A stretch of 61,651 bases of DNA from a virus, in the IMG/VR virus record IMGVR_UViG_3300038696_000188, positions 1 to 61,651 of that record; one strand, written 5' to 3'. The position numbers were made by a program, and so were the translations under genes. How positions within the stretch are numbered: the stretch's first letter is position 1; every line of letters starts with the position of its first letter. Below are positions 1 through 61,651 of the stretch, piece after piece. Below the pieces are notes generated by a model, which had not been told where the DNA came from, did no database searches, and saw nothing but the letters and a program-made list of their open reading frames with translations.

Positions 1-17
1 TTCTCGACCCAGCGACC

Positions 18-164
18 TCAGCACTTGAGATTGGCAGGGAAGCCTCTCGAGTGCTGACGGAGGTGGGACGGCGTAACGCCTGACCACCCGAAAACTAGCA
101 CCGTCCATGCTAGTTGGGATATCGGTGAGGGCAGGCTTTTATACCTTTCGTGCCTGCCCTCACC
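18..164 (+). ncRNA. Candidate structured RNA made of four stem-loops
   Basis: Four hairpins follow one another with little unpaired sequence between them. Stem 1 pairs 18-30 with 45-57 (13 bp, one G-T). Stem 2 pairs 62-66 with 84-88 and, inside it, 70-73 with 77-80. Stem 3 pairs 93-100 with 108-115 (8 bp, perfect). Stem 4 pairs 124-136 with 152-164 (13 bp, perfect) and could act as a terminator. The loop of stem 3 (CCGTCC, 101-106) is complementary to 66-71 (GGACGG), so a pseudoknot is possible. There is no T-loop consensus, so this is not a tRNA. The strand is inferred from the neighbouring genes. Its 5' limit may lie outside the window, and no known family was recognised. Confidence 0.45.
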
Positions 165-183
165 ACTCCCCCGACACACCGAT

Positions 184-213
184 TTGACAAATGTCACATA
201 TCCAATATAGACT
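184..213 (+). promoter_or_regulatory. Sigma-A-like promoter of the 261 gene
   Basis: TTGACA at 184-189 and TAGACT at 208-213, spacing 18. It follows the stem 4 hairpin directly, so transcription of the left-arm genes can restart here. Confidence 0.75.
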
Positions 214-260
214 TAGTACATCGAGCAAGACCGCTCGATAAACAACTAGGAGGCTAGCAA

Positions 261-581
261 ATGGCTATCACCGTTACCACCACCAGCACCACCACCACCA
301 ACGCTATCGAGTTGGACACCGAGGCTCGCACCCTGGTGAACGAGTTGCGGACACTCCGCGACCAGTCCACCGCCATCGAGAAGCAGAAGTCGGCAATCCG
401 CGACCAGCTTCTCGAGACCCTGGGCGACGCCGACGTCGGACTCGTGGACGGCGTTGTGCGACTCCGCCAGCGTGACGAGGTTCGCCGTAGCGTGAGCTAC
501 GCTGAGCTTCTGGCGCTGTTCCCCGAGGCGTATGAGGCGGTCATCAGGGAGAACACCTGTAAGAAGCTCGACATCAAGTAG
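261..581 (+). CDS. Small coiled-coil protein resembling the C-terminal part of YqaJ/Cas4-type phage nucleases
   Basis: 106 aa, ATG preceded by an AGGAGG ribosome binding site at 249-254. Residues 20-60 look like a short coiled coil (alternating L/R/E/K with Q-K-S-A-I-R-D-Q). The second half has the pattern GVVRLRQRD..R..VSY.ELL..FPEAYEAVI, ending in KKLDIK. This resembles the accessory tail that follows YqaJ-type exonuclease domains, but no catalytic domain is present. The Thr-rich N-terminus is low complexity. It is the first gene of the left arm with its own promoter. The function is unknown and the YqaJ resemblance is an impression from pattern only. Confidence 0.8.
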   Translation: MAITVTTTSTTTTNAIELDTEARTLVNELRTLRDQSTAIEKQKSAIRDQLLETLGDADVGLVDGVVRLRQRDEVRRSVSYAELLALFPEAYEAVIRENTCKKLDIK

Positions 582-593
582 GGCTCCTGAGCG

Positions 594-613
594 CCCCCCT
601 CTTCGGAGGGGGG
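594..613 (+). terminator. GC hairpin with UUCG tetraloop
   Basis: Stem 594-601/606-613 (CCCCCCTC with GAGGGGGG) closing a TTCG loop. It is very stable but not followed by a T tract, so it may be a 3'-end stabiliser or a U-less terminator. Confidence 0.6.
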
Positions 614-629
614 TTGCTCGCACCCCTAG

Positions 630-642
630 GGGGTAAAAATTT
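630..642 (+). repeat. GGGGTAAAAATTT motif, copy 1
   Basis: Perfect copy followed by CAGGGAA. It lies 22 nt before the start of the 665 mini-gene, which has no TTGAC promoter of its own. Confidence 0.7.
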
Positions 643-664
643 CAGGGAACGGAAGGACGAAAAA

Positions 665-760
665 ATGACAACTATTTATATTCACTGCTGGCGTTGTGGC
701 GAGGCTATGGCTATCGCGGAGCGCGACTACACACACGGGAAAGCCTGCGGAAAGTGTTGA
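665..760 (+). CDS. 31-aa zinc-ribbon mini-protein
   Basis: ATG preceded by GGAAGGA. The product carries CWRCG near its N-terminus and ACGKC at its end, two CxxC knuckles typical of a minimal zinc ribbon. The stop codon overlaps the promoter of the next gene. No function can be assigned. Because it is so short, the call rests on the ribosome binding site, the cysteine pairs and the close fit between neighbours. Confidence 0.55.
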   Translation: MTTIYIHCWRCGEAMAIAERDYTHGKACGKC

Positions 761-761
761 T

Positions 762-790
762 TTGACTTTTTGTATTTTGTAGTTTAGACT
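762..790 (+). promoter_or_regulatory. Sigma-A-like promoter of the 819 gene
   Basis: TTGACT 762-767, 17-bp spacer, TAGACT 785-790. It is nearly identical to the promoter at 1099 from the -35 to the -10. Confidence 0.8.
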
Positions 791-818
791 AAATACATCA
801 CAACGAAAGGGGTTCACA

Positions 819-1043
819 ATGAGCCAGAACAACATCACGGAGTACGAACTGGAAGAACGGTTCGACGACTACCTCAACAACTTCAACACTGTCTGTGTGG
901 GACTTGTCGGGGAGTCAATCACTATCCCCGCCTCACGAGTCGTGAAGCTTGCTGACCCCACGGCGTACCGCACGGGGCTGGCGAACTACGCGGACTACCT
1001 GGAGCGCGACTTCGGTATCACCACTTGGGGCTACACAAGCTAA
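819..1043 (+). CDS. Hypothetical 74-aa acidic protein
   Basis: ATG preceded by ACGAAAGGGG. The protein is acidic and hydrophilic at the N-terminus (ELEERFDDYLNNF) and ends in a Tyr/Asp-rich region (NYADYLERDFGITTWGY). No motif was recognised. It is monocistronic, with its own promoter upstream and a short GC hairpin downstream (about 1057-1072). Confidence 0.75.
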   Translation: MSQNNITEYELEERFDDYLNNFNTVCVGLVGESITIPASRVVKLADPTAYRTGLANYADYLERDFGITTWGYTS

Positions 1044-1098
1044 GCGGGCACGGCTCGCCCCCTCAGGGGGGCGGGCTGCTTGCGTGGCAAGAGTCGAT

Positions 1099-1127
1099 TT
1101 GACTTTTTGTATTCTGTAGTTTAGACT
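1099..1127 (+). promoter_or_regulatory. Sigma-A-like promoter of the 1156-1607 gene pair
   Basis: TTGACT 1099-1104, 17-bp spacer, TAGACT 1122-1127. Confidence 0.8.
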
Positions 1128-1155
1128 TTTATTACCAACAACGAAGGGAAGCATT

Positions 1156-1389
1156 ATGAATGAACGAGTAACTTCTGTAACCTACATTTGGAAAGACTCT
1201 GATGTCCCTGGGGACACGGAAGCCCAAGTCGTTATCCTCAACGACAGCGACAAGTATGACCTGATGTCTGCGGACGATAGCTTTGATGAGCGTATTTGGT
1301 TCTACTTCCAAGACGAGGCTGAGTTCCAACGAGCCTTTGACCCCACGGACGATGAGTTCGAGTTTGTGCTCACGGGAGGGCTGAGCTGA
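1156..1389 (+). CDS. Hypothetical 77-aa acidic protein
   Basis: ATG after AACGAAGGGA. Rich in Asp and Glu (DSDVPGDTEAQ, SADDSFDER, DPTDDEFEF), with a beta-strand-like start (VTSVTYIW). The stop overlaps the next ATG (ATGGA over CTGATGG at 1387-1391), so the two genes are probably translationally coupled. No family recognised. Confidence 0.75.
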   Translation: MNERVTSVTYIWKDSDVPGDTEAQVVILNDSDKYDLMSADDSFDERIWFYFQDEAEFQRAFDPTDDEFEFVLTGGLS

Positions 1390-1607
1390 TGGACGAAATA
1401 AAAAACGTGAAGGACGTGATGTTCGTGGGAGACTACTTCACGCTCATTACAAGCATACAGTTGGACGAAAGCCTGCGCACGGACGAGGACAAGGACGACG
1501 ACGATTTTGCCGTACGCCTAGCCTCTGTGTGGCTCGCGGAGTTCTACGGCTGGGACGTACTGGAAGCCTCTAACGAGGTTGGCGTGGTCGAGAGAACTCC
1601 CGAATAG
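1389..1607 (+). CDS. Hypothetical 72-aa acidic protein
   Basis: Starts inside the stop of the preceding gene (1-nt overlap). It contains an acidic run (TDEDKDDDDF) followed by an amphipathic segment (AVRLASVWLAEFYGWDVLEA). Acidic small phage proteins of this kind often bind basic host proteins, but nothing here proves it. The stop codon runs into motif copy 2. Confidence 0.7.
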   Translation: MDEIKNVKDVMFVGDYFTLITSIQLDESLRTDEDKDDDDFAVRLASVWLAEFYGWDVLEASNEVGVVERTPE

Positions 1608-1619
1608 GGGTAAAAATAT
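1607..1619 (+). repeat. GGGGTAAAAATAT motif, copy 2
   Basis: One difference from the consensus. After a 5-nt gap comes TACTCT (1625-1630), which could be a -10 box. Confidence 0.65.
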
Positions 1620-1730
1620 CACGGTACTCTGGTAGTACCCGCACGGGGTCGATGCTATCCCCCGTGCGATGAGCGGTTGCTACCCCGCGCACTTCCCCCC
1701 ACTTCCCCTGTGGGGGTGAGGTGTGTCGAT

Positions 1731-1760
1731 TTGACAAGTGTCAAGTGTCAATGCTAAACT
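1731..1760 (+). promoter_or_regulatory. Sigma-A-like promoter of the 1791 gene
   Basis: TTGACA 1731-1736, 18-bp spacer containing the direct repeat GTGTCAA, TAAACT 1755-1760. Confidence 0.8.
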
Positions 1761-1790
1761 AAATATATCAACCCAACGAAAGGACAAAAA

Positions 1791-1982
1791 ATGACTTACA
1801 AATACAACCCCACACTGCGTGACCTGCGTGACGCTTATTTCGTGGCTCACGGCGCTAGCTCTGACTCCCTGCTTATCGGGGTGCTATTTGCTCATCTACC
1901 TGCCGACACGGTTGAGCGCTTGTATGTTCAGGCTCTTGATGTAGTCCGCGAGGACTTGGAAGCGCTGGATATCTCAGCGTAA
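1791..1982 (+). CDS. Hypothetical 63-aa protein
   Basis: ATG after AACGAAAGGA. The sequence reads as two short helices (TLRDLRDAYFVAHG and ADTVERLYVQALDVVREDLEAL) joined by a hydrophobic stretch. No family recognised. It is monocistronic between its own promoter and a strong terminator. Confidence 0.75.
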   Translation: MTYKYNPTLRDLRDAYFVAHGASSDSLLIGVLFAHLPADTVERLYVQALDVVREDLEALDISA

Positions 1983-1996
1983 CCAAAAAAAAGGAG

Positions 1997-2024
1997 CGCC
2001 CCCCCACGGGGGCGTTTCTTTTTT
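1997..2024 (+). terminator. Intrinsic terminator after the 1791 gene
   Basis: Stem CGCCCCC 1997-2003 with GGGGGCG 2008-2014, then TTTCTTTTTT. Confidence 0.8.
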
Positions 2025-2034
2025 GTCTGCCCTA

Positions 2035-2047
2035 AAATTTTTACCCC
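2035..2047 (-). repeat. GGGGTAAAAATTT motif, copy 3 (inverted)
   Basis: Perfect copy on the minus strand (AAATTTTTACCCC on +), between the terminator and the next promoter. Confidence 0.65.
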
Positions 2048-2072
2048 CCCGACAACATAGCGACACGCCGAT

Positions 2073-2101
2073 TTGACTTTTTAGAGTGTGTACCCTAAAC
2101 T
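2073..2101 (+). promoter_or_regulatory. Sigma-A-like promoter of the 2134 gene
   Basis: TTGACT 2073-2078, 17-bp spacer, TAAACT 2096-2101. Confidence 0.8.
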
Positions 2102-2133
2102 ATATACATAAGCACAACAACCAGGAGGACACA

Positions 2134-2379
2134 GTGAACAACACAATCACTTGCGGACACTGCGACACCGCGATTGCTGACCAGGAAGTCTACGCTGACG
2201 ATTCTGGTGAGTACCACCAGGATTGCCAGGACGCCTACAACGAGCAGGAACAGCGCACCTGGGGCGCCCAGTACCGCGCCACCGCCAAGCCCGCACAGGA
2301 CGACCACGGCTACGATTGGGGTGACCCCAAGAACAGCGCCTACATCGAGTGGGCGACAGACCAAGCGGACGCCCGATAG
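2134..2379 (+). CDS. 81-aa zinc-finger-like protein
   Basis: GTG start chosen because CCAGGAGGAC precedes it; an upstream in-frame start at 2086 would lie inside the promoter. The N-terminal half has CGHCDTAI...DDSGEYHQDC, a CxxC...HxxxC zinc knuckle like the small phage zinc-finger proteins. The second half is hydrophilic and rich in Asp, Gln and Trp. It is followed by the GCAA-loop hairpin at 2385. Function unknown. Confidence 0.75.
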   Translation: MNNTITCGHCDTAIADQEVYADDSGEYHQDCQDAYNEQEQRTWGAQYRATAKPAQDDHGYDWGDPKNSAYIEWATDQADAR

Positions 2380-2384
2380 AACAC

Positions 2385-2402
2385 GGGGGGCGCAAGCCCC
2401 CC
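2385..2402 (+). terminator. GCAA-loop hairpin, copy 1
   Basis: GGGGGGC, GCAA loop, GCCCCCC. There is no T tract. The same 18-nt hairpin recurs at 2585, 3295 and 3883. Confidence 0.6.
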
Positions 2403-2411
2403 CACACCGAT

Positions 2412-2441
2412 TTGACAAGTGTCAGATGTCAATGCTAAACT
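2412..2441 (+). promoter_or_regulatory. Sigma-A-like promoter of the 2469 mini-gene
   Basis: TTGACA 2412-2417, 18-bp spacer, TAAACT 2436-2441. The spacer is close to that of the 1731 promoter. Confidence 0.8.
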
Positions 2442-2468
2442 ATATACATCACCAGGAAAGGGGACAAA

Positions 2469-2579
2469 ATGGAAAATCCATTTGACAATCCAGACATCAT
2501 CAACCAGGACGCCATCGACGCGATGGACGACGACACCGTCAAGACGGTGTGGGAAATCCTGACTAGGGCGGGCTACTAG
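2469..2579 (+). CDS. 36-aa acidic mini-protein
   Basis: ATG preceded by AGGAAAGGGG. The protein starts MENPFDNPDIINQ and continues with an acidic helix (AIDAMDDDTVKTVWEIL). It has its own promoter upstream and a GCAA hairpin downstream, the same one-gene cassette layout as its neighbours, which supports it being real despite its size. Function unknown. Confidence 0.65.
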   Translation: MENPFDNPDIINQDAIDAMDDDTVKTVWEILTRAGY

Positions 2580-2584
2580 CCCAC

Positions 2585-2602
2585 GGGGGGCGCAAGCCCC
2601 CC
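2585..2602 (+). terminator. GCAA-loop hairpin, copy 2
   Basis: Identical to copy 1; it starts 5 nt after the stop codon of the 2469 gene. Confidence 0.6.
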
Positions 2603-2618
2603 AACCCCCAAACCCGAT

Positions 2619-2647
2619 TTGACTTTTAGAATTTTATCCATTAGACT
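2619..2647 (+). promoter_or_regulatory. Sigma-A-like promoter of the 2682 gene
   Basis: TTGACT 2619-2624, 17-bp spacer, TAGACT 2642-2647. Confidence 0.8.
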
Positions 2648-2681
2648 TGATACATAACCACCGAATGAAAGGAAGTGGCTT

Positions 2682-2897
2682 ATGTCAGGATATGTTGTCC
2701 TCACACCCCGCGGGATTCTCGCACAATCGAGCAAGAGGGAACCCCTAGTGTTCGACACGCTACGCACCGCCCAGACCTATGTCTGGGGCAAGGACTACGA
2801 TGGTCGCAACGCGTGGTTGATATACCCCACACCCCCCAACACCGTGGACAATGGTCGCCTAGTGACCCCCACAGACTTGATGCGACTAGTTCCCTAG
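2682..2897 (+). CDS. Hypothetical 71-aa protein
   Basis: ATG with GAAAGGAAG upstream. Starts MSGYVVLTPRGILAQ and contains FDTLRTAQTYVWGKDYDGRN, so it is probably a small alpha/beta fold. A second frame overlaps it (2675-2911) but has no ribosome binding site. No family recognised. Confidence 0.75.
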   Translation: MSGYVVLTPRGILAQSSKREPLVFDTLRTAQTYVWGKDYDGRNAWLIYPTPPNTVDNGRLVTPTDLMRLVP

Positions 2898-2906
2898 TCG
2901 CAACAG

Positions 2907-2946
2907 ACTAGCCCCCCTACGCACTCGCTGCTAGGGGGGTTAGTTG
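2907..2946 (+). terminator. Terminator after the 2682 gene
   Basis: CCCCCCTA 2912-2919 pairs with TAGGGGGG 2932-2939 and is followed by the T-rich TTAGTTGTTTG. Confidence 0.65.
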
Positions 2947-2962
2947 TTTGTACAATACCGAT

Positions 2963-2991
2963 TTGACAATGTCGGTGGTCGTCAGTAGACT
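2963..2991 (+). promoter_or_regulatory. Sigma-A-like promoter of the 3017 gene
   Basis: TTGACA 2963-2968, 17-bp spacer, TAGACT 2986-2991. Confidence 0.8.
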
Positions 2992-3016
2992 AGGTACAAC
3001 AACGAAAGGACACACA

Positions 3017-3241
3017 ATGAGCAACTATCCTGAGGGCGTCACGGGCAACGAGTGGCAAATTACTGGTGCGAGTGGACACGGGTCAGATACGCAAGAAGTA
3101 CAGTGCGGTAACGAGGATTGCGACGCTTTTGAGCGCCTAGAAGAAGTAGAGGGCGAAACAACCCTATGGGAAGACGAGGGGCTTTTCGAGTGGGTGTGCC
3201 TCACTTGTGGAACCCCCGCCAGTGCGGACTACACACCCTAG
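3017..3241 (+). CDS. 74-aa zinc-ribbon protein, paralogue of the 3421 product
   Basis: ATG after AACGAAAGGA; the longer frame from 2948 runs through the promoter and was rejected. It begins MSNYPEGVTGNEWQI, has CGNEDCD in the middle and CLTCG near the end, which together form a four-cysteine zinc ribbon separated by an acidic linker. The product of 3421 shares the YPEGVTGNE start and the same cysteine spacing pattern, so the two genes are a tandem duplication. Role unknown; DNA or protein binding is only a guess. Confidence 0.8.
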   Translation: MSNYPEGVTGNEWQITGASGHGSDTQEVQCGNEDCDAFERLEEVEGETTLWEDEGLFEWVCLTCGTPASADYTP

Positions 3242-3294
3242 CGACAACCCACACCCCCGCTAGACGGGGCGACACGCTCGACGAGGACTAGCAC

Positions 3295-3312
3295 GGGGGG
3301 CGCAAGCCCCCC
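3295..3312 (+). terminator. GCAA-loop hairpin, copy 3
   Basis: Identical stem and loop to copies 1 and 2. It lies about 50 nt downstream of the 3017 gene and just before motif copy 4. Confidence 0.6.
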
Positions 3313-3322
3313 AACCCCCTAG

Positions 3323-3335
3323 GGGGTAAAAATTT
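3323..3335 (+). repeat. GGGGTAAAAATTT motif, copy 4
   Basis: Perfect copy, followed by GGAGGAATATA. It lies 27 bp upstream of the -35 box at 3363. Confidence 0.7.
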
Positions 3336-3362
3336 GGAGGAATATAGCCAAGACACACCGAT

Positions 3363-3391
3363 TTGACAATGTCGTATGTCTGATATAGACT
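3363..3391 (+). promoter_or_regulatory. Sigma-A-like promoter of the 3421 gene
   Basis: TTGACA 3363-3368, 17-bp spacer, TAGACT 3386-3391. Confidence 0.8.
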
Positions 3392-3420
3392 GTAAACATC
3401 ACCCCAACGAAAGGAACCTA

Positions 3421-3678
3421 ATGTCTGGATACTACCCCGAGGGCGTTACAGGAAATGAATTGGCGATTGCTGGACCCGACAGCGAGAAGGAAGCCACACG
3501 CGAGACTTGGTGCCGAAACCGAGAGTGCGAGGATTACACCGTCCCCCAAGAAATCGAGGGCGATGAGTGGACACACGGCGGTGAAGTCTTTTTCGATTGG
3601 ACTTGCCCCGAGTGTTCCAAGTGGCACCAGGACGAAGACGGCTACGTCGACCCTATGGGCTACCACCCCGACCTATGA
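3421..3678 (+). CDS. 85-aa zinc-ribbon protein, paralogue of the 3017 product
   Basis: ATG after AACGAAAGGA. Starts MSGYYPEGVTGNEL, with CRNREC in the first half and CPECSKWH in the second. The Cys pairs and the acidic linker match the 3017 product, but the C-terminus is longer and ends in a Tyr/Asp/Pro-rich tail. Function unknown. Confidence 0.8.
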   Translation: MSGYYPEGVTGNELAIAGPDSEKEATRETWCRNRECEDYTVPQEIEGDEWTHGGEVFFDWTCPECSKWHQDEDGYVDPMGYHPDL

Positions 3679-3692
3679 GGGGACAAGCCGAT

Positions 3693-3721
3693 TTGACATT
3701 CTAAAGTATCTACACTAAACT
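3693..3721 (+). promoter_or_regulatory. Sigma-A-like promoter of the 3749 gene
   Basis: TTGACA 3693-3698, 17-bp spacer, TAAACT 3716-3721. Confidence 0.8.
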
Positions 3722-3748
3722 AGGTATATCACAACGAAGGGACACACA

Positions 3749-3877
3749 ATGCAAATCATCGCCACCTACCCCGACTTCAAGACCGTCACCGTATCGGTAG
3801 ACCCCTGGGACGCCGACAGAGTGACAGAATCGTTTATAGAACAGGGAGTACTGTTCGTCACAACTAAAGAGGATTAG
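3749..3877 (+). CDS. 42-aa hypothetical mini-protein
   Basis: ATG after AACGAAGGGA. MQIIATYPDF, then KTVTVSVDPW, then a short helix and LFVTTKED, which reads as a tiny beta-alpha-beta unit. It keeps the one-promoter, one-gene, GCAA-hairpin layout of this arm. Confidence 0.65.
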   Translation: MQIIATYPDFKTVTVSVDPWDADRVTESFIEQGVLFVTTKED

Positions 3878-3882
3878 GACAC

Positions 3883-3900
3883 GGGGGGCGCAAGCCCCCC
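3883..3900 (+). terminator. GCAA-loop hairpin, copy 4
   Basis: Starts 6 nt after the stop of the 3749 gene and is followed directly by motif copy 5. Confidence 0.6.
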
Positions 3901-3907
3901 ACGCCCT

Positions 3908-3920
3908 GGGGTAAAAATCT
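3908..3920 (+). repeat. GGGGTAAAAATCT motif, copy 5
   Basis: One difference from the consensus. It is followed by CAGGGAACTAC and then the ribosome binding site of the 3946 gene, which has no TTGAC promoter. Confidence 0.65.
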
Positions 3921-3945
3921 CAGGGAACTACGAAAGGACAGAACA

Positions 3946-4107
3946 ATGGGAACCTACCTAAAATATGTATTCATCACCGCACTCACCACAGGGATATTCC
4001 TATCCTTCCACGACACCTACTGGACTTACGCCATCTACCCCGCAATGATTGTCTGGGGAATGATTGCCCTGGGTCTAGCGTTAGAGCGGAGAGAACGCGG
4101 AAAGTAG
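3946..4107 (+). CDS. 53-aa membrane mini-protein
   Basis: ATG after ACGAAAGGAC. Two hydrophobic stretches (YVFITALTTGIFLSF and YPAMIVWGMIALGLAL) flank a short polar loop, and the end is basic (ERRERGK), as expected for a small two-helix inner-membrane protein. A holin-like or superinfection-exclusion role is possible but unproven. Confidence 0.65.
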   Translation: MGTYLKYVFITALTTGIFLSFHDTYWTYAIYPAMIVWGMIALGLALERRERGK

Positions 4108-4121
4108 CCACACTAGTGTAG

Positions 4122-4150
4122 TTGCGCTTGCAGGGTTTTTGATGTATACT
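4122..4150 (+). promoter_or_regulatory. Leaderless promoter of the 4157 gene
   Basis: TTGCGC 4122-4127, 17-bp spacer, TATACT 4145-4150. The ATG follows after exactly 6 nt. Confidence 0.65.
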
Positions 4151-4156
4151 TTATGT

Positions 4157-4315
4157 ATGACAAAGCATAAAGGAATCGAGAACCCCGAATACGCAAAGGC
4201 TATGGCAGAACTACGCCGTAGTGGCGCTAGTGGAACCCACGCGGACAAGCGAGAGAAGCGTGCCCGAACACGCGGAGCGCAACTACGCCGTGCCGTGCGT
4301 GAGCAACACGCCTAA
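4157..4315 (+). CDS. 52-aa basic protein
   Basis: The ATG lies 6 nt after a -10 box, so the mRNA is probably leaderless; no ribosome binding site is present. The product begins MTKHKGIENPEYAKAMAELRR and ends in an Arg/Lys-rich helix (KREKRARTRGAQLRRAVREQ), consistent with nucleic-acid binding. I have the impression that proteins of this shape are common in actinobacteriophages, but I cannot name a function. Confidence 0.65.
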   Translation: MTKHKGIENPEYAKAMAELRRSGASGTHADKREKRARTRGAQLRRAVREQHA

Positions 4316-4324
4316 CACGCCGAT

Positions 4325-4353
4325 TTGACTTTTTAGATTTTATAGTTTAGACT
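4325..4353 (+). promoter_or_regulatory. Sigma-A-like promoter of the 4382 gene
   Basis: TTGACT 4325-4330, 17-bp spacer, TAGACT 4348-4353. Confidence 0.8.
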
Positions 4354-4381
4354 AGAGTAACAACGAACGAAAGGACAAAAA

Positions 4382-4528
4382 ATGCGAGTAACAATTTTAG
4401 ATAACTGCGGAGCAGTCACGCGGTACCTGTTTGACCGAAAGTACTACAGGGCGCTGGGGGATTTCTACTCACGGCTAACCCAAGAAGGAAAAATTAGAAC
4501 CTACACAATCTTCCTCAACGAGGAATAA
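4382..4528 (+). CDS. 48-aa hypothetical protein
   Basis: ATG after GAACGAAAGGA. MRVTILDNCG, then a Tyr/Arg-rich helix (YLFDRKYYRALGDFYSRL) and a final strand (IRTYTIFLNEE). No family recognised. Confidence 0.65.
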   Translation: MRVTILDNCGAVTRYLFDRKYYRALGDFYSRLTQEGKIRTYTIFLNEE

Positions 4529-4547
4529 AGAACACCTTCCCTGGTGC

Positions 4548-4600
4548 GCCCCCCTGACCAACCCCTTTCGATGTGACCCTGGTCGGGGGGGCATTTTCTT
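4548..4600 (+). terminator. Intrinsic terminator after the 4382 gene
   Basis: CCCCCTGACCA (about 4550-4560) pairs with TGGTCGGGGGG (about 4580-4590) with one G-T, followed by GCATTTTCTT. Confidence 0.7.
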
Positions 4601-4607
4601 GCCCCTA

Positions 4608-4631
4608 GGGGTAAAAATATGAGGGTAAACT
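4608..4631 (+). promoter_or_regulatory. Motif copy 6 with -10 box of the 4638 gene
   Basis: GGGGTAAAAATAT at 4608-4620, a 5-nt gap, then TAAACT at 4626-4631. The ATG follows after 6 nt. There is no TTGAC box 17 bp upstream; the motif occupies that zone. Confidence 0.6.
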
Positions 4632-4637
4632 ATAGGT

Positions 4638-4883
4638 ATGTTAGAGCCAGTCATCTTAGACCTAAAAGAACACGACAACCAAACAGGGAACCCCTACACG
4701 GTTGCCATAGTCGATGACCCCAACGATGGAAAGACCAAGTTGGTGACCATCTTTGATGGAGAAGGCGACTACTCCGTACTCTCGCTAGACAAACTTATCG
4801 AAGAAGAGAACATAGACGAGCAAGGCAACGAAAACGCAAAGTTTATTGTCGATTTTATTCTCGCAGCGCTTGTCAAGGGGTAA
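4638..4883 (+). CDS. Hypothetical 81-aa protein
   Basis: Leaderless-type ATG 6 nt after TAAACT. The sequence has the feel of an alternating beta protein (NPYTVAIVDDPNDGKTKLVTIFDGEGDYSVLSLDKLIEE) ending in a hydrophobic helix (AKFIVDFILAALVKG). Its stop codon is within motif copy 7 (GGGG/TAA). No family recognised. Confidence 0.7.
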   Translation: MLEPVILDLKEHDNQTGNPYTVAIVDDPNDGKTKLVTIFDGEGDYSVLSLDKLIEEENIDEQGNENAKFIVDFILAALVKG

Positions 4884-4889
4884 AAATTT
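4877..4889 (+). repeat. GGGGTAAAAATTT motif, copy 7
   Basis: Perfect copy; its TAA supplies the stop codon of the 4638 gene. It is followed by CAGGGAAG and a 9-codon Cys-rich frame (4898-4927). Confidence 0.7.
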
Positions 4890-4897
4890 CAGGGAAG

Positions 4898-4927
4898 ATG
4901 CGCTGCGGCTGCGCAACTTGTAAATAA
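4898..4927 (+). other. Possible 9-codon cysteine-rich leader peptide
   Basis: ATG 3-8 nt after AGGGAAG encodes MRCGCATCK and stops. The coding DNA can also fold (TGCGC with GCGCA). It may be chance; the roughly 115 nt after it before the next promoter hold no gene. Confidence 0.25.
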
Positions 4928-5009
4928 CTTCTTTTGTTTCGTTGAGGTTTTTGGTGCAGGTTTTACCACCGCCACCACCGCCACCACTAGTACCACTGAC
5001 CACTGACAC

Positions 5010-5038
5010 TTGACTTTTACAGGAAGGTGGTATAAACT
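5010..5038 (+). promoter_or_regulatory. Leaderless promoter of the 5045 gene
   Basis: TTGACT 5010-5015, 17-bp spacer, TAAACT 5033-5038, then 6 nt to the ATG. Confidence 0.75.
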
Positions 5039-5044
5039 ATTTTT

Positions 5045-5248
5045 ATGGAGAGACAAAAGAAAAGCGAACGCTACGCGGACGAAGCAAGCAAACTCTACGC
5101 AACCATCGGGTTGTCCGTAGAACAAGTTGCAAGTTATCTAAAGATTGACTACCGTACAGCACGCGAGGCTATCCAACTAAGAACACAACTACGTGACCCA
5201 AGCGCACGACTTGTGGGTCGCACAAGACCAGACAGGAGCACAAAGTGA
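5045..5248 (+). CDS. 67-aa helix-turn-helix protein
   Basis: Leaderless-type start. Residues about 17-45 (YATIGLSVEQVASYLKIDYR followed by TAREAI) form a clear helix-turn-helix with a conserved Gly-Leu-Ser turn. The C-terminus is basic. It overlaps the next gene by GTGA, so the two form a small operon. It is a plausible DNA-binding regulator for this arm, for example at the recurrent 13-bp motif, but the target is unknown. Confidence 0.75.
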   Translation: MERQKKSERYADEASKLYATIGLSVEQVASYLKIDYRTAREAIQLRTQLRDPSARLVGRTRPDRSTK

Positions 5249-5400
5249 ACCTAAGGAACATTGTATGGACAGCAGTAGTAGCAACTATTGCTGGACTTGC
5301 TGGGCTTATCGTAGCGCTAGTGACTGACCACACGGACATCGTGTTGGCGCTTGCTGGAATTGCGATTGCGTCATCTTTCCTCTCCGCACGGGAGAAGTGA
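5245..5400 (+). CDS. 51-aa two-helix membrane protein
   Basis: GTG overlaps the previous stop (GTGA) and has AGGAGC upstream. The two hydrophobic spans are VWTAVVATIAGLAGLIVALV and IVLALAGIAIASSFL, joined by a TDHTD loop, with a charged end (SAREK). The topology fits a small holin- or antiholin-like protein. It is not obviously related to the holin at 6532. Confidence 0.7.
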   Translation: MNLRNIVWTAVVATIAGLAGLIVALVTDHTDIVLALAGIAIASSFLSAREK

Positions 5401-5426
5401 GAATAAACAACTAGAAGGAGAAAAAT

Positions 5427-5822
5427 ATGTGGCTAATGAGTGAAACAGGATTTGTAAGTGCGGTAACGCACTGGGACAACCCCGAAATTATTGTTGTACG
5501 GGCTAGGGACTACGACTCCCTGACCCTTATCGCGGACTTTGCTGACCAGACTGTGAAGCACACCCCCGATAACGACTACCCCGCCCGCGTGGAAGTACCA
5601 CGCACCGTCTTTGCTGAGTGGGTTACCACGCAGATTGAGAAAATGACCTACAGCAACTACAAAGACAGAATGTACAGCACACGGGGGCGTGACTTTACCC
5701 AAGCGCTTAGTGATGTGTGGAGCACAATGCACAAAGTAGAAACAGCACGGTACCCCGAGCAAGAAGAAGAAAAAAAGGCAGAAAATAGGTACCAAGCATT
5801 GTCTTGGTACCGCGGTTACTAA
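5427..5822 (+). CDS. Hypothetical 131-aa protein
   Basis: ATG with AGAAGGAGAAA upstream. The N-terminus is beta-rich (VSAVTHWDNPEIIVVRARDYDSL is broken into short strands), the centre has charged helices, and the end carries an acidic/lysine run (PEQEEEKKAENRY). No family recognised. Followed by a strong terminator. Confidence 0.75.
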   Translation: MWLMSETGFVSAVTHWDNPEIIVVRARDYDSLTLIADFADQTVKHTPDNDYPARVEVPRTVFAEWVTTQIEKMTYSNYKDRMYSTRGRDFTQALSDVWSTMHKVETARYPEQEEEKKAENRYQALSWYRGY

Positions 5823-5842
5823 GCAGTAAGCCTAGAAAAGAG

Positions 5843-5871
5843 CCCCCCAAGCAGTTGGGGGGTTTCTTTTT
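5843..5871 (+). terminator. Intrinsic terminator after the 5427 gene
   Basis: CCCCCCAA 5843-5850, loop GCAG, TTGGGGGG 5855-5862, then TTTCTTTTT. Confidence 0.85.
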
Positions 5872-5879
5872 GCCCTAGG

Positions 5880-5903
5880 GGGGTAAAAATTCTAGGTTAT
5901 ACT
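5880..5903 (+). promoter_or_regulatory. Motif copy 8 with -10 box of the lysis genes
   Basis: GGGGTAAAAATTC at 5880-5892, a 5-nt gap, TATACT at 5898-5903. The motif-to--10 spacing is the same as at 4608. No TTGAC box is present. Confidence 0.6.
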
Positions 5904-5937
5904 GTAAAAGCAGTCGTCCAACAAACAAAGGAAAGAT

Positions 5938-6429
5938 ATGACTGATAAAAAGCAAAACCGTATTGCCCGCGATGGCGACGGTGACGGTCTGGTTGAGGAC
6001 GGCACAGTGTTTGAGCGTCCCGAAGGATTTGTCATTGACGCGGTTGATGGTGACGGCGATGGGCTTGTCCAAGATGGAACAGAGTTCGAGCGTCCTGTTG
6101 CGGAGGCAACCGTAGTACCAGAAAAGAAAAAAGCACCTAAGTCTGATGAAGGAAGCGTGGCTTGGTCGCAAGATATGTCTGTTTCTGTATCTAAACTGGT
6201 GTTCGAAAGTTTGTTCGAGCGTAACTCACGCTCTGTCGGGCTAGTACAGATTAGGCTTGTCGAAAAAGGCTATATGTCTGCTGGTTCAGATAGGCGTGGC
6301 TGGTTGAGCACTGGAACAAAGGAGGCGCTAGAGTCCTACGCCAAAGACAAAAGCATTACGGGTGCGTACAACACGGACGCTGTTGTGCGTTCATTGTTTG
6401 AGCGTACACCCGTAACTATCGCTGTCTAG
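5938..6429 (+). CDS. Peptidoglycan-binding protein with calcium-binding-like repeats
   Basis: 163 aa; ATG after AAGGAAAG. The N-terminal 60 residues hold two copies of an Asp-rich loop, DGDGDGLVEDGTVFERP and DGDGDGLVQDGTEFERP, which resemble EF-hand/dockerin calcium loops. Residues about 95-160 fit a PG_binding_1-type domain (SVGLVQIRLVEKGYM, then STGTKEALESYA, then NTDAVVRSLFERT). No amidase, muramidase or peptidase domain is present, so it may target a partner enzyme to the wall or be a virion or lysis accessory factor. The holin-like gene follows after a terminator. Without a catalytic domain it should not be called an endolysin. Confidence 0.75.
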   Translation: MTDKKQNRIARDGDGDGLVEDGTVFERPEGFVIDAVDGDGDGLVQDGTEFERPVAEATVVPEKKKAPKSDEGSVAWSQDMSVSVSKLVFESLFERNSRSVGLVQIRLVEKGYMSAGSDRRGWLSTGTKEALESYAKDKSITGAYNTDAVVRSLFERTPVTIAV

Positions 6430-6458
6430 GATAAAATATATAGTACAACATAAAATCA

Positions 6459-6511
6459 AAACCCGCTACTTGCTTTACAATAGTAAGTGGCGGGTTTGAT
6501 ATTTTTACCCC
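6459..6511 (+). terminator. Terminator merged with inverted motif copy 9
   Basis: A 13-bp stem (6459-6471 with 6485-6497, one G-T) is followed by GATATTTTTA. The T tract is at the same time the minus-strand motif copy GGGGTAAAAATAT (6499-6511). Confidence 0.8.
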
Positions 6512-6531
6512 CTCTAACCTACGGAGGAATT

Positions 6532-6780
6532 ATGTCTTGGAATAAAACAAAAGATATTGCTGGGCGAATGGTTGCGGTCTTCATCGCCACCGCGCTGGGC
6601 GTTATCGGCACTGGTGCGCTTATTGGCGTGGAAGTTTGGCAAGCAGCGTTGATGGCTGGTATTGGTGGCATAGCCACGGTGCTAGAGGGTCTTAGCCGTG
6701 CGTACCTGAAAGATGGCAACCTAAGCGCCGATGAGATTGACACGGTGTTCGCGAAGTCCGAGTCTGACCTACCAGACTAA
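6532..6780 (+). CDS. Holin, r1t-like two-helix type
   Basis: 82 aa; ATG preceded by ACGGAGGAA. Two hydrophobic spans, VAVFIATALGVIGTGALIGV and a second of WQAALMAGIGGIATVLEGL type, are separated by a short turn. The C-terminus is hydrophilic and acidic (SADEIDTVFAKSESDLPD). Size, topology and the small-residue-rich helices match the class II holins common in actinobacteriophages (r1t/phage_holin family). It would form membrane lesions that release or trigger the lytic enzyme. The neighbouring wall-binding gene supports a lysis role. Confidence 0.75.
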   Translation: MSWNKTKDIAGRMVAVFIATALGVIGTGALIGVEVWQAALMAGIGGIATVLEGLSRAYLKDGNLSADEIDTVFAKSESDLPD

Positions 6781-6794
6781 CTAGTACAACAAAA

Positions 6795-6825
6795 AGCCCC
6801 CTAGCGCTTGCTGGGGGGCTTTCTG
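6795..6825 (+). terminator. Bidirectional terminator between convergent genes
   Basis: AGCCCCC 6795-6801 pairs with GGGGGCT 6814-6820. It has T-rich sequence on the + side and, read on the minus strand, TTTTTGTTG. It separates the + holin gene from the - gene at 6834. Confidence 0.8.
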
Positions 6826-6833
6826 CTTTAGGG

Positions 6834-7094
6834 CTAGAGTCCGAATCTCTTCTGTTGCTTTCTGACCTGCCTAGCCGTGAATCGCATATTCTTTGGTGCG
6901 TCGTATGTCTGTCGCTTGGGGCGCTTGATGAGTCGCTTTATCCACCCGAAGAAAAAGTCGTCTACCGCCAAAGCACCCGCGTAGACTAGTTCGTCCATTA
7001 TGGGGCTAGAGTTCCTGCGACGCTCTTTCCTCAGGGTTGCCGTTACGCGCTGGGTAGTCCCAACTAGCATACTGTCTGGTAATCCGTAAGTCAT
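6834..7094 (-). CDS. Hypothetical 86-aa basic protein
   Basis: ATG (complement of 7092-7094) has GGAAGGAG upstream; the longer reading from 7160 would cross the promoter. The sequence holds a basic region (RVTATLRKERRRN), a hydrophobic centre (ELVYAGALAVDDFFFGWI) and a very basic end (KRLIKRPKRQT to RKQQKRFGL). No family recognised. It may bind nucleic acid or the membrane. Confidence 0.7.
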   Translation of the reverse strand: MTYGLPDSMLVGTTQRVTATLRKERRRNSSPIMDELVYAGALAVDDFFFGWIKRLIKRPKRQTYDAPKNMRFTARQVRKQQKRFGL

Positions 7095-7117
7095 TTTGAC
7101 TCCTTCCGTATGTACTA

Positions 7118-7147
7118 ATTCTAGGGCATAACCCCCACGCTTGTCAA
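7118..7147 (-). promoter_or_regulatory. Sigma-A-like promoter of the 6834-7094 gene
   Basis: On the minus strand: TTGACA (7147-7142), 18-bp spacer, TAGAAT (7123-7118). Confidence 0.75.
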
Positions 7148-7183
7148 GTCTAAACAACAAAAAAGATTTTATGTAACACCGTC

Positions 7184-7196
7184 AAATTTTTACCCT
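7184..7196 (-). repeat. AGGGTAAAAATTT motif, copy 10 (inverted)
   Basis: One mismatch at the first base. It lies upstream of the promoter at 7118. Confidence 0.55.
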
Positions 7197-7229
7197 CAAC
7201 ACGGTTACTCTCGCGATGGGCAAAAGAAA

Positions 7230-7249
7230 AGCCCCCCAAGCGGGGGGCT
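7230..7249 (-). terminator. Terminator of the 7262 gene
   Basis: AGCCCCCC/GGGGGGCT stem with a 4-nt loop. Read on the minus strand it is followed by TTTTCTTTT. Confidence 0.8.
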
Positions 7250-7261
7250 AGTCTTTAGGCG

Positions 7262-7474
7262 CTAGGCGTGGTAGTTGTCCGCGTAGACTTCTTCGCAGTT
7301 GTCGCAGGTTGGGCGCTGTCCGCCCAAGTGCCAAGCCAATTCCTTGATGAGAGTATGACGCTTGGCGTCGTAGTCTGCTTGCGGGATAACGCCCAAGCAG
7401 TAGTCTTCGTGGGCGTCGTCACCCGCGTTGTCGCAGATTTCGTAGTGGACGCTGGTGGTGAGGATTGTGGTCAT
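7262..7474 (-). CDS. Hypothetical 70-aa protein with a C-terminal CxxC
   Basis: ATG after GAAAGGGGT on the minus strand. MTTILTTSVHYEICDN, an acidic segment (AGDDAHEDYC), then a helix and CDNCEEVYADNYHA at the end. With Cys14, Cys26 and the terminal CxxC it could bind one zinc. No family recognised. Confidence 0.75.
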   Translation of the reverse strand: MTTILTTSVHYEICDNAGDDAHEDYCLGVIPQADYDAKRHTLIKELAWHLGGQRPTCDNCEEVYADNYHA

Positions 7475-7503
7475 TTTGTACCCCTTTCAGTTGGTATACC
7501 CCA

Positions 7504-7532
7504 AGCATAAAGCAGATTGTTTCTAATGTCAA
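7504..7532 (-). promoter_or_regulatory. Sigma-A-like promoter of the 7262-7474 gene
   Basis: Minus strand: TTGACA (7532-7527), 17-bp spacer, TATGCT (7509-7504). Confidence 0.75.
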
Positions 7533-7578
7533 ATTGCTAACATCTCGGGCGTGTCGGCAGCACGCGCCGGAAATAGCT

Positions 7579-7605
7579 AAGGCCCCGGTGGTTAGCCGGG
7601 GCCTT
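7579..7605 (-). terminator. GC-rich hairpin after the 7617 gene
   Basis: AAGGCCCCGG 7579-7588 pairs perfectly with CCGGGGCCTT 7596-7605. No long T tract on either side. Confidence 0.6.
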
Positions 7606-7616
7606 CTCGCGGTGCG

Positions 7617-7952
7617 CTACCGGGTGACGTGGTGGGCGGTGTAAAGCCACTCGGGGAAGTCATTCTCCCGCATGTAGTCCTCACCTTCTGTGGTCAGACT
7701 AACGTCTAGGTACTGGTCACAGTGGCACGCTACGGGGGAATCTGTTTCTCCTTCTCCAAAGAGAATGGGGTAGGCGTAAAACCCGGTGTCATCCTCTGCG
7801 GTGCCACCGTGCTCCCACGTCAATCCCCACCGTCGAGCGAATTCCTCGGCGTGCTCTTCGCATGAGTAGTCCATGAAGTCACCGCTATCGTGCCCCACAA
7901 CATATGGGGGCAACAGCTTCTCCGTGGGTGCGGTCATGGTTGAATCTGACAT
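7617..7952 (-). CDS. Hypothetical 111-aa acidic protein
   Basis: ATG after AGAGAAGGTAA on the minus strand. It contains CEEHAEEFARRWG in the first half and CHCDQYLDV further on, plus many Asp/Glu residues. The three Cys and several His could hold a metal, but the spacing matches no family I know. It is read divergently from the 8104 gene across a 150-bp region with a perfect inverted repeat. Confidence 0.75.
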   Translation of the reverse strand: MSDSTMTAPTEKLLPPYVVGHDSGDFMDYSCEEHAEEFARRWGLTWEHGGTAEDDTGFYAYPILFGEGETDSPVACHCDQYLDVSLTTEGEDYMRENDFPEWLYTAHHVTR

Positions 7953-8008
7953 GATTACCTTCTCTCTGTGTATTTGTTACTTACAGCTTATCATAGATAC
8001 GACAAAAC

Positions 8009-8040
8009 ACCTAATCGACATAATTTATTCTCGATTAGGT
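8009..8040. promoter_or_regulatory. Perfect 10-bp inverted repeat, candidate operator
   Basis: ACCTAATCGA (8009-8018) and TCGATTAGGT (8031-8040) are separated by 12 bp of AT-rich DNA. It lies between the divergent starts at 7952 (-) and 8104 (+). The half-site centres are 22 bp apart, about two helical turns, as for a dimeric repressor contacting one face of the DNA. Confidence 0.65.
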
Positions 8041-8103
8041 TATTTACACAATGTGTGCAATAATGGTACTACACCGCACAACTACACAGGGAAAGAGGAG
8101 AAC

Positions 8104-8262
8104 ATGGCAACATATACCATCACCCAGACAGTGGAGTACATCGCTAGGGGTATCGTGGCAGACTCGGAAGACGAAGCCCGTGCCATCTACCTCCAAGACC
8201 AGGACTCGTACTACTCGTCCGTGGTTGAGGAATCCATCGAAGAGGAAGAGGAAGAGGAGTAG
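8104..8262 (+). CDS. 52-aa protein with an all-glutamate tail
   Basis: ATG after AAGAGGAGAAC; the longer reading from 7873 would cross the operator and overlap the opposite gene. MATYTITQTVEYIARGIVAD is a small beta start, followed by a helix (DEARAIYLQDQDSYY) and an end with seven consecutive Glu. No family recognised. Adjacent to a strong bidirectional terminator. Confidence 0.75.
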   Translation: MATYTITQTVEYIARGIVADSEDEARAIYLQDQDSYYSSVVEESIEEEEEEE

Positions 8263-8268
8263 AGATAG

Positions 8269-8303
8269 AAAAAAGGGGGGGGCTGAAAAGTCCCCCCTTT
8301 TTT
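8269..8303. terminator. Bidirectional terminator
   Basis: AAAAAAGGGGGG (8269-8280) pairs with CCCCCCTTTTTT (8292-8303), leaving a loop of about 11 nt. Confidence 0.8.
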
Positions 8304-8376
8304 GTGCCCGGTGTAATTTGACAGCGTGGCATGCAGCTGGTATTTTGTAACACAACAACAACAACAAGGAGAAATC

Positions 8377-8715
8377 ATGACCAGAAAAACAGCAGTAATT
8401 ATTAGGACTAACCACGTCATCGAAGTCATCGACATCGGGGACAACGCACTTGGCAAGCTCCAAGGCGCCGTGGGTGGATATGTGCAAGCTATCGACCTAA
8501 GCGACACTGTGACAATGTGGCTCAACGAAGAGGGAAAGCTCACTGGGCTACCGCATAACCTACTCGGTCAGATGCACTGGGATAAGGCGTTCGGCCCCGA
8601 CACGGATACCGTGATGGGTGACGTAGTCTTCACCGGTGGCGTAGACGGTGAGGGTGACACTGTGGGACTCACTGAGCGCCACCTGAGTGACCTAACCGCG
8701 ATAGCAGTACTTTAG
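8377..8715 (+). CDS. DUF3846-like protein (plus-strand paralogue)
   Basis: 112 aa; ATG after ACAAGGAGAAATC; an upstream in-frame ATG at 8326 lies in a CAA repeat and was rejected. The core pattern (VIIRTNHVIEVIDI, LGKLQGAVGGYVQAIDL, WLNEEGKLTGLPHNLLG, then GDVVFTGGVDGEGDT) is that of the small DUF3846 family found in many phages and plasmids. Its function is unknown. The product of 9086-9424 on the opposite strand is a clear paralogue of equal length. Confidence 0.85.
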   Translation: MTRKTAVIIRTNHVIEVIDIGDNALGKLQGAVGGYVQAIDLSDTVTMWLNEEGKLTGLPHNLLGQMHWDKAFGPDTDTVMGDVVFTGGVDGEGDTVGLTERHLSDLTAIAVL

Positions 8716-8734
8716 ACCCGCGCAGCAAAAAAAA

Positions 8735-8762
8735 CCCCCGGCAAGCGCTGGGGGGTTTTTGC
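8735..8762 (+). terminator. Intrinsic terminator after the 8377 gene
   Basis: CCCCC 8735-8739 pairs with GGGGG 8751-8755 inside an A8/T5 frame, so it can work in both directions. Confidence 0.8.
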
Positions 8763-8920
8763 TTGCACCTGTGCTGTGAAAATTCCAAGGACTAGGGGCG
8801 AACTGAATCTTCTCGCATGTCACTGCAAGACCGGGTTGTGTCAGTACTGTAGGCGCGGGGGCGGGCTTAGACGTTACCTTCACCGGTTCATCGGGTGCGC
8901 CGTAAGTTGTTGCGTCTTGC
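8763..8920. other. Intergenic stretch without a recognised gene
   Basis: This is part of the 370-bp gap between the convergent genes at 8377 (+) and 9086 (-). A frame runs through it (8776-9102 on +) but has no ribosome binding site and crosses the tandem repeat. I see no gene here. It could be the remains of a deleted one. Confidence 0.4.
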
Positions 8921-9054
8921 GGGGGGTAAAAATTTGGGGGAGGGGTCGCTGCCACTCGTGTCCAACAAAAAACCCCCGCTGTTGGGCGGGGGGTAAAAAT
9001 TTGGGGGAGGGGTCGCTGCCACTCGTGTCCAACAAAAAACCCCCGCTGTTGGGC
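8921..9054. repeat. Two exact tandem copies of a 67-bp unit
   Basis: Units 8921-8987 and 8988-9054 are identical by eye. Each holds one GGGGTAAAAATTT motif (8923-8935 and 8990-9002, copies 11 and 12) and a terminator that works on the minus strand (CCCCCGC/GCGGGGG followed by TTTTTT). The second terminator serves the 9086 gene. Confidence 0.85.
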
Positions 9055-9085
9055 GGGGGCTCTTTGCTCTTGCTGTTGCGTGGTG

Positions 9086-9424
9086 TTAGGCGCTTGCGGT
9101 AACGCTTGCTACCAGATTTTTTAGGGCGTCATCGTCAAGCCCAAGCGTATCGCCGTTGCTATCCGTGCCACCAGTCAGAACTGCGTCGCCCACAATAATG
9201 TCCGCGCCAGTCCCAAAGCGTAGGTCAAAAAAGCGCTGGGCTAGTGCGTTGTGTGGCAAGTCCTCTAACTTTCCCTCTTCATTTACCCAAAGCGTCAGGT
9301 TATTGTTCAGGTCAATCGCTTGTACCCACCCGCCCACGGCTTTCTGTAACACGGAGAGAGAGTCGCTCCCAAAGTCTACGACCTCAGTTTCTCCCGTGGT
9401 CTTGATAATAATTACATTCCTCAT
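9086..9424 (-). CDS. DUF3846-like protein (minus-strand paralogue)
   Basis: 112 aa; ATG after AGAAAGGAATC on the minus strand. It shares LQKAVGGWVQAIDL, LWVNEEGKLEDLPHNALAQ and GDAVLTGGTDSNGDT with the product of 8377, in the same order and spacing. The pair must have arisen by duplication and inversion. It has its own promoter at 9451-9479 and a duplicated terminator. Confidence 0.85.
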   Translation of the reverse strand: MRNVIIIKTTGETEVVDFGSDSLSVLQKAVGGWVQAIDLNNNLTLWVNEEGKLEDLPHNALAQRFFDLRFGTGADIIVGDAVLTGGTDSNGDTLGLDDDALKNLVASVTASA

Positions 9425-9450
9425 AATGATTCCTTTCTTGTTGTGTGTTT

Positions 9451-9479
9451 AGTCTACTACTAAACTAATATAAAGTCAA
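9451..9479 (-). promoter_or_regulatory. Sigma-A-like promoter of the 9086-9424 gene
   Basis: Minus strand: TTGACT (9479-9474), 17-bp spacer, TAGACT (9456-9451). The same consensus as the + genes. Confidence 0.8.
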
Positions 9480-9670
9480 ACTAGGATTTCTGGGTCTGCC
9501 AAGACAAGCACCTCTTGCTCATCAAAGTATTCGCCAGTGCTGTTATCAAGTACTCTCACGAGACGGGCTAAGTGTGTGCGGTTGATAGTCAAGCGCAGAT
9601 GCTCAAGCGTGCCTACGCTGTGCGTAAAAGTACGCCCTAGCGCTGTTGTGATGGTTACTGTGTACGACAT
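9476..9670 (-). CDS. Hypothetical 64-aa protein
   Basis: The ATG at 9670 has GGAAGGAAG upstream, which is better than the longer frame from 9718. MSYTVTITTALGRTFTHSV is a beta hairpin, then a helix (LEHLRLTINRTHLARLVRV) and an acidic beta end (EYFDEQEVLVLADPEILV). The stop lies inside the -35 box of the next gene. No family recognised. Confidence 0.7.
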   Translation of the reverse strand: MSYTVTITTALGRTFTHSVGTLEHLRLTINRTHLARLVRVLDNSTGEYFDEQEVLVLADPEILV

Positions 9671-9750
9671 AGTCTTCCTTCCTTCTCTCTTAGACACCGT
9701 AAGCGCCCAAGCCCACACACGGTGAACTTGAGCGCCCTAGGCGTTAGGTC

Positions 9751-9960
9751 TTAGGCGTTGGGGCTCTCCCAAGGCAAGGTGCCATAGGCGAGCGTTGCCA
9801 AGTGATGAAAGCCAAGCACCTGGTTATTGTAAGTGGCTTCGACGATTCCCGTGCCAAAGTCGCGTCGTGCGTCACTAGCGAACTTGCGCACTTGCTCTAC
9901 AGTGTCAATGACAAAGCCGTAGGTGACTCCATTGGTGTCGCGTGCTGTGATTCCAAACAT
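9751..9960 (-). CDS. Hypothetical 69-aa protein
   Basis: ATG after AAGAAAGGACAC on the minus strand. MFGITARDTNGVTYGFVIDT, then a helix (VEQVRKFASDARRDFG) and FHHLATLAYGTLPWES. It reads as a compact alpha/beta fold. No family recognised. It has its own promoter, as most genes in this block do. Confidence 0.75.
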   Translation of the reverse strand: MFGITARDTNGVTYGFVIDTVEQVRKFASDARRDFGTGIVEATYNNQVLGFHHLATLAYGTLPWESPNA

Positions 9961-9996
9961 AGTGTGTCCTTTCTTAGGGGGTGTTGCTTATAGACA

Positions 9997-10025
9997 AGGG
10001 TACACAACATACAAGAAAATGTCAA
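9997..10025 (-). promoter_or_regulatory. Promoter of the 9751-9960 gene
   Basis: Minus strand: TTGACA (10025-10020), 17-bp spacer, TACCCT (10002-9997). The -10 is weaker than in the neighbours. Confidence 0.6.
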
Positions 10026-10071
10026 GTCCTCACCCTATTGGCGTGGCAAGATGCGGGGCGTGGTGTTGAGG

Positions 10072-10084
10072 GGGGTAAAAATTT
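10072..10084 (+). repeat. GGGGTAAAAATTT motif, copy 13
   Basis: Perfect copy followed by GGGGG, as in copies 11 and 12. It is the last copy seen in the window. Confidence 0.65.
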
Positions 10085-10091
10085 GGGGGCG

Positions 10092-10122
10092 TTTAGCGCT
10101 TGCTAATTTAGCGCTTGCTAAT
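10092..10122. repeat. 15-bp tandem repeat, two units
   Basis: TTAGCGCTTGCTAAT occurs twice in a row. AGCGCT inside each unit is itself palindromic. It lies directly after motif copy 13, downstream of the 10186 terminator. Confidence 0.7.
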
Positions 10123-10144
10123 CTGTGCGTGCGTCAAAAGAAAA

Positions 10145-10167
10145 AGCCCCCCTACTTGCGGGGGGCT
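10145..10167 (-). terminator. Terminator of the 10186 gene
   Basis: AGCCCCCC/GGGGGGCT stem; on the minus strand it runs into TTTTTCTTTT. Confidence 0.8.
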
Positions 10168-10185
10168 CTCTCTTCTCGCCTCAGA

Positions 10186-10413
10186 CTAGCAAGTCTCGAA
10201 TTGGATTTCGTAATCCTCACCCTTGACCAACCCCCGTGCGTGAAAGTCTGCGGTGATGGGCGCAAGCCAAGCCACTGCGTCATTCCAATGACCGAAAACT
10301 CCACCACTCTCCGTGGTGTAAGGCAAAGCCTGGTGCCACGCTGTCTCGCGAACAGTGACGACATAGTCTGTGCGAACATATTCTGCGATTTTGGCTTCTG
10401 TGATTTTGCTCAT
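10186..10413 (-). CDS. Hypothetical 75-aa protein
   Basis: ATG after GAAAGGGGCTC on the minus strand. MSKITEAKIAEYVRTDYVVTV, then an aromatic segment (WHQALPYTTESGGVFGHWND) and GLVKGEDYEIQFETC. No family recognised. It is divergent from the 10575 gene. Confidence 0.75.
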   Translation of the reverse strand: MSKITEAKIAEYVRTDYVVTVRETAWHQALPYTTESGGVFGHWNDAVAWLAPITADFHARGLVKGEDYEIQFETC

Positions 10414-10442
10414 CGTGAGCCCCTTTCATCTGGTGTACTACC

Positions 10443-10471
10443 AGACTATCGCCCTAACGTGAGAATGTCAA
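10443..10471 (-). promoter_or_regulatory. Sigma-A-like promoter of the 10186-10413 gene
   Basis: Minus strand: TTGACA (10471-10466), 17-bp spacer, TAGTCT (10448-10443). Confidence 0.75.
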
Positions 10472-10514
10472 GTCTAAACAAAAAAAAATAAAAAAAGTTT
10501 TTTGTTGTTTTGAC

Positions 10515-10543
10515 TTGCGGATTTGTCTTGTATGCCCTAGACT
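10515..10543 (+). promoter_or_regulatory. Promoter of the 10575 gene
   Basis: TTGCGG 10515-10520, 17-bp spacer, TAGACT 10538-10543. A better -35 (TTGACT, 10510) is also present but too far away. Confidence 0.6.
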
Positions 10544-10574
10544 AAGTACATCACTCCAACGAAAGGAATCCAAA

Positions 10575-10760
10575 ATGGATAATTCAGACATCAAGCGCCT
10601 AGCCACCCTCAAGCGTGAGAAAAGCGAAAATGAGCAGGCTCTCGCCCGCTCCATCTTCATCTACCAAGCGGACAGGCTACAAGGCGCGATTCGCTCTCAA
10701 GCGAAAGCCATCGCAAACCTAGAGCTAGGGCTCAAGCTCTCAGGCAGGGGTAGCGCCTAG
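10575..10760 (+). CDS. 61-aa coiled-coil protein
   Basis: ATG after AACGAAAGGAATC. Nearly the whole length is charged helix with heptad-like spacing (DIKRLATLKREKSENEQAL, ADRLQGAIRSQAKAIANLEL), so it probably forms a coiled coil. Function unknown. It is the last gene of the left arm. Confidence 0.75.
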   Translation: MDNSDIKRLATLKREKSENEQALARSIFIYQADRLQGAIRSQAKAIANLELGLKLSGRGSA

Positions 10761-10785
10761 CCCAAGCGGACACACAAGCGGAGAG

Positions 10786-10815
10786 CCCCCTAGGTAACCC
10801 CTAGGGGGTTTTCTT
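10786..10815 (+). terminator. Intrinsic terminator closing the left arm
   Basis: CCCCCTAG 10786-10793 with CTAGGGGG 10801-10808, then TTTTCTTCT. Confidence 0.8.
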
Positions 10816-11369
10816 CTGCCCCCTGACAGCACCTATACGGGACACCCACACCGTTACACACACGGCTAATTCACACGGCTAAAGCCACGGTTTCTTTTTC
10901 TTAGACACCCACCCCACACACCACAGGGAGAAAAGCTCAACCCATAAAAAGACGGCGGGGCAACACCCAAGCCCAAGCCAGACAAGCCAAAAGAATTAGC
11001 CCAAGACAGAAAAGAAAAAAGTGTACCTACCCCCACTAATCAACCCCACAATGCCCCGCCCTGAGGAACACCCCACACCTAGAAAACATCACACACAATA
11101 AAGCGACCCCTCAAAAAAACCTGAGGGTATGCGGTGATTCGATTTTTGACACCCCAAAGAAAAGCCCTAGCCAGGAAAAAAGCGCCACCCCTGAGAACAA
11201 CTAGCCCCCTACCCCCCACACCTAGCACCCACCAAGAACACCTAGCACTTGACACTAGACAACACCACACTAAACAACACCTAGCACTTGACACTAGACA
11301 CCTAGACAATTAGTAAAGCACTAGCAATATTTTTTTGTAAACGCTTGCGATATTCTGTAAAAGATTTAG
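10816..11369. other. Gene-free A/C-rich region, candidate origin or packaging site
   Basis: About 550 bp with very few G and T on the + strand. No frame has a start site or plausible composition. A 25-bp direct repeat (11237-11261 and 11276-11300, period 39) carries CTTGACA. Next comes an AT-rich zone (about 11320-11365) with two related segments, GCAATATTTTTTT and GCGATATTCTGTAAAA. The + strand composition changes to G/T-rich after it. Confidence 0.5.
11237..11300. repeat. 25-bp direct repeat with 39-bp period
   Basis: Two copies, 11237-11261 and 11276-11300, starting AACACCTAGCACTTGACACT. A third, partial copy (CACCTAGACA) follows at once. Confidence 0.75.
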
Positions 11370-11585
11370 ATGCTGTCTTCCCAAAAGCAGGAAATAAAAA
11401 ATAATCCTCATCAAAAAGATTTTTCTGTTTTTGCCGAATTTTTTAGGAAACGTTTTGAAACATCTTCAGATATAAGGGCATCCCACTCGCAGGCCAAAAG
11501 CAAATTAACTAAAGGTTCATTAAATCGCCTCTGCCGTACAATAATGTTGGCCCTCTCCTGCCTGAACGAGTACATAGAAACGCTG

Positions 11586-11591
11586 TACAAT
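11586..11591 (+). promoter_or_regulatory. -10 box of a leaderless transcript
   Basis: TACAAT, with the ATG at 11598 exactly 6 nt after it. The -35 is weak (TGAACG at 11563). Confidence 0.5.
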
Positions 11592-11597
11592 AAAGTT

Positions 11598-12095
11598 ATG
11601 ACCGAGAGAACGTATTTGCCTAAGGATGAAGTGAGTTTTATTGACTCTCTTGACCGTCCTGCAACTGAGTCGCGTCTCCGAGCTCTTTGGGAGTCTGGCT
11701 GGTCTCTTTCCATTCTTGGGGAGTCTCTTAACCCTCAACGCCCTAAGACGACTATTCATTTTTGGGTTAAGCGTGCTGCCCCTGCACACCAGAACCGCCC
11801 TATCCCGCAGGCCCCTCCTCGCAGTCTTACGACCTCTGTTCCGACAAAGAATGCCCCTCGCCTTCGTTCTGTATCCCCTGGGGTGCCACCAGATATGAAA
11901 CCTCGTCTCAGGGAGCTTTCTGCTCTTGCGAGGCGTTATCGTGCTAGGACGATGCCTGACTCTCCGTTGGCCCAGGCTAATCGTGATTTGACTGCTATGG
12001 CAGTTGCGCTTCGCTCTATGGGTGTGCCTACTGCTGCGATTGCTGAGGCTGCTGGGGTTTCGTATCGTGCGATGGCTAGGAGGTTGAGTAGGTGA
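11598..12095 (+). CDS. Two-HTH DNA-binding protein, possible small terminase
   Basis: 165 aa from the ATG at 11598. The frame is open further up to 11370, but that stretch has no ribosome binding site and a different, AT-rich codon use, and the -10 box plus 6 nt favours 11598. Residues about 20-50 (ESRLRALWESGWSLSILGES, then PKTTIHFWVKRA) look like one helix-turn-helix, and the C-terminus (MGVPTAAIAEAAGVSYRAMA) like a second. It stands first in the virion operon, where the terminase small subunit usually lies, and is followed by GTGA-coupled genes. No large terminase follows, so the assignment is tentative; a transcription regulator is the alternative. Confidence 0.7.
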   Translation: MTERTYLPKDEVSFIDSLDRPATESRLRALWESGWSLSILGESLNPQRPKTTIHFWVKRAAPAHQNRPIPQAPPRSLTTSVPTKNAPRLRSVSPGVPPDMKPRLRELSALARRYRARTMPDSPLAQANRDLTAMAVALRSMGVPTAAIAEAAGVSYRAMARRLSR

Positions 12096-12421
12096 AGAAC
12101 TATAAGACTGCGTCTGGTACGTATTCGGAGTCGGAGCTTGCTGTTGTGGTTTGGCGTAATCCGAAAAATAAAAAGTCTAGCCAGGCTCGGTTCCTTGAGA
12201 CGATGACTGCTGAGGATTCTCCACACCCGATGGCTTTCCCTATTGCGATGCTTCTTGTAAAGAAGGAGTGGTCGCGCTCTGTTCGAGTTTCTTCGGTTGA
12301 CGATGTTGTTACGCACATACAGGACTCTAGCCGTGTTCGACCTCTTGTTGTTCCTCTGCCTGTCGCGGAGAGTGCGTTTGGTTGGTCGACTTTTTATATC
12401 CCAACGGAGTACACCCTGTGA
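12092..12421 (+). CDS. Hypothetical 109-aa protein
   Basis: GTG overlaps the previous stop by GTGA and has AGGAGG 9 nt upstream. YSESELAVVVWRNPKNKKSS, a middle helix and a segment of strands (SVRVSSVDDVVTHIQ, RPLVVPLPVAE). No family recognised. It is coupled to both neighbours. Confidence 0.75.
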   Translation: MKNYKTASGTYSESELAVVVWRNPKNKKSSQARFLETMTAEDSPHPMAFPIAMLLVKKEWSRSVRVSSVDDVVTHIQDSSRVRPLVVPLPVAESAFGWSTFYIPTEYTL

Positions 12422-12780
12422 AGCGTGTTGATGTTTTCCCTGCTTTTTTGAGGTTGGCCCCTTCGGACTCTCTTTCCGACATCACTACTTTAAAAATTAA
12501 GGGCGAGGCTCCTCGGGGGTCGAGGTTTTTGGATAGGTGTCGTGTGGTGATTGTTCGGGACCAGGTTATGGTTGCTTTGGATTCTCCTGAGGGGCCTCAG
12601 CTTGTTTTTCGTGAGAAGCTTGTTGAGGCGCAGCATGTTGAGAAGATATCGTATGTTAGGACAGAGTCGGGTAAGATTTTGGCGTTTACTAAGGATGAGA
12701 ACTGTGGGTGTGGTTCTAGGTTGAGGGGTTGGAATCCGTATGGGAATATTGTTAGCTCAAGTTCGGACCCTGTCGAGTAG
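12418..12780 (+). CDS. Hypothetical 120-aa protein
   Basis: The GTG at 12418 overlaps the previous stop (GTGA) and is preferred to an upstream TTG at 12382 inside that gene. The protein is mostly beta (CRVVIVRDQVMVALDSPEG, QLVFREKLVEAQHVEKISY), with CGCG near the end (DENCGCGSRLRGWNPYG), which may bind a metal. No family recognised. Confidence 0.75.
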   Translation: MKRVDVFPAFLRLAPSDSLSDITTLKIKGEAPRGSRFLDRCRVVIVRDQVMVALDSPEGPQLVFREKLVEAQHVEKISYVRTESGKILAFTKDENCGCGSRLRGWNPYGNIVSSSSDPVE

Positions 12781-12822
12781 GTATGAAGTGGAGAAGACTT
12801 TGATGTTTGAGGGCGGTGTTTT

Positions 12823-13107
12823 GTGGGTGCTTTAGAGTTCATTATTCTTGGGTTGGCGACTTATCGTATTACGAGGTTGGCTACTCGTGACACTATTTTT
12901 GAGTCTGCCCGTAATAGGTATTGGCGTCGGTTTCCTCCTGAGTCCAGCAAGCTTGGTTATTTGTTGACTTGTGAATGGTGTTTGTCAGTGTGGGTGGCAT
13001 CATTACTTTATGTATCGGCTATGATTAGTACAGTAACTGTTTTGGTTGTTGTGCCTTTCGCGCTTTCAGCTATTGCGGGACTATTGACCGCGTACGAGGA
13101 CAAATAA
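12823..13107 (+). CDS. DUF1360 membrane protein
   Basis: 94 aa; GTG start. The N-terminus LATYRITRLATRDTIF followed by RYWRRFPPE and LLTCEWCLSVWVASLLYV is the DUF1360 signature: a first membrane helix, a basic loop, the CxxC of CEWC and a second helix, then a third hydrophobic span (ISTVTVLVVVPFALSAIAGL). The family is widespread in actinobacteriophages and Bacillus, but its function is not known. It lies directly before the portal gene. Confidence 0.85.
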   Translation: MGALEFIILGLATYRITRLATRDTIFESARNRYWRRFPPESSKLGYLLTCEWCLSVWVASLLYVSAMISTVTVLVVVPFALSAIAGLLTAYEDK

Positions 13108-13148
13108 GTTTGTAACCGTATTCCGCCAAATTGACGAGGAGCCCCCAC

Positions 13149-14876
13149 GTGGGTATTTTTAATAAGGAAGAGCCACCAGTAGCGAGCAACCTTGGTGCTG
13201 CCACTCGGAAGAGGAAATCTACTTCTGGCCGTTCCATGTCTCGTTCTACGCAGATGGTCTCTGCCCCTGGTTCTCAGCCTGGTCTTTTTTATAACACTCC
13301 TGCTCCTGCCGCTTATAACACTCCTAGGTCTTTAACTGCTGCTGCTGCGCAGGTTAAAACTAATGATAAGGGCGAGTTCGAGCAGTTTAAGGCTCGCCGT
13401 TCTGCTTCGTCTTCTGCTTGGCAGGCTGAGGCGTGGGAGTATTACGATGCTATTGGTGAGATTAAGTATGCTTTTAACCTGGTAGCTTCTGTTGTTTCTC
13501 GTATTCGGATTTATGCGGCTGCTGTTGATGACCCTAGCCAGGCTCCGATTCCTGTTGATGAGTCTAGGGTTGTTGACCCTAATCTTGCTGCTGCTGCTCA
13601 GCGTGCTTTGAATCGGTTGAACTCTGCGTATGGCGGACAGCCTGGTTTGTTGAAGGATGCGGCTCTTAACTTGGCTGTGTCTGGTGAGTGTTATTTGGTT
13701 CAGATGCCTGCCCGTAGGGGTACTGGTGAGCCTGAGTCTTGGGATATTCGTTCTGTTGACGAGGTCATTGTTGATGGTCGTGGGCAGTATAACGTTATTG
13801 GTCGCCGTGAGCAGGCGCAGGGTGGCAAGATGAGTGGGGGTGTTACTGCTCTTGGCAGTAAGGCTTTTGTTGGTCGGATTTGGCGTTCGCACCCTCGTTA
13901 TTCTGATGAGGCTGATAGTTCGCTTCGTGGTCTTTTGGACCTTTGTGCTGAGCTTTTGCTTCTTAACCGTACTTTCCGTGCTACTGCACGTTCTCGCCTT
14001 AACGCTGGTGCTTTGTATCTGCCTGATGGTCTTTCTGTCGCGGCTCAGGGTGACCCTGAACTTTACGACTCTGAGGATGGGATTGGCTCTGGTGTGACGG
14101 CTGAGGAGGCAGAGGACGAGTTCGAGGAGCAGTTGATTGATGCGATGACGACTCCGATTCGTGATGAGGAGTCTGCGTCTGCTGTTGTCCCACTGATTAT
14201 TCGTGGGCCTTCTGAGCTTGGTGATGCTATTAAGCAGTTTAAGTTTGAGCGTTCTTTTGACCCTGCTTTGGCTTTGCGTGCTGACCGTGTTTTGGAGCGC
14301 ATCATGCAGGGTCTTGATGTTCCTAAGGATATTGTTACGGGTCTGGCGAATGTGAAGTATTCGAATGCCCTGCAGATTGATGAGTCTTTGTATAAGGCTC
14401 ACATTGAGCCTCTCATGCTTCTTATTGTTGACGCTCTTACTGTTGTGTATCTTCGCCCGTATCTCACTGCTAATGGGTACACAGATGAAGAGGTTTCTCG
14501 TATTACTGTGTGGTATGACCCCTCAGCGGTCTCCACACGTAACGACAGGGCCACGGACGCTGATGCAGGGTTTGACCGTGGTGCAGTGTCTTCAGACGCT
14601 TGGCGACGCGCACACGGCTTCTCAGACCAGGATGCTCCGACACCTAACGAGGTTGCTCTTCGTATGCTCACTGAGCGTGGGGTTTTGACTCCTGAGTTGA
14701 CGGAGGCAATGCTTGCCGCTGTTTCGCCTGAGATGATGAACGCGGTGCGTGGTGCACAGCAGGCTGCGTCTGTTGCGCCTTTGCCTCCTGATGTTGAGGA
14801 TGCTTTGAAGAGCGCTTCTCCTGGTGCTGCTGGCGCATCTGATGCTGGCACTGATGATTCCGCTGGAATAGAATAG
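13149..14876 (+). CDS. Portal protein
   Basis: 575 aa from a GTG with GAGGAG 7 nt upstream; a TTG at 13131 would add six residues. Portals form the dodecameric ring through which DNA enters and leaves the head. Supporting features: a size typical for siphovirus portals, a central region with the wing/stem pattern (EAWEYYDAIGEIKYAFNLVA early, ALALRADRVLERIMQGLDVP then KDIVTGLANVKYSNALQIDE later) and a C-terminal clip-like tail. The VPKDIVTGL...YSNALQIDES segment is typical of actinophage portals. It is followed by the Dps-like gene and the giant protein. Confidence 0.85.
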   Translation: MGIFNKEEPPVASNLGAATRKRKSTSGRSMSRSTQMVSAPGSQPGLFYNTPAPAAYNTPRSLTAAAAQVKTNDKGEFEQFKARRSASSSAWQAEAWEYYDAIGEIKYAFNLVASVVSRIRIYAAAVDDPSQAPIPVDESRVVDPNLAAAAQRALNRLNSAYGGQPGLLKDAALNLAVSGECYLVQMPARRGTGEPESWDIRSVDEVIVDGRGQYNVIGRREQAQGGKMSGGVTALGSKAFVGRIWRSHPRYSDEADSSLRGLLDLCAELLLLNRTFRATARSRLNAGALYLPDGLSVAAQGDPELYDSEDGIGSGVTAEEAEDEFEEQLIDAMTTPIRDEESASAVVPLIIRGPSELGDAIKQFKFERSFDPALALRADRVLERIMQGLDVPKDIVTGLANVKYSNALQIDESLYKAHIEPLMLLIVDALTVVYLRPYLTANGYTDEEVSRITVWYDPSAVSTRNDRATDADAGFDRGAVSSDAWRRAHGFSDQDAPTPNEVALRMLTERGVLTPELTEAMLAAVSPEMMNAVRGAQQAASVAPLPPDVEDALKSASPGAAGASDAGTDDSAGIE

Positions 14877-14913
14877 GAAGTTTGTGGTGGGACACAAGTA
14901 TGTGGGGGGCGAT

Positions 14914-15384
14914 ATGCCTGATAATGCGAAACTTAAGCTTGCTAACAATGTTGCAATGAATCTTGGTAACGCTGTTGTTTTTACGTTTAAAGCTCAGGGG
15001 CATCATTGGAATGTTGAGGGTGAAGATTTTAGTCAGTTTCATAACTTTTTTGGTGAAATTTATGAGGATGTCCAGGATTCTATTGACCCGTTGGCTGAGA
15101 ATCTTCGTAAGTTGGATATGAAGGCTCCTAGTAATTTGATTGAGTTTGCTCAGTGTTCTTGTATCACTGATTCTCCTTCTTGCGATAATGTTTTTATGAT
15201 GTTGGAGGATTTGTATACTGCCAATAATCAGTTTATTTTGTCGCTTAATGAGGGGTTTAAACTTTCTGAGGCTGCTTCTGAGTATGGGATTAACGACTTT
15301 TATGGTGGGCGCATTGATATGCATAAGAAGTGGGAGTGGATGCTTCGCTCTCATTTGCGTGGGCAGCGGGGGCTTGGTTACTAA
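14914..15384 (+). CDS. Dps/ferritin-like protein
   Basis: 156 aa from ATG 14914 (GGGGGG upstream); GTG 14884 would add ten residues. The helix LANNVAMNLGNAVVFTFKAQ leads into the Dps signature HWNVEGEDFSQFH. Compared with Dps ferroxidase sites, His31, His43, Asp58 and Glu62 are kept, while the residue matching Asp67 of E. coli Dps is Gly47 with Glu48 next to it. A CSC motif and a second helical pair follow. Dps proteins oxidise and store iron and can bind DNA. Between portal and capsid genes it may be a virion component or protect packaged DNA; this is inference. Confidence 0.8.
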   Translation: MPDNAKLKLANNVAMNLGNAVVFTFKAQGHHWNVEGEDFSQFHNFFGEIYEDVQDSIDPLAENLRKLDMKAPSNLIEFAQCSCITDSPSCDNVFMMLEDLYTANNQFILSLNEGFKLSEAASEYGINDFYGGRIDMHKKWEWMLRSHLRGQRGLGY

Positions 15385-16310
15385 TGTCTGATTGGGATAA
15401 CTTGGAGCGTGGCAAGCCTTTTGTTGTTGCGTCTGCTTCTGTTGTCCCTAAGGGTAAGATTCCTACTCCGAAGGAGTTGTACGCATCATTGTCGGCAAAT
15501 AGTGCGGCTCGTGAGGAGCTCCGCGCTGAGGCCCCTGATGGTTACCACTATATGCCTGATGGCGAGCTGATGAAGGATTCGGAGCATGAGGCCGAGGAGT
15601 TTGCTGCTAAGCGGAATCGTACTAAGGCTCAGACTCCTGCCCCTAAGAAGGACCAGAAGAAGGGGTCTTCTGAGAATAAGAAGGGTTCTGCTGCTGGCGG
15701 TAAGAAAATTACTTTTTCTAAGTCAGTTGAGGCTTCTTTGCAAAATAAGGTTGCAGAGCACAATGAGAAGGCTTCTAAGGGGCGTAGAGCTTCTTTGGGG
15801 ATGTTGAAGGCCGTGTATCGACGGGGCGCTGGTGCTTATTCTACAAGTCACCGTCCTGGGCAGTCTCGTGGTGGTTGGGCTATGGCCCGTGTTAACGCGT
15901 TCCTTCGCCTGTTGAGGTCTGGTAAGCCTAGTAAAGCTGCTTACACTCAGGATAATGACCTTCTTCCTTCTGGCCACCCCAGGGCGTCTAAGAAGGGCGC
16001 GTCTGCTGATTCTTTGCTTGCTGGTGGCTCTTATTTAATTCCTGAGGAAAAGGATTTGGTTTCAGCTGCCGTTGAGCACGACCTTACTGTTTTGTTGAAA
16101 GATAAAGACGATTATTCTTCTACTGAAGAGGCTATACTTAATTTTACAGAGTACATGGGTCTTGGATATGAAACAGAGTTTGCGGTTAGAGCCAGTTGGC
16201 TTCGTGCGGTTCGAAATGGGGAGAGCCCGTTTCAGCGTGTTCGGATGCTAGCTACGATGACTTACGACAGTTTGGATGCAGACCTCCTGCCTAAGGAGAA
16301 CAATGCTTAA
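15384..16310 (+). CDS. Basic structural-module protein of unknown function
   Basis: 308 aa; ATG overlaps the previous stop (TAATG). Residues 60-120 are a Lys/Ser/Ala-rich linker. The centre has VYRRGAGAYSTSHRPGQSR, GGWAMARVNAFLRLLR and YTQDNDLLPSGHPRA, a conserved-looking block that I believe recurs in freshwater and actinobacterial phage head proteins, including ones fused to MuF or protease domains. The giant protein next to it repeats the end of this block in variant form (AQRNKVITASAAHFDLLPVGHPSS). It overlaps that gene by 8 nt. It is probably packaged or an assembly factor. Confidence 0.75.
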   Translation: MSDWDNLERGKPFVVASASVVPKGKIPTPKELYASLSANSAAREELRAEAPDGYHYMPDGELMKDSEHEAEEFAAKRNRTKAQTPAPKKDQKKGSSENKKGSAAGGKKITFSKSVEASLQNKVAEHNEKASKGRRASLGMLKAVYRRGAGAYSTSHRPGQSRGGWAMARVNAFLRLLRSGKPSKAAYTQDNDLLPSGHPRASKKGASADSLLAGGSYLIPEEKDLVSAAVEHDLTVLLKDKDDYSSTEEAILNFTEYMGLGYETEFAVRASWLRAVRNGESPFQRVRMLATMTYDSLDADLLPKENNA

Positions 16311-19300
16311 CATTTTCAATAGAGGGAAGAAGTCTTCTTCTCCCGCTAAAACTGCGGTAGAGAAAATTAATGAGTCTGCTCTTGCTTTGATTGTTTCAGC
16401 TAACGAGACGCAGCGTGGCGGTCGGTTGGTCACTAAGGGTGCCGCGTTGGAGATTGTTCGTCGTTCTTTGGTGAAGAATCGGGATGCTACTTTTTCGGTT
16501 AAAAAGTTTCACGCTTTAAAAGATGTTTCGGAATATGTATCTTTGGCGCAGCGTAACAAAGTTATTACTGCTTCTGCTGCCCATTTTGACTTGTTGCCTG
16601 TTGGGCACCCTTCTTCGGCTCGTTCTCACTCTATGTCTGATGAGGATGTGATGCGCTCTCGTGCTCGTTGGTATGCGGATGATTCTATTGTCACTGATGA
16701 AGTAGTTTATTCTTTGTTGGCTGCTGCTTTTGTTTCAGATTCTTCTTCTCCTGAGTACATTTATGCTGCAGCACGTTTGGCTGCTATGGGCGCGTCTCGG
16801 GTGCCTATTGATGCTTTGGTTGCGGCTTTGGGCTTCAATGATGGGGCTAACCGTGGGTTTTGGCGTAGGCAGCTTCGTGACCCTAAGGGTCGTTGGGCGA
16901 GAATGTTTGGCCTTATTAAGACTTTGGTTGATGTTGGTGGGCAGGTGCGTCCGCAGTACACAAAAATTGTTTCGGCTGACCCGAACACTAATAGGGTCCG
17001 CTCTATGCAGCCAGATGGCAGGATTATTGATAGCCCTGTTGAGTCTATTGATGCTGATGTTAAGGCTGTTATTCCTGGCGATGAGTCTCCCGATGGTATT
17101 GCTAGTTCGCCTGCCAGGTTTGAGACGGGTGACCCTATCACTAGTGTTGCTGATTTGGTTTATGTTGACGAGCCTCACGGTTTCTCTCGTAAGGGTGCAC
17201 CGTCTAGCCCTGAGGGGTTGGATGTGGATAAGTTTGAGCGTGTTTGGGAGGATGAACTCGGCAACTATCAGGTTATTCAGGGAAACTTTCGTGAGGGCGA
17301 GGGTTCTGAGTTTGTTGTTTCTCGTTTGGAGCAGGAGCAGGTTGTTCCAATTGGTGTTGGTAAGAACTGGTTTGATGCCGCAAAGATTGTGAGCGCCGAT
17401 GAGCTTAACTTCCAGAAGGGCGATGATGCAGAGCCAAACATCCCTGAGGGGTTTGACATTGGCCCAGGGGCTAGGGAGGATATTAATCCTGCGGATTTGA
17501 GTTCTGATGAGCTTGCTGCTGGCTATGGTTGGACTAAGTCTGATGGTAGGTACAATCGTGATGGGTTTGATATTGAGGAGATGCCAGATGGCAAGTGGCT
17601 TCTCACTGAGACTGGCGAGGGTGGCGAGTCTCGCGAGAGTGGACCTTTCGATGGTCCTGCCGATGCTTTTGAGCAGGGGCAGATTGATTCTGATGGTCCA
17701 GAGTTTGACCCTGGTGCTGTTGTAGATTTCCGTAATGACCAGGCTCCGCCTGAGACCCCCGAGCCTGTGGCACCGCAGGGGGAGGGGTTTTATGATGTTG
17801 ACCGTGGCCCGTATGAGCCGAAGGGGCCTGGGGATGGGGCGGAGTCTGAGGACTACACTGATGACCCGACCGAGATTGCTCAGCGGTTTGAGTCGAGTGA
17901 TTTAGAGAGTGCCCTTGAGGAGTCTGTTCGTAATGGTTCGGGGGAGGGGCTTCTTCCTTTCCAAGAGGGTGACGAGTATGTTCCCGCTGAGGCAATGTAT
18001 AACGCTCTTAAGGAGCAGGACCGCGACCCCGATGCTTTGTTGGATGACATTTACAGTGGCGATGTTGCTGTCCCTGACCAAGTAGACCTTCCTGGCGATG
18101 TCCAGGATTCTGTTGAAGACCAGGGTCCAATTACTGCTGAGCAGGTTGCCGAACTTCGTAGCGAGCAGGACCTCCCCGCTTTGCTTGACGGGCTCAATGA
18201 TGAAGAGCTTGCTGATGTTATCAATAACAAGGATTACAGTCCGTATCTTCCTGGTAACGATGAGTTTGATGTTCCTGAGGGCATGTATGAGATTGACTCA
18301 AACCCTTTTGACCCTAACGCTGATATTGCTCCTGATGACGCTCCTGAGGGCGCACCTAATAATCCTTATGATATGGCAATGGACATGTCTACTGAGGATT
18401 TGGAGAATGGCTTGCGGGGAGCTATTGCTGTCGACGAGGACTCTGACCGTCTTGGCTACTACCCGATTGTTGCTTTTGATGAGGACGGCGAGGAGTATTC
18501 TTATGATGCTCCAGCTGAGGCTTTCCGTGATGCCCTCCAGTTGCAGGGGGTTGACACCAACGAAATTTTGCGAGAAGCTTATTCAGATACCGAACCAACA
18601 CCTGACGAAGCAGCAGAGATGCTTGATGGTGAGAATATAGAGGAGACAGATAGTGGCGGAGAACCAGGAGCAGCAGACGGTGACGCAGGCGGACAGGGAC
18701 AGCGCGGCGAAGGCGTACCCGAACCAGACGTGGACGGACGAGGAAATCAAGATGGCGAAAGCCCTTGGTCATCTCTAGGTAACCCTCTCCCTGAGGCGGC
18801 TAGCGCCCAGGATATTAGGGATAGGGACCTCCCTACTCCCGAGATTTTTGAGCTTGACCCCGAGACTGATGCTGATGCTTTTGAGGCTCAGATGCAGGGC
18901 CTGAAGAAAAACAATGACTATGCTGCTTCGGTCTTTGTTTATGAGCCTGAAGAGTATCGCGAAATGCGGTTGTTCTCGACTGAGGATGGTACTGCTGGCT
19001 TTGCGTTGAAGCCTAGCGGGGACATTGTTTCTGTGTATGTTTATGGTAATTCACCTCATAAGAAAGCTACGGCTTCGATGCTTGCTCAGGCTGTGGAGTT
19101 GGGTGGGGACCGTCTTGACGCGTATGACACGGTTCTTCCAAAGATTTACGCTGAGGCTGGGTTTAAGCCTATCTCTCGCGTAACCTGGAATGATGCGTTT
19201 GCGCCCGAAGGTTGGGATAAGAAGACTTACGCTAAGTTCAATGAGGGTGAGCCTGATGTTGTTGCTATGGCGTATGACCCTGACCGTTTGGGTAGTAAGT

Positions 19301-22300
19301 ATGACCCAACGGAGGGCGAGGTTTTTGCTGATTACGATGAGGCTATGGCTGCTCGGGATGCTTCTATTGATGGTCCCGATGGCGTTGCTGAAAGCCCATT
19401 GGGTAGAACTTACGACATTTCCGATTGGGAGCAGGTAGGCGGGCAGTCTGGCTCTAATCAGGGCGGATTGTATCGTGATGCCGACGGCAATGAGTATTAC
19501 GTTAAGTTTCCGCCACAGAAGCAGCTCCGTAACGAGCTTCTCGCTTCGGCTCTTTATGAGAAGGTTGGTGTTCCTGTTGGTCGTGTCTATCTTGGGCGTG
19601 ACGCAGATGGCAAAGAGGTTCTTGTTTCTCCTATGCTTAAGAACTCCGAGTCTTTGCAGGACAATCTTGATAACCCTGACGCTATTGAGGGTGCTCGACT
19701 TGATTTTGCAGCGGATGCTTGGTTGAATAACTGGGATTCTGTTGGCCTTGTTTTTGATAACATGGTTATGGCTGACGAGAATGTGGCGGGTGTTGGCAGG
19801 CAGCTTTACCGTATTGATGCGGGTGGGTCTTTGTTGTTCCGTGCGCAGGGTGGCGACAAGGACCTCCCTGAGGATGTCAAGCTTATTGATACTTTGCGTA
19901 ACCCAGATATGAATCAGCAGGCTGCCACTATTTATGGTGACATGACTGATGAGGACATTAAGTTTAGTGTTCAGCGGATGCTCCCTGGCGCTACTGACGC
20001 AAATATTGATGAGCTTGTTGATTCAGCTTTCCCCGATGACACGGAGACTGCGGACTTGCTTAAGGAGCGCCTTAAGTCGCGCCGTGATTATTTGATTGAG
20101 CGTTTTAAGCCGTTGACTCCTGAGGCGTTGGACAATGCTGTTGCTGGCGAAGAGGAGACTGTCCGCTTTGATAGTTCGCCTGAGTTGGACAATGCTGTTG
20201 CGGGTGAGGAGCAGGCTTACTCTGAGCAGCTTAAGGAAGCTCAAGAGAATGTTGACGAGTCTTTCGCTGACAGTCCTTTAGTTCTTGATTTTGATGGTGA
20301 CGTTGAGGCTCAGGTTAATGATGCCATTGAGAATCAGAGGGACCTTGTCTTTTCGTATAACGGGGTTGACCGCATTGTTCGCCCTGTGTCGGTTGAGACG
20401 AACGAGAACACTGGCAATACAAACATTTCCGCTGTTGATGGTGATGGCAACTTTAAGAAGTTCACCATTTCGAAGATGTCTTCGGCACAGGATTCTGACA
20501 ATACTGTTGGTGACATTGTTGGCGAGGACTCTGGGGGCGATGAGATTGAGACTTCGGATGCTGTTGGTGCTGGTTATGAAGCAATCAAGAGCCAGTATTC
20601 TGCTGAGGAGCAGGAGGTTCTTGACAAGATTTTCTCGACTAAGGATGCAACTTCTGAGGAGCTCGAGAGCTTTGGTGAAGAGTCTGATGTAAATGATGAC
20701 ATAACAACAGACTATGTCCAGAAGATTGACTCTTACGACTCTGATGCCCCTGTGGTGTCAACTCCTGAGCAGAAGGTTATGGCTGACGCTGTTGAGGAGC
20801 TTATCAACCCTGAAGAGGGTGCGCAGGCCGCTGAGGCCAACGCAGCCGAAATTGCGGCGCTTTACGACAAGCTGGTTAATGGGATTAACTCGCCTGATAA
20901 CACGGAGTCCGACATTATTTGGCAGCGTGTTCAGGACGAGTACGAGGGAACTCTTCTGCCCAACGGACACATAGTTGTGTCTTCGACGATGCATGGTGAC
21001 CGTCGCTATGATGTTGTGGTTCGCCGTAATAACGACAACACGTTCCACATTTACCACCGTGTCACTTACCCCGATGGCTCAACTAAGGTTAAGGAGATGG
21101 GCGGTCAGGGCTGGCATTCAGCTGAGGCTCTGTTCTCTCGCGTTGACAATCAAATCTTTAATTCAAAGAGCCGCCCGAAGACAACGGTTAACAAGGGTCT
21201 AAAGCAGGAGAACGACAACACTCTCTACGCCGACACCTCAACTCCGACTCAACCTGGTAGCTATGTTGCTGCTGATGGTTCTGTGGTGAAGAAGGGTGAC
21301 CGTATTACGGTTGTTAACCCCACTCACAGCAAGTTTGGTGTGGGGGGCCGTATTGTTAGTACGAAACGTAAGTACAGTTCTGATGGCAAGAAGTACACAG
21401 ACTATCTCCGCGTTCGCTATGACGATGGCACTAAGAACAATATTGTTTCGACGAGTGTTGTTCCCGAGGGCAACGCGACTCCTGCTCCGTCCACGTCGTC
21501 TAAGACACCAAAAAAGCCAGCAGTTAAGACGCCAGTTACGTCGCCCGCTAAGACGAAATCTGGTGCTCCAATTCTTCCGCCACCTCTTGGAACAAAACCA
21601 TTTGGTCCTACTGTTACAGCGGCAAACGCTGTTCCTGGTGACCGTCTCGACCTCAAGGAGTCTTTAGCGCTCCCGCTAGGTTCGGTTGTGAGGTCTGGTG
21701 AGGGGCGCTTCTACTCACTATTTAATTCAGAGAACAACGTATGGGTAGACATCTCTAATGACTTTACGCATAATCTCACAGAGAGCGACCGAGCAGTGTA
21801 CATCGCACCTAACAAGGACGCGGCTCTTAACGAGGTGGGTCCCGAGGTTGAAAATCCTTTAGAGAGCGGTGCCTTACCCGCACCTTCTTCGTGGACTGTT
21901 GCGACAACCAACGCCGAGGGGGATGCACTCGATGAGTTTACGCTTCCTTCTGGTGACTTGGTAGTTGACGCTAGACTTTATATGCACAAAAAGAATCGTC
22001 ACTATTTGAATAAAGACTTTGCGAAGCAGTATGGTTTTGATGGTACGGGCAAACTGCAAGCTGGACTGCAAAAGCTTTTTACTTCACAGAAGAAACCGAC
22101 AAAAGTTCCCTCGACTGGTTTGGTTGAAATCGTGCCAGGATTTATTGTCATGGACGCAAGTCTTCCATCGACCGTGGCTGACATGAGTAAAACACAATAT
22201 ATCGTGGACGATGTTGATTTTAATACTGGAGAGTTTAGTGTGGTTGCTATTACAGGACCTGACAGAACTAAAAGGTTTGTTGGTCTCAGTGGGAAAGATG

Positions 22301-23919
22301 TGATGGCAACGTCTGGATTTTTGAGCCCTTTGGATGCTGACACTAGGTTTGGCGTTAAAATTGCTGACAAACCTATGCGGGAAATTAAAGAAGCTAAACT
22401 TTTTATTGAGAACCCTGGATTCTATAGCGACGCGAATATGGTCAATGGCGCTGGCGTTGACGAGCCAGAGTTAGAGTCCCTGCCTGACTGGGGGCAAGCT
22501 CCTGAGGGCACTGTTTCTACAGAAGATGCGCTCAACCAGCTTCGCCAGTGGGATTCGTTGGGCGATGCACGGCAGACTACTCAAGGTATTTATACCTTGA
22601 TGGACTCAGTTTCTATTGAGGATGGGCAAGTAAGGATTCAACGAGTAGTAGACGCTGATGGCAACAAGCGAGTCAGGCTTACAGGAAAACTTACGAGTTG
22701 GTTTGGTCGAAACAAATTTATTTCTGATGTCGATAGCGGAAAGATTTCTGCAAAAGAGTCTGCGGGAATTGATTTTAACTTTTACGAGCAAACTGATGAT
22801 GGTCTTAGTTATTCTGCTACTCCTGTTGGCGGCTTTGAGATTGATGACGCACAAACAGGAGCAACCTATTCGTATAAAACTTCTCAGGGCTATGATGTCG
22901 CGGTTCACAGGGCTCTAACTGCCGAGGAAACATTGGGATTGTCCGAGAATGAAAAAGAGCTTGACTATTTCAGTACTCACGAGAGTGGCTATGACCGAAG
23001 TGTCTCTCTTCACAACATGTTTGATGTTCTTTTGCCCGAGAATGCTTCGTCTTCCGATATTGAGCAGGCGTTGCAAGAAATGGGAATTACACAATCGCGG
23101 CCTGCTACTGATTTGGATGTTCGCACAATTATGGAGAACAAGCTTATTACTTTGTTTGGTCAGAAACGGGACGGAACCAAGAACGCATCTGGGTTGCTTC
23201 GTGAACAAGAGCTGCAAAAAATCAAAGAAACTTACAATATTACTGTAGATGATTTAATTATTGAGAGTGATAAGACTACTAGGAGTAGGCCGATAATTAA
23301 GCTTTCCCCAGAGGCGGCTAAAAATGTTGTAGAAAGTTCTGGTATTAAGCACTTTTATCACCAGATGGGCACGAGTAGTTTGCTAGGAAACCTTGACGAC
23401 ACGGCCAATGCTATTGTTGATTTGTTTGAGGATGGGGCTTTAGCCAGTAGTACCTCTAGGCTTATTACGGGGGGCAACACAGGGCAGTCATCAAACGACG
23501 ATATATTCCGTCCTGGCGCTGACTACACTTTTTTGTATCTCGTAAATGATTCTAACGCAAAAGACGCTGGGCACTGGAACGCTGACCCGACTTATGTTAG
23601 CTCTGTCAGCTTTATCATTGACCCTCAAGCTATGCTTGAGAGGCTTGACTTTTACGCAAACGAGGGAGACCTGTGGGGGATGATGCAGAATAAGGTGTTT
23701 GACCCGCTCAAGGCTTTGGAGGGGGCAAATTCTTCGGCAGAAGCATTATTTAAAACAGATGTCCCTCTTAGTGCTATAAAAGCTATGTCGGTGACTCCCG
23801 AGCTTCGCGCACGTGTCCTAAAGATTTTGGCGGAGAGAGGGATTGACTTTATCAATGGAAACGATGTTCAGCAGATGATGAGCACCCCCGCTTCCGATTG
23901 GGATTGGAGTAGAAAATAG
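16303..23919 (+). CDS. 2538-aa multidomain virion-associated protein (polyvalent-like)
   Basis: ATG 16303 has AAGGAGAA upstream. Domains seen: a head-protein-like N-terminus with DLLPVGHPSS; about 182-204 the block WRRQLRDPKGRWARMFG; about 400-830 acidic repeats; about 833-990 a possible acetyltransferase-like fold (KKATASMLAQAVELGGDRLD); about 1037-1267 a kinase-like domain (GGLYRDADGNEYYVKFP, ADAWLNNWDSVGLVFDN, YRIDAGGSLLFRAQG); about 1330-1400 a WYL-like fragment (AIENQRDLVFSYNG); about 1560-1630 an unknown domain; about 1650-1720 an SH3/KOW-like domain and a Pro/Thr/Lys linker; then a 700-aa end with a possible ADP-ribosyltransferase-like region. Position and architecture suggest a protein packed in the capsid and delivered into the cell. 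The domain calls come from patterns only. Confidence 0.8.
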   Translation: MLNIFNRGKKSSSPAKTAVEKINESALALIVSANETQRGGRLVTKGAALEIVRRSLVKNRDATFSVKKFHALKDVSEYVSLAQRNKVITASAAHFDLLPVGHPSSARSHSMSDEDVMRSRARWYADDSIVTDEVVYSLLAAAFVSDSSSPEYIYAAARLAAMGASRVPIDALVAALGFNDGANRGFWRRQLRDPKGRWARMFGLIKTLVDVGGQVRPQYTKIVSADPNTNRVRSMQPDGRIIDSPVESIDADVKAVIPGDESPDGIASSPARFETGDPITSVADLVYVDEPHGFSRKGAPSSPEGLDVDKFERVWEDELGNYQVIQGNFREGEGSEFVVSRLEQEQVVPIGVGKNWFDAAKIVSADELNFQKGDDAEPNIPEGFDIGPGAREDINPADLSSDELAAGYGWTKSDGRYNRDGFDIEEMPDGKWLLTETGEGGESRESGPFDGPADAFEQGQIDSDGPEFDPGAVVDFRNDQAPPETPEPVAPQGEGFYDVDRGPYEPKGPGDGAESEDYTDDPTEIAQRFESSDLESALEESVRNGSGEGLLPFQEGDEYVPAEAMYNALKEQDRDPDALLDDIYSGDVAVPDQVDLPGDVQDSVEDQGPITAEQVAELRSEQDLPALLDGLNDEELADVINNKDYSPYLPGNDEFDVPEGMYEIDSNPFDPNADIAPDDAPEGAPNNPYDMAMDMSTEDLENGLRGAIAVDEDSDRLGYYPIVAFDEDGEEYSYDAPAEAFRDALQLQGVDTNEILREAYSDTEPTPDEAAEMLDGENIEETDSGGEPGAADGDAGGQGQRGEGVPEPDVDGRGNQDGESPWSSLGNPLPEAASAQDIRDRDLPTPEIFELDPETDADAFEAQMQGLKKNNDYAASVFVYEPEEYREMRLFSTEDGTAGFALKPSGDIVSVYVYGNSPHKKATASMLAQAVELGGDRLDAYDTVLPKIYAEAGFKPISRVTWNDAFAPEGWDKKTYAKFNEGEPDVVAMAYDPDRLGSKYDPTEGEVFADYDEAMAARDASIDGPDGVAESPLGRTYDISDWEQVGGQSGSNQGGLYRDADGNEYYVKFPPQKQLRNELLASALYEKVGVPVGRVYLGRDADGKEVLVSPMLKNSESLQDNLDNPDAIEGARLDFAADAWLNNWDSVGLVFDNMVMADENVAGVGRQLYRIDAGGSLLFRAQGGDKDLPEDVKLIDTLRNPDMNQQAATIYGDMTDEDIKFSVQRMLPGATDANIDELVDSAFPDDTETADLLKERLKSRRDYLIERFKPLTPEALDNAVAGEEETVRFDSSPELDNAVAGEEQAYSEQLKEAQENVDESFADSPLVLDFDGDVEAQVNDAIENQRDLVFSYNGVDRIVRPVSVETNENTGNTNISAVDGDGNFKKFTISKMSSAQDSDNTVGDIVGEDSGGDEIETSDAVGAGYEAIKSQYSAEEQEVLDKIFSTKDATSEELESFGEESDVNDDITTDYVQKIDSYDSDAPVVSTPEQKVMADAVEELINPEEGAQAAEANAAEIAALYDKLVNGINSPDNTESDIIWQRVQDEYEGTLLPNGHIVVSSTMHGDRRYDVVVRRNNDNTFHIYHRVTYPDGSTKVKEMGGQGWHSAEALFSRVDNQIFNSKSRPKTTVNKGLKQENDNTLYADTSTPTQPGSYVAADGSVVKKGDRITVVNPTHSKFGVGGRIVSTKRKYSSDGKKYTDYLRVRYDDGTKNNIVSTSVVPEGNATPAPSTSSKTPKKPAVKTPVTSPAKTKSGAPILPPPLGTKPFGPTVTAANAVPGDRLDLKESLALPLGSVVRSGEGRFYSLFNSENNVWVDISNDFTHNLTESDRAVYIAPNKDAALNEVGPEVENPLESGALPAPSSWTVATTNAEGDALDEFTLPSGDLVVDARLYMHKKNRHYLNKDFAKQYGFDGTGKLQAGLQKLFTSQKKPTKVPSTGLVEIVPGFIVMDASLPSTVADMSKTQYIVDDVDFNTGEFSVVAITGPDRTKRFVGLSGKDVMATSGFLSPLDADTRFGVKIADKPMREIKEAKLFIENPGFYSDANMVNGAGVDEPELESLPDWGQAPEGTVSTEDALNQLRQWDSLGDARQTTQGIYTLMDSVSIEDGQVRIQRVVDADGNKRVRLTGKLTSWFGRNKFISDVDSGKISAKESAGIDFNFYEQTDDGLSYSATPVGGFEIDDAQTGATYSYKTSQGYDVAVHRALTAEETLGLSENEKELDYFSTHESGYDRSVSLHNMFDVLLPENASSSDIEQALQEMGITQSRPATDLDVRTIMENKLITLFGQKRDGTKNASGLLREQELQKIKETYNITVDDLIIESDKTTRSRPIIKLSPEAAKNVVESSGIKHFYHQMGTSSLLGNLDDTANAIVDLFEDGALASSTSRLITGGNTGQSSNDDIFRPGADYTFLYLVNDSNAKDAGHWNADPTYVSSVSFIIDPQAMLERLDFYANEGDLWGMMQNKVFDPLKALEGANSSAEALFKTDVPLSAIKAMSVTPELRARVLKILAERGIDFINGNDVQQMMSTPASDWDWSRK

Positions 23920-23921
23920 AA

Positions 23922-24476
23922 ATGGCTGAGGCTAAAGAACTAAGAGACACACCTGGGGTTATGCACCGCTACAGTGGCGACCATCAGGGCACTGTAGTCC
24001 TTAGGTCCGCAATACTTGTCACTGATACGGATGAACCTGACTACGTTATTGCCACTACGGACCAGGGGCAGCCTAGGAAACTATCTCTTGACGAGGAGTT
24101 GAAAGAATTTAGCGGAACTTACTTTATTAAGTCGAATGGCGAGAACTATGCTCTGTCTGACTTCTCTGTAGCTCACCGCTTTGCTCTTTTTGGTGGTCTT
24201 CCTTTTTCAAAAGAGTTAGCCGAAGTTTATGTGACTACTGGTCTTGATGTTTTTGCGGGTGTCAAGGACGGTGCACCAGTTGGAGTGTATCTGAAGACTA
24301 GAGATGGTAAGTTTTATTCGAGGGAAGATTCTTCTTGGGCTGAGAAGGATAGCTTCCCTGAGGGCGAAGAGATTGTCCCTGTTGGCCTGGGCGGTGCAGC
24401 TTTAGTCTGCCGTGGGCTTGATGTCGGGTTAGATGTAACACTAAAAGAAGCAAACATTAGAATTAATAAGAAGTAA
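23922..24476 (+). CDS. Hypothetical 184-aa protein of the head module
   Basis: ATG 2 nt after the giant gene. Largely beta: TVVLRSAILVTDTDEPDYVI, a hydrophobic middle (AHRFALFGGLPFSKELAEV) and the segment GVYLKTRDGKFYSREDSSWA with PEGEEIVPV. The last segment resembles parts of the next two products. No known family. Probably co-expressed with and functionally tied to the capsid-assembly genes. Confidence 0.75.
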   Translation: MAEAKELRDTPGVMHRYSGDHQGTVVLRSAILVTDTDEPDYVIATTDQGQPRKLSLDEELKEFSGTYFIKSNGENYALSDFSVAHRFALFGGLPFSKELAEVYVTTGLDVFAGVKDGAPVGVYLKTRDGKFYSREDSSWAEKDSFPEGEEIVPVGLGGAALVCRGLDVGLDVTLKEANIRINKK

Positions 24477-24491
24477 ACTTATATAGGAGAT

Positions 24492-24791
24492 ATGATGATT
24501 TCTAAAGGTAAAAAAGTTGTTGACTTTGTCGAAGTTTACTTTTCTGATAAAACACAAGAGCTTATTGCTTTAGTTTACGTTCTTAAGGGTGTTGGGGAGT
24601 ACATCCGTCAGGACGGCATGTGGCTACCTTTTGAAGATATGCCTGAAGAAATTTATGATGGCTCTGAATATGTTGTCCTGGAGAAGGCGGACGCACTTGA
24701 TATGCAACTAAAAGAAAAGTTTGACGAAGGCGATGCAATCTCTCGAGATGAAGTTTTCGCTAAAGGAACGGATAAGTACGATGATATCTAG
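24492..24791 (+). CDS. Hypothetical 99-aa protein of the head module
   Basis: ATG after ATAGGAGATATG. Contains ALVYVLKGVGEYIRQDGMW followed by LPFEDMPEEIYDGSEYVV, the same Tyr-x-x-Asp-Gly-x-Trp beta module as in the neighbours. Overlaps the start of the protease gene by 11 nt. No known family. Confidence 0.75.
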   Translation: MMISKGKKVVDFVEVYFSDKTQELIALVYVLKGVGEYIRQDGMWLPFEDMPEEIYDGSEYVVLEKADALDMQLKEKFDEGDAISRDEVFAKGTDKYDDI

Positions 24792-27700
24792 CGAGCTGAC
24801 CTACAAAGGTCGCAAGGGTGACAAGGTCCTTTATCTCAAGAGTGACTTTGGGGTGGTTATTGAGGAGTCCACTAATCTTGTTCTAGAGGTGGGCCCAGCC
24901 GAGGCTCTAATGGCCTCTTCTCGCTGGTTGAATCTTAAAAATAAAAAGCCCACACCTGTGTCTGAAGAGTTGGCTAATGCCGCATTGACAGAGCTTGACA
25001 TCACTGTGGTTGCGTCTGGCGACCGTATGTATACTATTCCCAAGGGCGCGGTTGCTGAGGCAAAGCGTGGGTTGGAATGGCGCAAGGAGGGGAAGCGCGG
25101 TGGCACCCCTGTGGGCCTTAATAGCGCTAGAACTATTGCTAAGGGCGGCCAGATTGGTATCCAGAAGGTTCGCCACATTGCTAAGTATTTTCCCCGTCAC
25201 GAGGTAGATAAGAAGGGTAGGGGCTACAAGCCTGGCCAGGATGGCTACCCTTCTAATGGTCGAATTGCTTGGGCTCTTTGGGGTGGGGATGCTGCTCAGC
25301 GTTGGGCCGCTTCTATTGTTGAGTCTGAAAACAAAAATAAGTCAAATGCTGTAATCACCGCAGGTATGTTTGAAAACTATGACACTGAGGAAAGAGTGGA
25401 CTACGCTTCTTTTAACACGGTGTCTGCTAGTTCTGAGTTTTATATTAGGATTCGCTTGGACACGGGGAGCATTGACCGTCTCTATAAAGTCAACGAAGAC
25501 GGCACTTGTTTTGTGTGGGATGACGGTTGCTGGGAAGATTTGGGGAATGTCCAGCACGACTTTTTTACGTATGATAAGTCGCTCGATGAGCCTTACGACA
25601 CTGTAAAAAAGGTTCACGTATCTGTTGACCGCGAGAGTGCAATTAGCATTTCGGCAATGTTTGACACTGCGCCTTTTGATGGTGTCTCTCTTAAGAGTCT
25701 TAACTTTGAAGAGACGGAACTTTTTGAGAGTGCTATGCCTGGGGTGGACTGGGTGCTGTTGGACCAACTTAGTTCTGACACGGTCGAGGAGTACGAGGAA
25801 GAGGAAGAGTACGACGACGGTCTTATGGCGTCCGGTGTTGCGGAGTTTGCTGAGGCAGAAACCGAGGACACGACTCCAGGGGTTTACAGCCCTGAGGAGC
25901 GCTCTGAGGCGGCCTCTTCTCAGGTTAGGGATAAGCTTGGAAGATTCGCACAGAACGGCTCACGAGTTGTTATTGGAGGAAACTATGACTATCAGGGAAC
26001 AATTACTGCACAAGATTCTGATGCTGGAACAATTAGTGTGGAGCTGGATAACGGAAGTACGGTTGAGGTACCAGGAAACACGACGCAGGAAGTAAGCACC
26101 TTTGAGCCTATTTCTCAGGTTCCCGCAAGTAACTTGGATTTTTCGGGTATTTTGGGTGAGCCACGTACTCCGATTGACCAGGGTGGGGCAACGCTCCCAG
26201 GGACACTTCCTGCTCTTAACAGAGATAGTTTAGATTCTGTTGTTTCTAGTTGGGGCAGCTGGGTTGCGGACCAACGTCTTGCACCTGAATACGAGGCTAC
26301 TCCTGCAGCGCCTTTTATTCCTAAGGCTGTGCCTGATATTAATACTGCTATGGGACGGTACTACCAGGGGGCGTTTAACCCAGACGGTAGCGCTAAGTCT
26401 AGTTGGAACCCAGCTATTGCCCCTAACGTTGCAAATGAGCCTCTTCTTCGTAACTGGCTTGACAATGTTTACGGTAAAAGTACTGGTGGGTACCAGGGGG
26501 GTTGGTACAAGCCTACCGTTCCCGTTGAGGCTAAAAAATCTAAAGAAGAGGTTTACAGTAAGGGTAACCAACAAGCTTGGGACAAGAAGTACAGCATTTA
26601 TGCTTCTGCACTAGTCGCTGCTGGAGATGCTCCCGCCCTCACCCCAGAGACTTCTGACGTTGCGCCTATGTATATGGCTATTGTTTCACCTGATGACCCT
26701 CAGGCTGTTCTTGAGCTTATTTCTTTGGTTCCTGCTACAGCAAAGACTATCCAACCAGCTGCATTTAAGCGGTCTGATAAGAAGTGGGTTCAGGACGATA
26801 AAATTCTTGCAGATTTGAATAGTCCCACTCCTCCGCCTGTAATTGTTTTGGATAACGAGAATTTGTCTGTTGTTTTGGAGCAGGTCGATGGGGGCCCAGT
26901 AACTGCGAGCGCCTTCCATGCTTTGACAAACAATGAAATATTGCGGGCTATTCAAGCTGCTGGTGGTGCTGACCGCAATCGTGGAAATGCCGAAAACTTG
27001 CGCCGCTACTGGACTGTAGGCAAGGGTGGTCTAAAAATCCGCTGGGGCACTGATGGTGACTGGACTCGTTGTAATCGCTACCTTAAGAAGTACATGGGTC
27101 CTCGCGCTAAAGGTTATTGTGCTCTCCGTCACAAGGAGATGAATGGTGTTTGGCCTGGTGACAAGCGCAATGTTGGCAAGAAGAAGGCTCTGCGTTCTTC
27201 TGGTGAGATGGAGACTTTAAAGACTTCCCAAACTATTATCGAGGAGTTTACACTCCGCGCTAGGGCGGAGTCTGCTCGGTCTCGCCTAGTTGGACGTTTG
27301 GGCCCTAAGCCTACAAAGCATGGTTCACGTTTTGTTATTCCTTTGGTTATCCCCGAGGCTACCGAAACTGGTGATGGACGCATCTTTGAAAGAGACTCTA
27401 TTTCAATGCGCAATCTTCCTCTCCCGTTAATGTGGCAGATTAAGAGCGGGCAGGGCCACGATGGCTCTGTTGTTGTGGGACAAATTATTTATATGGAAAG
27501 AACCGCAGAGGGTGTCGGGAATGCTTATGGCTATTTTGATACTGGAAGCTTTGGCCAAGAAGCAGAGCGCCTTGTTCGTCATGGTTTTATTCGTGGCGTG
27601 TCAGCTGATATGGATAAATTCGAGGCAGATGAGCCCGAAATTATTGAAATTGAAGACACCGAGAACGGCGGGACAGTAGAAAAAGAATCAGGTAAAATAA

Positions 27701-29688
27701 ATATTACAAGTGCAAGAATTATGGCTGTAACAATTGTGCCTAAACCTGCATTTCAAGAATGCTACATTCAGGTCGTTGACGAGAGTGACGACGTTGAGGA
27801 GGAAGTAATGCAGCCAGACGGTATCTACGTCGATGGGGTGAACCCACTTGACGCATCCGCTTTGGTGGCTTGCGGCATGGTGGCTGGGGCTATCCCCGTT
27901 GAGCCTCCAAAGACTTGGTTTAACAGCCCGAAGCTTGCTAGGGCAACTCCGCTCACTATTACTGATGAGGGTAGAGTTTTTGGTCATATTGCTGCTTGGC
28001 ATGTTGACCACATTGGTATGTCTAGCGGCACACGCCCGCCTCGTAGTCGCTCTAACTATGCTTATTTCCACACTGGAGTCCTTAGGACAGAGGATGGCGA
28101 CAGTGTCCCTGTTGGCCAGCTGACCCTTGCTGGCGGTCACGCTGGTATGGAGGCTTCGGCTCAGCAGGCAGTTCGTCACTACGACGACACAGCTTCCGCA
28201 TTTGCCGATGTTACTGCTGGCGAGGACGCTTACGGTATCTGGGTTGCTGGTTCCTTACGTCCTGGGACCACCCCTGAGCAAATCCGTGCTGCCCGTGCAT
28301 CGGCACCTTCTGGTGACTGGAGGCCCATTAAGGGTCGTCTTGAGCTGGTTGCTGTGTGCCAGGTGAATGTTCCTGGTTTCCCGATTGCCCGTGCTCGTGT
28401 TGCTTCTGGTCAGGTTATGGCTTTGGTTGCTGCTGGAGCGAGCACTCTTGCCCAGATGAAGTATGACCCCCTTGCGGAGCTTAATGCAAAGGTAAGCGAG
28501 CTTGAGTCTGCACAGTACTCGCCTAAAGCTAGCGAGGCTGCAGAGAGGTTCTCGGCAATGCGTCAAGAAGTTTTTGCTCTGCATGCTGCTAGAGCGTCTG
28601 CAAGAGTTAATAAGGTTAAAAAGGTTAAGGACACCATCAAAGAGGGCGACTGGGCCTACATGATTGAGATGATGGACGACAACCCAGAGAGCGAAATGTC
28701 TGTTGTTTCTCGTCGTGTCCGTGAGCGTCTTGCTAAGGAAGGCAAGGCTCTTCCTGATGGTTCGTATCCAGTTCGTAACGCAAATGATTTGAAGAATGCT
28801 ATTCAAGCATATGGTCGCTCTAAACCTGGGGCGCGTGCTGCTGTGCGCAAGCACATTATGAAAAGTGCTAAGCGTCTCAATAAGCAGGACTTGATTCCAG
28901 CTAGATGGAGCACTCAGTATTCGGCTGAAGGATTAGAGCTTTCTTTACATGAAAGAGTTGCCGCTGTGGCTGCTTTCCTCTCAAATCCTAATGAATTGCG
29001 AATTAGAGCTGAGTTGGCCTCTAAAAATTTAAATTCTGAAGCACTTTTTTCAGAAGAAGTTTTGACTGCTGCTGCCGCTGATGACGAGGATTTGAGGGAC
29101 CTAAAGCCTGAAGAGATTGAGGCACTTAAGCAGGGGGCTAGACAGCAGAAAGCTGACGCAGGAAAAAGCGATAGCGATGCTAAGTTTACGCCTGACACTC
29201 AGCCTCGTGACACTGCGGGGAAGTTTCGAAAGGTTTTAGCCCGATTAAAGAGTGACCTTGGCTCTTCTGGCTTGCAGGATGTGGTTGAGAAGGTTGAAGA
29301 GGCAGAGAATTTCGATAACGCAGGGGATTACGAGCAAGCATCTAAATCTGCAGAGGAATTGATTGGAGTTATCGACCGATTGGACGCTAAAGCCTTGAAT
29401 CCTGAAGCTTTGGAGAACATCCGCAACACTGCTGGTCAGCTGGGCGAAGTGATTGCCAATCTTCCTTTTGCTTTTGGGGCGGAGGCAGAGAAGATTCGCT
29501 ACAGCGACGTCCCACCTGCTCTTCAAAAATTAATGGAAGAGATGATTAAACGTGTTGAGGAGAAGATTGGGGAAGAGGACGCAGCCATTGCTACAGAAGA
29601 GCTGAAGAGCTTTATGTCTGGTGCCGACTACTTTAACCAGTCTGAGATTTCGTCTGAGATGTCGAAGCTTTTACGTCTTCTGACGTAA
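24781..29688 (+). CDS. 1635-aa prohead protease fusion protein
   Basis: ATG 24781, inside the end of the preceding gene. Regions in order: about 95-178 a phage assembly domain (GLEWRKEGKRGGTPVGL to RIAWALWGGD); 230-370 an acidic beta region; 383-445 RDKLGRFA plus an SH3-like domain; 750-800 a block with WTRCNRYLKKYMG and GYCALRHKEMNGVWPG; 814-1007 the prohead protease, with His893 (GQGHDGSVVVG) and Ser941 (IRGVSADMD) as likely catalytic residues; 1014-1230 the protease-associated domain (VFGHIAAWHVDHIGM to VNVPGFPIAR); 1284-1377 a DUF6582-like block (LPDGSYPVRNANDLKNAIQA, DLIPARWS); about 1476 RDTAGKFRK. Prohead proteases cleave scaffold and capsid during maturation. The size is far above the usual 200-400 aa, so self-cleavage into several pieces is likely. 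Confidence 0.85.
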   Translation: MISSELTYKGRKGDKVLYLKSDFGVVIEESTNLVLEVGPAEALMASSRWLNLKNKKPTPVSEELANAALTELDITVVASGDRMYTIPKGAVAEAKRGLEWRKEGKRGGTPVGLNSARTIAKGGQIGIQKVRHIAKYFPRHEVDKKGRGYKPGQDGYPSNGRIAWALWGGDAAQRWAASIVESENKNKSNAVITAGMFENYDTEERVDYASFNTVSASSEFYIRIRLDTGSIDRLYKVNEDGTCFVWDDGCWEDLGNVQHDFFTYDKSLDEPYDTVKKVHVSVDRESAISISAMFDTAPFDGVSLKSLNFEETELFESAMPGVDWVLLDQLSSDTVEEYEEEEEYDDGLMASGVAEFAEAETEDTTPGVYSPEERSEAASSQVRDKLGRFAQNGSRVVIGGNYDYQGTITAQDSDAGTISVELDNGSTVEVPGNTTQEVSTFEPISQVPASNLDFSGILGEPRTPIDQGGATLPGTLPALNRDSLDSVVSSWGSWVADQRLAPEYEATPAAPFIPKAVPDINTAMGRYYQGAFNPDGSAKSSWNPAIAPNVANEPLLRNWLDNVYGKSTGGYQGGWYKPTVPVEAKKSKEEVYSKGNQQAWDKKYSIYASALVAAGDAPALTPETSDVAPMYMAIVSPDDPQAVLELISLVPATAKTIQPAAFKRSDKKWVQDDKILADLNSPTPPPVIVLDNENLSVVLEQVDGGPVTASAFHALTNNEILRAIQAAGGADRNRGNAENLRRYWTVGKGGLKIRWGTDGDWTRCNRYLKKYMGPRAKGYCALRHKEMNGVWPGDKRNVGKKKALRSSGEMETLKTSQTIIEEFTLRARAESARSRLVGRLGPKPTKHGSRFVIPLVIPEATETGDGRIFERDSISMRNLPLPLMWQIKSGQGHDGSVVVGQIIYMERTAEGVGNAYGYFDTGSFGQEAERLVRHGFIRGVSADMDKFEADEPEIIEIEDTENGGTVEKESGKINITSARIMAVTIVPKPAFQECYIQVVDESDDVEEEVMQPDGIYVDGVNPLDASALVACGMVAGAIPVEPPKTWFNSPKLARATPLTITDEGRVFGHIAAWHVDHIGMSSGTRPPRSRSNYAYFHTGVLRTEDGDSVPVGQLTLAGGHAGMEASAQQAVRHYDDTASAFADVTAGEDAYGIWVAGSLRPGTTPEQIRAARASAPSGDWRPIKGRLELVAVCQVNVPGFPIARARVASGQVMALVAAGASTLAQMKYDPLAELNAKVSELESAQYSPKASEAAERFSAMRQEVFALHAARASARVNKVKKVKDTIKEGDWAYMIEMMDDNPESEMSVVSRRVRERLAKEGKALPDGSYPVRNANDLKNAIQAYGRSKPGARAAVRKHIMKSAKRLNKQDLIPARWSTQYSAEGLELSLHERVAAVAAFLSNPNELRIRAELASKNLNSEALFSEEVLTAAAADDEDLRDLKPEEIEALKQGARQQKADAGKSDSDAKFTPDTQPRDTAGKFRKVLARLKSDLGSSGLQDVVEKVEEAENFDNAGDYEQASKSAEELIGVIDRLDAKALNPEALENIRNTAGQLGEVIANLPFAFGAEAEKIRYSDVPPALQKLMEEMIKRVEEKIGEEDAAIATEELKSFMSGADYFNQSEISSEMSKLLRLLT

Positions 29689-29852
29689 TGTCCGTAAAGA
29701 TTACGAAAAACGTACAATCACGTACATATAGAACCTGTAATATTTATTACAGGTGGAGTGCCCCCAAGCGTACATACGCAGCGGAGTCCCTCGGCCTCGA
29801 CTATCAGCAAGTAGAGCAAATAGTTCTACTGTAACTGCCCTAAGGAGGGACA
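29689..29852 (+). promoter_or_regulatory. Structured leader of the major capsid gene
   Basis: A perfect 8-bp hairpin (29734-29741 with 29746-29753, loop ATTT), three CGTACA words (29711-29796) and, around the AAGGAGGGA ribosome binding site, a weak stem pairing ACTG with CAGT. It could be a processing site, a terminator-attenuator or a late promoter region. No clear -35/-10 pair was seen. Confidence 0.4.
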
Positions 29853-31976
29853 GTGGACCGCATTAAGGAAATGCTGAACCAGCTCGCTGAGCTCGCCGAC
29901 GAACAAGTCGACGAACTTCAGAGCGCTATTATCAGTGAATTCGAAACGGTCGAATCAGAGGAACCTTCCTCACAAACAGTTGACGCTATGACGTCTCTTG
30001 CCGACATGCTTGACGCCGTTCGCGGTGAAGTTAAGCAGCGCGAGGCCGCATCACAGGAGCTCGCCCAGCGGGCTGCCGATGCAGCAGCTCGTGTTAAAGG
30101 TGAGGACGCCGAAGAAGACATGCCTTCCGAGGCCCCCGAAGAGGTTGAAGACGAATCTTCCCCCATGACCGAAACCGCAATGGTTGAGGAAAAGGATAAA
30201 GAGAAGTCTATGCCAGCCCCTGAAGAGGCTAAGCCTGTAACAGAAGAGGTCCCTATGGCCAAATCTGAGGCACCAGCCGAAACCGAAGAATCAAAGGATT
30301 CTAAGGATGAGGACGAAGAGGAGAAGAAAACTATGTCCGAAGCGTCGACCGATGTGGAAAAGACCGCTGAACTTTCGACCGAAGAAGTTTCTGAAGCACC
30401 CGCTGAAGAAACTGTAACCGCTTCTGGTGAAGAAGAAGTGGCTGAAGAGGCAACTGAAGAAGTTGTCGAAGAAGCTGCCGAAGCTGAAGCCGAAGCAACA
30501 TCCGATGAAGATGCATCTGTAGACGAGGACGCCGAAGCTGAAGCTTCTGTTATTTCCGAGGCTACGACTGAAGCATCTGCTGACGTTCCCGTTGAAGCTG
30601 AGGCTTCCTCTGAAGAAACCACTCAAGAAAACACCCAACCTGATGCTGAACTTTCAGCACAAGAAACTATGGAGGCACCTGTGACCGCCGCTGCTAATGC
30701 AGAGAACCTCGACCTCGAGGTTCCAGCGGACCGCCGTATGGAAACAAAGGAGTCCTACGCTCCCGTGGCAATCACGGCTGGCGCAGACATTCCTGGTTAC
30801 ACCGCAGGCAGTTCGCTTGATTCAATGGACACCGTAGCTGAGGCTATGGCAAAGCGTTTGCACGGCTTGCGCCGCGTGAACGGTGGAGATGGAGAACAGC
30901 ACATTGTTGCTTCGCTCACCACCTCCTACCCCGAAGAGCGTACGCTCTCTACTGATGCACAAGAGAACTGGGATAAGGTCCACGCTGTGGTCTCTCCTGA
31001 GGCAATTGTTGCTGCTGGTGGACACGTCGCTCCGTTTGAAGCTCGCTACGACATCTTCGGATTCGGTACAACCGCTCGCCCCGTGCGTGACGCGTTGCCC
31101 CGCTTCCAGGCTGACCGTGGCGGTATCCGCTTTGTTACCCCGCCAACTCTGGCAGACCACGCTGACGCTGTTGGCATCTGGACTGCTGCGAACGACGCGG
31201 CTGAAACACCAAACCCTGCTACCAAGCAGAGTTTGACTGTTACTGCTGCTGCAGAGAACACCGTCTCAACAGACGCTGTTACCTTGCAGATGCAGTTTGG
31301 TAACTTGGCAACTCGTGCGTATCCTGAATTGATTGCTCGTCACAACGAGCTTGGTCTGGTTCAGCACGCACGTGAAGCAGAAGCTCAGGTTCTCTCCGCT
31401 ATTGGAGCAGCCTCGACAGCCGTTACTTCCACAAGCCTTATCGGCATGGGTCGCGACGTTCTGGTCCAGGTTGGCCGCGCATCTGCTGCTTACCGCTCAC
31501 GTCACCGTCTCGAAAGCGATGCACCCCTTCGCGTTATTATGCCCTCGTGGGTTAAAGACGCAATGGCTGCTGACCTCGCTCTTTCGATGCCTGGTGACAG
31601 CACACTCAACGCATACGGTGAGATTGAGGGTTACCTCGCTGCCCGTGGCATCAACGTTACCTTCACTCTTGACGGCGACATTTTCGCTGCCCAGGGTTCT
31701 GGCGCGATGACTGAGTTCAAGGACACCTTCGTTTGGTACATCTTCGCTGAAGGAACATTCTTGTTCCTTGATGGCGGAACTCTCGACCTCGGAATCATTC
31801 GTGACTCCACACTGGTCGGTACCAACGACTACAAGATGTTCATTGAAACATTTGAGGGTGTTGCCAAGGTTGGTATTGAGTCGGTCAAGGTGACCTCCAC
31901 TGTCCAGGTGAACGGTGCGGCTGCTGCCCTCCGCGACACCCTTGGTGGAGTTGCTTCCTCGGCTATCGAGTACTAA
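29853..31976 (+). CDS. Major capsid protein with fused acidic scaffold-like domain
   Basis: 707 aa; GTG with AAGGAGGG upstream. Residues 1-285 are Glu/Ala/Ser-rich with little hydrophobic content apart from the first helix, like the delta/scaffold domain that HK97-type capsids remove by proteolysis. Residues about 290-707 are the HK97-fold capsid: FEARYDIFGFGTTARPVRDA, LPRFQADRGGIRFVTPP, YPELIARHNELGLVQHAREA, then RLESDAPLRVIMPSWVKDAM and FVWYIFAEGTFLFLDGG. The protease encoded just upstream is the likely processing enzyme. The expected mature form would be about 420 aa. Confidence 0.88.
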   Translation: MDRIKEMLNQLAELADEQVDELQSAIISEFETVESEEPSSQTVDAMTSLADMLDAVRGEVKQREAASQELAQRAADAAARVKGEDAEEDMPSEAPEEVEDESSPMTETAMVEEKDKEKSMPAPEEAKPVTEEVPMAKSEAPAETEESKDSKDEDEEEKKTMSEASTDVEKTAELSTEEVSEAPAEETVTASGEEEVAEEATEEVVEEAAEAEAEATSDEDASVDEDAEAEASVISEATTEASADVPVEAEASSEETTQENTQPDAELSAQETMEAPVTAAANAENLDLEVPADRRMETKESYAPVAITAGADIPGYTAGSSLDSMDTVAEAMAKRLHGLRRVNGGDGEQHIVASLTTSYPEERTLSTDAQENWDKVHAVVSPEAIVAAGGHVAPFEARYDIFGFGTTARPVRDALPRFQADRGGIRFVTPPTLADHADAVGIWTAANDAAETPNPATKQSLTVTAAAENTVSTDAVTLQMQFGNLATRAYPELIARHNELGLVQHAREAEAQVLSAIGAASTAVTSTSLIGMGRDVLVQVGRASAAYRSRHRLESDAPLRVIMPSWVKDAMAADLALSMPGDSTLNAYGEIEGYLAARGINVTFTLDGDIFAAQGSGAMTEFKDTFVWYIFAEGTFLFLDGGTLDLGIIRDSTLVGTNDYKMFIETFEGVAKVGIESVKVTSTVQVNGAAAALRDTLGGVASSAIEY

Positions 31977-32045
31977 ACCGAAGTAACAGTAGTTAAATAA
32001 GTATCACATAGTAACGCTCAGGACCCGCAGAGGAGAATAAGGAAA

Positions 32046-32960
32046 ATGGCTACATTTAGAGGGGTTTTCCCCCCTACAGAGTTAATTACCGCTCCCTGTG
32101 GGCTCCTGAGCGTTGCTAATACTACGGTTCACACTGGACGAGAGTACGACGAGCGTTGGGTCCGTGGCTTTGACCACGAGTTTGACACCATGCCCTCGTA
32201 CGTTCGTCTTTTAACCGTAAATGACGCAGTAGTAGCTGGCGGTGAGCTTACAGACAATCAGTCTGATGCCCGCTATCTTGAGTACGTTCCCTTTTTCATT
32301 GATGTAGAAGACCTTGCCTCTGCCTTTGGTGTTTTGGGCCAGGACAGGTTTGCACGCGTAAAGAAGCAGCTTGATGGGGTTACTCAAAAAGCTTTGGAGC
32401 TTGAGTTCTGGGATGGCCCAGCTGCTCGTGCTCTGATTAGCACTGGCCCAGATGTACCTGAGGTCGGAGCTTCAAACATGTATTTGAGCAAGACTGGGCT
32501 TTCTGTAGTCCCAGCCGCTGGGGCGTTTGCTCCTCAAATTGCTCTTATGTACCTTGAGCAAGCAATTGCCACGTCACCCACAGGTGAGAATGGTGTCATT
32601 CACATGACTCGCGATATCGCCTCGATTCTAGGGTCTCGCCTCATCTACAAAAAGGGTGAAGAAGATAACTCGGGACGAGCAATGACTCGTCTTGGGACCC
32701 AGGTAGTAATTGGCTCTGGTTACTCAGGTAACGGACCCATTGGCACAGAAAATGCTGCGGCATCCGCTACAAATAAGTGGATGTACGCAACTGGCGCAGT
32801 TGACGCTCAACTTGGAAAAATTGAAGTTGTAAACGAAGACTTGGGCCAAGGCTTTGATGCTACAATTAACAATGTAAGGATTAAAGCATACCGCCCTGCG
32901 GCAGTGTACTCTGACCCTTCTATACATTTTGCTATCCGAGTGACAATACCCACCACCTAA
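32046..32960 (+). CDS. Second capsid-like structural protein
   Basis: 304 aa; ATG with GGAGAATAAGG upstream. It has ITAPCGLLSVANTT, RYLEYVPFFIDVEDLASAFG, RFARVKKQLDGVTQKALELE followed by FWDG, and a C-terminal beta part. The FW.G ending after a long helix is like the spine region of HK97-fold proteins, so a minor or pentamer capsid protein is possible, as in actinophages annotated with separate hexamer and pentamer proteins. A decoration or head-completion protein is the alternative. Confidence 0.75.
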   Translation: MATFRGVFPPTELITAPCGLLSVANTTVHTGREYDERWVRGFDHEFDTMPSYVRLLTVNDAVVAGGELTDNQSDARYLEYVPFFIDVEDLASAFGVLGQDRFARVKKQLDGVTQKALELEFWDGPAARALISTGPDVPEVGASNMYLSKTGLSVVPAAGAFAPQIALMYLEQAIATSPTGENGVIHMTRDIASILGSRLIYKKGEEDNSGRAMTRLGTQVVIGSGYSGNGPIGTENAAASATNKWMYATGAVDAQLGKIEVVNEDLGQGFDATINNVRIKAYRPAAVYSDPSIHFAIRVTIPTT

Positions 32961-32991
32961 TAAGAAATAACTGCTAAGGAGCACACTAAAT

Positions 32992-34038
32992 ATGGCTACA
33001 CAGGATTACGCAGCCAGCGTCCAAGGTGTGGCGATTCGAGTCACTCGACTGGACGCCGCTGGCAATCTCCTCAATGGAGCTGGAGACAGCTACACCACTT
33101 CAGCGTTCTTGCGAGCATCGTTCACCCCCGAGTACGAAGAGGGCGACGAAATTACAGAAAAGTCGGCGGATGGCACAATTTGTGTTTCGTATAAAGCCCC
33201 CGACACTTTGAAGCGGATTACGATGGAAATCGCAATTTGTGAGCCAGACCCTGAGCTGACAGCTTTGATGTCTGGTGGTCTGCTTCTCCGTAGAAACTTT
33301 GGAAGCTTTGCTTCTCCCGACAACCAGAGCATTGGTTGGGCAGCTCCTGGCGTTGGAGATGACCCTGCTGGAAACGGTGTTTCCATTGAGGTTTGGTCCT
33401 TCGCTGTTAAAGATGGCAAGCGTGCCTCTAACTTGCCCTACTTCTACTGGGTCTTCCCTTACGCTAAACTGCGTCAGAGTGGTGACCGCGTCATTGAGAA
33501 CGGTCTGCTGGCCAACACATTCGAAGGTTACGGCCTTGGAAACGTCACATTTGCCACAGGTCTTGATGACCGCTGGGAGTTCCCAATCGCTACCGAGCGT
33601 CCTTACAGCTACGCACGTGGCTCATGGGCACCCGAGGGCCTCAAGGGCTTCTACCGTTGGTTCGGAGAGAGCACAAACACTGTCTCCAACAAGAGCCTCA
33701 CATCCAACGTTGCCACTCTTACGACTGGTACCGCTCACGGGTTTGAAGTTGGCCAGACGGTAGTTGTGGCGGGCGTTGATGGTGACTTTAACGGAACACA
33801 CGTTATCACTGCTGCACCCACAACAACTACTTTCCGCTTCTCTAAGACAGCGGCAGATGTTGCTTCTACCCCCGTATCGCCTGCTGGTGAAGTTATTCGC
33901 CAGCGTGGATACCTCGCAGTTTCTGACTTCGAGAGCCAGGGCTCAACCTCCAGCTACAACGTGCCTGGTGGAGAAGAGTACAACCCAGACCTTCCGATTG
34001 ACTTCATTATCGCATCGTCTGAGGACCCCACTTCCTAA
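32992..34038 (+). CDS. Major tail (tube) protein with one FCCH-like domain
   Basis: 348 aa; ATG after AAGGAGCACAC. Residues 1-230 show the beta-rich tail-tube pattern (ASVQGVAIRVTRLDAAGN, TSAFLRASFTPEYEEGDEI, DTLKRITMEIAICEPDPEL). Residues about 235-300 are an inserted beta domain (SNVATLTTGTAHGFEVGQTV, GTHVITAAPTTTTFRFS) that occurs ten more times in the two tail-tip proteins. The end returns to the tube fold. Monomers stack to form the tail tube; the extra domain should sit on its outside. A terminator follows. Confidence 0.82.
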   Translation: MATQDYAASVQGVAIRVTRLDAAGNLLNGAGDSYTTSAFLRASFTPEYEEGDEITEKSADGTICVSYKAPDTLKRITMEIAICEPDPELTALMSGGLLLRRNFGSFASPDNQSIGWAAPGVGDDPAGNGVSIEVWSFAVKDGKRASNLPYFYWVFPYAKLRQSGDRVIENGLLANTFEGYGLGNVTFATGLDDRWEFPIATERPYSYARGSWAPEGLKGFYRWFGESTNTVSNKSLTSNVATLTTGTAHGFEVGQTVVVAGVDGDFNGTHVITAAPTTTTFRFSKTAADVASTPVSPAGEVIRQRGYLAVSDFESQGSTSSYNVPGGEEYNPDLPIDFIIASSEDPTS

Positions 34039-34045
34039 TTAGTTG

Positions 34046-34088
34046 AGGCGGGCAGTTAGCGATGGGATTCCCCGTCGGCTGCCCGCCT
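34046..34088 (+). terminator. Terminator inside the virion operon
   Basis: Perfect 10-bp arms AGGCGGGCAG (34046-34055) and CTGCCCGCCT (34079-34088) with a structured 23-nt loop, followed by TTACTTATAT. It can reduce transcription after the abundant capsid and tube genes. Confidence 0.75.
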
Positions 34089-34111
34089 TTACTTATATGT
34101 AAGGAGATGTA

Positions 34112-35251
34112 ATGAGCAACTTATGGGTAGACACTGATGACCTTGGCGAGTACGCCGAGTCTGATTACGCCTATGAGGCTGTAAAAACCGCTTCTTACAT
34201 TATGTGGGGGCTTTCTGGTAGGAAGTTCACGGGGACAACCACTGTCACCGAACGTTACGTATCTATGTACGACCCCTATCTCAGGGCAAATGGTTCTAGA
34301 CTTAGCTACACACCTACGCTTATTAATGGTCAAGTAGAAAACATCCCAACAGGGAACCAGGCTAGGTATTCGCACCACGACTTTTTAGGCGATGGCACAT
34401 CTTCATATCAGCGTGTGCGCCTTAGGGGGCGCAAGGTGGTGAAGATTCACAATCTTCGTGACGGCAACGGCACCATTATTAACCCAGATACTTACTATCT
34501 TTCGGACCACTCCACGGTGTATGGCACACCAAATGCTACGTGGACTTCTGCTAACGTGGAAGTTACATACACTTATGGTTCTCCCCCGCCTCAGGCTGGT
34601 CGCGCTGCTGCCCGTCTCCTGGCCACTGAGCTAGTGAAGCTTTACGAAAATGACGACACTTGCGCCCTTCCGCAGCGTGTTACGTCTGTTGTTCGACAGG
34701 GCGTGAGTTATACAGTTCTGGACAACCAGGACTTTATTGACGAGCTGAAGACGGGTATTTACGCGGTCGACTTGTTCCTGCGTGTCGCCAACCCTGACCG
34801 TGCTAGAGCTCGTGCCCGTGTGTTTAGCCCTGACGTGGCTCGTGCTCGCCGTATTACAGGAAAAAGCCCAGCGTTTGAGCTTAGTGCTTTGGATTTGTAT
34901 TTTAACCAAGACGGCGGAACAAATATTTATTACACCAACGAACTTGGTGCAGATTTTCTTGCTGATGATTCAGCGTGGGAGTTGTCAGCTGTTGTGTCAA
35001 ACTTCACTAACTCGATTACACAGGCAATCGGGGGAGCCGCGTCTTATGACGATAGCGAGGGGACGATTCGGTTGAGTGCTAGCTATTCTGACCTTCTTGC
35101 CATTTTAGGCCCTCGCGACCCAGGTACTTTAGATATCTATGCAACTCGTCCTAGCCTGGGGAACCCTTCTGTGGACGAAGTTATCAATATCCTTACAAGT
35201 AATGTTGTGTACCAATTGGGAGACCGAGTAACGCCAATAGCAATTGCCTAA
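34112..35251 (+). CDS. Head-tail connector protein
   Basis: 379 aa; ATG after AAGGAGATGTA. The first 250 residues fit head-to-tail adaptor proteins: an N-terminal helix pair (YAYEAVKTASYIMWGLSGRK), RYVSMYDPYLR, KVVKIHNLRDGNGTIINPDT and PPQAGRAAARLLATELVKLY. The C-terminal 120 residues (TNIYYTNELGADFLADDSAW) look like an added beta domain. Connectors close the portal after packaging. Confidence 0.75.
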   Translation: MSNLWVDTDDLGEYAESDYAYEAVKTASYIMWGLSGRKFTGTTTVTERYVSMYDPYLRANGSRLSYTPTLINGQVENIPTGNQARYSHHDFLGDGTSSYQRVRLRGRKVVKIHNLRDGNGTIINPDTYYLSDHSTVYGTPNATWTSANVEVTYTYGSPPPQAGRAAARLLATELVKLYENDDTCALPQRVTSVVRQGVSYTVLDNQDFIDELKTGIYAVDLFLRVANPDRARARARVFSPDVARARRITGKSPAFELSALDLYFNQDGGTNIYYTNELGADFLADDSAWELSAVVSNFTNSITQAIGGAASYDDSEGTIRLSASYSDLLAILGPRDPGTLDIYATRPSLGNPSVDEVINILTSNVVYQLGDRVTPIAIA

Positions 35252-35267
35252 AGACTAAGGAAAAGAC

Positions 35268-35774
35268 ATGCCACTAACAGACGTAAGTAACGCAACAGAC
35301 GAAGCCAAAAATCTTGCAAACTTTTTGCAGGAAGTGCTTAACAGGGTCATAACCGTGTACGGCTCTTATAGTATGCCTCTCCCCTCTCGTAGGTACTACA
35401 CGATGGCGGCCCCTGTAGTTGACTGCGAGCAGGTTTGTGTGTCATTTATTCAAATGTATGTTGGAACTCCAGGGGATGAGGCAACAGAGCCCAAAAGATG
35501 CCATGACCCCAGAACTGCAACTATTTCTATTCAAGTTGCCCGCGCTGTCCCTATTACACAGGACAATGGGCAGGCGCCTAGGGCAGACGATATTCAGGAT
35601 GCTGCTTATGTTTCCGCGTTGGATGCTTGGGTCCTTATGGAGAGCATTAATAATTTAGACACTTGGGCTGTTAATGGTCCGTTTGGTTTGGGAGTTATTG
35701 CCACAGTTGATGCTGACCCCCCTGAGGGCGGGTTTCAGACAACTCGTATGACTTTAACTATGGCGGTTCCCTAG
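35268..35774 (+). CDS. Head-tail joining or neck protein
   Basis: 168 aa; ATG at 35268. It contains FLQEVLNRVITVYGSYSM, a CEQVCVSFIQMYVG segment and a beta C-terminus. Its place between the connector and the HK97-gp10-like gene, and its size, suggest a neck or tail-completion protein. No family was recognised with certainty. Its stop overlaps the next GTG by 1 nt. Confidence 0.65.
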   Translation: MPLTDVSNATDEAKNLANFLQEVLNRVITVYGSYSMPLPSRRYYTMAAPVVDCEQVCVSFIQMYVGTPGDEATEPKRCHDPRTATISIQVARAVPITQDNGQAPRADDIQDAAYVSALDAWVLMESINNLDTWAVNGPFGLGVIATVDADPPEGGFQTTRMTLTMAVP

Positions 35775-36157
35775 TGACTAATGTTTTCGTGCCTAACGTA
35801 ATGTTTGATTTTTTTCTAAACAACCCCAAAGGTCGCGTAGGTCGTTGGCTTAAAACTCGAGGAAGTGTAATTGTTAGCCAGGCAAAAAGCCAAGTAGGGG
35901 TTAGAACTGGGCTTCTCAGGGCTTCGATTCATATGCGACACATGCGGGACCCCAGGGGGCAGTACATTAAGATTGGCTCATCGTTAAGCTACGCTCGGCT
36001 TCACCACGACGGGACCAAACCTCATCTTATTCTTCCAAAAAAACGACAATTTTTGCGGTTTTATTCTAAAGGCCAAATCGTTATAACACACATGGTAAGA
36101 CACCCTGGCACAAAGCCGAATCGTTATCTTACAGACAACCTCAAGCTGATACAATAA
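35774..36157 (+). CDS. HK97-gp10-like tail-completion protein
   Basis: 127 aa; GTG start overlapping the preceding stop. Pattern of the gp10 family: helix, then GVRTGLLRASIHMRHM, a strand with YIKIGSSLSYARLHHDGTKP and H-x-I-x-P, ending VRHPGTKPNRYLTDNLK. Such proteins join the tail tube to the head. Confidence 0.8.
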   Translation: MTNVFVPNVMFDFFLNNPKGRVGRWLKTRGSVIVSQAKSQVGVRTGLLRASIHMRHMRDPRGQYIKIGSSLSYARLHHDGTKPHLILPKKRQFLRFYSKGQIVITHMVRHPGTKPNRYLTDNLKLIQ

Positions 36158-36208
36158 GGCAAGACAAATTACACAAGTAGTTAGTCAACGACATAGTTAG
36201 GAAAAAGT

Positions 36209-36547
36209 ATGACAAATAGATTTAAAGATTTTGGTTCTGGCGGAGAGACTAACTCTGCGCCGCTCTCTTTCACCCTCCATGGAGAAGAGTTTCACTGCTG
36301 GCCAGAGCTTCAGGGAAAAGTGCTCTTGGGTCTCGCCGCAAGCGGTGCTGAGGACAGTGGAATTGCTGCTGCAAAAACAGTTACAGAGTTTTTTCGCCAC
36401 GCTTTGAAGCCCGAAAGCTTCGAGCGGTTTGAAATTTTGGGTGAAAACCCCGAGAAAATTGTTACAGTTGAGACTCTTGCTGAGATTACTGCATGGTTAG
36501 TTGAGGAATATGCGGAACGCCCTACCAAGGAGCCATCGGGCTCCTAA
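36209..36547 (+). CDS. Tail assembly chaperone, first frame
   Basis: 112 aa; ATG at 36209. Acidic helical protein (PLSFTLHGEEFHCWPELQGK, then VETLAEITAWLVEEYAERP) in the position of gpG-type chaperones just before the tape measure. The frame ends at 36547. The -1 frame is open from 36505 and codes on through 36957, so a programmed frameshift probably makes a longer form. Confidence 0.8.
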   Translation: MTNRFKDFGSGGETNSAPLSFTLHGEEFHCWPELQGKVLLGLAASGAEDSGIAAAKTVTEFFRHALKPESFERFEILGENPEKIVTVETLAEITAWLVEEYAERPTKEPSGS

Positions 36548-36591
36548 TCTGGGCTATTGACCACTGGCCTTACGTTAATGGTAAGGCAATT

Positions 36592-36957
36592 GTGGGCGGT
36601 ATAGAGCTTACAACTCTAGATGCTTCTCCGCTTTTAGACGTACTTCACTACTTTTTTGAGCTTGACAATCACATGTCTACCTCTGAAGAGGCCGAAGCGC
36701 GTTCTGCTTTGCGGACAGCAGTCTATCAAAGTTTCTACAATATATCATATAAGTACCAGTACAAGTCATCTGATAAAGGTTATAATTATAGTACAACCAC
36801 AGCGGCTGGAGAGTCGACTATGGACGGATATGTTGGAACTGATATAGAAGACCCCACACAAGACAGAGGACCAACAAAAGCTTTTGTGCCAGCGACAGAG
36901 TTTAACCCAGACAACCCGAACCCCTTCGGGAGAACTCTCGACCCGCCAGCAGGGTAA
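36592..36957 (+). CDS. Tail assembly chaperone, second frame (open from 36505)
   Basis: Coordinates give the first GTG in the frame, but coding character starts before it: from 36526 the -1 frame reads QGAIGLLIWAIDHWPYVNG and joins smoothly to GGIELTTLDASPLLDVLHYF. This matches the gpGT-type second chaperone domain made by frameshift from the 36209 gene. No ribosome binding site precedes the GTG, which supports the fusion. The C-terminus is Pro/Asn-rich. Confidence 0.75.
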   Translation: MGGIELTTLDASPLLDVLHYFFELDNHMSTSEEAEARSALRTAVYQSFYNISYKYQYKSSDKGYNYSTTTAAGESTMDGYVGTDIEDPTQDRGPTKAFVPATEFNPDNPNPFGRTLDPPAG

Positions 36958-36972
36958 AGAAGGTCATAAAAT

Positions 36973-39900
36973 ATGGCAATTATAGGTGACGCATACGTAG
37001 TTGTTCGCGCCATAACTACAAACGTCTTGCCCGACATTCAAAAAGGATTGAGCGGTGTTGGGGGCCTTGGAGAGAAGGCTGGTCAAGAGCTAGGGCAGGG
37101 CATAAACTCTGGACTGCGAAGTGGTGGTGCGGAGTCGGGATTTAAAAACCTAAGCGACAGACTAGAGGCTTCTAGGGTTAAATTTAGAGGCCTAAACAAT
37201 GCTGTTAGGTTTTTGGGGCCAGCAATCACTGGTCTTATTGGAGCTATTGGTGCTCTGGTTGGTGGTCTTATTGTTCTTGTTGCTGCTGCTGGTAGTGCAT
37301 CTAGAGCATTAATTGTCCTCCCTGCTGCTTTTGGCTCGCTAATTCAAGCACTTTTAACCACTAAGTTTTTACTCGGTGGTGTGGGGGCTGCAGTTAAAGC
37401 TCTCGCAAAGAGCCAAAAAGAGGGAGCTAACGCCACAAAAGCAGAAGAAGCGGCACTAAGAAGGCTTAGAGATGCCCGTCTGGCTTTAAAGCGTCTTCTG
37501 GAGGAAGAAGCCCCCGAGCAATTAGCTGCAGCTAGAGAAAAAGCTGCTGATGCAGCGCGGTCTGCTGCAGACGCTTTGCTTAGTGCAGAGAGGGCGCAGC
37601 GGGGGTATAACGAAGCGCAGCTGGCCACTCTTCAAGCGACTAACGCAGTCACCGAGGCTAGGGAACAGGCAATAGAAAAGCTTCAACAGCTTCGTTTTGC
37701 GGTTGAGGGCGCTGCAATTAGCGAAGCTAAGGCTAGGCTCGAGTTTGAAAAATCTAGAGATTCGCTTCAGGCTGTTCAGGATTTGCCTCCCAACTCTCGA
37801 GCACGGCAGGAAGCCGAGCTTGCTTTTGCTCAGGCTGAGCTTAACCTTCGCAAAGCTATCGACAATAACTCCGACCTTAAAAAAGAAGAAAATGCTGCAA
37901 GTCGCGCAGGGGTTGAAGGCTCTAAAGATGTTCTTAGCGCAAAAGAAGACTTGGCGGCAGCGCAGCAGAGAGAAGTAGATTTAGCTATAGACGTGGCTCG
38001 TGCGTTTCAAGCAGCTGCAGAGGCACAAAAAGATGCGGCCCAGGCTGCAGCGGATGCTGCAATTGGGGGGAGTGTTGAGCGGGACCTTAACCGTCGTATT
38101 GCCGAAGCTCGCGAAGCTGTTAGGGACGCCGAGAAGGACGCAGCTGACGCCAAGAGCGGGGCAAGCTCTGCCGTAGCAGACGCGTATAAGGGCCTCAACA
38201 AAGCGGGGATTACTCTTGCGCAGACTATTGCCAGACTGCAAGTGAAATTTGTTGAGTTTCGTAAGGAAATTAGTACTCCGCTTCTTACCCTGTTAAATAG
38301 CGCTCTTTTAATTCTTGAAGCAAACTTTAGGGAGTTTGGCCCAGTTCTTGAGGAAACTGGTCGAATCGTTGGGCAGCTTGCTTTGGATTTTGCAGAAACT
38401 TTTTTGCAGGGGGAGGGGCTTAAGAGCTTAAAAAGAGTTTTCAGCACAAACAATGTTCTTTTGGAAAAGCTCGGTGGGGCGGCTCTCAATCTTGCTCAAG
38501 CTTTTATTATTATTTTAGAAGCCGCCGAGCCTCTTATTACCGCTTTTGGCGACTGGGCAGAGTCGAAGAGCGCCTCGTTCCTTGCGGACCTGAGCTCTGA
38601 TAGCAATGGTCTTTCGGAGACTTTTGCAAATGCTCAAAGAAACTTTGTACTTTTTGCTAGCATTTTTGATAATTTCTTTGGTGGTCTTGGTGCCATTGGT
38701 AGGGCTGTTAATGAGCCTGGTGGTGCCGCTCAAACTTTGCTTGAGGACTTAGAAACAAAAGCTATTAACTTTAACGAAACCTTAAACGGGATGGCAGACG
38801 ATGGTTCTCTGAACACTATGTTCCAGGGGCTATCTGACAACTTTATTGCACTTTTTGAGCTGGCTACAGAGTTGGGGCGTGTCTTTTTAGAAATCGGTCA
38901 GCAGCCAGGCATCGGTCAGTTTATTGACAGCATCAAGGGTGCTGTAACTAATTTTGGTGATGTGGGTGTGTCCCTTTCGGGTGAGGACGGTCCCGTAGCA
39001 AAACTGGGAGAATTTATCGAAAAGTTTTCTGAATTAGTTCTTGCCTTGACAGATGCAGAGTCTCTTAACGCATTTTTTGGTACTCTTAATATGGTTTTAG
39101 ATGGTGTTTTAGATATTGTAACATCTGATGCTTTTCAGGAGTTTTTCTTAAAGTGGGGGCCCGTAATTGCTCAAGTTGCTGCTTTTGGGCTCGCCTTTCG
39201 AAGTGTAAAGTTTATTGCTGAAGCATTTCTAGGAACAATACTTCTTTTATTCGCTCCATTCCTTGGGCTTGCGGGGCTCCTCACTAAGGGGGTCGGCGGG
39301 GCCCTGGGCGGGTTTCTTGGGACCCTAAAGCCAATATTTGGGTTAGCCCTCAGGCTTTTTGGTATTTTTGGTTTGATTGTCGGAGCTATTATGCTGGCTT
39401 GGGAGAACAGTCAATACTTTAGGGACTCGGTTTACGCTTTGTGGGATGGCATAAAGAGTGCCTTCTCCGAAGTTTCTAGCGCCATTAGTGGAATTTTTGA
39501 GGATGTTGCGCCGTCCTTCTCCCGAATTGGTGAAGTTCTGGGAGAAATTTTTGGGACACTCGTCTACATAGTTACACCAATTATTACCACAATTATTAAA
39601 ATTGTTGGTGGTGGAATTGCTGTTGTTATTGCCCTGTTTGCTGGAATACTTGACGCTTTTTCGTTTATATGGTACGGAATTAAAGGAATTATACAAACAA
39701 TTGTGGCCCTTTTCACTGGCGAATGGGACGGTGCAATAGAGTCATTTAAGAAGGCCTGGGAAGGTTTAAAAGGGTTCTTTAAAAATGTTATTACAGTAAT
39801 TTTTAGGCCAATATTTCTAATTATTAATAAAATTATTGACGCGTGGAACAACATGGCAAAAAATCTTGTAATTAGGGTACCCGACTGGGTGCCTTTCATC

Positions 39901-40212
39901 GGCGGGGGAACCTTTCAACTTCCACAAATTCGTAAAATTGCAATTGCAGAGTTGGCAAAGGGTGGTGTCGTACCCGCAACATACGGCGGAATGTTGGCCC
40001 GCATCGGAGAGGCTGGTCGCCCCGAGCGTGTCGAACCTTTGGACCCAGACGGTCTTTCTAAGCGTGACAAAGCTATGATTGATAGGCTTAGTGGTGGCGG
40101 AAGTGGCGGGGCAACAATTAATGTCTACCCGTCCCCTGGGATGGACGAAAGAGAGTTGGCTGAGATGGTCTCTCGTAAGCTTGCCTACCAGATGAGAAAG
40201 GGCTCAATCTAA
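36973..40212 (+). CDS. Tape measure protein
   Basis: 1079 aa; ATG with AAGAAGGTC upstream. N-terminal region with GLGEKAGQELGQGINSGLRS, a hydrophobic span (LGPAITGLIGAIGALVGGLI and following), a long Ala/Glu/Lys/Arg coiled-coil region (about 150-430), two further hydrophobic clusters (about 740-800 and 860-920) and a C-terminus with GGVVPATYGGMLARIGEAGR, the common tape-measure ending. It fixes tail length and is ejected with the DNA. At 0.15 nm per residue it predicts a tail of about 160 nm. Confidence 0.9.
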   Translation: MAIIGDAYVVVRAITTNVLPDIQKGLSGVGGLGEKAGQELGQGINSGLRSGGAESGFKNLSDRLEASRVKFRGLNNAVRFLGPAITGLIGAIGALVGGLIVLVAAAGSASRALIVLPAAFGSLIQALLTTKFLLGGVGAAVKALAKSQKEGANATKAEEAALRRLRDARLALKRLLEEEAPEQLAAAREKAADAARSAADALLSAERAQRGYNEAQLATLQATNAVTEAREQAIEKLQQLRFAVEGAAISEAKARLEFEKSRDSLQAVQDLPPNSRARQEAELAFAQAELNLRKAIDNNSDLKKEENAASRAGVEGSKDVLSAKEDLAAAQQREVDLAIDVARAFQAAAEAQKDAAQAAADAAIGGSVERDLNRRIAEAREAVRDAEKDAADAKSGASSAVADAYKGLNKAGITLAQTIARLQVKFVEFRKEISTPLLTLLNSALLILEANFREFGPVLEETGRIVGQLALDFAETFLQGEGLKSLKRVFSTNNVLLEKLGGAALNLAQAFIIILEAAEPLITAFGDWAESKSASFLADLSSDSNGLSETFANAQRNFVLFASIFDNFFGGLGAIGRAVNEPGGAAQTLLEDLETKAINFNETLNGMADDGSLNTMFQGLSDNFIALFELATELGRVFLEIGQQPGIGQFIDSIKGAVTNFGDVGVSLSGEDGPVAKLGEFIEKFSELVLALTDAESLNAFFGTLNMVLDGVLDIVTSDAFQEFFLKWGPVIAQVAAFGLAFRSVKFIAEAFLGTILLLFAPFLGLAGLLTKGVGGALGGFLGTLKPIFGLALRLFGIFGLIVGAIMLAWENSQYFRDSVYALWDGIKSAFSEVSSAISGIFEDVAPSFSRIGEVLGEIFGTLVYIVTPIITTIIKIVGGGIAVVIALFAGILDAFSFIWYGIKGIIQTIVALFTGEWDGAIESFKKAWEGLKGFFKNVITVIFRPIFLIINKIIDAWNNMAKNLVIRVPDWVPFIGGGTFQLPQIRKIAIAELAKGGVVPATYGGMLARIGEAGRPERVEPLDPDGLSKRDKAMIDRLSGGGSGGATINVYPSPGMDERELAEMVSRKLAYQMRKGSI

Positions 40213-42764
40213 TGGTGTTTACTCCCGCAGAAGAGGCGTACTCTGTTAACAGAGGTCTACAAAATCTTGAGTCGAGCGAGATAGAAAAACTTCAACTTCG
40301 TGGCGACATTGTCTTGGGTGACTTTATTTTTAACACTATTGACGATAGTGGTGTTGTTTGGGTGATTACGGACTTGCCTAACTGGTGGACCGCTCCGCCT
40401 TCGGATTTTCCCGTAATTGAGCGTGGATTTGGCGATGGAGCTTACGAAATTATTGGGCGATACACGTCTCGTCCTTTCACGATTGAGGGTGTCTTCCTGA
40501 CTCCTTCGCCTTCTTTGGTAGAGGCTGCTCGGGACCGACTTGTTCAGGCGTGTGACCTTGTTAGGAAAGGCGTGTGGTTCAAAACTGGGACCAGCCCAAT
40601 CAGAGCGTCTTATGTTTACTTAAGCGGTGACGTAGAAATTCAAACCGTCAACACTCGAGGGCGAACAGAGTTTTCAATTTCCTTACGCGCCCCTGACCCT
40701 ATTAAGTACGCTTGGAACGAAACTTCTCCCGACGGCTACGATTATGCAGAATTTCCTGTTAAAAATAGTGCTCTCGGCTACGACGGTCAAGGGTTAGTAG
40801 AAAATATTGGGACCTACAGTGTTCCCTGCATTTTAGAGATTAATGGTCCTTTTACTGCTCCTGGCACCATTTTCAACAGGACCACTAATCAGCTTATTAT
40901 TATCACTCAGGGGTTGAAGGGGCGACTGTCTAGGGCCATTGTCAACAAAGAGCTAACCTTTAACTTGGGGACGCTTACCGACGTTGCAAAACTTACCACC
41001 ACTGAGCCCCATGATTTTTCTGTAGGAAACAGCGTCTATATTTCGGGGATGGGCGACCCTTTTGATGGGGACCAGGTCATTACCACTGTCCCTACGAGCA
41101 CTACTTTTACTTTTACTACGTCGGCTGCAGACGTCGAGTCTGTGTCGTTTAAGAAGTTTGACAGCGGGGTCGCCACAATTCAAACTACTCAAGAGCATGG
41201 CTTTATTGTGGGTGACCCTATTGTTGTGGATGGGGTGGATGCTCTTTTTGACACCGCCAATGCGGTTATTCTTTCGGTGCCTGCCCTAAATACGTTTACG
41301 TACGCTGCGAACCGTTCGTCCCCCCAGGCTCTATCTTCGGCTCAGCTGACGTCCAACATTGCTACCTTGTCTACTACGCAAGAGCATGGCTTCATTGTTG
41401 GGGAGGATGTAATCATTTCGGGGGCGGGAGTTAATTATGACGGAACCTTTGAAATTATTAACATTGCCTCCGCCAGCTCTTTCAGTTACGCTTTTACTAG
41501 GACCAACTCTCGTGCTATCACCAACAAAGTTATGGCTAACGATGTAGTAACTTTAACCACTTCGACAACTCACGGGTTTGTTGAGGACGAAGTTGTCAAC
41601 GTGACAAATGTTGACTTGTCTCTCAATGGCGGATACATAATTGATTCTGTAACAAATGACACGTTTAGTTACCGCAGGCCCAGGAGCACAGAGATTGCTG
41701 TCACAGTTAAAGCAGTAAACAGCAACGTTGCCACAATAACTACAAGCTCAGCTCATGGTTTTGTTGTTGGCGAGCAAGTACAAATTAGTAATGTGGATAG
41801 CACATTTGACGGAATTTACACTATCACTACTGTGCCCAGCAACACCACTTTTACCTACAGTAAAATCTTTTCTGACCTGGTGTCAACTACTGTGACTGGC
41901 GGAAAAGTTAGAGCACACAGCAGAAAAATTAGAAACCGAGAAATAATCGGTAACGTTGCTACAATAATTTCGGATGCGGTGCATGGCGCTATTTTTGGAG
42001 AAGAAATTACTATTACAGGGATGGGAGCTCCCTTTGATGGCACACACACGGTTTCAAATATTCCTTTTTTAAATGTTGTTAATTTTGAAATTACTAGTCC
42101 GAATATTGATTTAGCGCAACCGTATTCGGTGTCCAGGGCGGCAAGAAGTGCGGAGGTTGTGACTCTGACTACAACGGTGGCGCACGGGTACACTGTTGGG
42201 CAAAAAATCAGAGTTAGCGGGATTGACAGCTCGTTTAACGGAACCTACGCAATTACAGCTGTCCCCTCCTCTACAAAACTGAGGTACGCCACCCCTGGGG
42301 GCGGCGTTGTAGCCGAAACTGACGCCCCAAATGGTGCCGAAGTTATCAAAGACTTTGGGTTTTTTGAAATGTCTGGGATTATTGACCCCATTGCTGTAGT
42401 TGACGCTCTTGCGACCGTAGGCGGGAGCCTTCCGTTTTCTGCAGTTACGGGTACAGCAAGTGTTGAGTCGGTTATATCTCGCCGAGCTGCTGCAGGGAAT
42501 GCTATTAAAAAGAATGATGTCCAGTTTACCCCTGGGCTATCTGGGGCAACAGGAATTGTAAACGCTGATATTCTTGAGATTGACACAAAAGACCATGTTG
42601 TTGCGTACAACGGGTTTGTAGAGAACGCTCGAGGAAAAATTGATGTTTTAGCTGATTTCATTGACATAGCGCCAGGGTTTAATCAGATAGAATTTGAGGA
42701 CACGGGTGACCCCGATGGCGAAGCTACACTACGTGTTTACTACCGCTCGGGATGGCTCGGGTAG
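40212..42764 (+). CDS. Distal tail (Dit-like) protein with seven inserted beta repeats
   Basis: 850 aa; ATG overlaps the previous stop (TAATG). Residues 30-165 fit the Dit N-terminal ring domain (ERGFGDGAYEIIGRYTSRPF, TRGRTEFSISLRAPDP). About 190-240 starts the C-terminal sandwich (PCILEINGPFTAPGTIFNRT), which resumes only at about 785-850 (ILEIDTKDHVVAYNG, GFNQIEFEDTGDP, YYRSGWLG). Between them lie seven copies of a 60-70 aa domain with the signature V.TLTT..HGF.VG..V.I.GV, DG.Y.I..VP....F.Y, similar to the E1 FCCH-type fold. The insert may form a collar or carbohydrate-binding decoration on the tail tip. Confidence 0.82.
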   Translation: MVFTPAEEAYSVNRGLQNLESSEIEKLQLRGDIVLGDFIFNTIDDSGVVWVITDLPNWWTAPPSDFPVIERGFGDGAYEIIGRYTSRPFTIEGVFLTPSPSLVEAARDRLVQACDLVRKGVWFKTGTSPIRASYVYLSGDVEIQTVNTRGRTEFSISLRAPDPIKYAWNETSPDGYDYAEFPVKNSALGYDGQGLVENIGTYSVPCILEINGPFTAPGTIFNRTTNQLIIITQGLKGRLSRAIVNKELTFNLGTLTDVAKLTTTEPHDFSVGNSVYISGMGDPFDGDQVITTVPTSTTFTFTTSAADVESVSFKKFDSGVATIQTTQEHGFIVGDPIVVDGVDALFDTANAVILSVPALNTFTYAANRSSPQALSSAQLTSNIATLSTTQEHGFIVGEDVIISGAGVNYDGTFEIINIASASSFSYAFTRTNSRAITNKVMANDVVTLTTSTTHGFVEDEVVNVTNVDLSLNGGYIIDSVTNDTFSYRRPRSTEIAVTVKAVNSNVATITTSSAHGFVVGEQVQISNVDSTFDGIYTITTVPSNTTFTYSKIFSDLVSTTVTGGKVRAHSRKIRNREIIGNVATIISDAVHGAIFGEEITITGMGAPFDGTHTVSNIPFLNVVNFEITSPNIDLAQPYSVSRAARSAEVVTLTTTVAHGYTVGQKIRVSGIDSSFNGTYAITAVPSSTKLRYATPGGGVVAETDAPNGAEVIKDFGFFEMSGIIDPIAVVDALATVGGSLPFSAVTGTASVESVISRRAAAGNAIKKNDVQFTPGLSGATGIVNADILEIDTKDHVVAYNGFVENARGKIDVLADFIDIAPGFNQIEFEDTGDPDGEATLRVYYRSGWLG

Positions 42765-44791
42765 CAAGACTTAAGACAACGACAGGACAGACGATGGCAA
42801 TCGCTCAGCAAAATGAGTATCGGTATTTCCTTACCGACCTATTAAGTAACCAGATTATTTCTGAGGTTCCCTTTAAGAGTGTAAGTTTTGAAAGAACTAA
42901 CCGCAGGGCTGGGTCTTTTTCTGGAACTATTCCATATATTGCGTCTACCGATGGCCTTAATCTTTATGAGGCCACAATGCCTGGGCGAACTGGAATTTAT
43001 GTTATGCGCAACGGGGTTTGTGTTTGGGGTGGGATTGTCTGGTCTAGGTCTTATTCGCTAGAGAGCCGAGAGTTGGGGGTAGAGGGCGGGGAATTTCTTA
43101 GCTATTTTTATCACCGAAACATTTGGCAGACGCTTCAGTACGGTTCAGAGTTTATTGGGGTGTCCGAGTACTCAAATAACGGCGGAACAGCAACTGTGGC
43201 AACAGAGGTCCCGCATGGGTTTCGTGTTGGCAGTGTGATTCGTGTCACTTTTACTAGCCCCCTGGTTGACGGAACGCACACAATAACAGCTGTGCCCTCA
43301 GCCACTCAGTTTCAGTTTGAGACTACTTTTGCGGACGGCAGCGGGGCTAGCACAAGCGGCGCATGCCGCTTATTAATTGACAGTTATGATTTAGCAAGAG
43401 ACTTGGTTTACAGGGTTTCTAGTGACTTGGGCGGCCTTGCTTTTGCAAACGAGTTTATTAAACCAGCCAAAGAATTTCAAGCGTCAATTACGACAAAACT
43501 TCGCTCTGCAAATATTGTCACACTGAGAACACAAGAATCGCACAATATAATTCCTGGTCAGGAGATTGAAGTTTTTGAGATTGATGCGGACATTGACGGT
43601 TTTCATATTGTCACTGAGGTCCCCGACAATCAGACCATAAAGTTCCAACAGTTTGGTTCGGATATTGAAAGGAGCTCTCTTCCTGGAACTAGAGTCCTCA
43701 ATGTCGTAACCAAGGAGCTTCTTAATAATCTTGCTACGATAACTGTTGACCAGCCCCACAATGCTTCTATTGGTCAAACAATTTTTTTAAGCGGAGTTGA
43801 CTCGTTTTTTACAGGGGTTCTAGACCAAACATTTAATGGAAGATTTGTTATCACGGGTATCCCAAGTGCCACTAGCTTCTCTTTTAGCTCAGGGGGTATT
43901 CTAAATGTCCCTGAGACATCCGTTGCTGGGGGCCTTGCTCGGTTTGGCTCTAGAGTTGTGTACGGAGACTATGGAAGCTTTACTTCTAACTCCGAAATCG
44001 GGATAGACTTTGAGAATTTTGAAAAAAGTGGCTATTACCAGGACACTCAGGTTTACCGTGGCTTTGAGCAACGAACTATTGGGGAGATTTTAGAGGAGTA
44101 CTCGAACACTGTAGAGGGTGGTTTTGAGTACCGTATTGACTGCGACTACGACTATGACACTGCGTCTTTTACTAGAACTTTTCGCATGTTTCCCGTAGAT
44201 TTAGCTGAGCCCCCACCACCAGGAGACGTCTACCCTGTGACCGCTTTTGGTGCGGAAAAGGTGGTATTTGAGTACCCAGGGAATATAGAAAGTTTTTCAA
44301 TCGAGGAGACTGCTGAAGATGCGGCTACTAGATTTTTTGTGGTTGGGAACATTGAAGACCTTAACAATGAGGCAAGTCAGCCTTATGCAGGTGCGTCCTC
44401 TAGCTACTTACTGGACAATAAAAATGGGCGAAGCTGGCCTCTACTGGACCAAAGCGAGCAGCTTGACAAAATTGAAAATGAGTTGACTTTGCATGAGTAC
44501 GCTCGTGACTATCTTTATGAGTCTTTACCCCCAATTAGTACTTATAGTCTTACTGTCAACGGTTCACTTGACCCCGTAGTCGGCTCTTTTTTTCCTGGGG
44601 ACTGGTGTTCTATTATTATCAACGATTCTTTTGTGCAGCAAAGGCTTGCCTCTGACCAGGAGCCTCGCGATGATGTGATTATTAGAAAAATTAGCTCATA
44701 TAAAGTAAAAGTGCCTGACTCTCCGTCTTTTCCAGAGATGGTTGATTTAGAAATAATAACAGATTGGAAGGTCGACCAGATTGGCAACTAG
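42752..44791 (+). CDS. Tail-tip (Tal/Gp37-like) protein with three beta repeats
   Basis: 679 aa; ATG 42752 inside the end of the Dit gene (ATG 42794 is an alternative with a better ribosome binding site). The N-terminus (FKSVSFERTNRRAGSFSGTI, GVCVWGGIVWSRSYSLE, EGGEFLSYFYHR) is the fold of siphovirus minor tail proteins of the ReqiPepy6 Gp37 type that cap the tail tube. Three FCCH-like repeats are inserted (about 145-200, 245-310, 320-390). The C-terminal half (ISTYSLTVNGSLDPVVGSFF, DWCSIIINDSFV) returns to the tail fold. Confidence 0.8.
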   Translation: MARVARLKTTTGQTMAIAQQNEYRYFLTDLLSNQIISEVPFKSVSFERTNRRAGSFSGTIPYIASTDGLNLYEATMPGRTGIYVMRNGVCVWGGIVWSRSYSLESRELGVEGGEFLSYFYHRNIWQTLQYGSEFIGVSEYSNNGGTATVATEVPHGFRVGSVIRVTFTSPLVDGTHTITAVPSATQFQFETTFADGSGASTSGACRLLIDSYDLARDLVYRVSSDLGGLAFANEFIKPAKEFQASITTKLRSANIVTLRTQESHNIIPGQEIEVFEIDADIDGFHIVTEVPDNQTIKFQQFGSDIERSSLPGTRVLNVVTKELLNNLATITVDQPHNASIGQTIFLSGVDSFFTGVLDQTFNGRFVITGIPSATSFSFSSGGILNVPETSVAGGLARFGSRVVYGDYGSFTSNSEIGIDFENFEKSGYYQDTQVYRGFEQRTIGEILEEYSNTVEGGFEYRIDCDYDYDTASFTRTFRMFPVDLAEPPPPGDVYPVTAFGAEKVVFEYPGNIESFSIEETAEDAATRFFVVGNIEDLNNEASQPYAGASSSYLLDNKNGRSWPLLDQSEQLDKIENELTLHEYARDYLYESLPPISTYSLTVNGSLDPVVGSFFPGDWCSIIINDSFVQQRLASDQEPRDDVIIRKISSYKVKVPDSPSFPEMVDLEIITDWKVDQIGN

Positions 44792-46091
44792 AAGAAGAGC
44801 AAGTCGACAAAGTATCACTGGAACTTTAAGTGATTTGCAGAGGCGTGTACGATATTTGCAAAATAAGTCGACCCCAACCCGCTTAGGTAACTATTCTGTA
44901 GTTCGCAGTGCAATTGAGCCACGTGCGGTCGGCAACGACCAGATTGCTGCTAACGCCATCACAAACGACCAAGTTCAGGCGGATGCAATTAGGCAGGCGC
45001 AGTTGGATAGCGACTCGGTGGGACGTAATGAAATAATTAATGGAGAGGTTGTTGAGTCGAAGCTGGCCACGGATGCTGTCACTCGGGATAAAGTTTTAAA
45101 TGGAGAGATTGTAGACGGCAAGCTGGGCGACGCTTCCGTTAATCTTATTAACATGAAGCCTAACTCTGTGGCCAACACACAGCTGACTACAGATTCGGTT
45201 AACTTTAGAACGGTGGCCACTAACGCCATTGGCAATGAAAACATGCTTGGCGATTCTGTTGGTAATGATGAGCTGCAAAATGATTCGGTTGGCGGTGGCG
45301 AGCTTAGAAATGATTCGGTCGGGTTTGGCGAACTGCAGAGTAGTTCGGTGGGAAATTCGACTCTGCAGACGGGGTCTGTTACCCGCTCAAAGATTGGTTC
45401 TGGGCAGGTTGGCAGTGCCCAAATTGCAAACGGGGCTGTTACCAGCTCAAGGATTGGTTCTGGGCAGGTTGGCACTACCCAAATTGCAAACTTGGCTGTT
45501 ACGTCGAATAAGATTGGCAATAACGAGGTTACTAGTACTAAAATTAGCGCTGCTACGAGAAGAATTATTGTTTCTGGCGGGTTGGCCACTGGGAGCGGCA
45601 TTACAAAATATGGAAACCTCATCGCTGTTAACTTTGGTGGCGGGAGCACACAGGTGGCACGAGGCAACCACACGCACAGGTACAGCTACGGCTTTTACAC
45701 TAGAGACCTTGCGGGCAGGAGGCTGACAGGTTTTGTTACTTCTTCTAGGAGCACAAATGCACCGTCGACAAGGCGTGTGAAGAAAAATATTGAGACGCAC
45801 ACACCTAGTAATATTAAAAACTTATTAGACTTAGAACCAAAAAAGTACAAGTACAAAAGGTCAGAAAGAGCCTCTCACGAATCTTTAAATAAAGAGTGGA
45901 TGCATGGCTACATTGCAGAAGAACTTATCGATTTGGGGTTCCCTGAGCCAGTAGGCTACGACGCAGAGGGGCGACCAGCAAGTTTAGACTACGGTCTTAT
46001 GTCCATGCTGGTACTTGAGCTAGTAAAAGTACAGCAGGATGAGATAAACTTGCTCAGAGAAGAAGTTTTAATACTTAAGGACAAAAAATGA
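44781..46091 (+). CDS. Tail fibre with S74 intramolecular chaperone domain
   Basis: 436 aa; TTG start overlapping the preceding gene. About residues 40-265 are short repeats of the type NDSVGNDEL, NDSVGFGEL, IGSGQVGTTQIAN, which should form a trimeric beta-helix shaft. The C-terminus (about 325-436) is a Peptidase_S74-like domain: STRRVKKNI with Ser329 and Lys334 as the likely dyad, LEPKKYKYK, GYIAEELIDLGFPEPVG, a Tyr-Gly-Leu segment and a terminal coiled coil (LVKVQQDEINLLREEVLILK). Such domains assemble the trimer and then cut themselves off. Confidence 0.85.
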   Translation: MATRRRASRQSITGTLSDLQRRVRYLQNKSTPTRLGNYSVVRSAIEPRAVGNDQIAANAITNDQVQADAIRQAQLDSDSVGRNEIINGEVVESKLATDAVTRDKVLNGEIVDGKLGDASVNLINMKPNSVANTQLTTDSVNFRTVATNAIGNENMLGDSVGNDELQNDSVGGGELRNDSVGFGELQSSSVGNSTLQTGSVTRSKIGSGQVGSAQIANGAVTSSRIGSGQVGTTQIANLAVTSNKIGNNEVTSTKISAATRRIIVSGGLATGSGITKYGNLIAVNFGGGSTQVARGNHTHRYSYGFYTRDLAGRRLTGFVTSSRSTNAPSTRRVKKNIETHTPSNIKNLLDLEPKKYKYKRSERASHESLNKEWMHGYIAEELIDLGFPEPVGYDAEGRPASLDYGLMSMLVLELVKVQQDEINLLREEVLILKDKK

Positions 46092-46468
46092 ACTATTTAT
46101 TTGAATACGATACTCCTGAAGCAGTAAACGAAAGTGTTTCTGCTTTTAGACCCCGCTGGGTGAAATCTGTTGTTGACTCTGATGGCGTGGAGCAACGGAT
46201 TATTTTGGACTTTGCTAACACCCAAGAGCGGGAGTCTTTAACGACAGAGCAGGTCTACGTTCACCTTGACAATCTTGTTCTTTATATTAAGGATGTCTCT
46301 CAACTTATCACCCCTATTCGTCTCGACGACAGTGTTCCTACTGATGGTTGGCATTTAAATGGCGGTTGGGGCGAAATAGAGTGGGCCAAAGAAGAAACTT
46401 TTCGTTGGTGGGAGTCTGTGTACTATAAAGACGAAGAGGACGAAGAGGCCGAAGAGGAAATAGCATAG
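46088..46468 (+). CDS. Hypothetical 126-aa protein, late module
   Basis: ATG overlaps the preceding stop (ATGA). Acidic, with the segments VSAFRPRWVKSVVDSDGVEQ and LYIKDVSQLITPIRLDDSVP, two Trp-rich patches (GWHLNGGWGEIEWA) and an all-acidic tail. No family recognised. It may be a fibre chaperone or an unrelated small protein. Confidence 0.7.
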   Translation: MNYLFEYDTPEAVNESVSAFRPRWVKSVVDSDGVEQRIILDFANTQERESLTTEQVYVHLDNLVLYIKDVSQLITPIRLDDSVPTDGWHLNGGWGEIEWAKEETFRWWESVYYKDEEDEEAEEEIA

Positions 46469-46938
46469 TGTATGAAGTCAAGGATGGCTCTCGAACTCTG
46501 CAGTTCAGCGGAAAGCTTTTAGGTGAATCTTCTTCATGGAGAGATGGCTCGCTGCGTTGGATTGAGTTTAAACTTTACCGCACCGAGAACGGCAAATATA
46601 TCTTATCTCGTGTAGGCGTGTCACTTGTTTTTCATTCTTCGACATGCGCTCTTGTAAAAAGGTATGGCTTAGCTGAAGCCCAGGCTCCCGAAATAAGAAA
46701 AGACGCTTCCCCTTGCGAGGAGTGCCTCCCAGAGCGGGACCTGCCTATTCTATTCCCAGAAAAAGATAGAACGTGGGCTCAGGTAAGCGATGACGCAGAG
46801 CCAGTGTTGGACGCTCTGTACAAGTATGACCAGAACGGCGCTAGATACCTAACGCACGTGGCTAAAAGACTCCTTGAGGATGCAGCCGAACTTGACGACC
46901 AAATTGACAACGTGTACCGAGTGGAGATAATCTCTTAG
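46468..46938 (+). CDS. Hypothetical 156-aa protein with CxxC
   Basis: GTG overlaps the previous stop. IEFKLYRTENGKYILSRVGV then SLVFHSSTCALVKRYGL and CEECLPERD form a likely zinc- or metal-binding module; the end is a helix-rich acidic region. I believe proteins of this shape occur in actinobacterial plasmids and phages, but the function is unknown. Confidence 0.7.
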   Translation: MYEVKDGSRTLQFSGKLLGESSSWRDGSLRWIEFKLYRTENGKYILSRVGVSLVFHSSTCALVKRYGLAEAQAPEIRKDASPCEECLPERDLPILFPEKDRTWAQVSDDAEPVLDALYKYDQNGARYLTHVAKRLLEDAAELDDQIDNVYRVEIIS

Positions 46939-46974
46939 TAGGCTACAATAAAGACCCGAAAGACAGAGGCACTA

Positions 46975-48801
46975 ATGACGAACGACACCATGGGGCTAGA
47001 AAACGTAAAGCTACACCTTGTGAATGATATTGACACTGCTAATAACTTTTTGTCGTGGCTTAGCGAGCGTCGACCTTTGGATGCTTTAGCAGTGGACATA
47101 GAAACAGGCGAGCTGCCTGGAGGAGAGAAGAACGACGCCCTCTCCCCCTGGAAGGGCCGTATTCGCCTAGCTCAGGTCGGCGACTCGGAGCAGGCTTGGG
47201 CCATCCCATGGGACCACTGGAAGGGTGTCTTCTATCAGGGAATGCGCAAGTACACTGGTCCAATTATCTGCCACAACATTGCTTTTGAGGCACGTTGGTT
47301 TGCTGTTAACTCAGAGTGGGATTTTCCATGGCAGCAAGCTCACGACACGATGCTTATGGCAAAAATTATTGACCCAGTGTCTCCAGCTGGGCTCAAACCG
47401 CTCTCTGCCAGGCTTATAGACGCTAAAGCTGCAAGTTTGCAGGATGTTCTTGCTCAGGAGATGGTCAGTAACGGTTGGACTTGGGGCACAATCCCTGTGG
47501 ACTTTGAACCTTACTGGGCCTACGGCGCACTTGACACTATTCTAACTACCCGCTTATGGCACAAATTTTATGAGCAGTGTGGGCCTGACGGCCCCTACTA
47601 TCAAGCTTACGAGCTAGAAATGGCTACTCGAAAAATTGCAACTCGCATGGAAATTAACGGGGCAAAAGTTGACCTTGAGTACTCTAAAGAAAAGTACGAA
47701 GAGCTTATGGATTTTGCAGAGCGAACCAAGCTCTGGGCGTACAACACCTACAACACGTCTATTACTAGCAATATCCAATTAGTAAGAACGCTTGAGAGTT
47801 TGGGCGCTGTGATTGACGAGGTTACCCCTTCAGGGCAGAAATCTGCTAGCAAAGACCAAATTGCTAAACTATCAATCGAGGGCAACGCTGATGTTAAGAA
47901 TCTAGCGCACGCGGTTCTTCAGCAGAGAAAAGCAGACAAACTTGCAAACACCTATTTCTTAAATTTTCTTAAGAAGAACACTGGGGGCCTTCTGCACCCG
48001 TCTATTAATACGATGGCAGCGAGGACATCTCGCATGTCTATCACAGACCCTGCTCTTCAAACACTGCCCAAGGGGGATGCTACAGTACGTCGTGCGTTTA
48101 TACCAAAAGACGACGACCACGTAATTATTACCTCCGACCTTGACCAGGTTGAGTTCAGAATGTTTGCTTCACTTTCAGCAGACGAGAATTTGATTAATTT
48201 GTTTAATCGTGCAGATGCTGAGGGCTCTGACCCATTCACTGAGATTGGTCGTCAGGTTTACCAGGACCCAACCATGATTAAGTCTGACAAGCGACGCAAC
48301 CTGATTAAGGGTGTGGTTTATGGGCGGTTGTACGGTGCTGGAGTCGCTAAGCAAGCGCTCACTGCGGGGGTGGCAAAGGAGCAAATGCAGGCAGTGTCTG
48401 ACTCTTTTGACTCTAACTACCCAGGGATGGCGCTGTTCCAAAGACAAATTTCTCGATTAGGCGAAGACAGGCTGCATAGTGAGGGTCAGGGGTATGTTAA
48501 AACCTGGACTGGGCGACGCATCCCCTGCGATGACAACAGAACATATAGCCTGGTTAACTATTTGATTCAGGGGGGTGCTGCAGAAGTTTTTAAGAGCAAC
48601 CTTATTAAACTGGACCAAGCGGACTTAACTGAGTATCTTATTGTTCCCGTTCATGACGAAATTGTTTTGCAGGCTCCTCGGAAGGACGCTGAGGAAATTA
48701 AAAGACTAGTTAGAGAGTGTATGACCACAACTGACGGCTGGGCTGTTCCCTTGACGGCTGACGTTGATGGTCCGCTTGAGACCTGGGGGGATAAGTACTG
48801 A
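46975..48801 (+). CDS. polA: DNA polymerase I (family A) with 3'-5' exonuclease domain
   Basis: 608 aa; ATG 46975 (a second in-frame ATG is at 46990). Exonuclease domain about 30-200: VDIETG (Exo I), CHNIAFEARWF (Exo II, with Glu where Asp is usual), YGALDTI (Exo III). Polymerase motif A SDLDQVEFRMF at about 386, motif B KRRNLIKGVVYGRLYG at about 440, motif C VPVHDEIVL at about 558. No 5'-nuclease domain, as usual in phage enzymes. Motif A has Leu where most bacterial enzymes have Tyr (SDYSQIELR). This is the main replicative polymerase and opens the replication cluster. Confidence 0.93.
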   Translation: MTNDTMGLENVKLHLVNDIDTANNFLSWLSERRPLDALAVDIETGELPGGEKNDALSPWKGRIRLAQVGDSEQAWAIPWDHWKGVFYQGMRKYTGPIICHNIAFEARWFAVNSEWDFPWQQAHDTMLMAKIIDPVSPAGLKPLSARLIDAKAASLQDVLAQEMVSNGWTWGTIPVDFEPYWAYGALDTILTTRLWHKFYEQCGPDGPYYQAYELEMATRKIATRMEINGAKVDLEYSKEKYEELMDFAERTKLWAYNTYNTSITSNIQLVRTLESLGAVIDEVTPSGQKSASKDQIAKLSIEGNADVKNLAHAVLQQRKADKLANTYFLNFLKKNTGGLLHPSINTMAARTSRMSITDPALQTLPKGDATVRRAFIPKDDDHVIITSDLDQVEFRMFASLSADENLINLFNRADAEGSDPFTEIGRQVYQDPTMIKSDKRRNLIKGVVYGRLYGAGVAKQALTAGVAKEQMQAVSDSFDSNYPGMALFQRQISRLGEDRLHSEGQGYVKTWTGRRIPCDDNRTYSLVNYLIQGGAAEVFKSNLIKLDQADLTEYLIVPVHDEIVLQAPRKDAEEIKRLVRECMTTTDGWAVPLTADVDGPLETWGDKY

Positions 48802-49286
48802 TGAAAGCTGTTCTTGCTGTTGACCCTGGTCTTACTAGCGGATTTTGTTTTATTGTGTGGTCTGGGAATATTGAGGATGACCCTAAAATACTTTCAACGG
48901 TTGAGCTTAAGGAAAACGAGTACGCCACACACATTAGAAAGTATATGGAGAGTTGGGAGGACTACACCGATTTTTTTGTAGTGTGTGAGCGGTTTGTTAT
49001 TAACGCTCAGACTGTGCGTAACTCTCAAGCTCCGTACTCTCTAGAGCAGATTGGCGCTCTTAAGCAAATCTGTCGAGATAGCGGGTACCCTGTGGAAAAA
49101 ATTGTTTTTCAGTCTCCTGTGGATGCAAAAAACATGTTTCCCAACAAAGCTCTTAAAATTTTAGAAAAGTGGCATGTTGGCGGTGCTGGACACGCATTGG
49201 ACGCGATTCGACACGCCCTGCTCACCTTGGTTCGCACATATCGTTGGGTTCCTAGGCTACTATTAGACAACCTGGAAAGTAACTAA
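48801..49286 (+). CDS. RuvC-like Holliday junction resolvase
   Basis: 161 aa; ATG overlaps the polymerase stop. RNase H fold with Asp8 (AVDPGLTSGF), Glu63 (VVCERF) and Asp134 in GHALDAIRHAL near the end, the catalytic set of RuvC nucleases. The spacing fits phage RuvC homologues. It would cut branched DNA before packaging or during recombination-dependent replication. Confidence 0.85.
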   Translation: MKAVLAVDPGLTSGFCFIVWSGNIEDDPKILSTVELKENEYATHIRKYMESWEDYTDFFVVCERFVINAQTVRNSQAPYSLEQIGALKQICRDSGYPVEKIVFQSPVDAKNMFPNKALKILEKWHVGGAGHALDAIRHALLTLVRTYRWVPRLLLDNLESN

Positions 49287-49302
49287 CAAAAAATTCTTAC
49301 TA

Positions 49303-49324
49303 ACACCACTTAGTGTGGTATCAT
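49303..49324 (+). promoter_or_regulatory. Candidate regulated promoter of the recombination genes
   Basis: TATCAT (-10) at 49319-49324, overlapped by an imperfect dyad at 49303-49319 (core CACTTAGTG). The -35 is poor. It lies in the only sizeable gap between the resolvase and the helicase. Confidence 0.4.
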
Positions 49325-49350
49325 GATTTTAACGACGTAAAGAGGTAAAA

Positions 49351-51159
49351 TTGCCAGTATTAGTTGACGTAGATAGTCAAAAGTCTCACATTGTAATTAA
49401 CGCTGATTGGCGCTATAAAGAGCTGTGTAAAAGCCTCCCTGGCTCGTCTTGGTCAACAAAAGAGCAGGTGTGGCGTCTCCCCCTGAGTTGGGCAAGCTGC
49501 CTCGCTTTGCGCTCCACATTTAAAGATGACTTGACTATTGGAGCCGAGTTGACCGCTTGGGCAGAGAACCTCGTAACCACTCGTATACAGCCCTCAGTGG
49601 CCCTCAGGGAGCTTGAAGAACATGAGGGGGACGAAGACCTATTCCCCCATCAAAGGGCGGGAGTTGCCTTCTTGGCGACCGCTAGGAGGGCTCTCTTGGC
49701 TGACGAGCCAGGGCTTGGCAAAACTGCTCAGGCCATCCGTGCTTTGAAGCGCCTAAAAGACCAGGGAGAGGGAGTATTTCCAGCTTTGATTGTTTGCCCC
49801 AACACGTTAAAGAAGACATGGGAGCGTGAGTTTGAGAAGTGGTGGCCTGAAGTTACAATTCAAGTTGTGAAGGGCACAGCCACCCAGCGGAAGAAACAAT
49901 TTGAAATTGGCGTTGAGAGTAGCGTTGATGTTTTTGTTGTGAACTGGGAGTCACTTCGTACGCACTCAAGGCTTGCGCCATATGGCTCAGTTGCTCTTAC
50001 TCGGTGCGCAGAGTGCGGTGGGCACGATGAGGGCATTAGCATCACTAGATGTGAAGTCCACCTTCGTGAACTAAACCACATTGATTTTAAAGCCGTAGTT
50101 GCTGATGAGATTCACCGCTCCAAGGACCCCAAGTCAAAACAATCCAGAGCGCTGTGGTCTGCAACAGGAGATGCCGATGTTCGATTTGCTTTGACGGGAA
50201 CCCCTATTGCAAATAACGTAGTGGACCTGTGGAGTATTTTGCACTGGATTTCCCCAGGGGACTGGCCAAGCAAAACAAAGTGGATGGAAAGAATGGTTGA
50301 CACTATTCTTAACGCATTTGGTGGTCTACTTGTTCTTGGGGTGAAGCCACACATGCAAGACGAATTCTACAAAACTGTGAACCCGAAGATGCGTCGAATG
50401 CTCAAGCAAAAAGTTTTACCCTGGTTGCCCGAAATGGTGTTTGAGCGTAGAGACATTGAGATGTCAACTAAGCAGAAAAAAGCTTATGTTCAGATGCGCG
50501 AGACTATGATGGCTGAGCTTGAGGGTGGGGAGCTAATCACGGCTCCTAGCGTTTTGACCCAGACAACCAGGCTATTGCAATTTGCCAGCTCCTACGCAGA
50601 GATGGCAGTGAGCGAAACCACAGGGGAGCAAAAAACTCTTCTCTCAGAGCCTTCTTGTAAAGTTGATGCTCTGATGGCTGACATCAAGGCAAAAGATTTT
50701 GGTGACGACTCTGTGGCGGTATGTGCTGTTTCGCGTCAGCTCATTGAGCTACTAAGTGCAGCTATGACCAAAGCTGTTATCCCTCATGGACTTATTACGG
50801 GTGCCCAAGACGAAGACCAGCGTCAGCAAGCAATTGATGATTTTCAGTCTGGTAAAACTAAATGGATTCTCTACACGGCGCAGGCTGGAGGTGTGGGCGT
50901 GACTCTCACAGCAGCCCGTCGTTTGGTAATGCTACAGCGCCCATGGTCTTTGGTAGACCATAAGCAGGCCCTCGACCGCGTTCACCGCATTGGCTCTGAG
51001 ATTCACGACTCTATTATCGTTACGGACTACATTACCGAGGGGACCATCGAGGAACGTGTTCTGCAAGTTTTAGAAACTAAAGCAGACAATTTTGAGCAGA
51101 TTGTGCGTGATAAGGACCAGCTCCTCACCATGCTAAAAGAAGAGAAGGGCAAGAAATGA
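49351..51159 (+). CDS. SNF2-type DNA helicase with inserted zinc knuckle
   Basis: 602 aa; TTG after AAAGAGG. The N-terminus has a HARP-like segment (STKEQVWRLPLSWASCLAL). Motifs: FPHQRAGVAFLATARRALLA with DEPGLGKT (I), VVADEIHRSKD (II, DEIH), ALTGTPIANN (III), then IYTAQAGGVGVTLTAARRL-type motif V and LDRVHRIGSE (VI). Between I and II lies a zinc-like insert (RCAECGGHDEGISITRCEVH, about 217-240). It is likely a branch-remodelling helicase that works with the resolvase and nuclease next to it. It overlaps the next gene by ATGA. Confidence 0.9.
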   Translation: MPVLVDVDSQKSHIVINADWRYKELCKSLPGSSWSTKEQVWRLPLSWASCLALRSTFKDDLTIGAELTAWAENLVTTRIQPSVALRELEEHEGDEDLFPHQRAGVAFLATARRALLADEPGLGKTAQAIRALKRLKDQGEGVFPALIVCPNTLKKTWEREFEKWWPEVTIQVVKGTATQRKKQFEIGVESSVDVFVVNWESLRTHSRLAPYGSVALTRCAECGGHDEGISITRCEVHLRELNHIDFKAVVADEIHRSKDPKSKQSRALWSATGDADVRFALTGTPIANNVVDLWSILHWISPGDWPSKTKWMERMVDTILNAFGGLLVLGVKPHMQDEFYKTVNPKMRRMLKQKVLPWLPEMVFERRDIEMSTKQKKAYVQMRETMMAELEGGELITAPSVLTQTTRLLQFASSYAEMAVSETTGEQKTLLSEPSCKVDALMADIKAKDFGDDSVAVCAVSRQLIELLSAAMTKAVIPHGLITGAQDEDQRQQAIDDFQSGKTKWILYTAQAGGVGVTLTAARRLVMLQRPWSLVDHKQALDRVHRIGSEIHDSIIVTDYITEGTIEERVLQVLETKADNFEQIVRDKDQLLTMLKEEKGKK

Positions 51160-52085
51160 GTGAAATAGTACGAATCAGTAACTCTGAAATTCAAACGTTT
51201 AAAGACTGCCGACGCAAGTGGTGGTTTCAGTACTATCGTCGTCTCCAGAAAAAAGAGCGTCGATTCACTGGTCCTTTAGCTTTGGGCTCACGTATTCACG
51301 AAGCACTAGATATGTACTACGCCACAGGGACTCCTTTAGTTACGGCACACAATGAGCTTGTAGCAGCTGAAAAAGAGATTCTTCTTTCTGACTTCCGAGA
51401 TGTCTCTGAGCTGGAGAAAGAAGCAGAGCTTGGGCACATTATGCTGGAGGGCTACCTGCAGTGGGTAGAGGAAAACGGCATCGATGCTGAACTAGAGATG
51501 ATTTCTACTGAAGAGACTTTGACGATGCCGATGTTTAACGGAGAAGTTGAGCTCCAAGGCAAGCTAGACATGCGTGTCCGTCGCAAGGGGGACGGCGTCC
51601 GTATGTTCCGCGACTTCAAAACCGTTGGTGGTTCGCTCAGTGAGTTTGCTAATCTAGCTCCCATGAATGAGCAGGTTCTCACCTACATGCTCCTTGAGCA
51701 GCACAGGAACACAGACGGGGAGCGTTCCGAAGGCGGAATATTCACTCTCTTGAAAAAGGTTCGTCGGACAGCAAATGCTCACCCGCCCTTCTATGACCAA
51801 TTAGAAGTCCGACACAACGTCTTCACCTTAAGGTCTTTTTGGGACCGTATCCACGGCAATGTTGCAGACATGATGCGTGTCCGCAAAGCTTTGGATGAGG
51901 GGGAGAACCCAGCCTTTCACGCGTACCCACGGCCCAGCCGTGATTGCAAGTGGAAGTGCCCATTCTTCACCGTATGCACGCTTGTCGATGACGGTTCTGG
52001 CGCAGAGCAAGCGATTGAAGTTATGTTCGAAACAGCCGACCCATATGCATACTATGGAGACTCTGAGAAAAAAGGAAGTGAGTGA
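51156..52085 (+). CDS. Cas4/RecB-like PD-(D/E)XK nuclease
   Basis: 309 aa; ATG in the helicase stop. SNSEIQTFKDCRRKWWFQYY and LGSRIHEALDMYY form the N-terminal motifs; the active site is ELQGKLDMRV followed by RDFKTV (D...DxK). Cys in FKDCRRKWW and the C-terminal CKWKCPFFTVC supply four cysteines, the layout of an AddB/Cas4 Fe-S cluster. It would resect DNA ends for recombination. Confidence 0.88.
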   Translation: MSEIVRISNSEIQTFKDCRRKWWFQYYRRLQKKERRFTGPLALGSRIHEALDMYYATGTPLVTAHNELVAAEKEILLSDFRDVSELEKEAELGHIMLEGYLQWVEENGIDAELEMISTEETLTMPMFNGEVELQGKLDMRVRRKGDGVRMFRDFKTVGGSLSEFANLAPMNEQVLTYMLLEQHRNTDGERSEGGIFTLLKKVRRTANAHPPFYDQLEVRHNVFTLRSFWDRIHGNVADMMRVRKALDEGENPAFHAYPRPSRDCKWKCPFFTVCTLVDDGSGAEQAIEVMFETADPYAYYGDSEKKGSE

Positions 52086-52088
52086 CGA

Positions 52089-52868
52089 ATGAGTGAAATT
52101 CAACGGTCTTTGACCGTTATGGTTTACGGTGAGTCAAAGGTGGGTAAATCCTCCTTCGCTGTAACAGCTCCTTATCCGCGTCTCATGCTTGATGTGGAGG
52201 GTGGACATCGGTTCCTACCCATCACTGTTAAGTACTGGGACCCGCTCCGCGAAGAACCCCCCGTCGCGGATGGGACTTGGGACACGGTTGTGGTCACAGT
52301 ACGTGACTATGACACAGTGCTCAAGACCTACCAGTGGTTGCAACTTGGCAATCACCAATTTAATAGCTTGATTATTGACTCAATTTCTGAGTTACAAGTT
52401 AAGGCAATGGATAGCATCGCTGGAAACGAGCAGATGAAGATGCAACAGTGGGGCGAGCTTTTGCGCCACATGGGCTCTCTTTTGCGTGACCTGCGTGACC
52501 TAACCATGCACCCAACAAAGCCACTCGAGGCTGTAGTTCTTACTGCAATGTCTCGAGTAACCCAGGATGGCAAACACCGCCCATACCTGCAGGGGCAACT
52601 CGCAATTCAGGCACCGTATTTTTACGATATTCTCGGTGCCCTGGCTGCAGAGGAGTTCCCAAATCAAGACCCGCTTGGTGCGCCACACAGGGTGCGTCGT
52701 ATGTACGTTGAACGTACCAACGAGTACGAGGCGGGTGAGCGTGTCCAGGGTCGCCTGGGTGCGGTAGTTGAACAGCAGAATCTCAGTATTGAGATGATGT
52801 TGGACAACATTTTTGGTCCCAAACAGGAGGCCAAAACTACTGAAAAGAAAGAAGAGGCAAACAAATGA
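52089..52868 (+). CDS. RecA-fold ATPase, Sak4-like
   Basis: 259 aa; ATG 4 nt after the nuclease stop. Walker A YGESKVGKSSFA at the N-terminus, Walker B NSLIIDSISEL near residue 95, then a RecA-like core and a Lys/Glu-rich end. Size and neighbourhood (nuclease before, ssDNA-binding protein after) match Sak4-type single-strand annealing/recombination ATPases. Confidence 0.85.
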   Translation: MSEIQRSLTVMVYGESKVGKSSFAVTAPYPRLMLDVEGGHRFLPITVKYWDPLREEPPVADGTWDTVVVTVRDYDTVLKTYQWLQLGNHQFNSLIIDSISELQVKAMDSIAGNEQMKMQQWGELLRHMGSLLRDLRDLTMHPTKPLEAVVLTAMSRVTQDGKHRPYLQGQLAIQAPYFYDILGALAAEEFPNQDPLGAPHRVRRMYVERTNEYEAGERVQGRLGAVVEQQNLSIEMMLDNIFGPKQEAKTTEKKEEANK

Positions 52869-53398
52869 CAACACTTGATTGGGCACAACTTATCAAGGAC
52901 GCAGCAGACAGTTCTGGTGGCGGAAACTACGAGCCACTCCCCGACGGTGACTACGAGTTTTCTGTCGCAGAAGCTCCTGCCACTGAAACACAGACTGGAA
53001 AGACTATGTTTAAGCTGAAGGCGCAGGTTCAGGGCGGTGCCCACGACAAGCGTCTTGTTTGGGACAACTTGGTTGTCTCACCTGGGAACTCGACTGCTCT
53101 TGGCATTTTCTTTAGGAAGATGTCTTGCATGGGTCTGACTCAGGAGTTCTTTGACCGCACTCCCACTAACGAGCAGATTTCTGCTGCAATGGTTGGGCGT
53201 CGATTCCGTGGTCAGGTTGGGAGCCGTACTTACAACGGCAAGACCTCAAACGAAATTAAGAACTACTACCCTTCTCAGGGTGGTGCCGTCCCAGGTGCCC
53301 CTACGCAGGTAGCTTCTGCGTCAGCACCAGCACCAGCACCAGCACCAGCACCAGCACCAGCACCAGCACCAAGCGCAGCCCCTTCGGCTCCGTTTTAA
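52865..53398 (+). CDS. DUF669-like ssDNA-binding protein
   Basis: 177 aa; ATG overlaps the ATPase stop. The core (YEPLPDGDYEFSVAEAPATE, GKTMFKLKAQVQGG, DNLVVSPGNSTALGIFFRKM) fits the DUF669 single-strand-binding family. The C-terminus has a run of about eight Ala-Pro pairs encoded by a CAGCAC-type hexamer repeat (about 53322-53372) and ends in Pro-Phe, like the protein-binding tip of bacterial SSB, but without its acidic residues. It works with the Sak4-like ATPase and polymerase. Confidence 0.82.
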   Translation: MTTLDWAQLIKDAADSSGGGNYEPLPDGDYEFSVAEAPATETQTGKTMFKLKAQVQGGAHDKRLVWDNLVVSPGNSTALGIFFRKMSCMGLTQEFFDRTPTNEQISAAMVGRRFRGQVGSRTYNGKTSNEIKNYYPSQGGAVPGAPTQVASASAPAPAPAPAPAPAPAPSAAPSAPF

Positions 53399-53406
53399 TG
53401 GTAACG

Positions 53407-53438
53407 CCAGGGTGTCGTTCTTATGAACGGCACCCTGG
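53407..53438 (+). other. 14-bp hairpin between ssDNA-binding gene and 53461 gene
   Basis: CCAGGGTGTCGTTC (53407-53420), loop TTAT, GAACGGCACCCTGG (53425-53438), one G-T pair. No T tract follows, so it may be an RNA-processing or stability element rather than a terminator. Confidence 0.75.
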
Positions 53439-53460
53439 CACCCACAACACAAGGACAAAG

Positions 53461-54477
53461 ATGAAAGTACTAATTACAGGAAGCACTAGTCCCCAAGCTT
53501 CAGTTAAAACTGCTACACGAACTCCGACTTTTGCATCACTACTCTCTCACTCTTTTATTTCCCAAGGTATCTCCGCAGAGCTGGTAGAGCCATCTACTGA
53601 ACTGACAACAGAAAAACTTGACAAGTACGATGCTATTTTTGTTGGCATTGCGCCCCCCACTAGTCTTTCGGCAAATCGTGTATACCCCGCTTTTGCTGTG
53701 GCAAATAGGGCTCGACACTTGGGCAAGCTAGTTCTGTTTATCGATGCCCCTGAGCCCTACAAAATTCAAGCATCCTTAAAATCTTGCTATTTAAATATTT
53801 CAGACTTACAGAAAAACTTTTACTGGCGGCGTAAGTCCTTCCATGAGTTCACAGAGACTGTTGAATTTCAAGAGGAAGTTTACCAGTTTATAGAATTTCT
53901 TTACACCGAAGAGTGGCCTACACTTCTCTACCCAGCCTTCCCATGGTTTCCTCAAGAGCTTATCTCTAAGGCTCTCCCTAATGCTACAAATTCTGTCCCT
54001 GTAAATCTAGATGAGACTCTTATTCAAGTGGGGCGAATAAGCCCCGACTTAGAGGCTGATAGAACATACTGGACATGCGATGCCCCTCGAACAAAATGGG
54101 CAGCTAAAGTATCAAACACTCTCGCTCTACCTGTGATGTCTACAAGGAAAAGCCGCTGGGATTTAGAAGATATAACTCTGACTAGAATGAGGCGAGGTGT
54201 TGGAACTCTGATTTCTTTGTACAGAAGTGATGAGCCATGGTGGTCTCCCGCTCTTTCACAATCTCTGAGTCAGGGAGTTCCTGTTGTTACCGATTGGAGA
54301 TTTAGTCAGGCCTTGGGGGCAGAGTGGTCGTACTTGCCTTCTTCTGTAGAAAGCATGTCGACTCCTGAAAGATTTGAATTAGCCGTATCCCAAAGAGATT
54401 TTTACTTAGGGTCCATTTCTACATGGCAAATGGATTTTAGTGAAATAAGAAAAAATAAAGAACCGACACTAGTGTAG
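53461..54477 (+). CDS. GT-B-like glycosyltransferase-type protein
   Basis: 338 aa from ATG 53461 (ACAAGGACAAAG upstream). An in-frame ATG at 53398 would translate through the hairpin and was rejected. The N-terminus MKVLITGSTSP and the YDAIFVGIAPP segment look like a nucleotide-sugar-type Rossmann half; the C-terminal half has LSQSLSQGVPVVTDWRFSQA and then SYLPSSVESM, reminiscent of the sugar-donor side of GT-B enzymes. The position among replication genes suggests DNA-base glycosylation or nucleotide metabolism, but this is inference from pattern and context only. Confidence 0.65.
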   Translation: MKVLITGSTSPQASVKTATRTPTFASLLSHSFISQGISAELVEPSTELTTEKLDKYDAIFVGIAPPTSLSANRVYPAFAVANRARHLGKLVLFIDAPEPYKIQASLKSCYLNISDLQKNFYWRRKSFHEFTETVEFQEEVYQFIEFLYTEEWPTLLYPAFPWFPQELISKALPNATNSVPVNLDETLIQVGRISPDLEADRTYWTCDAPRTKWAAKVSNTLALPVMSTRKSRWDLEDITLTRMRRGVGTLISLYRSDEPWWSPALSQSLSQGVPVVTDWRFSQALGAEWSYLPSSVESMSTPERFELAVSQRDFYLGSISTWQMDFSEIRKNKEPTLV

Positions 54478-54490
54478 AGAGGAGCCCAAG

Positions 54491-54910
54491 ATGGGACTCG
54501 ACATAAAATGGATTAAAGAGCAGCTACAAGCTGCTAAGGTACGGAAACCAGTGGGCGACGCAACAATGAAGCTGGTTGAACTGGTTGACTCGACTGAGCT
54601 AACAGAAGAGCAGCGAGAGCAAACTATTGAAATGTTTGCCAAGCTAGCTAGAGGGCACGCTCACGTCAAAATTAATAAAAAAGAGACTTGGCTGCCAGCA
54701 CGTCCTGGTGACATTAAAGTTGCTGATAGGGTACGCGTGAAAGCAGACGCCTTCACTAGTGATGCTGGTGTTCTCCATAACGGACGCTCTGGCGTGGTTG
54801 TAGGTGTCCGCTACGGTGACGTAATTATAAAAAGCAACGACGGCAAAGAGCCTGTTCTTGACGGGGCCCACTACTCTCCACACGCATTGGAGAAACTAGT
54901 AAATGAGTAA
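54491..54910 (+). CDS. Hypothetical 139-aa protein with SH3/KOW-like end
   Basis: ATG after GAGGAGCCCAAG. N-terminal helical half (WIKEQLQAAKVRK, ELTEEQREQTIEMFAKLARG) followed by a beta barrel (GDIKVADRVRVKADAF, GRSGVVVGVRYGDVIIK), an SH3/KOW-like fold. Overlaps the next gene by 8 nt. Function unknown. Confidence 0.75.
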   Translation: MGLDIKWIKEQLQAAKVRKPVGDATMKLVELVDSTELTEEQREQTIEMFAKLARGHAHVKINKKETWLPARPGDIKVADRVRVKADAFTSDAGVLHNGRSGVVVGVRYGDVIIKSNDGKEPVLDGAHYSPHALEKLVNE

Positions 54911-55151
54911 AAGCACAACATTTACTTTTGATGTTACTGGCGACAGCTACGAAGAGCTTGCGTCTAAGGCTGACAACATTATCTCTCGGTTTATGTCCCT
55001 ACCCGATGAGGATGAATTTGACGACGAAAATCATTTTGTAGGTCACACCGTGAATGCTCGAATAAACTACGAAATGGTGGTGCGTATAAGTGACGACATT
55101 TCTAGCGAGTACGAGTACGAAGCGCAGGTAATTGCAAAAATTAGAAACTAG
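54903..55151 (+). CDS. Hypothetical 82-aa acidic protein
   Basis: ATG inside the end of the previous gene. FTFDVTGDSYEELASKADNI, a long acidic stretch (DEDEFDDENHF), then strands (YEMVVRISDDISSEYEYEAQ). No family recognised. Translation is coupled to the 54491 gene. Confidence 0.7.
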   Translation: MSKSTTFTFDVTGDSYEELASKADNIISRFMSLPDEDEFDDENHFVGHTVNARINYEMVVRISDDISSEYEYEAQVIAKIRN

Positions 55152-55196
55152 CGCTAGGCTCTAAACACAACGACGCACACCGACGAAAGGCAACTA

Positions 55197-55481
55197 GTGA
55201 GACAACCATGGGAGTACGAAGAGCCAGCTTGTGCAGAGGTCGGAACTAATTTATTTTTTCAAGCCGACTCTGACGACCCAGGTCAAAAAGTAGTAGACCG
55301 TGACCACAGGCATGCTCGCTCTGTGTGCGGTACCTGCCCACACCGCATAGAGTGTGCAGAGTGGGGCATAAACAACGAGGTATACGGAGTATGGGGAGGC
55401 TTATCCCCTCGAGAGCTGTCCAATACGCGAAGAAAGTTGGGGGTTATTATTGCGCCAAGGGTAGACATATCCAGGCTATAG
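55197..55481 (+). CDS. WhiB-like iron-sulphur regulator
   Basis: 94 aa; GTG after ACGAAAGGCAAC. It has the WhiB pattern: Cys12, Cys44, Cys47 and Cys53 (CGTCPHRIEC) for a [4Fe-4S] cluster, then GVWGGLSPREL and a basic segment (NTRRKLG). WhiB proteins bind the primary sigma factor and DNA; phage copies can repress host genes and block superinfection, as described for mycobacteriophage TM4 WhiB. Strong evidence for an actinobacterial host. Confidence 0.92.
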   Translation: MRQPWEYEEPACAEVGTNLFFQADSDDPGQKVVDRDHRHARSVCGTCPHRIECAEWGINNEVYGVWGGLSPRELSNTRRKLGVIIAPRVDISRL

Positions 55482-55482
55482 T
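55477..55482 (+). promoter_or_regulatory. -10 box of a leaderless transcript
   Basis: TATAGT overlaps the stop of the WhiB gene; the ATG at 55489 follows after 6 nt. No good -35 was seen. Confidence 0.45.
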
Positions 55483-55488
55483 TAGTAT

Positions 55489-55743
55489 ATGAGCGCAGAG
55501 TCAGTTCAATCCCCTATGGCAGTTTGTGAGGCTTGCTACGTAAAAAAGTACGCTGAGTGGGAGCCAGAAAGTGTAGACGAGCGCGGCAACATACTTATGC
55601 GCTTAAAAAGAATTCCTACACCCAATCAGTATGAACTTGGTGTAGTGGAGACGTGTCACAACTGCGGCTCTATAACTGTATGCGGAATTTACGATATGGC
55701 TGAGCCAACAATAGTGTTCCCCGAAGACGAAGAACTTTTCTAA
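55489..55743 (+). CDS. 84-aa zinc-binding protein
   Basis: ATG without a ribosome binding site, 6 nt after TATAGT. CEACYVKKYAEWE at the N-terminus and CHNCGSITVCG in the second half give two CxxC knuckles, so a zinc ribbon is likely. Ends in an acidic tail (FPEDEELF). Overlaps the next ATG by 1 nt. Function unknown. Confidence 0.75.
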   Translation: MSAESVQSPMAVCEACYVKKYAEWEPESVDERGNILMRLKRIPTPNQYELGVVETCHNCGSITVCGIYDMAEPTIVFPEDEELF

Positions 55744-56078
55744 TGCGGGACATAAGGCACGGAGAGCACCTCTGGCACTTTTGGGAGGGTGAGGGATACT
55801 TTTCTGACGCCTACTCCACTTTGATATATTATACAGAAGGTACCGTTGACATTGACAATGAGGTTGTTAGACGAGCGCTAGCTTCCACTTTGCAACGAGA
55901 CGGACTTGCTGACAGCCTTTCAGATGGCTTTAAAATGCTTGAGGGGTCAACTTCTAGGGGCGGCTTTGCTGGATTTATTTCTGGAGAATCTGAGCACACG
56001 GTGTGTGATGAGGGTGGCCTCACTGAGTACGGAGATACTGTAGATAAAATTTTAGAGATTACTTGGATAGAATTTTAG
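55743..56078 (+). CDS. Hypothetical 111-aa protein
   Basis: ATG overlaps the preceding stop. RDIRHGEHLWHFWEGEGYFS, a helical centre (ALASTLQRDGLADSLSDGFK) and GFISGESEHTVCDEGGLTEY. No family recognised. Co-transcribed with the zinc-ribbon gene. Confidence 0.7.
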   Translation: MRDIRHGEHLWHFWEGEGYFSDAYSTLIYYTEGTVDIDNEVVRRALASTLQRDGLADSLSDGFKMLEGSTSRGGFAGFISGESEHTVCDEGGLTEYGDTVDKILEITWIEF

Positions 56079-56118
56079 TGCTACGGTTGTATTCTGTCAA
56101 TTAGCTACAACCATTTGC

Positions 56119-56124
56119 TAAACT
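56119..56124 (+). promoter_or_regulatory. -10 box of the second WhiB-like gene
   Basis: TAAACT, with the GTG at 56131 exactly 6 nt later. A weak -35 (TGTCAA, 56095) lies 18 bp upstream. Confidence 0.6.
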
Positions 56125-56130
56125 AGATAT

Positions 56131-56667
56131 GTGTGGAACCCAGCGACAAATCTAAAATGGCAGAAAGATTCTCTCTGTGCGGCACCAGAGAACAAAGAAG
56201 CCATGGAGTGGTTTTTCTCTAAAGAACCAAAAGAAAAATACGCTGCAAAAAATATTTGCTTTAGCTGCCCAGTAAGAAAGCAATGTCTCCAGTGGGCACT
56301 TGAACACCGTCAAATTTGGGGTATCTGGGGCGGCAAGGATGAGGTAGAGATGCGTAGAACGCTCTCAGTGTCGTACAAAGGCGAGGAAGCCCGACGCCGT
56401 AGATTTCCTAATTGTCCATACTGCACCGCTCGACCTTCCAAACTTGAGACTAGCTCTGTTGAGGTGCCTGGCGGTGGCAGATGGACAACAGCAAGAATAG
56501 TGACGTGCACATCTTGCAATTTTGCATGGCGCAGCCGAACAAGTGCAAACGCTGTGGAAGCCTACAAACAGCAACGAGAAGGACGCGCTGTCAAGAAAGC
56601 AAAAGAAAAAGAAAAAGAAGCTATCAAACTAGCAAAGTCTGAAAGTCGAAAGCGTAAAGCTACCTAG
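56131..56667 (+). CDS. WhiB-like protein fused to a zinc ribbon
   Basis: 178 aa; leaderless-type GTG. WhiB domain with Cys16, Cys43, Cys46 and Cys52 (CFSCPVRKQC) and IWGIWGGKDEVEMRR. It continues into a second domain with FPNCPYCTARP (Cys95, Cys98) and VTCTSCNFAWRS (Cys126, Cys129), a zinc ribbon, and a Lys/Arg/Glu-rich tail likely to bind nucleic acid. Typical WhiB proteins are 80-130 aa, so this is an unusual fusion. It overlaps the opposite gene by 4 nt at its end. Confidence 0.88.
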   Translation: MWNPATNLKWQKDSLCAAPENKEAMEWFFSKEPKEKYAAKNICFSCPVRKQCLQWALEHRQIWGIWGGKDEVEMRRTLSVSYKGEEARRRRFPNCPYCTARPSKLETSSVEVPGGGRWTTARIVTCTSCNFAWRSRTSANAVEAYKQQREGRAVKKAKEKEKEAIKLAKSESRKRKAT

Positions 56668-57728
56668 CCGTGGGACATTGCTTTGTCACAGAACGCTAAG
56701 TTGTTCTGAAGTCGCTCATTGTCTGGCTCAATTCTTACAGCTTCTTGTGCGCATGCCTGCGCTGTGGAATACTTACCAAGATTGTACGCAGCAATGGCAG
56801 CATAATCCCAGGGGGCTGAACCCCAGGCTTCCGCTTCGCAAAGATACTCAAGGGGCTTGACCGTAATGTTTGTAGCTGCCTGAGCCATTTCATAGGAGTT
56901 TTCCCAGTCCTGGTTCTGGTAATACAACTTAGCCAGGTCTACAAAGGGCTCACGGCGCCCAGGGGCCTGCTCAATTGCTTTCTTGAACCAGTACTCAGCC
57001 TCAGCGGGCAAGGACTTGCCGATAAAGCGCATGGACGCCGCCCTCTCGGGTGCCCAGTGGGCCGTAGGCAGCTCCAAATGGCGCTTTAGCTCTTCTGCAG
57101 CCTCCATGTACCTGCCATAAAAGTAGAGCTCCCGCCCGTAGTAGAAAGCGTTACGGTCGTTGTGCGGGTCCTCCTGAACAGAAAGAGCCAGGAGTGGGAG
57201 GTACTGCGAGCGACTTTTTGTTGAGTCAGGGCGGTGGTGTGTCTCAATCCCCTCTAGCCATTCTTGCTTCTCCTCGATACCAAAAGCGTAGAGGCACTCG
57301 TGTACTGGGTGACGCCACCGGAACCCTTTACGACCATGAATGTGGTCGTAGCTGAACTCGAGGCCAGGGGTGCCGTCCTCATTGAAGGACCAAATATGTT
57401 TGTACCGTGGACGATTTACCCCCCGCCCCCATGCTTCTGTAAGAATCTCTTTCCATCCCGGGGTGATGACTTCGTCCATGTCCAGCGAGACACACATGTC
57501 AATATAATCTGGAAGCGCTGCGAGAGCTGCATTTCGTGCGTCTTCAAATCTCCAGGGGGCCACCCGCACGTCTACTACATTGATACCAAGCTCACGTGCC
57601 CGCTCTACAGTGCCATCAGTTGACCCTGTGTCCGCAATAAGAAGGTAGTCTGCGTCTTTGGCTGACTCATACCATCGGTCAACAAAATCAACCTCGTTGA
57701 GCGCTATGGTGTAGATTGCTGATTTCAT
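56664..57728 (-). CDS. Family 2 glycosyltransferase with TPR-like repeats
   Basis: 354 aa. MKSAIYTIALNEVDFVDRWY and LLIADTGSTDGTVERARELG are the GT-A nucleotide-sugar binding start; SLDMDEVITPGW holds the DxD-type metal site. After residue 190 come TPR-like helical repeats (AFYYGRELYFYGRYMEAAEE, AEYWFKKAIEQAPGRREPFV, AAYNLGKYSTAQACAQEAVR). This GT2-TPR combination is widespread in phages and cyanobacteria and transfers a sugar to an unknown acceptor (virion protein or cell surface). It leads the minus-strand block that contains the adhesin genes. Confidence 0.85.
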   Translation of the reverse strand: MKSAIYTIALNEVDFVDRWYESAKDADYLLIADTGSTDGTVERARELGINVVDVRVAPWRFEDARNAALAALPDYIDMCVSLDMDEVITPGWKEILTEAWGRGVNRPRYKHIWSFNEDGTPGLEFSYDHIHGRKGFRWRHPVHECLYAFGIEEKQEWLEGIETHHRPDSTKSRSQYLPLLALSVQEDPHNDRNAFYYGRELYFYGRYMEAAEELKRHLELPTAHWAPERAASMRFIGKSLPAEAEYWFKKAIEQAPGRREPFVDLAKLYYQNQDWENSYEMAQAATNITVKPLEYLCEAEAWGSAPWDYAAIAAYNLGKYSTAQACAQEAVRIEPDNERLQNNLAFCDKAMSHG

Positions 57729-57734
57729 TTTCTA

Positions 57735-57926
57735 CTACTCTTCTTCTTGTTTTTTCGATGACTGAAGTTCGGTTTCGTGAAAGAAATTGATAACTCTGTT
57801 GCTCACGTAGCCACCTTCAGTGTCTAGTTTTGAGTCAGCAAGCTCACGGGTGGGCGCAATAACTTGAATAGTCATTACAACCTCGTAGGCGTATACGGAC
57901 GTGGTTTCTTCTATGTCTTTGGTCAT
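57735..57926 (-). CDS. Hypothetical 63-aa protein
   Basis: ATG at 57926 preceded by AAGAAAGAGAA; a longer frame from 57983 overlaps the methyltransferase end and was rejected. SVYAYEVVMTIQVIAPTREL followed by a helix and a Lys/Glu tail (SKKQEEE). No family recognised. Confidence 0.65.
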   Translation of the reverse strand: MTKDIEETTSVYAYEVVMTIQVIAPTRELADSKLDTEGGYVSNRVINFFHETELQSSKKQEEE

Positions 57927-57958
57927 GGTTCTCTCTTTCTTGTCGTGTTGTCGGTAGT

Positions 57959-58537
57959 CTAGCCTACTTTTGTCACCCAGCACTGGTAGTCCTTGATTAT
58001 GACTTCTATTTTGTTCTTGTAGATTCCAAGAAACGCGTCAATGGCCATCCCTGGGCGGTCCTCGGGTCCATCGCCCCCTGACCACTGGTAGTCATCAAAA
58101 GCCAGGATACCCCAAGGTTTTAGGCACTCGTAGGCATTGACGGCATCTTTGAGAACTCCGTAGGCTGTGTGGTCACCGTCAACATAAACAAAGTCATATA
58201 GCTCGCGATTATTTTTAAAGAAAGAGTCGCTTGTGCCTTTGTACTTTAAAATTTTTCTTTGATTGCGCCCAGCTAAGGTCTTTGCGTCGTAAACGGTCTC
58301 TACTGTGCCCCAGTTCATTTGATGGTGGGCAGGCTCGTCTGAGCCTTCCCAGGTGTCAACGTCTATAAGGATGGAGCCCGTGTGGTTGTACAAAACGTTG
58401 TTGTACAGCCAAACACTGGCGTCTCCTGTGTATGCACCGATTTGTAGCATACGGCTGGGCCGCTCGGCTAGGTGCTTGAGGTGTCCCTCGAAGTTTTTGA
58501 GGCCGTCGTTTTGAAACCAGTTGGGTACGTTGTTCAC
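57959..58537 (-). CDS. Class I SAM-dependent methyltransferase
   Basis: 192 aa; GTG start. Motif I is LQIGAYTGDASVWLY, motif II/III DFVYVDGDHTAYGVLKDAV, and CLKPWGILAFDDYQW follows, the pattern of Methyltransf_24-type enzymes. These often act with glycosyltransferases on sugars or peptides in surface-modification clusters. The substrate is not evident. Confidence 0.85.
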   Translation of the reverse strand: MNNVPNWFQNDGLKNFEGHLKHLAERPSRMLQIGAYTGDASVWLYNNVLYNHTGSILIDVDTWEGSDEPAHHQMNWGTVETVYDAKTLAGRNQRKILKYKGTSDSFFKNNRELYDFVYVDGDHTAYGVLKDAVNAYECLKPWGILAFDDYQWSGGDGPEDRPGMAIDAFLGIYKNKIEVIIKDYQCWVTKVG

Positions 58538-58571
58538 CTTTATAGCCTACTACATAGGCGTTCAGTAGAAG

Positions 58572-58916
58572 TTAGACGCGCTCAGCCCACTGGGTGTTCT
58601 CTTCATCCCAATTGTATTCTGCACCGTCTTCTGGGTAAGCAACGGGTGCAATAATTCCGTCGTCCGTAACGTAAGCCGTAACGTCTACAGATTGGGCAAA
58701 AGCTAACGCCTCTGACTCGGTTAGCTCCGTAGCCTCCCAATCAGCCAAAATACTAAAATCTAAATCTTGTGTGGCGTAACCGAGAATAGTGCCAGTCTCG
58801 ACATCCGGGTTTGACCATGTGGACGGTGTAAGTTTGCCGCCGTTGTTGTGCGCGGTTTGTTCTGGGCCATAACCGTACCCTTCAGACCATACAAGTTTCC
58901 ATGTGCAATAACGCAT
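58572..58916 (-). CDS. Hypothetical 114-aa protein, adhesin cassette
   Basis: Starts with ATG in the stop of the next upstream gene (TAATG). MRYCTWKLVWSEGYGYGPEQ, then an acidic beta region and SVDVTAYVTDDGIIAPVAYP. No family recognised. Its coupling to 58916-59407 and 59407-59925 suggests a structural or assembly role for the fibre. Confidence 0.7.
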   Translation of the reverse strand: MRYCTWKLVWSEGYGYGPEQTAHNNGGKLTPSTWSNPDVETGTILGYATQDLDFSILADWEATELTESEALAFAQSVDVTAYVTDDGIIAPVAYPEDGAEYNWDEENTQWAERV

Positions 58917-59407
58917 TATTTTTCCTCCGTTTCAAGTAAACCGGCTAATTCCATTGAGGTCAGATTGCCGGTGCTAACACCTTCGCTGGCGCTAAGTTGC
59001 TCGATACCGGCCTGCTTATTCAAGCGTTTACGCCAATACTCCGGTTGGTCGTTTTCGATATCCTCCAACGTGTATGGCCCAACCTGTTCCGCAATATCTT
59101 GCAACCAGACAAACTCTAAACGGGCACCCTTTAAAGTGCGCTCGGTAAGAATCAGGTCAAGCTTTTTTTCTTCGGCCTCGATAGCGTCTATGTCGTCACC
59201 TGTGTCTAAGAGGCGCTCAATTTGTACGCGTTTCTTTTGGCAATCAAGTTCAGCCAACCGTATTTTATAGGCCATATCTTGTGCCTCTATTAGCAACTGT
59301 CGCCAGCGCATAGGTGCGGTAGCGTGTTGACCGATGACGAATTGCGCTAACTCGTAACGTGTGCGAGAGGGTATGGCTGTCGTTTCTGTGTATGGCTGTA
59401 AATCCAT
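58916..59407 (-). CDS. 163-aa helical protein, adhesin cassette
   Basis: ATG coupled to the stop of the fibre gene (TAATG). Nearly all helical: YELAQFVIGQHATAPMRWRQ, then AELDCQKKRVQIERLLDTGD and EAEEKKLDLILTERTLKGAR. I have the impression that similar proteins lie next to fibre genes in marine and freshwater phages, as possible fibre chaperones, but no family name can be given. Confidence 0.7.
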   Translation of the reverse strand: MDLQPYTETTAIPSRTRYELAQFVIGQHATAPMRWRQLLIEAQDMAYKIRLAELDCQKKRVQIERLLDTGDDIDAIEAEEKKLDLILTERTLKGARLEFVWLQDIAEQVGPYTLEDIENDQPEYWRKRLNKQAGIEQLSASEGVSTGNLTSMELAGLLETEEK

Positions 59408-59925
59408 TATCCGGCAAACCCTGCCAAATTTCGACGTGCCGCCGACAACCCTGTTGCCAACGTTGAGCGTGCATCAGTTGTAAACAAAAACTTATCAACA
59501 GTAGTTACGTAAGAGCCCTCCTCGCCTCCGGCAACGTAACCGTTTTCTGCTGAAGCAAACCCTGCCACACCGTTACGTGCCGCCGATAACCCTGTTGCCA
59601 ACGTTGAGCGCGCATCAGTTGTAAACAAAAACTTGTCAACAGTAGCAAAAAAAGAGCCCGCGTTGCCTCCGGCAGCGTAACCGTTTTCTGCTGAAGCAAA
59701 CCCTGCCGCCTGTTGACGTGCCGCCGATAACCCTGTTGCCAACGTTGAGCGTGCATCAGTTGTAAACAAAAACTTATCAACAGTAGCCACCTCAGAGCCC
59801 CCCTTACCTCCGGCAGCGTAACCCGCTACAGCGGTAAAAAACGGTGGCACAAAAGACACCGCCGACACCACATTATATTTGTTGAAATTCAGTATAGAAC
59901 TGTTTGCCATACTTGTTACAGCCAC
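59407..59925 (-). CDS. Repeat fibre protein with three near-identical 47-aa units
   Basis: 172 aa; GTG start (ATG 59910 is possible). After a short N-terminus come three units of the type KFLFTTDARSTLATGLSAAR plus a variable linker AGFASAENGYAAGG, period 47 aa (141 bp), nearly identical in DNA. The pattern resembles Kelch-like blades of phage receptor-binding proteins. Three units are too few to close a propeller, so the protein may be shortened by recombination, may trimerise, or may be collapsed in assembly. Confidence 0.78.
   Translation of the reverse strand: MAVTSMANSSILNFNKYNVVSAVSFVPPFFTAVAGYAAGGKGGSEVATVDKFLFTTDARSTLATGLSAARQQAAGFASAENGYAAGGNAGSFFATVDKFLFTTDARSTLATGLSAARNGVAGFASAENGYVAGGEEGSYVTTVDKFLFTTDARSTLATGLSAARRNLAGFAG
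59451..59820. repeat. 141-bp tandem repeats inside the fibre gene
   Basis: The stretch GTTGCCAACGTTGAGCG recurs at about 59455, 59594 and 59737, with long identical flanks. Such repeats favour unit gain and loss. Confidence 0.8.
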
Positions 59926-59934
59926 AACAAGCCC

Positions 59935-60264
59935 CTAACTAATTTCCGAACCAAAAACATTAATACTCATATTTGCGCTAGACGCATAAAAAGTAATAAC
60001 ATCCGTAGCGTCCAAAGTAAGCCCCAAAGTCAACGTAGTAGAATCGTTGGCCGCAATCGGAACATCATACGCAAGATAATGCTGGTCAGCAATCGCTTCC
60101 CCGCTAGGGCGCACCGCAAGGCGAAATGTTCCAGCGGTAGCCGCCCGGTTAGCGATAACAATAGTAGAAATCACGGACTCACGGTCAGACGGAACCGTGT
60201 ACACGTCCGTGTTAGTAGTTGCGGAAGGAGCTGACTGCCCCAAAACCTTATAACTTGTTGCCAT
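59935..60264 (-). CDS. Beta-rich 109-aa structural protein
   Basis: ATG after CAAGGAGAAAAA. It has VLGQSAPSATTNTDVYTVPS, SVISTIVIANRAATAGTFRL and TTLTLGLTLDATDVITFYAS, an immunoglobulin-like beta sandwich often found next to phage fibre genes. It may link the fibre to the tail or decorate the head. Confidence 0.75.
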   Translation of the reverse strand: MATSYKVLGQSAPSATTNTDVYTVPSDRESVISTIVIANRAATAGTFRLAVRPSGEAIADQHYLAYDVPIAANDSTTLTLGLTLDATDVITFYASSANMSINVFGSEIS

Positions 60265-60344
60265 TTTTTCTCCTTGTAAAGATTATAGCATAAACATTTT
60301 GCTATAAAGACTATACTAATTATACCAGAACAAACAATATGAGG

Positions 60345-60350
60345 TATAAT
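60345..60350 (+). promoter_or_regulatory. -10 box of the 60357 gene
   Basis: TATAAT with the ATG 6 nt downstream. The opposite strand has its own TATAAT (about 60280-60285) for the 60264 gene, so the 90-bp gap is a divergent promoter. Confidence 0.6.
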
Positions 60351-60356
60351 AGTTTT

Positions 60357-60569
60357 ATGACAACTCATAAAATTTATACATTAAGTGATACCACTGCTTC
60401 CAGAGTTACCCCCGCTGAAACGCACTCGGGAATGGATATAACCATTCAAAACATCAACTCCTCTGGTGTTGTATACATTGGTGGAGAAGGAGTTTCCTCC
60501 TCTAACTTTGGATTTCGTTTGGGGGCAGATCATTTCCACATTGATGGATCTTATCTTATTGCTGACTAA
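60357..60569 (+). CDS. 70-aa beta-rich protein
   Basis: Leaderless-type ATG at 60357; the longer frame from 60339 overlaps the -10 box. IYTLSDTTASRVTPAETHSG, DITIQNINSSGVVYIGGEG and FRLGADHFHIDGSYLI suggest a small beta protein, possibly a structural decoration. It is the only + gene in the right arm. Its stop overlaps the opposite stop by 3 nt. Confidence 0.7.
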   Translation: MTTHKIYTLSDTTASRVTPAETHSGMDITIQNINSSGVVYIGGEGVSSSNFGFRLGADHFHIDGSYLIAD

Positions 60570-60787
60570 GCCACTAGCTCTGTAATCTTTTCAGGGTTGA
60601 AGCCTGCCCATGAATCATTATCTGTAATAACTACAGGAGCGGCACGGTATCCTAATTCAATTAGCTTATCTAATTCATCAGGGTTATCAGAGATATTGAT
60701 TGTTGAATACTCTACCCCCAGCTTATCCATCATTCTTTTCGTTGCATCACACTGGACGCAATTATTCTTAGTATAAATAGTTACCAT
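60566..60787 (-). CDS. NrdH-like glutaredoxin
   Basis: 73 aa from the ATG at 60787 (AAAAGGAGAAGTA upstream); the longer frame from 60823 was rejected. MVTIYTKNNCVQC carries the redox pair Cys10 and Cys13; RAAPVVITDNDSWAGFNPEK holds the cis-Pro of the thioredoxin fold and the NrdH-type ending GF.P.KI. NrdH reduces class Ib ribonucleotide reductase; no reductase gene is in the window. Confidence 0.88.
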   Translation of the reverse strand: MVTIYTKNNCVQCDATKRMMDKLGVEYSTINISDNPDELDKLIELGYRAAPVVITDNDSWAGFNPEKITELVA

Positions 60788-60823
60788 TACTTCTCCTTTT
60801 AAGTTTGTGTATCTAGTATACAC

Positions 60824-61519
60824 TTAGTTGTTAATGTTTAGGTATGTCTTAAATGTCTCTGGAAAGATACCCTCCGAAAGTTTCAAGACTGCGTCAGCGT
60901 ACTCTCTGATCTCTGACTGGGCATCGTGTGGCAAACGCTGTTCAAGGAATGTCATGACGCCCTGCAGAGATACCGTCCAACGCCAACGGACGTACATGGA
61001 GTATGCTGGAAGGAACAAGCGTGCCTGCTCAGGGGCAATCCCATCAAGCATTGCCTGCTGATAAAGTCTTTCACCATTCTGAATATGAGTAATTAAATAC
61101 TCAGTGTACATGTGACCATCATCAGAATCCACCGGAGCACCGCTACCCTGCTTGCTATTCTCTGGCTTGCTACGCCACTGGTTAGGGGAAGGTACATAAA
61201 ACTCTTCGTCCTCGGTGATATATCTCCTCGAACTCTCATTCCAACCAAGCTGATTTTCAATATGGGATGAAGCCACAGCATATTTCCACCATTGTCTAGC
61301 AATAACAAGCGGGGCATAAACTTCAAAAGTCATAGCAGCATGTCTAAAAGGAGAGGTATGCTTTTCTCTAACTAAAAAGTTAATTAGTTTAGCATCTTTC
61401 TCTGTAAGTTCTGTTACTTCTTTATCATAAGATACCCTGGCGGCATTGACAACAGATAGATCACTACCCATACTATCTACTAGTCGTACATAACCTTTGT
61501 CTAACACATCGATTTTCAT
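60824..61519 (-). CDS. thyX: Flavin-dependent thymidylate synthase
   Basis: 231 aa; ATG after AAGGAGAAAT. VLDKGYVRLVDSMGSDLSVV and NAARVSYDKEV begin the fold; FRHAAMTFEVYAPLVIARQW is followed by WKYAVASSHIENQLGWNES and SRRY. The family hallmark RHRxxSxNxxSxRY is present in a variant form: KYAVASSHIEN replaces the usual RHR...N spacing. The enzyme makes dTMP with FAD and methylenetetrahydrofolate. Together with the NrdH-like redoxin it supplies DNA precursors. Confidence 0.92.
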   Translation of the reverse strand: MKIDVLDKGYVRLVDSMGSDLSVVNAARVSYDKEVTELTEKDAKLINFLVREKHTSPFRHAAMTFEVYAPLVIARQWWKYAVASSHIENQLGWNESSRRYITEDEEFYVPSPNQWRSKPENSKQGSGAPVDSDDGHMYTEYLITHIQNGERLYQQAMLDGIAPEQARLFLPAYSMYVRWRWTVSLQGVMTFLEQRLPHDAQSEIREYADAVLKLSEGIFPETFKTYLNINN

Positions 61520-61539
61520 ATTTCTCCTTTTTGTTTTGT

Positions 61540-61613
61540 GGCCATTGTTGGACTCGAACCAACGACGACCTCGTTATGAGCGAGGAGCTCTAACCGGGCT
61601 GAGCTAAATGGCC
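61540..61613 (-). tRNA. tRNA-Met (CAT anticodon)
   Basis: 74 nt read on the minus strand: acceptor GGCCATT/AATGGCC, D stem GCTC/GAGC, anticodon stem CCTCG/CGAGG with loop CTCATAA (anticodon CAT), T stem GTTGG/CCAAC with TTCGAGT. CCA is not encoded. It could be elongator Met or, after modification, tRNA-Ile2. Confidence 0.9.
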
Positions 61614-61615
61614 GT

Positions 61616-61651
61616 ACCCACGACAGGAATCGAACCTGCATTTTCATTCCG
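61616..61651 (-). tRNA. Partial tRNA cut by the window end
   Basis: On the minus strand the 3' part is visible: T arm GCAGG TTCGATT CCTGT, then acceptor half CGTGGGT. The anticodon lies outside the window. Two tRNAs in a row suggest a tRNA cluster beyond the edge. Confidence 0.8.

What the first reader, a model, noticed from the sequence alone, without database searches (positions are those of the whole stretch)
18..164. Possible new structured RNA with a pseudoknot
Four hairpins (three with perfect or near-perfect stems of 8 to 13 bp) fill 147 nt, and a 6-nt loop (101-106) is exactly complementary to a purine-rich segment at 66-71. This density of pairing is far above chance for a short intergenic stretch. 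The last stem can act as a terminator, so the whole could be a discrete transcript just before the early genes.
Basis: partly seen in the sequence, partly recalled or inferred. Interest (0 to 1): 0.7.

Follow-up and report, generated by a model that had tools for sequence, protein, structure and literature searches.

The report
Phage mRNA tail hairpin silencing itself
The folded stretch is not a free-standing RNA but the tail end of a phage gene; its last hairpin belongs to a conserved family whose exposed loop is complementary to the gene's own translation start site, so the messenger's tail can probably fold back and control its head.

Summary
The hairpins are real and far stronger than chance (z -7.6), but the region is misread. 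Window 3-83 is the 3' end of a gene cut by the contig edge: an approx. 600-aa VWA-domain protein, 72% identical over 25 residues in syntenic relatives. Hairpins 1 and 2 therefore lie in coding sequence, and the proposed pseudoknot occurs across homologues only at chance level (5/45 against 4.8 expected). Hairpins 3 and 4 (93-164) are the gene's 3' untranslated region; both recur with changed stems in the closest relative.

Following hairpin 4 led to the main result. In dozens of actinophages a hairpin with a rapidly changing stem follows this gene's stop codon, and its loop is the reverse complement of the same gene's own ribosome-binding site, up to 13 nt. Loop and site change together (59 phages: longest match 7.9 nt own, 6.2 others'; permutation 0/20,000), also after thinning to 55% protein identity. 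The AAA-ATPase gene just upstream shows the same, separately. Most likely the mRNA tail blocks its own translation start, as in S. aureus icaR. In the window the ribosome-binding site lies off the contig, so the pairing is predicted (ACGAAAGG against 144-151), not seen. No experiment supports function yet.

The parts
3..83 (+). 3' end of a protein-coding gene cut by the contig's left edge (LDPATSALEIGREASRVLTEVGRRNA*): C-terminus of an approx. 600-aa VWA-domain (CoxE/CobT-like) phage protein; stop TGA 81-83
   Evidence: tblastn 72% identity over 25 aa in L180/L123 (E 1e-6), 58-68% in further relatives, at the C-terminus of a 600-aa ORF followed by homologues of window genes 261 and 614; weak Pfam VWA_CoxE match of the relative, below the gathering score
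18..57 (+). hairpin 1 (13-bp stem, inner GGC/GCC hairpin), inside the coding sequence
   Evidence: fold; kept in L217 with G-U pairs and one mismatch; not seen in more distant homologues
62..88 (+). hairpin 2, spans the stop codon; contains 66-71 GGACGG, the proposed pseudoknot partner
   Evidence: fold; pseudoknot at chance level among homologues
93..115 (+). hairpin 3 of the 3' UTR: 8-bp stem, 7-nt loop CCGTCCA (101-107); possible counterpart of the CCTTCCA-loop inner hairpin of relatives
   Evidence: L217: AAGCCAGA-CTGTCCA-TCTGGCTT; relatives' inner hairpins with loop CCTTCCA
124..164 (+). hairpin 4 of the 3' UTR: 13-bp perfect stem, 15-nt loop 137-151; the conserved self-antisense hairpin
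   Evidence: z -8.2 alone; homologous hairpin in L217; family analysis
144..151 (+). antisense segment CCTTTCGT in the loop of hairpin 4; complementary to ACGAAAGG
   Evidence: only occurrence of CCTTTCGT on the + strand; ACGAAAGG occurs 8 times on the + strand, 7 of them 6-8 nt before an ATG; in L217 the homologous loop segment TCCTTTCGTT matches the VWA gene's own RBS AACGAAAGGA, 10 nt
184..213 (+). promoter of the next transcription unit (TTGACA-18-TAGACT)
   Evidence: repeated promoter family D1/D4
261..581 (+). next gene; its homologue follows the VWA gene in relatives too

Best explanation
Window 84-164 is the 3' UTR of a phage gene for a VWA-domain protein. Its hairpin 4 presents, in its loop, a short antisense copy of the ribosome-binding site (RBS) of the same gene, about 1.8 kb upstream in the same mRNA. 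Shown: the coding end, the hairpins, and the co-variation of loop and own RBS across the family. Inferred: after transcription the loop pairs with the RBS, in cis (closing the mRNA end to end) or on sister mRNAs, hides the Shine-Dalgarno sequence and so limits translation of the VWA protein, perhaps also opening the duplex to RNase III. The AAA-ATPase gene just upstream carries its own separate version. For the window itself the pairing is a prediction: the RBS of the cut gene should contain ACGAAAGG.
For: Coding end. Hairpins 3 and 4 homologous in L217 with compensated stems. Longest exact match of the 80 nt after the VWA stop to the own RBS: 7.95 nt against 6.16 nt to other phages' VWA RBSs, permutation 0/20,000 (59 phages); one per 16 RBS groups P <= 0.001; thinned to <55% VWA identity (about 13 phages) median P 0, max 0.0055. 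Controls: shuffled own RBS 5.15 (max 5.66), reversed 5.78, RBS of the next gene 5.70. The VWA RBS is the best or near-best match among about 100 start regions of the same phage (rank 1 in 8 of 21, median fractional rank 0.03); L280 shows that the loop follows the VWA RBS and not the genome-wide box. The antisense segment is 75% unpaired in the fold (47% overall) and the matched RBS letters end a median 7 nt before the start codon. Specificity: AAA 3' against AAA RBS P 0/20,000, VWA against VWA P 0/20,000, crosswise P 0.6 and 0.07. Precedent: S. aureus icaR 3'-UTR/SD pairing, with gel shift and RNase III data (PMC3868564).
Against: The window does not hold the gene's start, so its own pairing cannot be checked. 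A subset of phages lacks the match (L238, L261, L262, L265-L268, L284, the Microbacterium phages L412-L414). Loops are pyrimidine-rich, so any Shine-Dalgarno sequence matches to some degree; the permutation tests handle this, but start codons were assigned by rule. The conserved inner-hairpin loop CCTTCCA and the following GTGTCC of many relatives are not fully explained by the own-RBS match. A loop match of 8-12 nt over 1.8 kb must compete with ribosomes. No transcript, binding or expression data exist.
Confidence: 0.66

Rival explanations
1. A trans-acting small RNA: hairpin 4 is released from the 3' UTR and its C/U-rich loop pairs with the shared RBS box (ACGAAAGG) of many early phage genes, shutting them down together, as 6C/B11 sRNA does in mycobacteria.
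For: In the window 7 of 8 ACGAAAGG sites sit 6-8 nt before an ATG and the only antisense is the loop; element loops match the box AACGACGAAAGGACAA better than shuffles in 63% (control 2%); loops match own-phage start regions better than other phages' loops, P 6e-5 over 12 groups; antisense of frequent RBS 8-mers falls in the element in 9 of 20 phages against about 0.4 expected from its frequency elsewhere.
Against: Where box and VWA RBS differ (L280) the loop follows the VWA RBS; the AAA gene's 3' end matches the AAA RBS only. The box match may follow from the VWA RBS being of the box type.
Confidence: 0.17
2. Only a transcription terminator or mRNA-end stabiliser; the loop letters are incidental.
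For: Position between a stop codon and the next promoter; strong GC-rich stem; in many relatives a second terminator-like hairpin follows.
Against: No U-tract after 164; the loop sequence is conserved while the stem changes and co-varies with a site 1.8 kb away.
Confidence: 0.1
3. A discrete pseudoknotted RNA of 147 nt.
For: Exact 6-nt complementarity 66-71/101-106; extreme folding energy.
Against: First half is coding; pseudoknot at chance among homologues; no homologue of the whole 147 nt.
Confidence: 0.03
4. A DNA-level inverted-repeat site (protein binding or origin).
For: Perfect inverted repeats upstream of an early promoter.
Against: Stem letters change freely while loop letters are kept, and always on the same strand after the same stop codon.
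Confidence: 0.03

Closest known systems
Staphylococcus aureus icaR mRNA 5'-UTR/3'-UTR pairing (PMC3868564)
   Same: A short anti-Shine-Dalgarno motif in the 3' UTR (UCCCCUG) is complementary to the SD of the same mRNA; pairing blocks the initiation complex and makes an RNase III substrate.
   Different: Here it is in phages, presented in a hairpin loop directly after the stop codon, co-varies over dozens of genomes, and is present separately in two neighbouring genes. Pairing is not demonstrated.
6C / B11 sRNA of mycobacteria (PMC10470900, citing Mai et al. 2019)
   Same: Hairpins with C-rich loops that pair with G-rich sequence in 5' UTRs.
   Different: 6C/B11 acts on other genes' mRNAs in trans; here the best match is the carrier gene's own RBS. 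No Rfam hit in window or relatives.
Start-Associated Sequences (SAS) of Cluster K mycobacteriophages and Cluster EF Microbacterium phages (PMC3203893, PMC7302621)
   Same: A repeated, over-conserved RBS box before many phage genes (here AACGACGAAAGGAC in many relatives, CAACGAAAGGA in the window).
   Different: Different sequence and phages; the 17-bp extended repeats (ESAS) were not looked for here. The SAS paper leaves open whether a phage RNA or protein binds the box.
lambda int/sib retroregulation (from general knowledge, not tested)
   Same: A downstream hairpin controls the upstream gene's mRNA.
   Different: sib works through RNase III cutting and 3' decay, not through complementarity to the RBS.

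Membership tests
icaR-type 5'-3' UTR pairing | 3' UTR motif complementary to the SD of the same mRNA | tested here: met
   Family level: own 7.95 nt against 6.16 nt, P 0/20,000. For the window itself the SD is off the contig, so untestable there.
icaR-type 5'-3' UTR pairing | Compensatory change of both sides | tested here: met
   Loop and RBS co-vary between phages, also after thinning by protein identity
icaR-type 5'-3' UTR pairing | Pairing blocks initiation and feeds RNase III | not testable with these tools
   Needs toeprint, cleavage and reporter assays
6C / B11 sRNA | Match to the Rfam family | tested here: not met
   No Rfam hit at gathering score except one tRNA; none in 20 relatives
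6C / B11 sRNA | Trans-acting on several targets | tested here: inconclusive
   Loop matches several RBSs, but the own RBS best
Intrinsic (Rho-independent) terminator | GC-rich hairpin followed by a U-tract | tested here: not met
   165-172 ACTCCCCC; hairpin 4 is not among the terminator-like sites
   5 of 45 against 4.8 +- 2.0 by codon shuffling
SAS (Cluster K) | Repeated conserved box at the RBS of many genes | tested here: met
   Similar kind of box: ACGAAAGG, 7 of 8 + strand sites at RBS position; AACGACGAAAGG in 19 of 37 relatives, 0 reversed controls
SAS (Cluster K) | The published 13-bp consensus GGGATAGGAGCCC | tested here: not met
   The boxes here are of a different sequence, so this works like an SAS but is not a member

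The most novel reading that the evidence does not exclude
A phage-wide form of gene control in which each mRNA of an AAA-ATPase/VWA gene pair carries, just after its stop codon, an antisense copy of its own ribosome-binding site, kept in register by co-evolution; related anti-box hairpins (such as the anti-SAS loop of Adephagia) would then be a general way for actinophages to control genes with boxed RBSs.
Probability: 0.3. Interest if true: 0.85.

Novelty: new variant of a known kind. Interest (0 to 1): 0.72.

Why it matters
Pairing of an mRNA's 3' UTR with its own Shine-Dalgarno sequence rests on very few bacterial cases; the icaR authors call theirs a 'singular example'. A family with dozens of natural compensatory variants would show that it is selected for, let the pairing be read from sequence alone, and give phage models to test it. 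It also bears on an open question in the SAS paper: whether the repeated start boxes of actinophages are targets of a phage RNA.

Tried and rejected
Rfam on the window at gathering and at permissive E-value, and on 20 relatives: nothing relevant. DNA search with 1-260, 10-180 and a single-sequence covariance model: no whole-region homologue. Pattern GTGGGACGGCGTNACGCC and a longer variant in viral contigs: hits looked like coding sequence (translation VWDGVTP, read by eye) or unrelated. Pseudoknot: chance. Hairpin 3 loop against RBSs: no excess. Loop matches to the phage's own start regions measured by mean duplex energy: mixed; exact-match tests were clearer. The first view (a box-antisense sRNA) was replaced by the own-RBS view. 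Cluster K test: the only anti-SAS found in Adephagia sits in a hairpin loop and is kept in Biglebops, LastHope and Validus, but it has diverged in Amgine, DarthP and Syra333, is absent in Pixie, MacnCheese, SirPhilip, Oscar and TM4, and AnnaSerena has none: suggestive only. MFE z-scores of the 3' UTRs alone are modest (median -1.6), so folding energy is not the main evidence for the family.

Full report
1. Observation. Folded as RNA, 18-164 has -77.5 kcal/mol against -48.3 for shuffles (z -7.58). The complementarity 66-71/101-106 is exact. The 61.6-kb window is an IMG/VR record whose right end runs into an incomplete tRNA-like sequence, so it is very probably a fragment; base 18 is only 17 bases from the left edge.

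2. The first half is coding. Frame 3 of the first 83 bases reads LDPATSALEIGREASRVLTEVGRRNA*. tblastn of this peptide finds, in about ten related phage contigs, the C-terminus of an approx. 600-aa protein at 58-72% identity, just before homologues of window genes 614, 261 and 1389. The protein has a weak VWA_CoxE match and the motif DISGSM; its relative in phage DSL-LC01 is annotated 'cobalamin biosynthesis protein' and follows an AAA-ATPase gene. Hairpins 1 and 2 therefore lie in the codons and across the stop.

3. The pseudoknot. The partner GGACGG is the codons Gly-Arg. In L217, the closest syntenic relative, pairing is possible with two G-U pairs. In 45 homologues a complete 6-pair match occurs 5 times; codon shuffling gives 4.8 +- 2.0. 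It is not supported.

4. Hairpins 3 and 4 are a conserved 3' UTR. In L217 the stop codon is followed by AAGCCAGA-CTGTCCA-TCTGGCTT and GGGTGGGGAGAGG-TTTCCTCCTTTCGTT-CCTCTCCTCACCC, then a promoter-like stretch and the homologue of gene 261. Five of the eight pairs of hairpin 3 are changed on both sides while six of seven loop letters are kept; the loop of hairpin 4 keeps CCTTTCGT. About 55 distinct 3' UTRs of this gene were collected: nearly all begin with a hairpin whose stem differs from phage to phage and whose loop is C/U-rich (CCTTCC, CCTTCCGTC, GTCCTTT and so on). Rfam has no such family.

5. What the loop matches. In the window, ACGAAAGG occurs eight times on the + strand, seven of them 6-8 nt before an ATG; its complement occurs once, in the loop of hairpin 4. 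Across phages, loops fit the RBS box of their own genome better than those of others. The sharper result is that the loop is complementary to the RBS of the very gene it follows. In 59 phages the longest exact match to the own VWA RBS averages 7.95 nt, against 6.16 nt to other phages' VWA RBSs (0 of 20,000 permutations reach this), 5.15 to the shuffled own RBS, 5.78 to its reverse and 5.70 to the RBS of the next gene. Examples: L269 TGACGGAAGGATA (13 nt), L233 TGACGGAAGGAT (12), L224 GAAAAGGACGA (11), L270 GACGAAAGGAC (11), L217 AACGAAAGGA (10), L255 TAAAGGACAA (10), DSL-LC01 AAAGGACAA (9). Thinning to one phage per 55% VWA identity leaves about 13 phages and a median P of 0 (maximum 0.0055). 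Within a genome the VWA RBS is the best or nearly the best of about 100 start regions (median fractional rank 0.03). In L280 most boxed genes use GACGAAAGG, but the VWA gene uses TTGACGGAAGG, and the loop follows the latter. The matched segment lies mostly in the unpaired loop, and the matched RBS letters end about 7 nt before the start codon.

6. The neighbour gene. Among 1,254 ORFs of 21 phages, 19 have a match of 9 nt or more between the 80 nt after their stop and their own RBS; eight are VWA genes and five are the AAA-ATPase gene upstream (told by length and position). For 53 AAA genes the own match is 6.74 against 5.80 nt (0 of 20,000); AAA 3' end against VWA RBS gives P 0.6, and VWA 3' end against AAA RBS gives P 0.07. 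Each gene's tail matches its own head only. In the AAA gene the antisense piece often sits directly after the stop codon rather than in a hairpin loop.

7. Mechanism (inferred). The 3' loop pairs with the Shine-Dalgarno sequence of its own mRNA and lowers translation, in cis or between copies of the same mRNA. The model is icaR of S. aureus, where this was shown by gel shift, compensatory mutation and RNase III cleavage (PMC3868564). Why an AAA/VWA pair should be controlled in this way is unknown.

8. Limits. The window's own RBS is not in the contig. Some lineages (L238, L261, L262, L265-L268, L284; Microbacterium phages, whose hairpins have a different conserved loop around GUCCCGCAU) lack the match. 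Start codons come from a simple rule. Most genomes are metagenomic fragments. The Cluster K parallel holds only in part of that cluster.

9. Verdict. The tail hairpin belongs to a family of self-antisense 3' UTR elements in actinophages for which I found no description (literature searches): a new, apparently widespread variant of a mechanism known from few bacterial mRNAs.

Noticed in passing
L213, L215, L221, L222, L225, L234, L284 and others (53 loci), upstream of the VWA gene: The AAA-ATPase gene before the VWA gene also has a 3' end antisense to its own RBS only.
   Followed up: partly
L437:28683-28695 (Mycobacterium phage Adephagia, gp92-gp93 gap): The only reverse complement of the 13-bp SAS start box found there sits in the apical loop of a long hairpin; kept in Biglebops, LastHope and Validus, lost or diverged in other Cluster K phages.
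   Followed up: partly
window 184-213, 762-790, 1099-1127, 1731-1760, 2073-2101, 2412-2441, 2619-2647, 2963-2991: A family of near-identical promoters (GATTTGACA...TARACT), often one before each small early gene.
   Followed up: no
37 related viral contigs, e.g. G096, G094, G118: Repeated RBS box AACGACGAAAGG(AC), up to 9 copies per contig and mostly on one strand, resembling in kind the SAS of Cluster K phages.
   Followed up: partly
L412, L413, L414 (Microbacterium phages A3Wally, Pumpernickel, Zooman): A hairpin with a conserved loop around GUCCCGCAU or GCCCCGCAU follows the homologous gene (annotated AAA-ATPase), but without a match to its own RBS.
   Followed up: no
window 18-57: A 13-bp near-perfect hairpin lies within coding sequence (z about -5 for 3-83); partly kept in L217 with G-U pairs. 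Purpose unknown.
   Followed up: partly

What the first reader, a model, noticed from the sequence alone, without database searches (positions are those of the whole stretch)
630..10084. 13-bp motif GGGGTAAAAATTT repeated 13 times in left-arm intergenic DNA
Copies lie at 630, 1607, 2035(-), 3323, 3908, 4608, 4877, 5880, 6499(-), 7184(-), 8923, 8990 and 10072; I noticed none after 10.1 kb. The core GGGTAAAAAT is invariant and an AGGG-type extension often follows. All copies are intergenic, apart from one that supplies a stop codon. This recalls the stoperators and start-associated sequences of mycobacteriophages, but the sequence is different.
Basis: partly seen in the sequence, partly recalled or inferred. 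Interest (0 to 1): 0.8.

Follow-up and report, generated by a model that had tools for sequence, protein, structure and literature searches.

The report
Repeated gene-boundary DNA sites in actinophages
A short DNA word is repeated 13 times between the small genes at one end of an uncultured actinobacterial virus, and related viruses carry the same word or a changed one in the same kind of place, so it is probably a set of docking sites for a viral control protein, similar in idea to sites known from other phages but not the same.

Summary
GGGGTAAAAATTT (core GGGTAAAAAT in 13 of 13) is at all 13 stated places; the core has no other exact copy in the window. The window is a fragment of an uncultured phage. 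In 80 portal-gene relatives plus the window, GGGTAAAA occurs 249 times in 400 kb left of portal and 13 times in 611 kb right of it. In 11 motif-rich arms, copies sit mostly between genes or at stop codons, mostly on the coding strand; a ~13-bp footprint is conserved. Antisense copies are enriched too (22 against a mean of 0.6), so recognition is at least partly of DNA. Relative L111 has another word, TGTGAAAATTCCAAGGA, in the same place as the window's word at 2 of 6 comparable junctions, near it at a third, and none at three.

Best reading, about even odds: operator/stoperator-like sites for a phage DNA-binding protein. The 67-aa HTH protein at 5045 is the leading candidate. Binding, binder and sign are inferred. 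It is not filed as a Cluster A stoperator or a Cluster K SAS, because tested features are not met. One copy precedes an unrecognised structured RNA with compensatory changes.

The parts
630..642 (+). motif copy after the hairpin that follows gene 261-581, 22 nt before ATG 665
   Evidence: L111 has its own word at the equivalent junction
1607..1619 (+). motif copy starting on the last base of the TAG of gene 1389-1607; leads into the RNA candidate
2035..2047 (-). motif copy, antisense to both neighbouring genes, upstream of a TTGACT promoter-like box at about 2073
3323..3335 (+). motif copy after a hairpin, upstream of a TTGACA box at about 3362
3908..3920 (+). motif copy, 25 nt before ATG 3946
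4608..4620 (+). motif copy with -10-like TAAACT, 17 nt before ATG 4638
4877..4889 (+). motif copy that contains the stop codon of ORF 4638-4883, between it and the HTH gene
   Evidence: L111 has its own word at the equivalent junction
5880..5892 (+). motif copy after a terminator-like hairpin, with -10-like TATACT
6499..6511 (-). motif copy, antisense to both neighbouring genes
7184..7196 (-). motif copy with A as first base, upstream of leftward gene 6834-7094
8923..8935 (+). motif copy, first of a 67-bp tandem duplication
8990..9002 (+). motif copy, second of the duplication
10072..10084 (+). motif copy between leftward genes, antisense to them
8775..8791 (+). single copy of the word of lineage L111 (TGTGAAAATTCCAAGGA), inside a module shared with L111
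5045..5248 (+). 67-aa HTH protein with C-terminal RLVGRTRPD arm, candidate binder (inferred)
   Evidence: sub-threshold HTH_23 and HTH_17 matches, family alignment, predicted helices
1621..1730 (+). candidate structured RNA beginning at the motif's -10-like box
   Evidence: 26-sequence alignment: 16 pairs, 12 with changes on both sides; no Rfam family at gathering score

Best explanation
The 13-mer is a double-stranded DNA binding site, repeated at boundaries of transcription units in the small-gene arm and bound by a phage-encoded regulator, probably as a monomer because the site is asymmetric. Bound protein blocks or gates transcription, either polymerase reading through from the unit upstream or initiation just downstream, so the arm can be shut down or timed as one regulon. 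The candidate is the HTH protein at 5045: its helix could read the G-rich half, which varies by lineage, and its RLVGRTRP arm the A-tract. Shown: the array, its restriction to this arm, boundary placement, strand bias with real antisense copies, footprint conservation, other words in other lineages. Inferred: that a protein binds, that it is this one, that the effect is on transcription, and its sign.
For: 249 GGGTAAAA in 400 kb left of portal against 13 in 611 kb right of it, in all 80 portal loci plus the window. In 11 motif-rich arms, 163 of 209 copies are outside gene interiors, while permuted 8-mers are 65% inside. 175 of 209 are on the coding-direction strand, permuted words 72%. 127 lie between codirectional genes in their direction (permuted mean 2.6), and 22 are antisense to both neighbours (mean 0.58, maximum 4), which argues for recognition of DNA. 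Identity 0.87 in the 13 bp against 0.78-0.79 outside at 92 sites. A terminator-like hairpin lies 0-40 nt upstream in 19.6% of 163 against 6.0% of random noncoding positions. The word changes by lineage, with L111's word at the same junction as the window's in 2 of 6 comparable places. Cluster A stoperators show strand bias and lineage-specific words that follow the repressor (PMC6550527, PMC9283540, passages seen).
Against: No binding or expression data. At 3 of 6 comparable junctions L111 has no such word. HTH and word do not track tightly: L139 (AGGTAAAAA leads) and L138 (GGGTAAAAA) have nearly the same HTH, and the L153 and L174 lineages share the arm VGRTSPTGKK with different words. Genes 4638 (39 records), 5245 (39), 1389 (35), 8377 (48) and 9086 (49) are about as widespread as the HTH gene (42). 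No tyrosine integrase in 11 records and no HTH_3 repressor in 8. 46 of 209 copies lie inside predicted genes. The 11 arms were picked for having the motif.
Confidence: 0.48

Rival explanations
1. Activator or promoter element: a protein or polymerase contact at the motif replaces a missing -35 box, so genes with a motif and no TTGAC box are transcribed from motif-dependent promoters.
For: At 1607, 4608 and 5880 a TAnnnT box begins 17 nt after the first G of GGGTAAAA and I see no TTGAC box. The 1607 spacing recurs at 15-17 nt at the same RNA junction in G001, G002, G007, G008 and L016. Where the window has the motif upstream of gene 3946, L111 has a TTGACA promoter-like sequence.
Against: Over 209 copies in 11 arms only 5 have TAnnnT at 17 nt, and no offset stands out. 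Upstream -35 boxes show no common position. No sigma-70 region 2 family in 11 records. Copies are also antisense or touch start and stop codons.
Confidence: 0.2
2. mRNA element at gene starts, like SAS: it aids or regulates translation.
For: 46 of 161 noncoding copies end within 6 nt of a predicted start; ATG begins 8 or 9 nt after the first G of GGGTAAAA in 37 of 209; strand bias.
Against: In the window no copy abuts an assigned start. 22 antisense copies against 0.58 expected, 11 against 0.46 without the G014 lineage. The extended word GGGGTAAAAATTTtAGGG is kept in antisense copy 2035.
Confidence: 0.15
3. Host-derived site: the phage uses a host DNA-binding or nucleoid protein.
For: A-tracts are bound by many nucleoid proteins (general knowledge); the host is unknown.
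Against: GGGGTAAAAATTTNAGGG has 29 single hits in genome contigs (about 30 expected by chance for 17 fixed bases in 257 Gb), none with an actinobacterial title and one untitled as to phylum. The word drifts between related phages.
Confidence: 0.07
4. Boundary sequence for recombination between gene modules.
For: Copies lie at gene borders, and a 1.3-kb module (7593-8907) shared with L111 and absent from L011 lies between sites 7184 and 8923.
Against: A recombination signal should keep one word across exchanging phages, but the lineages differ, and the module brought the other lineage's word with it.
Confidence: 0.06

Closest known systems
Stoperators/operators of Cluster A mycobacteriophages (L5 and relatives)
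   Same: Asymmetric 13-mer in many copies, in short intergenic spaces and at promoters, mostly in one orientation to transcription, lineage-specific words (PMC9283540, PMC6550527, passages seen).
   Different: Other sequence. Confined to one arm in the window and mainly left of portal in relatives. The candidate protein is 67 aa, not about 183, and has no second domain. No integrase found.
Start-associated sequences (SAS) of Cluster K mycobacteriophages
   Same: Asymmetric 13-mer of unknown function, restricted to the non-structural half, mostly one orientation, sometimes containing the stop codon of the upstream gene (PMC3203893, passages seen).
   Different: SAS lie 3-7 bp before start codons and contain AGGAG; the window's copies do not, and only 46 of 161 noncoding copies in relatives are close to a start.
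Left-arm repeats of Actinomycetia phage DSL-LC01 (OQ999401)
   Same: Nearest named relative (portal 70%); 17 copies of a left-arm word and a distant HTH homologue with a GRTR arm (only E 0.8 in the phage collection).
   Different: Its word, read on the coding strand GATTCTAAAGATGTTATAAT, runs into a TATAAT box. It has 0 GGGTAAAAAT and 1 GGGTAAAA.

Membership tests
Cluster A stoperator system | asymmetric 13-mer repeated in intergenic or promoter positions | tested here: met
   13 copies, 12 intergenic and 1 at a stop by the gene call
Cluster A stoperator system | orientation follows transcription | tested here: met
   175 of 209 against 72% for permuted words in 11 motif-rich arms; in the window by my reading 8 sense, 3 antisense, 2 between convergent genes
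Cluster A stoperator system | consensus word of L5 (recalled) | tested here: not met
   1 match with up to 2 mismatches, 2.81 expected
Cluster A stoperator system | sites throughout the genome | tested here: not met
   no exact core after 10,084 in the window
Cluster A stoperator system | bound by the two-domain immunity repressor; reversal abolishes repression | not testable with these tools
   needs binding and reporter assays; no search for a Cluster A repressor homologue was made
Cluster K SAS | 3-7 bp before the start codon in virtually all copies | tested here: not met
   window: nearest assigned start on the motif strand 17 nt away; relatives 46 of 161 within 6 nt
Cluster K SAS | word GGGATAGGAGCCC with the ribosome-binding core AGGAG | tested here: not met
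   2 matches with up to 2 mismatches, 1.14 expected
Cluster K SAS | restricted to the non-structural part | tested here: met
   249 left of portal, 13 right of it
Sigma-factor promoter element | -10-like box at a fixed distance in most copies | tested here: not met
   5 of 209 at 17 nt, no offset stands out

The most novel reading that the evidence does not exclude
A new kind of genome-arm switch: a roughly 65-aa, single-domain HTH protein with a GRTRP minor-groove arm binds, as a monomer, an asymmetric 13-mer at many unit boundaries of the small-gene arm. The word diverges so fast that related lineages carry different words at the same junctions, and the switch also controls a conserved structured phage RNA made from the site at 1607.
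Probability: 0.22. Interest if true: 0.75.

Novelty: new variant of a known kind. Interest (0 to 1): 0.55.

Why it matters
The relatives found here are nearly all uncultured metagenome contigs, so nothing direct is known of how these actinophages time their genes. A family-wide array whose word changes by lineage while its place is often kept would let one test how repeated control sites and their protein change together, a question studied so far in Cluster A mycobacteriophages. Because some lineages place the word at start codons and others at unit ends, it also bears on the still unexplained SAS elements of Cluster K.

Tried and rejected
Known words: the L5 stoperator (recalled) and SAS are not enriched in the window. 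General promoter element: no common offset of -10-like or -35-like boxes. A second promoter scan showed a peak at -20 to -16, which I discarded because the motif's own TAAAAAT satisfies the -10 rule; the excess 10-36 nt downstream is mild and inflated by near-identical loci. Sigma-70 region 2: 0 of 11 records. Single-subunit RNA polymerase PF00940: 0 of 11, but its controls were silent, so inconclusive. Tyrosine integrase: 0 of 11. HTH_3: 0 of 8. Serine recombinase PF00239: 7 of 14; lysogeny stays open, and DSL-LC01 was called lysogenic by a predictor (PMC10611076, passages seen). Rfam: 11 matches below gathering score in window 1-13,000, none at gathering score in seven relatives. Fold look: generic HTH matches only, best Z 5.5. 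Sequence profile against PDB: 15 matches up to E 1, best 8vd6 at E 1.1e-5 over 25 residues with no stretch passing alone, then an IS21-type transposase at E 5.4e-4. Literature, by search listing only: GGGTAAAAAT in text, 24 papers, 20 listed, none of the titles on actinophages; three topic searches. I found no description of the array; these searches cover only open-licence PMC papers.

Limits. The first left/right count (235 against 9) used 38 of the 80 portal loci that I had chosen after seeing motif counts, plus the window; I recounted on all 80 plus the window and report that. Loci overlap and repeat: 172 of the 249 left hits are distinct in a 40-base context. The 11 arms and the 7 relatives were picked for having many copies, so their enrichment over permuted words is partly by choice; their placement is not. 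The gene caller is crude: in the window it missed 4157-4315 and 5045-5248 and, in my judgment, put two genes on the wrong strand (246-623, 7268-7510). Lineage words were chosen by eye from top k-mers. In the RNA alignment I used 26 of the 36 stretches: eight had a wrong anchor (L111, L092, L167, L169, L182, L183, L107, L074) and two were left out as near-duplicates (L138, L121); in 12 further loci no anchor was found.
Full report
What is there. The word GGGGTAAAAATTT is at each of the 13 places given, on the strands given; the core GGGTAAAAAT is identical in all and has no other exact copy in the window. Shuffles give about 2 matches with up to 2 mismatches against 14 seen. Two copies touch stop codons (1607, 4877) and two (8923, 8990) are one 67-bp duplication.

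Whose genome. The window is a 61,651-base virus record. Its portal protein is 70% identical to that of Actinomycetia phage DSL-LC01 and 58-61% to those of several Microbacterium phages. DSL-LC01 has no exact GGGTAAAAAT; the first 50 kb of Zooman, of Pumpernickel and of Racecar have no GGGTAAAA. A portal search of IMG/VR kept 80 of 368 relatives; L011 is a 99% sister.

Conservation. In all 80 loci plus the window, GGGTAAAA occurs 249 times in 400 kb left of portal (172 distinct in a 40-base context) and 13 times in 611 kb right of it. Of 26 stretches with at least 7 kb to the left, 25 have it there; L036 does not. Of 20 whole records searched, 16 have the 10-mer, and in the rich ones it clusters in one region. 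In 7 related arms that I picked for having copies, GGGTAAAAA or GGGGTAAAA is the most enriched 9-mer de novo; in DSL-LC01 ribosome-site and promoter words lead instead. Around 92 sites with diverged homologues, identity is 0.87 in the 13 bp against 0.78 and 0.79 outside.

Relation to genes. In 11 motif-rich arms there are 209 copies: 132 intergenic, 26 at stops, 5 at starts, 46 inside predicted genes; permuted 8-mers fall inside genes 65% of the time. 175 of 209 are in the main gene direction against 72% for permuted words. 127 lie between codirectional genes in the same direction (permuted mean 2.6); 22 are antisense to both neighbours (permuted mean 0.58, maximum 4), 11 of these in the G014 lineage, which has inverted pairs. 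Distances cluster near the upstream stop codon or 50-90 nt beyond it, and 46 of 161 end within 6 nt of a start. A terminator-like hairpin lies 0-40 nt upstream in 19.6% of 163 copies against 6.0% of random noncoding positions. The element therefore marks boundaries between transcription units, and the antisense copies show that it is not only an RNA signal.

Words drift, places are partly kept. A search with the HTH family (its patterns favour the helix YRTAR) brought lineages whose top words include AGGTAAAAA, AAGTAAAAA, GGGGAAAAA and GGAAAAAAA. L111, whose HTH protein is the closest to the window's after L011 (66%), has no GGGTAAAA but 13 TGTGAAAA, 7 of them continuing as TGAAAATTCC; permuted words have a mean of 0.40 and a maximum of 11. 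I compared seven junctions; six have a counterpart in L111. At two (630, 4877) L111 has its own word in the same place. At a third (5880) it has it after a terminator before the orthologue of gene 5938, with one more gene between. At three (1607, 3908, 4608) it has none, and at 1607 and 3908 a TTGACA promoter-like sequence stands there. The window carries one L111-type word at 8775, inside a module (7593-8907, 85-96% identical pieces) shared with L111 and missing from L011.

The candidate protein. ORF 5045-5248 has sub-threshold HTH_23 and HTH_17 matches and homologues in 42 locus records, overlapping ones included. In the 14-sequence alignment YRTAR is kept in 13 of 14, the exception being DSL-LC01 with YGKAR, and GRT of the arm is invariant. 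The predicted fold has three main helices (mean pLDDT 76) with only generic HTH likenesses, among them gamma-delta resolvase and sigma region 4 at Z below 6. In L111 the word lies between gene 4638 and the HTH gene, as in the window. Against a tight link: nearly identical HTH proteins occur with different words, the DSL-LC01 homologue is a weak match, and several other genes of the arm are as widespread.

Promoters. At 1607, 4608 and 5880 a -10-like box lies 17 nt from the first G of GGGTAAAA and I see no TTGAC box, but over the family no offset stands out. Activation stays a rival, not the main reading.

The RNA. Copy 1607 leads into a stretch that recurs after the orthologues of gene 1389. 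26 sequences give 16 predicted pairs, 12 with changes on both sides; no Rfam family reaches its gathering score. Expression is not shown.

Known systems. In form the array resembles Cluster A stoperators and shares traits with Cluster K SAS, whose role is still called unknown or ill-defined (PMC11373665, passages seen). Tested features of both are not met, so I file it under neither. The host-site idea gets no support from genome contigs: 29 single hits, about 30 expected by chance.

Verdict. A real, conserved, lineage-drifting array of DNA sites. The mechanism is most likely operator/stoperator-like, at about even odds; the binder is a candidate only.

Noticed in passing
window 1621-1730 (+): Candidate structured RNA after the motif at 1607, recurring after orthologues of gene 1389 in relatives; 12 of 16 predicted pairs have changes on both sides, no Rfam family at gathering score.
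   Followed up: partly
window 7593-8907: Module shared with lineage L111 in inverted order (85-96% identical pieces), absent from sister contig L011, carrying one L111-type word at 8775.
   Followed up: yes
window 185-4354: A second repeated element: promoter-like CGATTTGAC...TAGACT/TAAACT sequences before many small genes (CGATTTGAC 10 copies in the left 11.3 kb).
   Followed up: no
window 8922-9059: 67-bp tandem duplication that contains motif copies 8923 and 8990.
   Followed up: yes
L001 24795-43314: DSL-LC01: 17 leftward matches of TAACATCTT, on the other strand GATTCTAAAGATGTTATAAT-like, a repeated promoter-like word in its left arm.
   Followed up: partly
L099/L100 (record G014): Motif flanked as TATATATAGAAGAGGGGTAAAA, and in inverted pairs 23-28 bp apart.
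   Followed up: no
relatives such as L014, L016, L035; window about 5019: CAGGAAGGT within the spacer of promoter-like sequences.
   Followed up: no
records G001, G008, G012, G016, G017, G021 and DSL-LC01: Small serine recombinase (open frames 222-252 aa) in 7 of 14 records; role unknown.
   Followed up: no
window 56131-56667: WhiB-like protein (Pfam Whib, E 1.1e-16).
   Followed up: no
window 8377-8715 (+) and 9086-9424 (-): Two homologous small proteins that face each other on opposite strands; 9086-9424 matches DUF3846.
   Followed up: no

What the first reader, a model, noticed from the sequence alone, without database searches (positions are those of the whole stretch)
16303..23919. Giant 2538-aa multidomain protein between portal and protease
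At 7.6 kb it is the largest gene and fills an eighth of the window. It links head-protein-like, kinase-like, WYL-like, SH3-like and possible acetyl- and ADP-ribosyl-transferase regions through acidic repeats. This design matches the polyvalent proteins proposed to enter the cell with the DNA and act on host defences.
Basis: partly seen in the sequence, partly recalled or inferred. Interest (0 to 1): 0.75.

Follow-up and report, generated by a model that had tools for sequence, protein, structure and literature searches.

The report
Giant phage protein with swappable enzymes
A phage of freshwater bacteria carries a 2538-residue protein that very probably rides inside its head and enters the host with the DNA, combining an acetyltransferase-like part (in a slot where relatives carry other enzymes), a kinase and a DarT-like enzyme that would attach ADP-ribose to its target.

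Summary
The reading frame is real: 16303-23919, 2538 aa, with an AAGGAG ribosome site just before the ATG. It lies between portal and capsid-protease genes in a gene order shared by many relatives. Structure prediction gives a HipA/CtkA-type kinase (Z 16, all catalytic residues conserved), a KOW/SH3 module, and a C-terminal ADP-ribosyltransferase domain resembling DarT (Z 10; H/R/Y/E catalytic set conserved). The WYL-like and acetyltransferase (GNAT) calls have weaker support. No MuF or other known capsid domain was found; the N-terminus resembles the neighbouring DUF5824 gene. New here: (1) relatives share a fixed trunk, but one internal slot (residues ~780-1034) holds different payloads: GNAT here, exonuclease (plus Nudix where detected) in freshwater relatives, an ART-like stretch, an unknown domain, or nothing. 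(2) The family almost lacks cysteine (0 in 2538 aa here; 0.43 per 1000 over 63 relatives), as do the injected N4 virion polymerase and T7 gp15/gp16. A kinase-bearing relative in Yersinia phage fHe-Yen8-01 is annotated as particle-associated. Best reading: a polyvalent, virion-delivered effector protein of a new architecture. Virion presence and enzyme activity remain unproven.

The parts
16293..16298 (+). AAGGAG ribosome-binding site of the giant gene
   Evidence: sequence read
16303..23919 (+). giant polyvalent protein, 2538 aa (P0001), 276 kDa, pI 4.3, 0 Cys
16375..16650 (+). N-terminal DUF5824-like domain (P0001 about 25-116), homologous to the upstream gene
   Evidence: profile A10 positions 3-89 match DUF5824 gene product 133-222, iE 5.5e-7 at Z=50000
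16870..17290 (+). RDxKGRFAxM module (P0001 about 190-330), candidate capsid-targeting module
   Evidence: same profile positions 151-282 match the N-termini of Big4 gp74, Pumpernickel gp82 and Mimi gp77; positions 167-245 match the window's protease fusion
17860..18060 (+). acidic linker module 1 (P0001 about 520-586)
   Evidence: model helix-helix-strand-strand-helix-helix; cross-matches module 2 in L001, E 2e-4
18364..18582 (+). acidic linker module 2 (P0001 about 688-760), just before the payload slot
18643..19404 (+). variable payload slot (P0001 about 781-1034)
   Evidence: occupied by different segments in 39 non-redundant relatives
18730..19370 (+). GNAT-like acetyltransferase domain (P0001 810-1022)
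   Evidence: phrog_2563 E 5e-9; GNAT order of strands and helices; profile match to GNATs P 6e-4
19405..20140 (+). HipA/CtkA/PI4K-type kinase domain (P0001 1035-1279); K1068, E1078, D1145, N1153, D1172
   Evidence: CtkA Z 16.0, PI4KIIalpha 13.4, LepB 12.4, HipT 12.2; residues 34/34
20260..20500 (+). WYL-like domain (P0001 1320-1399)
   Evidence: relatives match PF13280 at E 3e-4, 0.019 and 0.054; model helix + beta
21247..21474 (+). KOW/SH3-like module (P0001 1649-1724)
   Evidence: DSIF KOW Z 8.8, NusG 7.8
23311..23898 (+). DarT-like ADP-ribosyltransferase domain (P0001 2337-2532); H2353, R2386, Y2408, E2480
   Evidence: DarT1 Z 10.1, DarTG 9.4, top Foldseek hits DarT; conservation
15330..16310 (+). 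DUF5824 gene, conserved upstream partner (overlaps the giant by 8 nt)
   Evidence: PF19141 E 4e-8; synteny
24721..29688 (+). 1655-aa head-maturation protease fusion, conserved downstream neighbour
   Evidence: phrog_859, phrog_18402

Best explanation
The gene encodes a virion-carried polyvalent effector. The protein is made late with the head proteins, packaged in the head (possibly through its N-terminal DUF5824/RDxKGRFAxM modules), and ejected into the host with the DNA. A flexible, cysteine-free, acidic chain suits threading through the tail. In the cell, KOW/SH3 and WYL-like modules would contact nucleic acid or protein, while a HipA/CtkA-type kinase, a DarT-like ADP-ribosyltransferase and, in the exchangeable slot, a GNAT acetyltransferase modify host (or DNA) targets at the very start of infection. 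Shown by computation: the ORF, synteny, kinase fold, DarT-like fold, conserved catalytic residues, slot exchange, cysteine depletion. Inferred: packaging, ejection, catalysis and targets.
For: Gene order portal-(Dps)-DUF5824-giant-small gene(s)-protease is kept in relatives. Kinase fold with all catalytic residues 34/34. DarT-like fold with H/R/Y/E spacing like DarT2 H13/R51/Y71/E160 (PMC9967889). The same kinase occurs in Yersinia phage fHe-Yen8-01 with an ART in a protein noted as 'phage particle associated'. The kinase family is nearly always inside 1500-4200 aa chains and pairs with ART, MuF or Nudix by sequence reading in bacterial genomes. The GNAT family is fused to minor capsid proteins and sits in a protein with LPD22 and ART-PolyVal. 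Payload slot: GNAT, unknown 204 aa, ART-like, exonuclease with Nudix, or empty. 0 Cys here, 77 in 180,879 residues over 63 giants, 0 in 21,595 payload residues; N4 vRNAP 0/3500, T7 gp15 0/747, gp16 0/1318; N4-like vRNAP cysteine absence linked to injection in PMC3915230.
Against: No proteomics for this phage. The window protein itself passes no Pfam cut-off. GNAT and WYL calls are weak by sequence. Some proteins that enter with phage DNA are not cysteine-free (T4 Alt 3/682, P1 DarB 9/2255), and some virion proteins that stay outside are (T4 gp34 0/1289), so cysteine absence is supportive only. No packaging signal is proven. Action on defences, as opposed to general takeover, is not shown.
Confidence: 0.8

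Rival explanations
1. It is mainly a structural or assembly protein of the head (giant scaffold or connector); the enzyme-like folds are relics or act during assembly.
For: Position between portal and protease; N-terminal modules shared with the protease fusion and other giants; large conserved trunk.
Against: Catalytic residues of kinase and ART are kept while surrounding sequence diverges to 25-45% identity. Payloads in one slot switch between unrelated enzymes, which a scaffold does not need.
Confidence: 0.12
2. It is a late-made toxin or exclusion factor acting in the producing cell or released at lysis against competitors (polymorphic-toxin-like), not ejected with DNA.
For: Variable cassettes and ART, GNAT and kinase domains resemble polymorphic toxins; MuF toxins of temperate phages are a published precedent (PMC5576092).
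Against: Variation is internal, not C-terminal; no secretion domain or MuF found; cysteine depletion and particle-associated annotation of a relative favour virion carriage.
Confidence: 0.06
3. It is cut by the head-maturation protease into separate virion enzymes and works as a polyprotein rather than as one chain.
For: The protease gene is two small genes downstream; in L097-L099 the same locus has a separate GNAT ORF next to a 890-966 aa ORF; flexible acidic linkers.
Against: No cleavage motif was identified; most relatives keep one chain of 2300-3400 aa.
Confidence: 0.3

Closest known systems
Polyvalent proteins (Iyer et al. 2017, PMC5512222)
   Same: Large phage multidomain proteins near virion genes, with ART, kinase and GNAT parts; proposed to be injected with DNA.
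   Different: Different kinase class (HipA/CtkA/PI4K-like with its C-lobe, not the truncated kinase described there), DarT-like ART, and a fixed trunk with one internal payload slot; no LPD or zincin match in the window protein.
DSL-LC01 WJZ48510.1 (3289 aa) and IMG/VR UViG 3300025617_001075
   Same: Orthologous trunk, same gene position, kinase, WYL-like and DarT-like C-terminus.
   Different: An ART-like stretch (DSL-LC01, by motif) or an unknown 204-aa domain (the other contig) near or in the slot instead of the GNAT; annotated only as hypothetical.
Phage N4 virion RNA polymerase; T7 gp15/gp16
   Same: Very large, cysteine-free proteins ejected with the DNA.
   Different: No shared domain; N4 vRNAP is a polymerase, T7 gp15/gp16 are internal core proteins of the ejection apparatus.
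DarT of DarTG toxin-antitoxin systems
   Same: Fold and H/R/Y/E catalytic residues of the C-terminal domain.
   Different: Low identity (12-16%), fused in a virion-locus giant, no DarG or NADAR partner looked for; DNA as substrate not shown.
HipA/HipT, CtkA, PI4KII and LepB kinases
   Same: Kinase fold and catalytic set.
   Different: Embedded in a giant phage protein; 10-18% identity; substrate unknown.
MuF polymorphic toxins (PMC5576092)
   Same: Effector domains carried with head-gene products; the GNAT domain does occur on MuF-like minor capsid proteins.
   Different: No MuF domain here; variable part internal.

Membership tests
Polyvalent proteins | Several enzyme domains of unrelated activity in one polypeptide | tested here: met
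   Kinase and DarT-like ART by fold, GNAT-like by profile and topology
Polyvalent proteins | Encoded among late virion genes of a portal-terminase phage | tested here: met
   Portal, protease, MCP and adaptor neighbours
Polyvalent proteins | Shares domains with other polyvalent proteins (LPD, ART-PolyVal, MuF fusions) | tested here: inconclusive
   No Pfam LPD hit in the window protein; its GNAT domain occurs in DC33 with LPD22 + ART-PolyVal and in MuF-like minor capsid proteins
Polyvalent proteins | Packaged in the virion and injected | not testable with these tools
   Indirect only: particle-associated annotation of a kinase-bearing relative, cysteine depletion
DarT ADP-ribosyltransferases | DarT/PARP-like ART fold | tested here: met
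   8baq Z 10.1, rmsd 3.9, 155 aligned; all top Foldseek hits DarT, E 0.003-0.02
DarT ADP-ribosyltransferases | Catalytic H, R, Y, E (DarT2 H13, R51, Y71, E160) | tested here: met
   H2353 19/20, R2386 20/20, Y2408 20/20, E2480 19/20, compatible spacing; matched by order and spacing, not by a residue-level structure alignment
DarT ADP-ribosyltransferases | Passes PF14487 cut-off | tested here: not met
   Window domain E 0.16, 12.1 bits vs 22.5; best relative E 0.0014. So it is DarT-like, not filed as DarT
DarT ADP-ribosyltransferases | Modifies DNA; paired with DarG or NADAR | not tested
   -
HipA/CtkA/PI4K-like kinases | Kinase fold with Lys, Glu, catalytic Asp/Asn and metal-binding Asp | tested here: met
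   CtkA Z 16.0 over 223 residues; K1068, E1078, D1145, N1153, D1172 invariant in 34
GNAT acetyltransferases | GNAT topology and acetyl-CoA-binding signature | tested here: inconclusive
   Topology fits; hhalign P 6e-4 over the signature, controls 0.16-0.19; PDB GNAT E 0.058; no Pfam pass
WYL domain | Passes PF13280 cut-off | tested here: inconclusive
   Best relative 21.1 bits vs 21.8; window segment tested through 86% identical L001 copy: no hit
MuF toxins | MuF domain | tested here: not met
   No MuF or VG15 match in P0001, while Caron's minor capsid protein gives one

The most novel reading that the evidence does not exclude
A virion-delivered DNA-ADP-ribosylating machine: the DarT-like domain, held on DNA by KOW/WYL modules, modifies host or incoming phage DNA on entry, together with a HipA-like kinase that stalls host functions. 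The trunk is a general carrier whose single internal slot is reloaded with new enzymes, all kept cysteine-free so that they can be threaded through the tail, which would make cysteine absence a usable sequence marker for ejected effectors.
Probability: 0.15. Interest if true: 0.85.

Novelty: new variant of a known kind. Interest (0 to 1): 0.62.

Why it matters
It gives the polyvalent-protein idea a clean natural experiment: one conserved carrier chain with a defined slot in which unrelated enzymes are exchanged between related phages. It brings a HipA-type kinase and a DarT-like ADP-ribosyltransferase into the injected-effector repertoire of actinophage-like viruses. The near-total lack of cysteine, even in swapped-in enzymes, turns an observation made on the N4 polymerase into a family-wide, testable constraint on what can be ejected through a tail, though with known exceptions.

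Tried and rejected
Pfam on the whole protein: no hit. PDB sequence-profile searches for kinase, N-terminal, C-terminal and ART alignments: no significant hits; fold comparison did better. megablast to known phages: none. First alignment for job 1 (A6) was mis-registered and discarded; A7 was checked before folding. First hhalign GNAT control used wrongly framed reference ORFs and was redone. MuF fold rejected for the N-terminus. Longer start at 16276 rejected: no ribosome site, worse context. The 204-aa payload of L001 has no phage match and no Pfam hit. GNAT, WYL and N-terminal regions could not be fold-searched alone (two prediction jobs only), so absence of fold matches there means nothing. 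Literature for fHe-Yen8-01 virion proteomics not found in the library.
Full report
1. The observation. The frame 16303-23919 encodes 2538 residues without a stop. An earlier ATG at 16276 exists, but AAGGAG sits 4 nt before ATG16303, so the reported start is preferred. It is the largest ORF and one eighth of the window. The window is an IMG/VR virus record of 61,651 bases. Upstream: portal (phrog_776, E 2e-105), a Dps/ferritin-like gene, a DUF5824 gene. Downstream: two small ORFs, a 1655-aa head-maturation-protease fusion, major head protein, head-tail adaptor, tape measure.

2. Relatives. Whole-length relatives are an IMG/VR contig with 65% identity in the trunk and WJZ48510.1 of lake phage DSL-LC01, which its authors regard as an actinobacteriophage (PMC10611076). 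Scans with domain alignments found 453 kinase and 236 GNAT relatives among viral contigs, and 57 kinase relatives in bacterial genomes. The order portal-(Dps)-DUF5824-giant-small gene(s)-protease is kept. Microbacterium phages Big4 and Pumpernickel and Arthrobacter phage Mimi have other giants of 1756-2709 aa at the same place; Mimi's holds a UvrD-type helicase, and their N-termini share a module with ours.

3. Domains. Two AlphaFold models with real alignments (mean pLDDT 77-78) cover residues 480-2538. Residues 1029-1279 match CtkA (Z 16.0), PI4KIIalpha (13.4), LepB (12.4), HipT (12.2) and HipA (10.2); K1068, E1078, D1145, N1153 and D1172 are invariant in 34 sequences. Assigning kinase roles to these residues is by motif. 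Residues 1649-1724 match KOW/SH3 domains. Residues 2337-2532 match DarT (8baq Z 10.1; other DarT entries fill the top rows). The family keeps H2353, R2386, Y2408 and E2480 (19-20 of 20), spaced like H13, R51, Y71, E160 of DarT2 and H17, R52, E152 of DarT1 (PMC9967889, PMC11543638). One relative reaches PF14487 at E 0.0014; the window domain does not pass, so it is called DarT-like. Residues 810-1022 are probably a GNAT: the predicted order of strands and helices fits, the profile aligns to GNATs over the signature with P 6e-4 (controls 0.16-0.19), and single members touch Acetyltransf_7. Residues 1320-1399 are WYL-like. The N-terminus (about 25-116) is homologous to the DUF5824 neighbour; the next module recurs in the other giants and in the protease fusion, a candidate for head targeting (inference).

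4. The payload slot. In 39 non-redundant sequences with both anchors (the window included), the stretch between linker module 2 and the kinase ranges from 5 to 1003 residues. In 25 it is 200 residues or longer. The window has the GNAT; its 65% identical relative has an unrelated 204-aa segment; six tested long payloads all carry an RNase_T-type exonuclease, and one also passes as Nudix (Nudix motifs are visible by eye in others); L055 and L100 carry ART-like segments by motif (not by Pfam); 14 are essentially empty, some with an ART-like stretch further upstream instead (by motif). In L097-L099 a GNAT 65-70% identical to ours is a separate ORF in the same locus. This is cassette exchange inside a conserved chain.

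5. Cysteine. The protein has none. Sixty-three non-redundant giants hold 77 in 180,879 residues (0.43 per 1000); other plus-strand ORFs of 300-1500 aa in the same loci have 11.8 per 1000, a set that may include spurious ORFs. The 25 payload segments have 0 in 21,595. The viral kinase domains have 1 in 17,553, their bacterial-genome homologues 55 in 13,186. N4 virion polymerase (0/3500), T7 gp15 (0/747) and gp16 (0/1318) show the same, while N4 and T7 replication enzymes have 11-23 per 1000. Cysteine absence in N4-like vRNAPs has been linked in print to injection (PMC3915230). Window virion proteins in general are cysteine-poor (3.2 per 1000). T4 Alt (3/682) and P1 DarB (9/2255) are not cysteine-free and T4 gp34, a fibre, is, so this is supporting evidence, not proof.

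6. Function. Most likely a virion-carried polyvalent effector ejected with the DNA. Support from relatives: the kinase occurs with an ADP-ribosyltransferase in a Yersinia phage protein annotated 'phage particle associated', directly after the portal in Gordonia phages, and beside MuF-like and ART stretches in bacterial genomes (by reading the sequences); the GNAT occurs on MuF-like minor capsid proteins and in a protein with LPD22 and ART-PolyVal. Targets are unknown. The DarT-like fold makes nucleic acid a plausible ART substrate, and HipA-type kinases act on host proteins (general knowledge); both are inferences.

7. Novelty. Polyvalent proteins are a known proposal (PMC5512222). What is new is the architecture (HipA/CtkA-type kinase + DarT-like ART on a fixed trunk), the single exchangeable internal slot, and the family-wide absence of cysteine including payloads. 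Rated a new variant of a known kind.

Noticed in passing
window 24721-29688: 1655-aa protein fusing several parts that are three separate 'capsid maturation protease' genes in DSL-LC01; matches PHROGs named portal, head maturation protease and structural protein, with 941 phage records related.
   Followed up: partly
window 14884-15384: Dps/ferritin-like gene (PF00210, E 2.5e-19) between portal and giant; homologues occupy the same place in several relatives (L097-L099, L082).
   Followed up: partly
window 49351-51159: Helicase-like protein related to phage DNA helicases and weakly to a DarB-like antirestriction family (phrog_62 E 1e-113; phrog_10089 E 6e-7).
   Followed up: no
L014 3128-11257 (Arthrobacter phage Mimi gp77): 2709-aa giant in the same portal-protease slot with a UvrD-type helicase and no cysteine at all.
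   Followed up: partly
L015 8670-15377 (Microbacterium phage Pumpernickel gp82): 2235-aa giant, no cysteine, whose C-terminus weakly matches PI3_PI4_kinase (E 7e-5): a second, different kinase-like part in the same slot.
   Followed up: no
L214, L215, L221, L231 (Pseudomonas genomes): The same kinase domain occurs in Pseudomonas chromosomes; in L214 it lies between an ART-like and a Nudix-like stretch (by sequence reading).
   Followed up: no
L001 448-1035: Unidentified 204-aa payload in the slot of the closest relative; no Pfam and no phage match.
   Followed up: partly
L010 (Limnohabitans phage DC33): 39-kb record classed as Inoviridae but encoding a 3125-aa polyvalent protein with LPD22 and ART-PolyVal; the taxonomy line looks wrong.
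   Followed up: no
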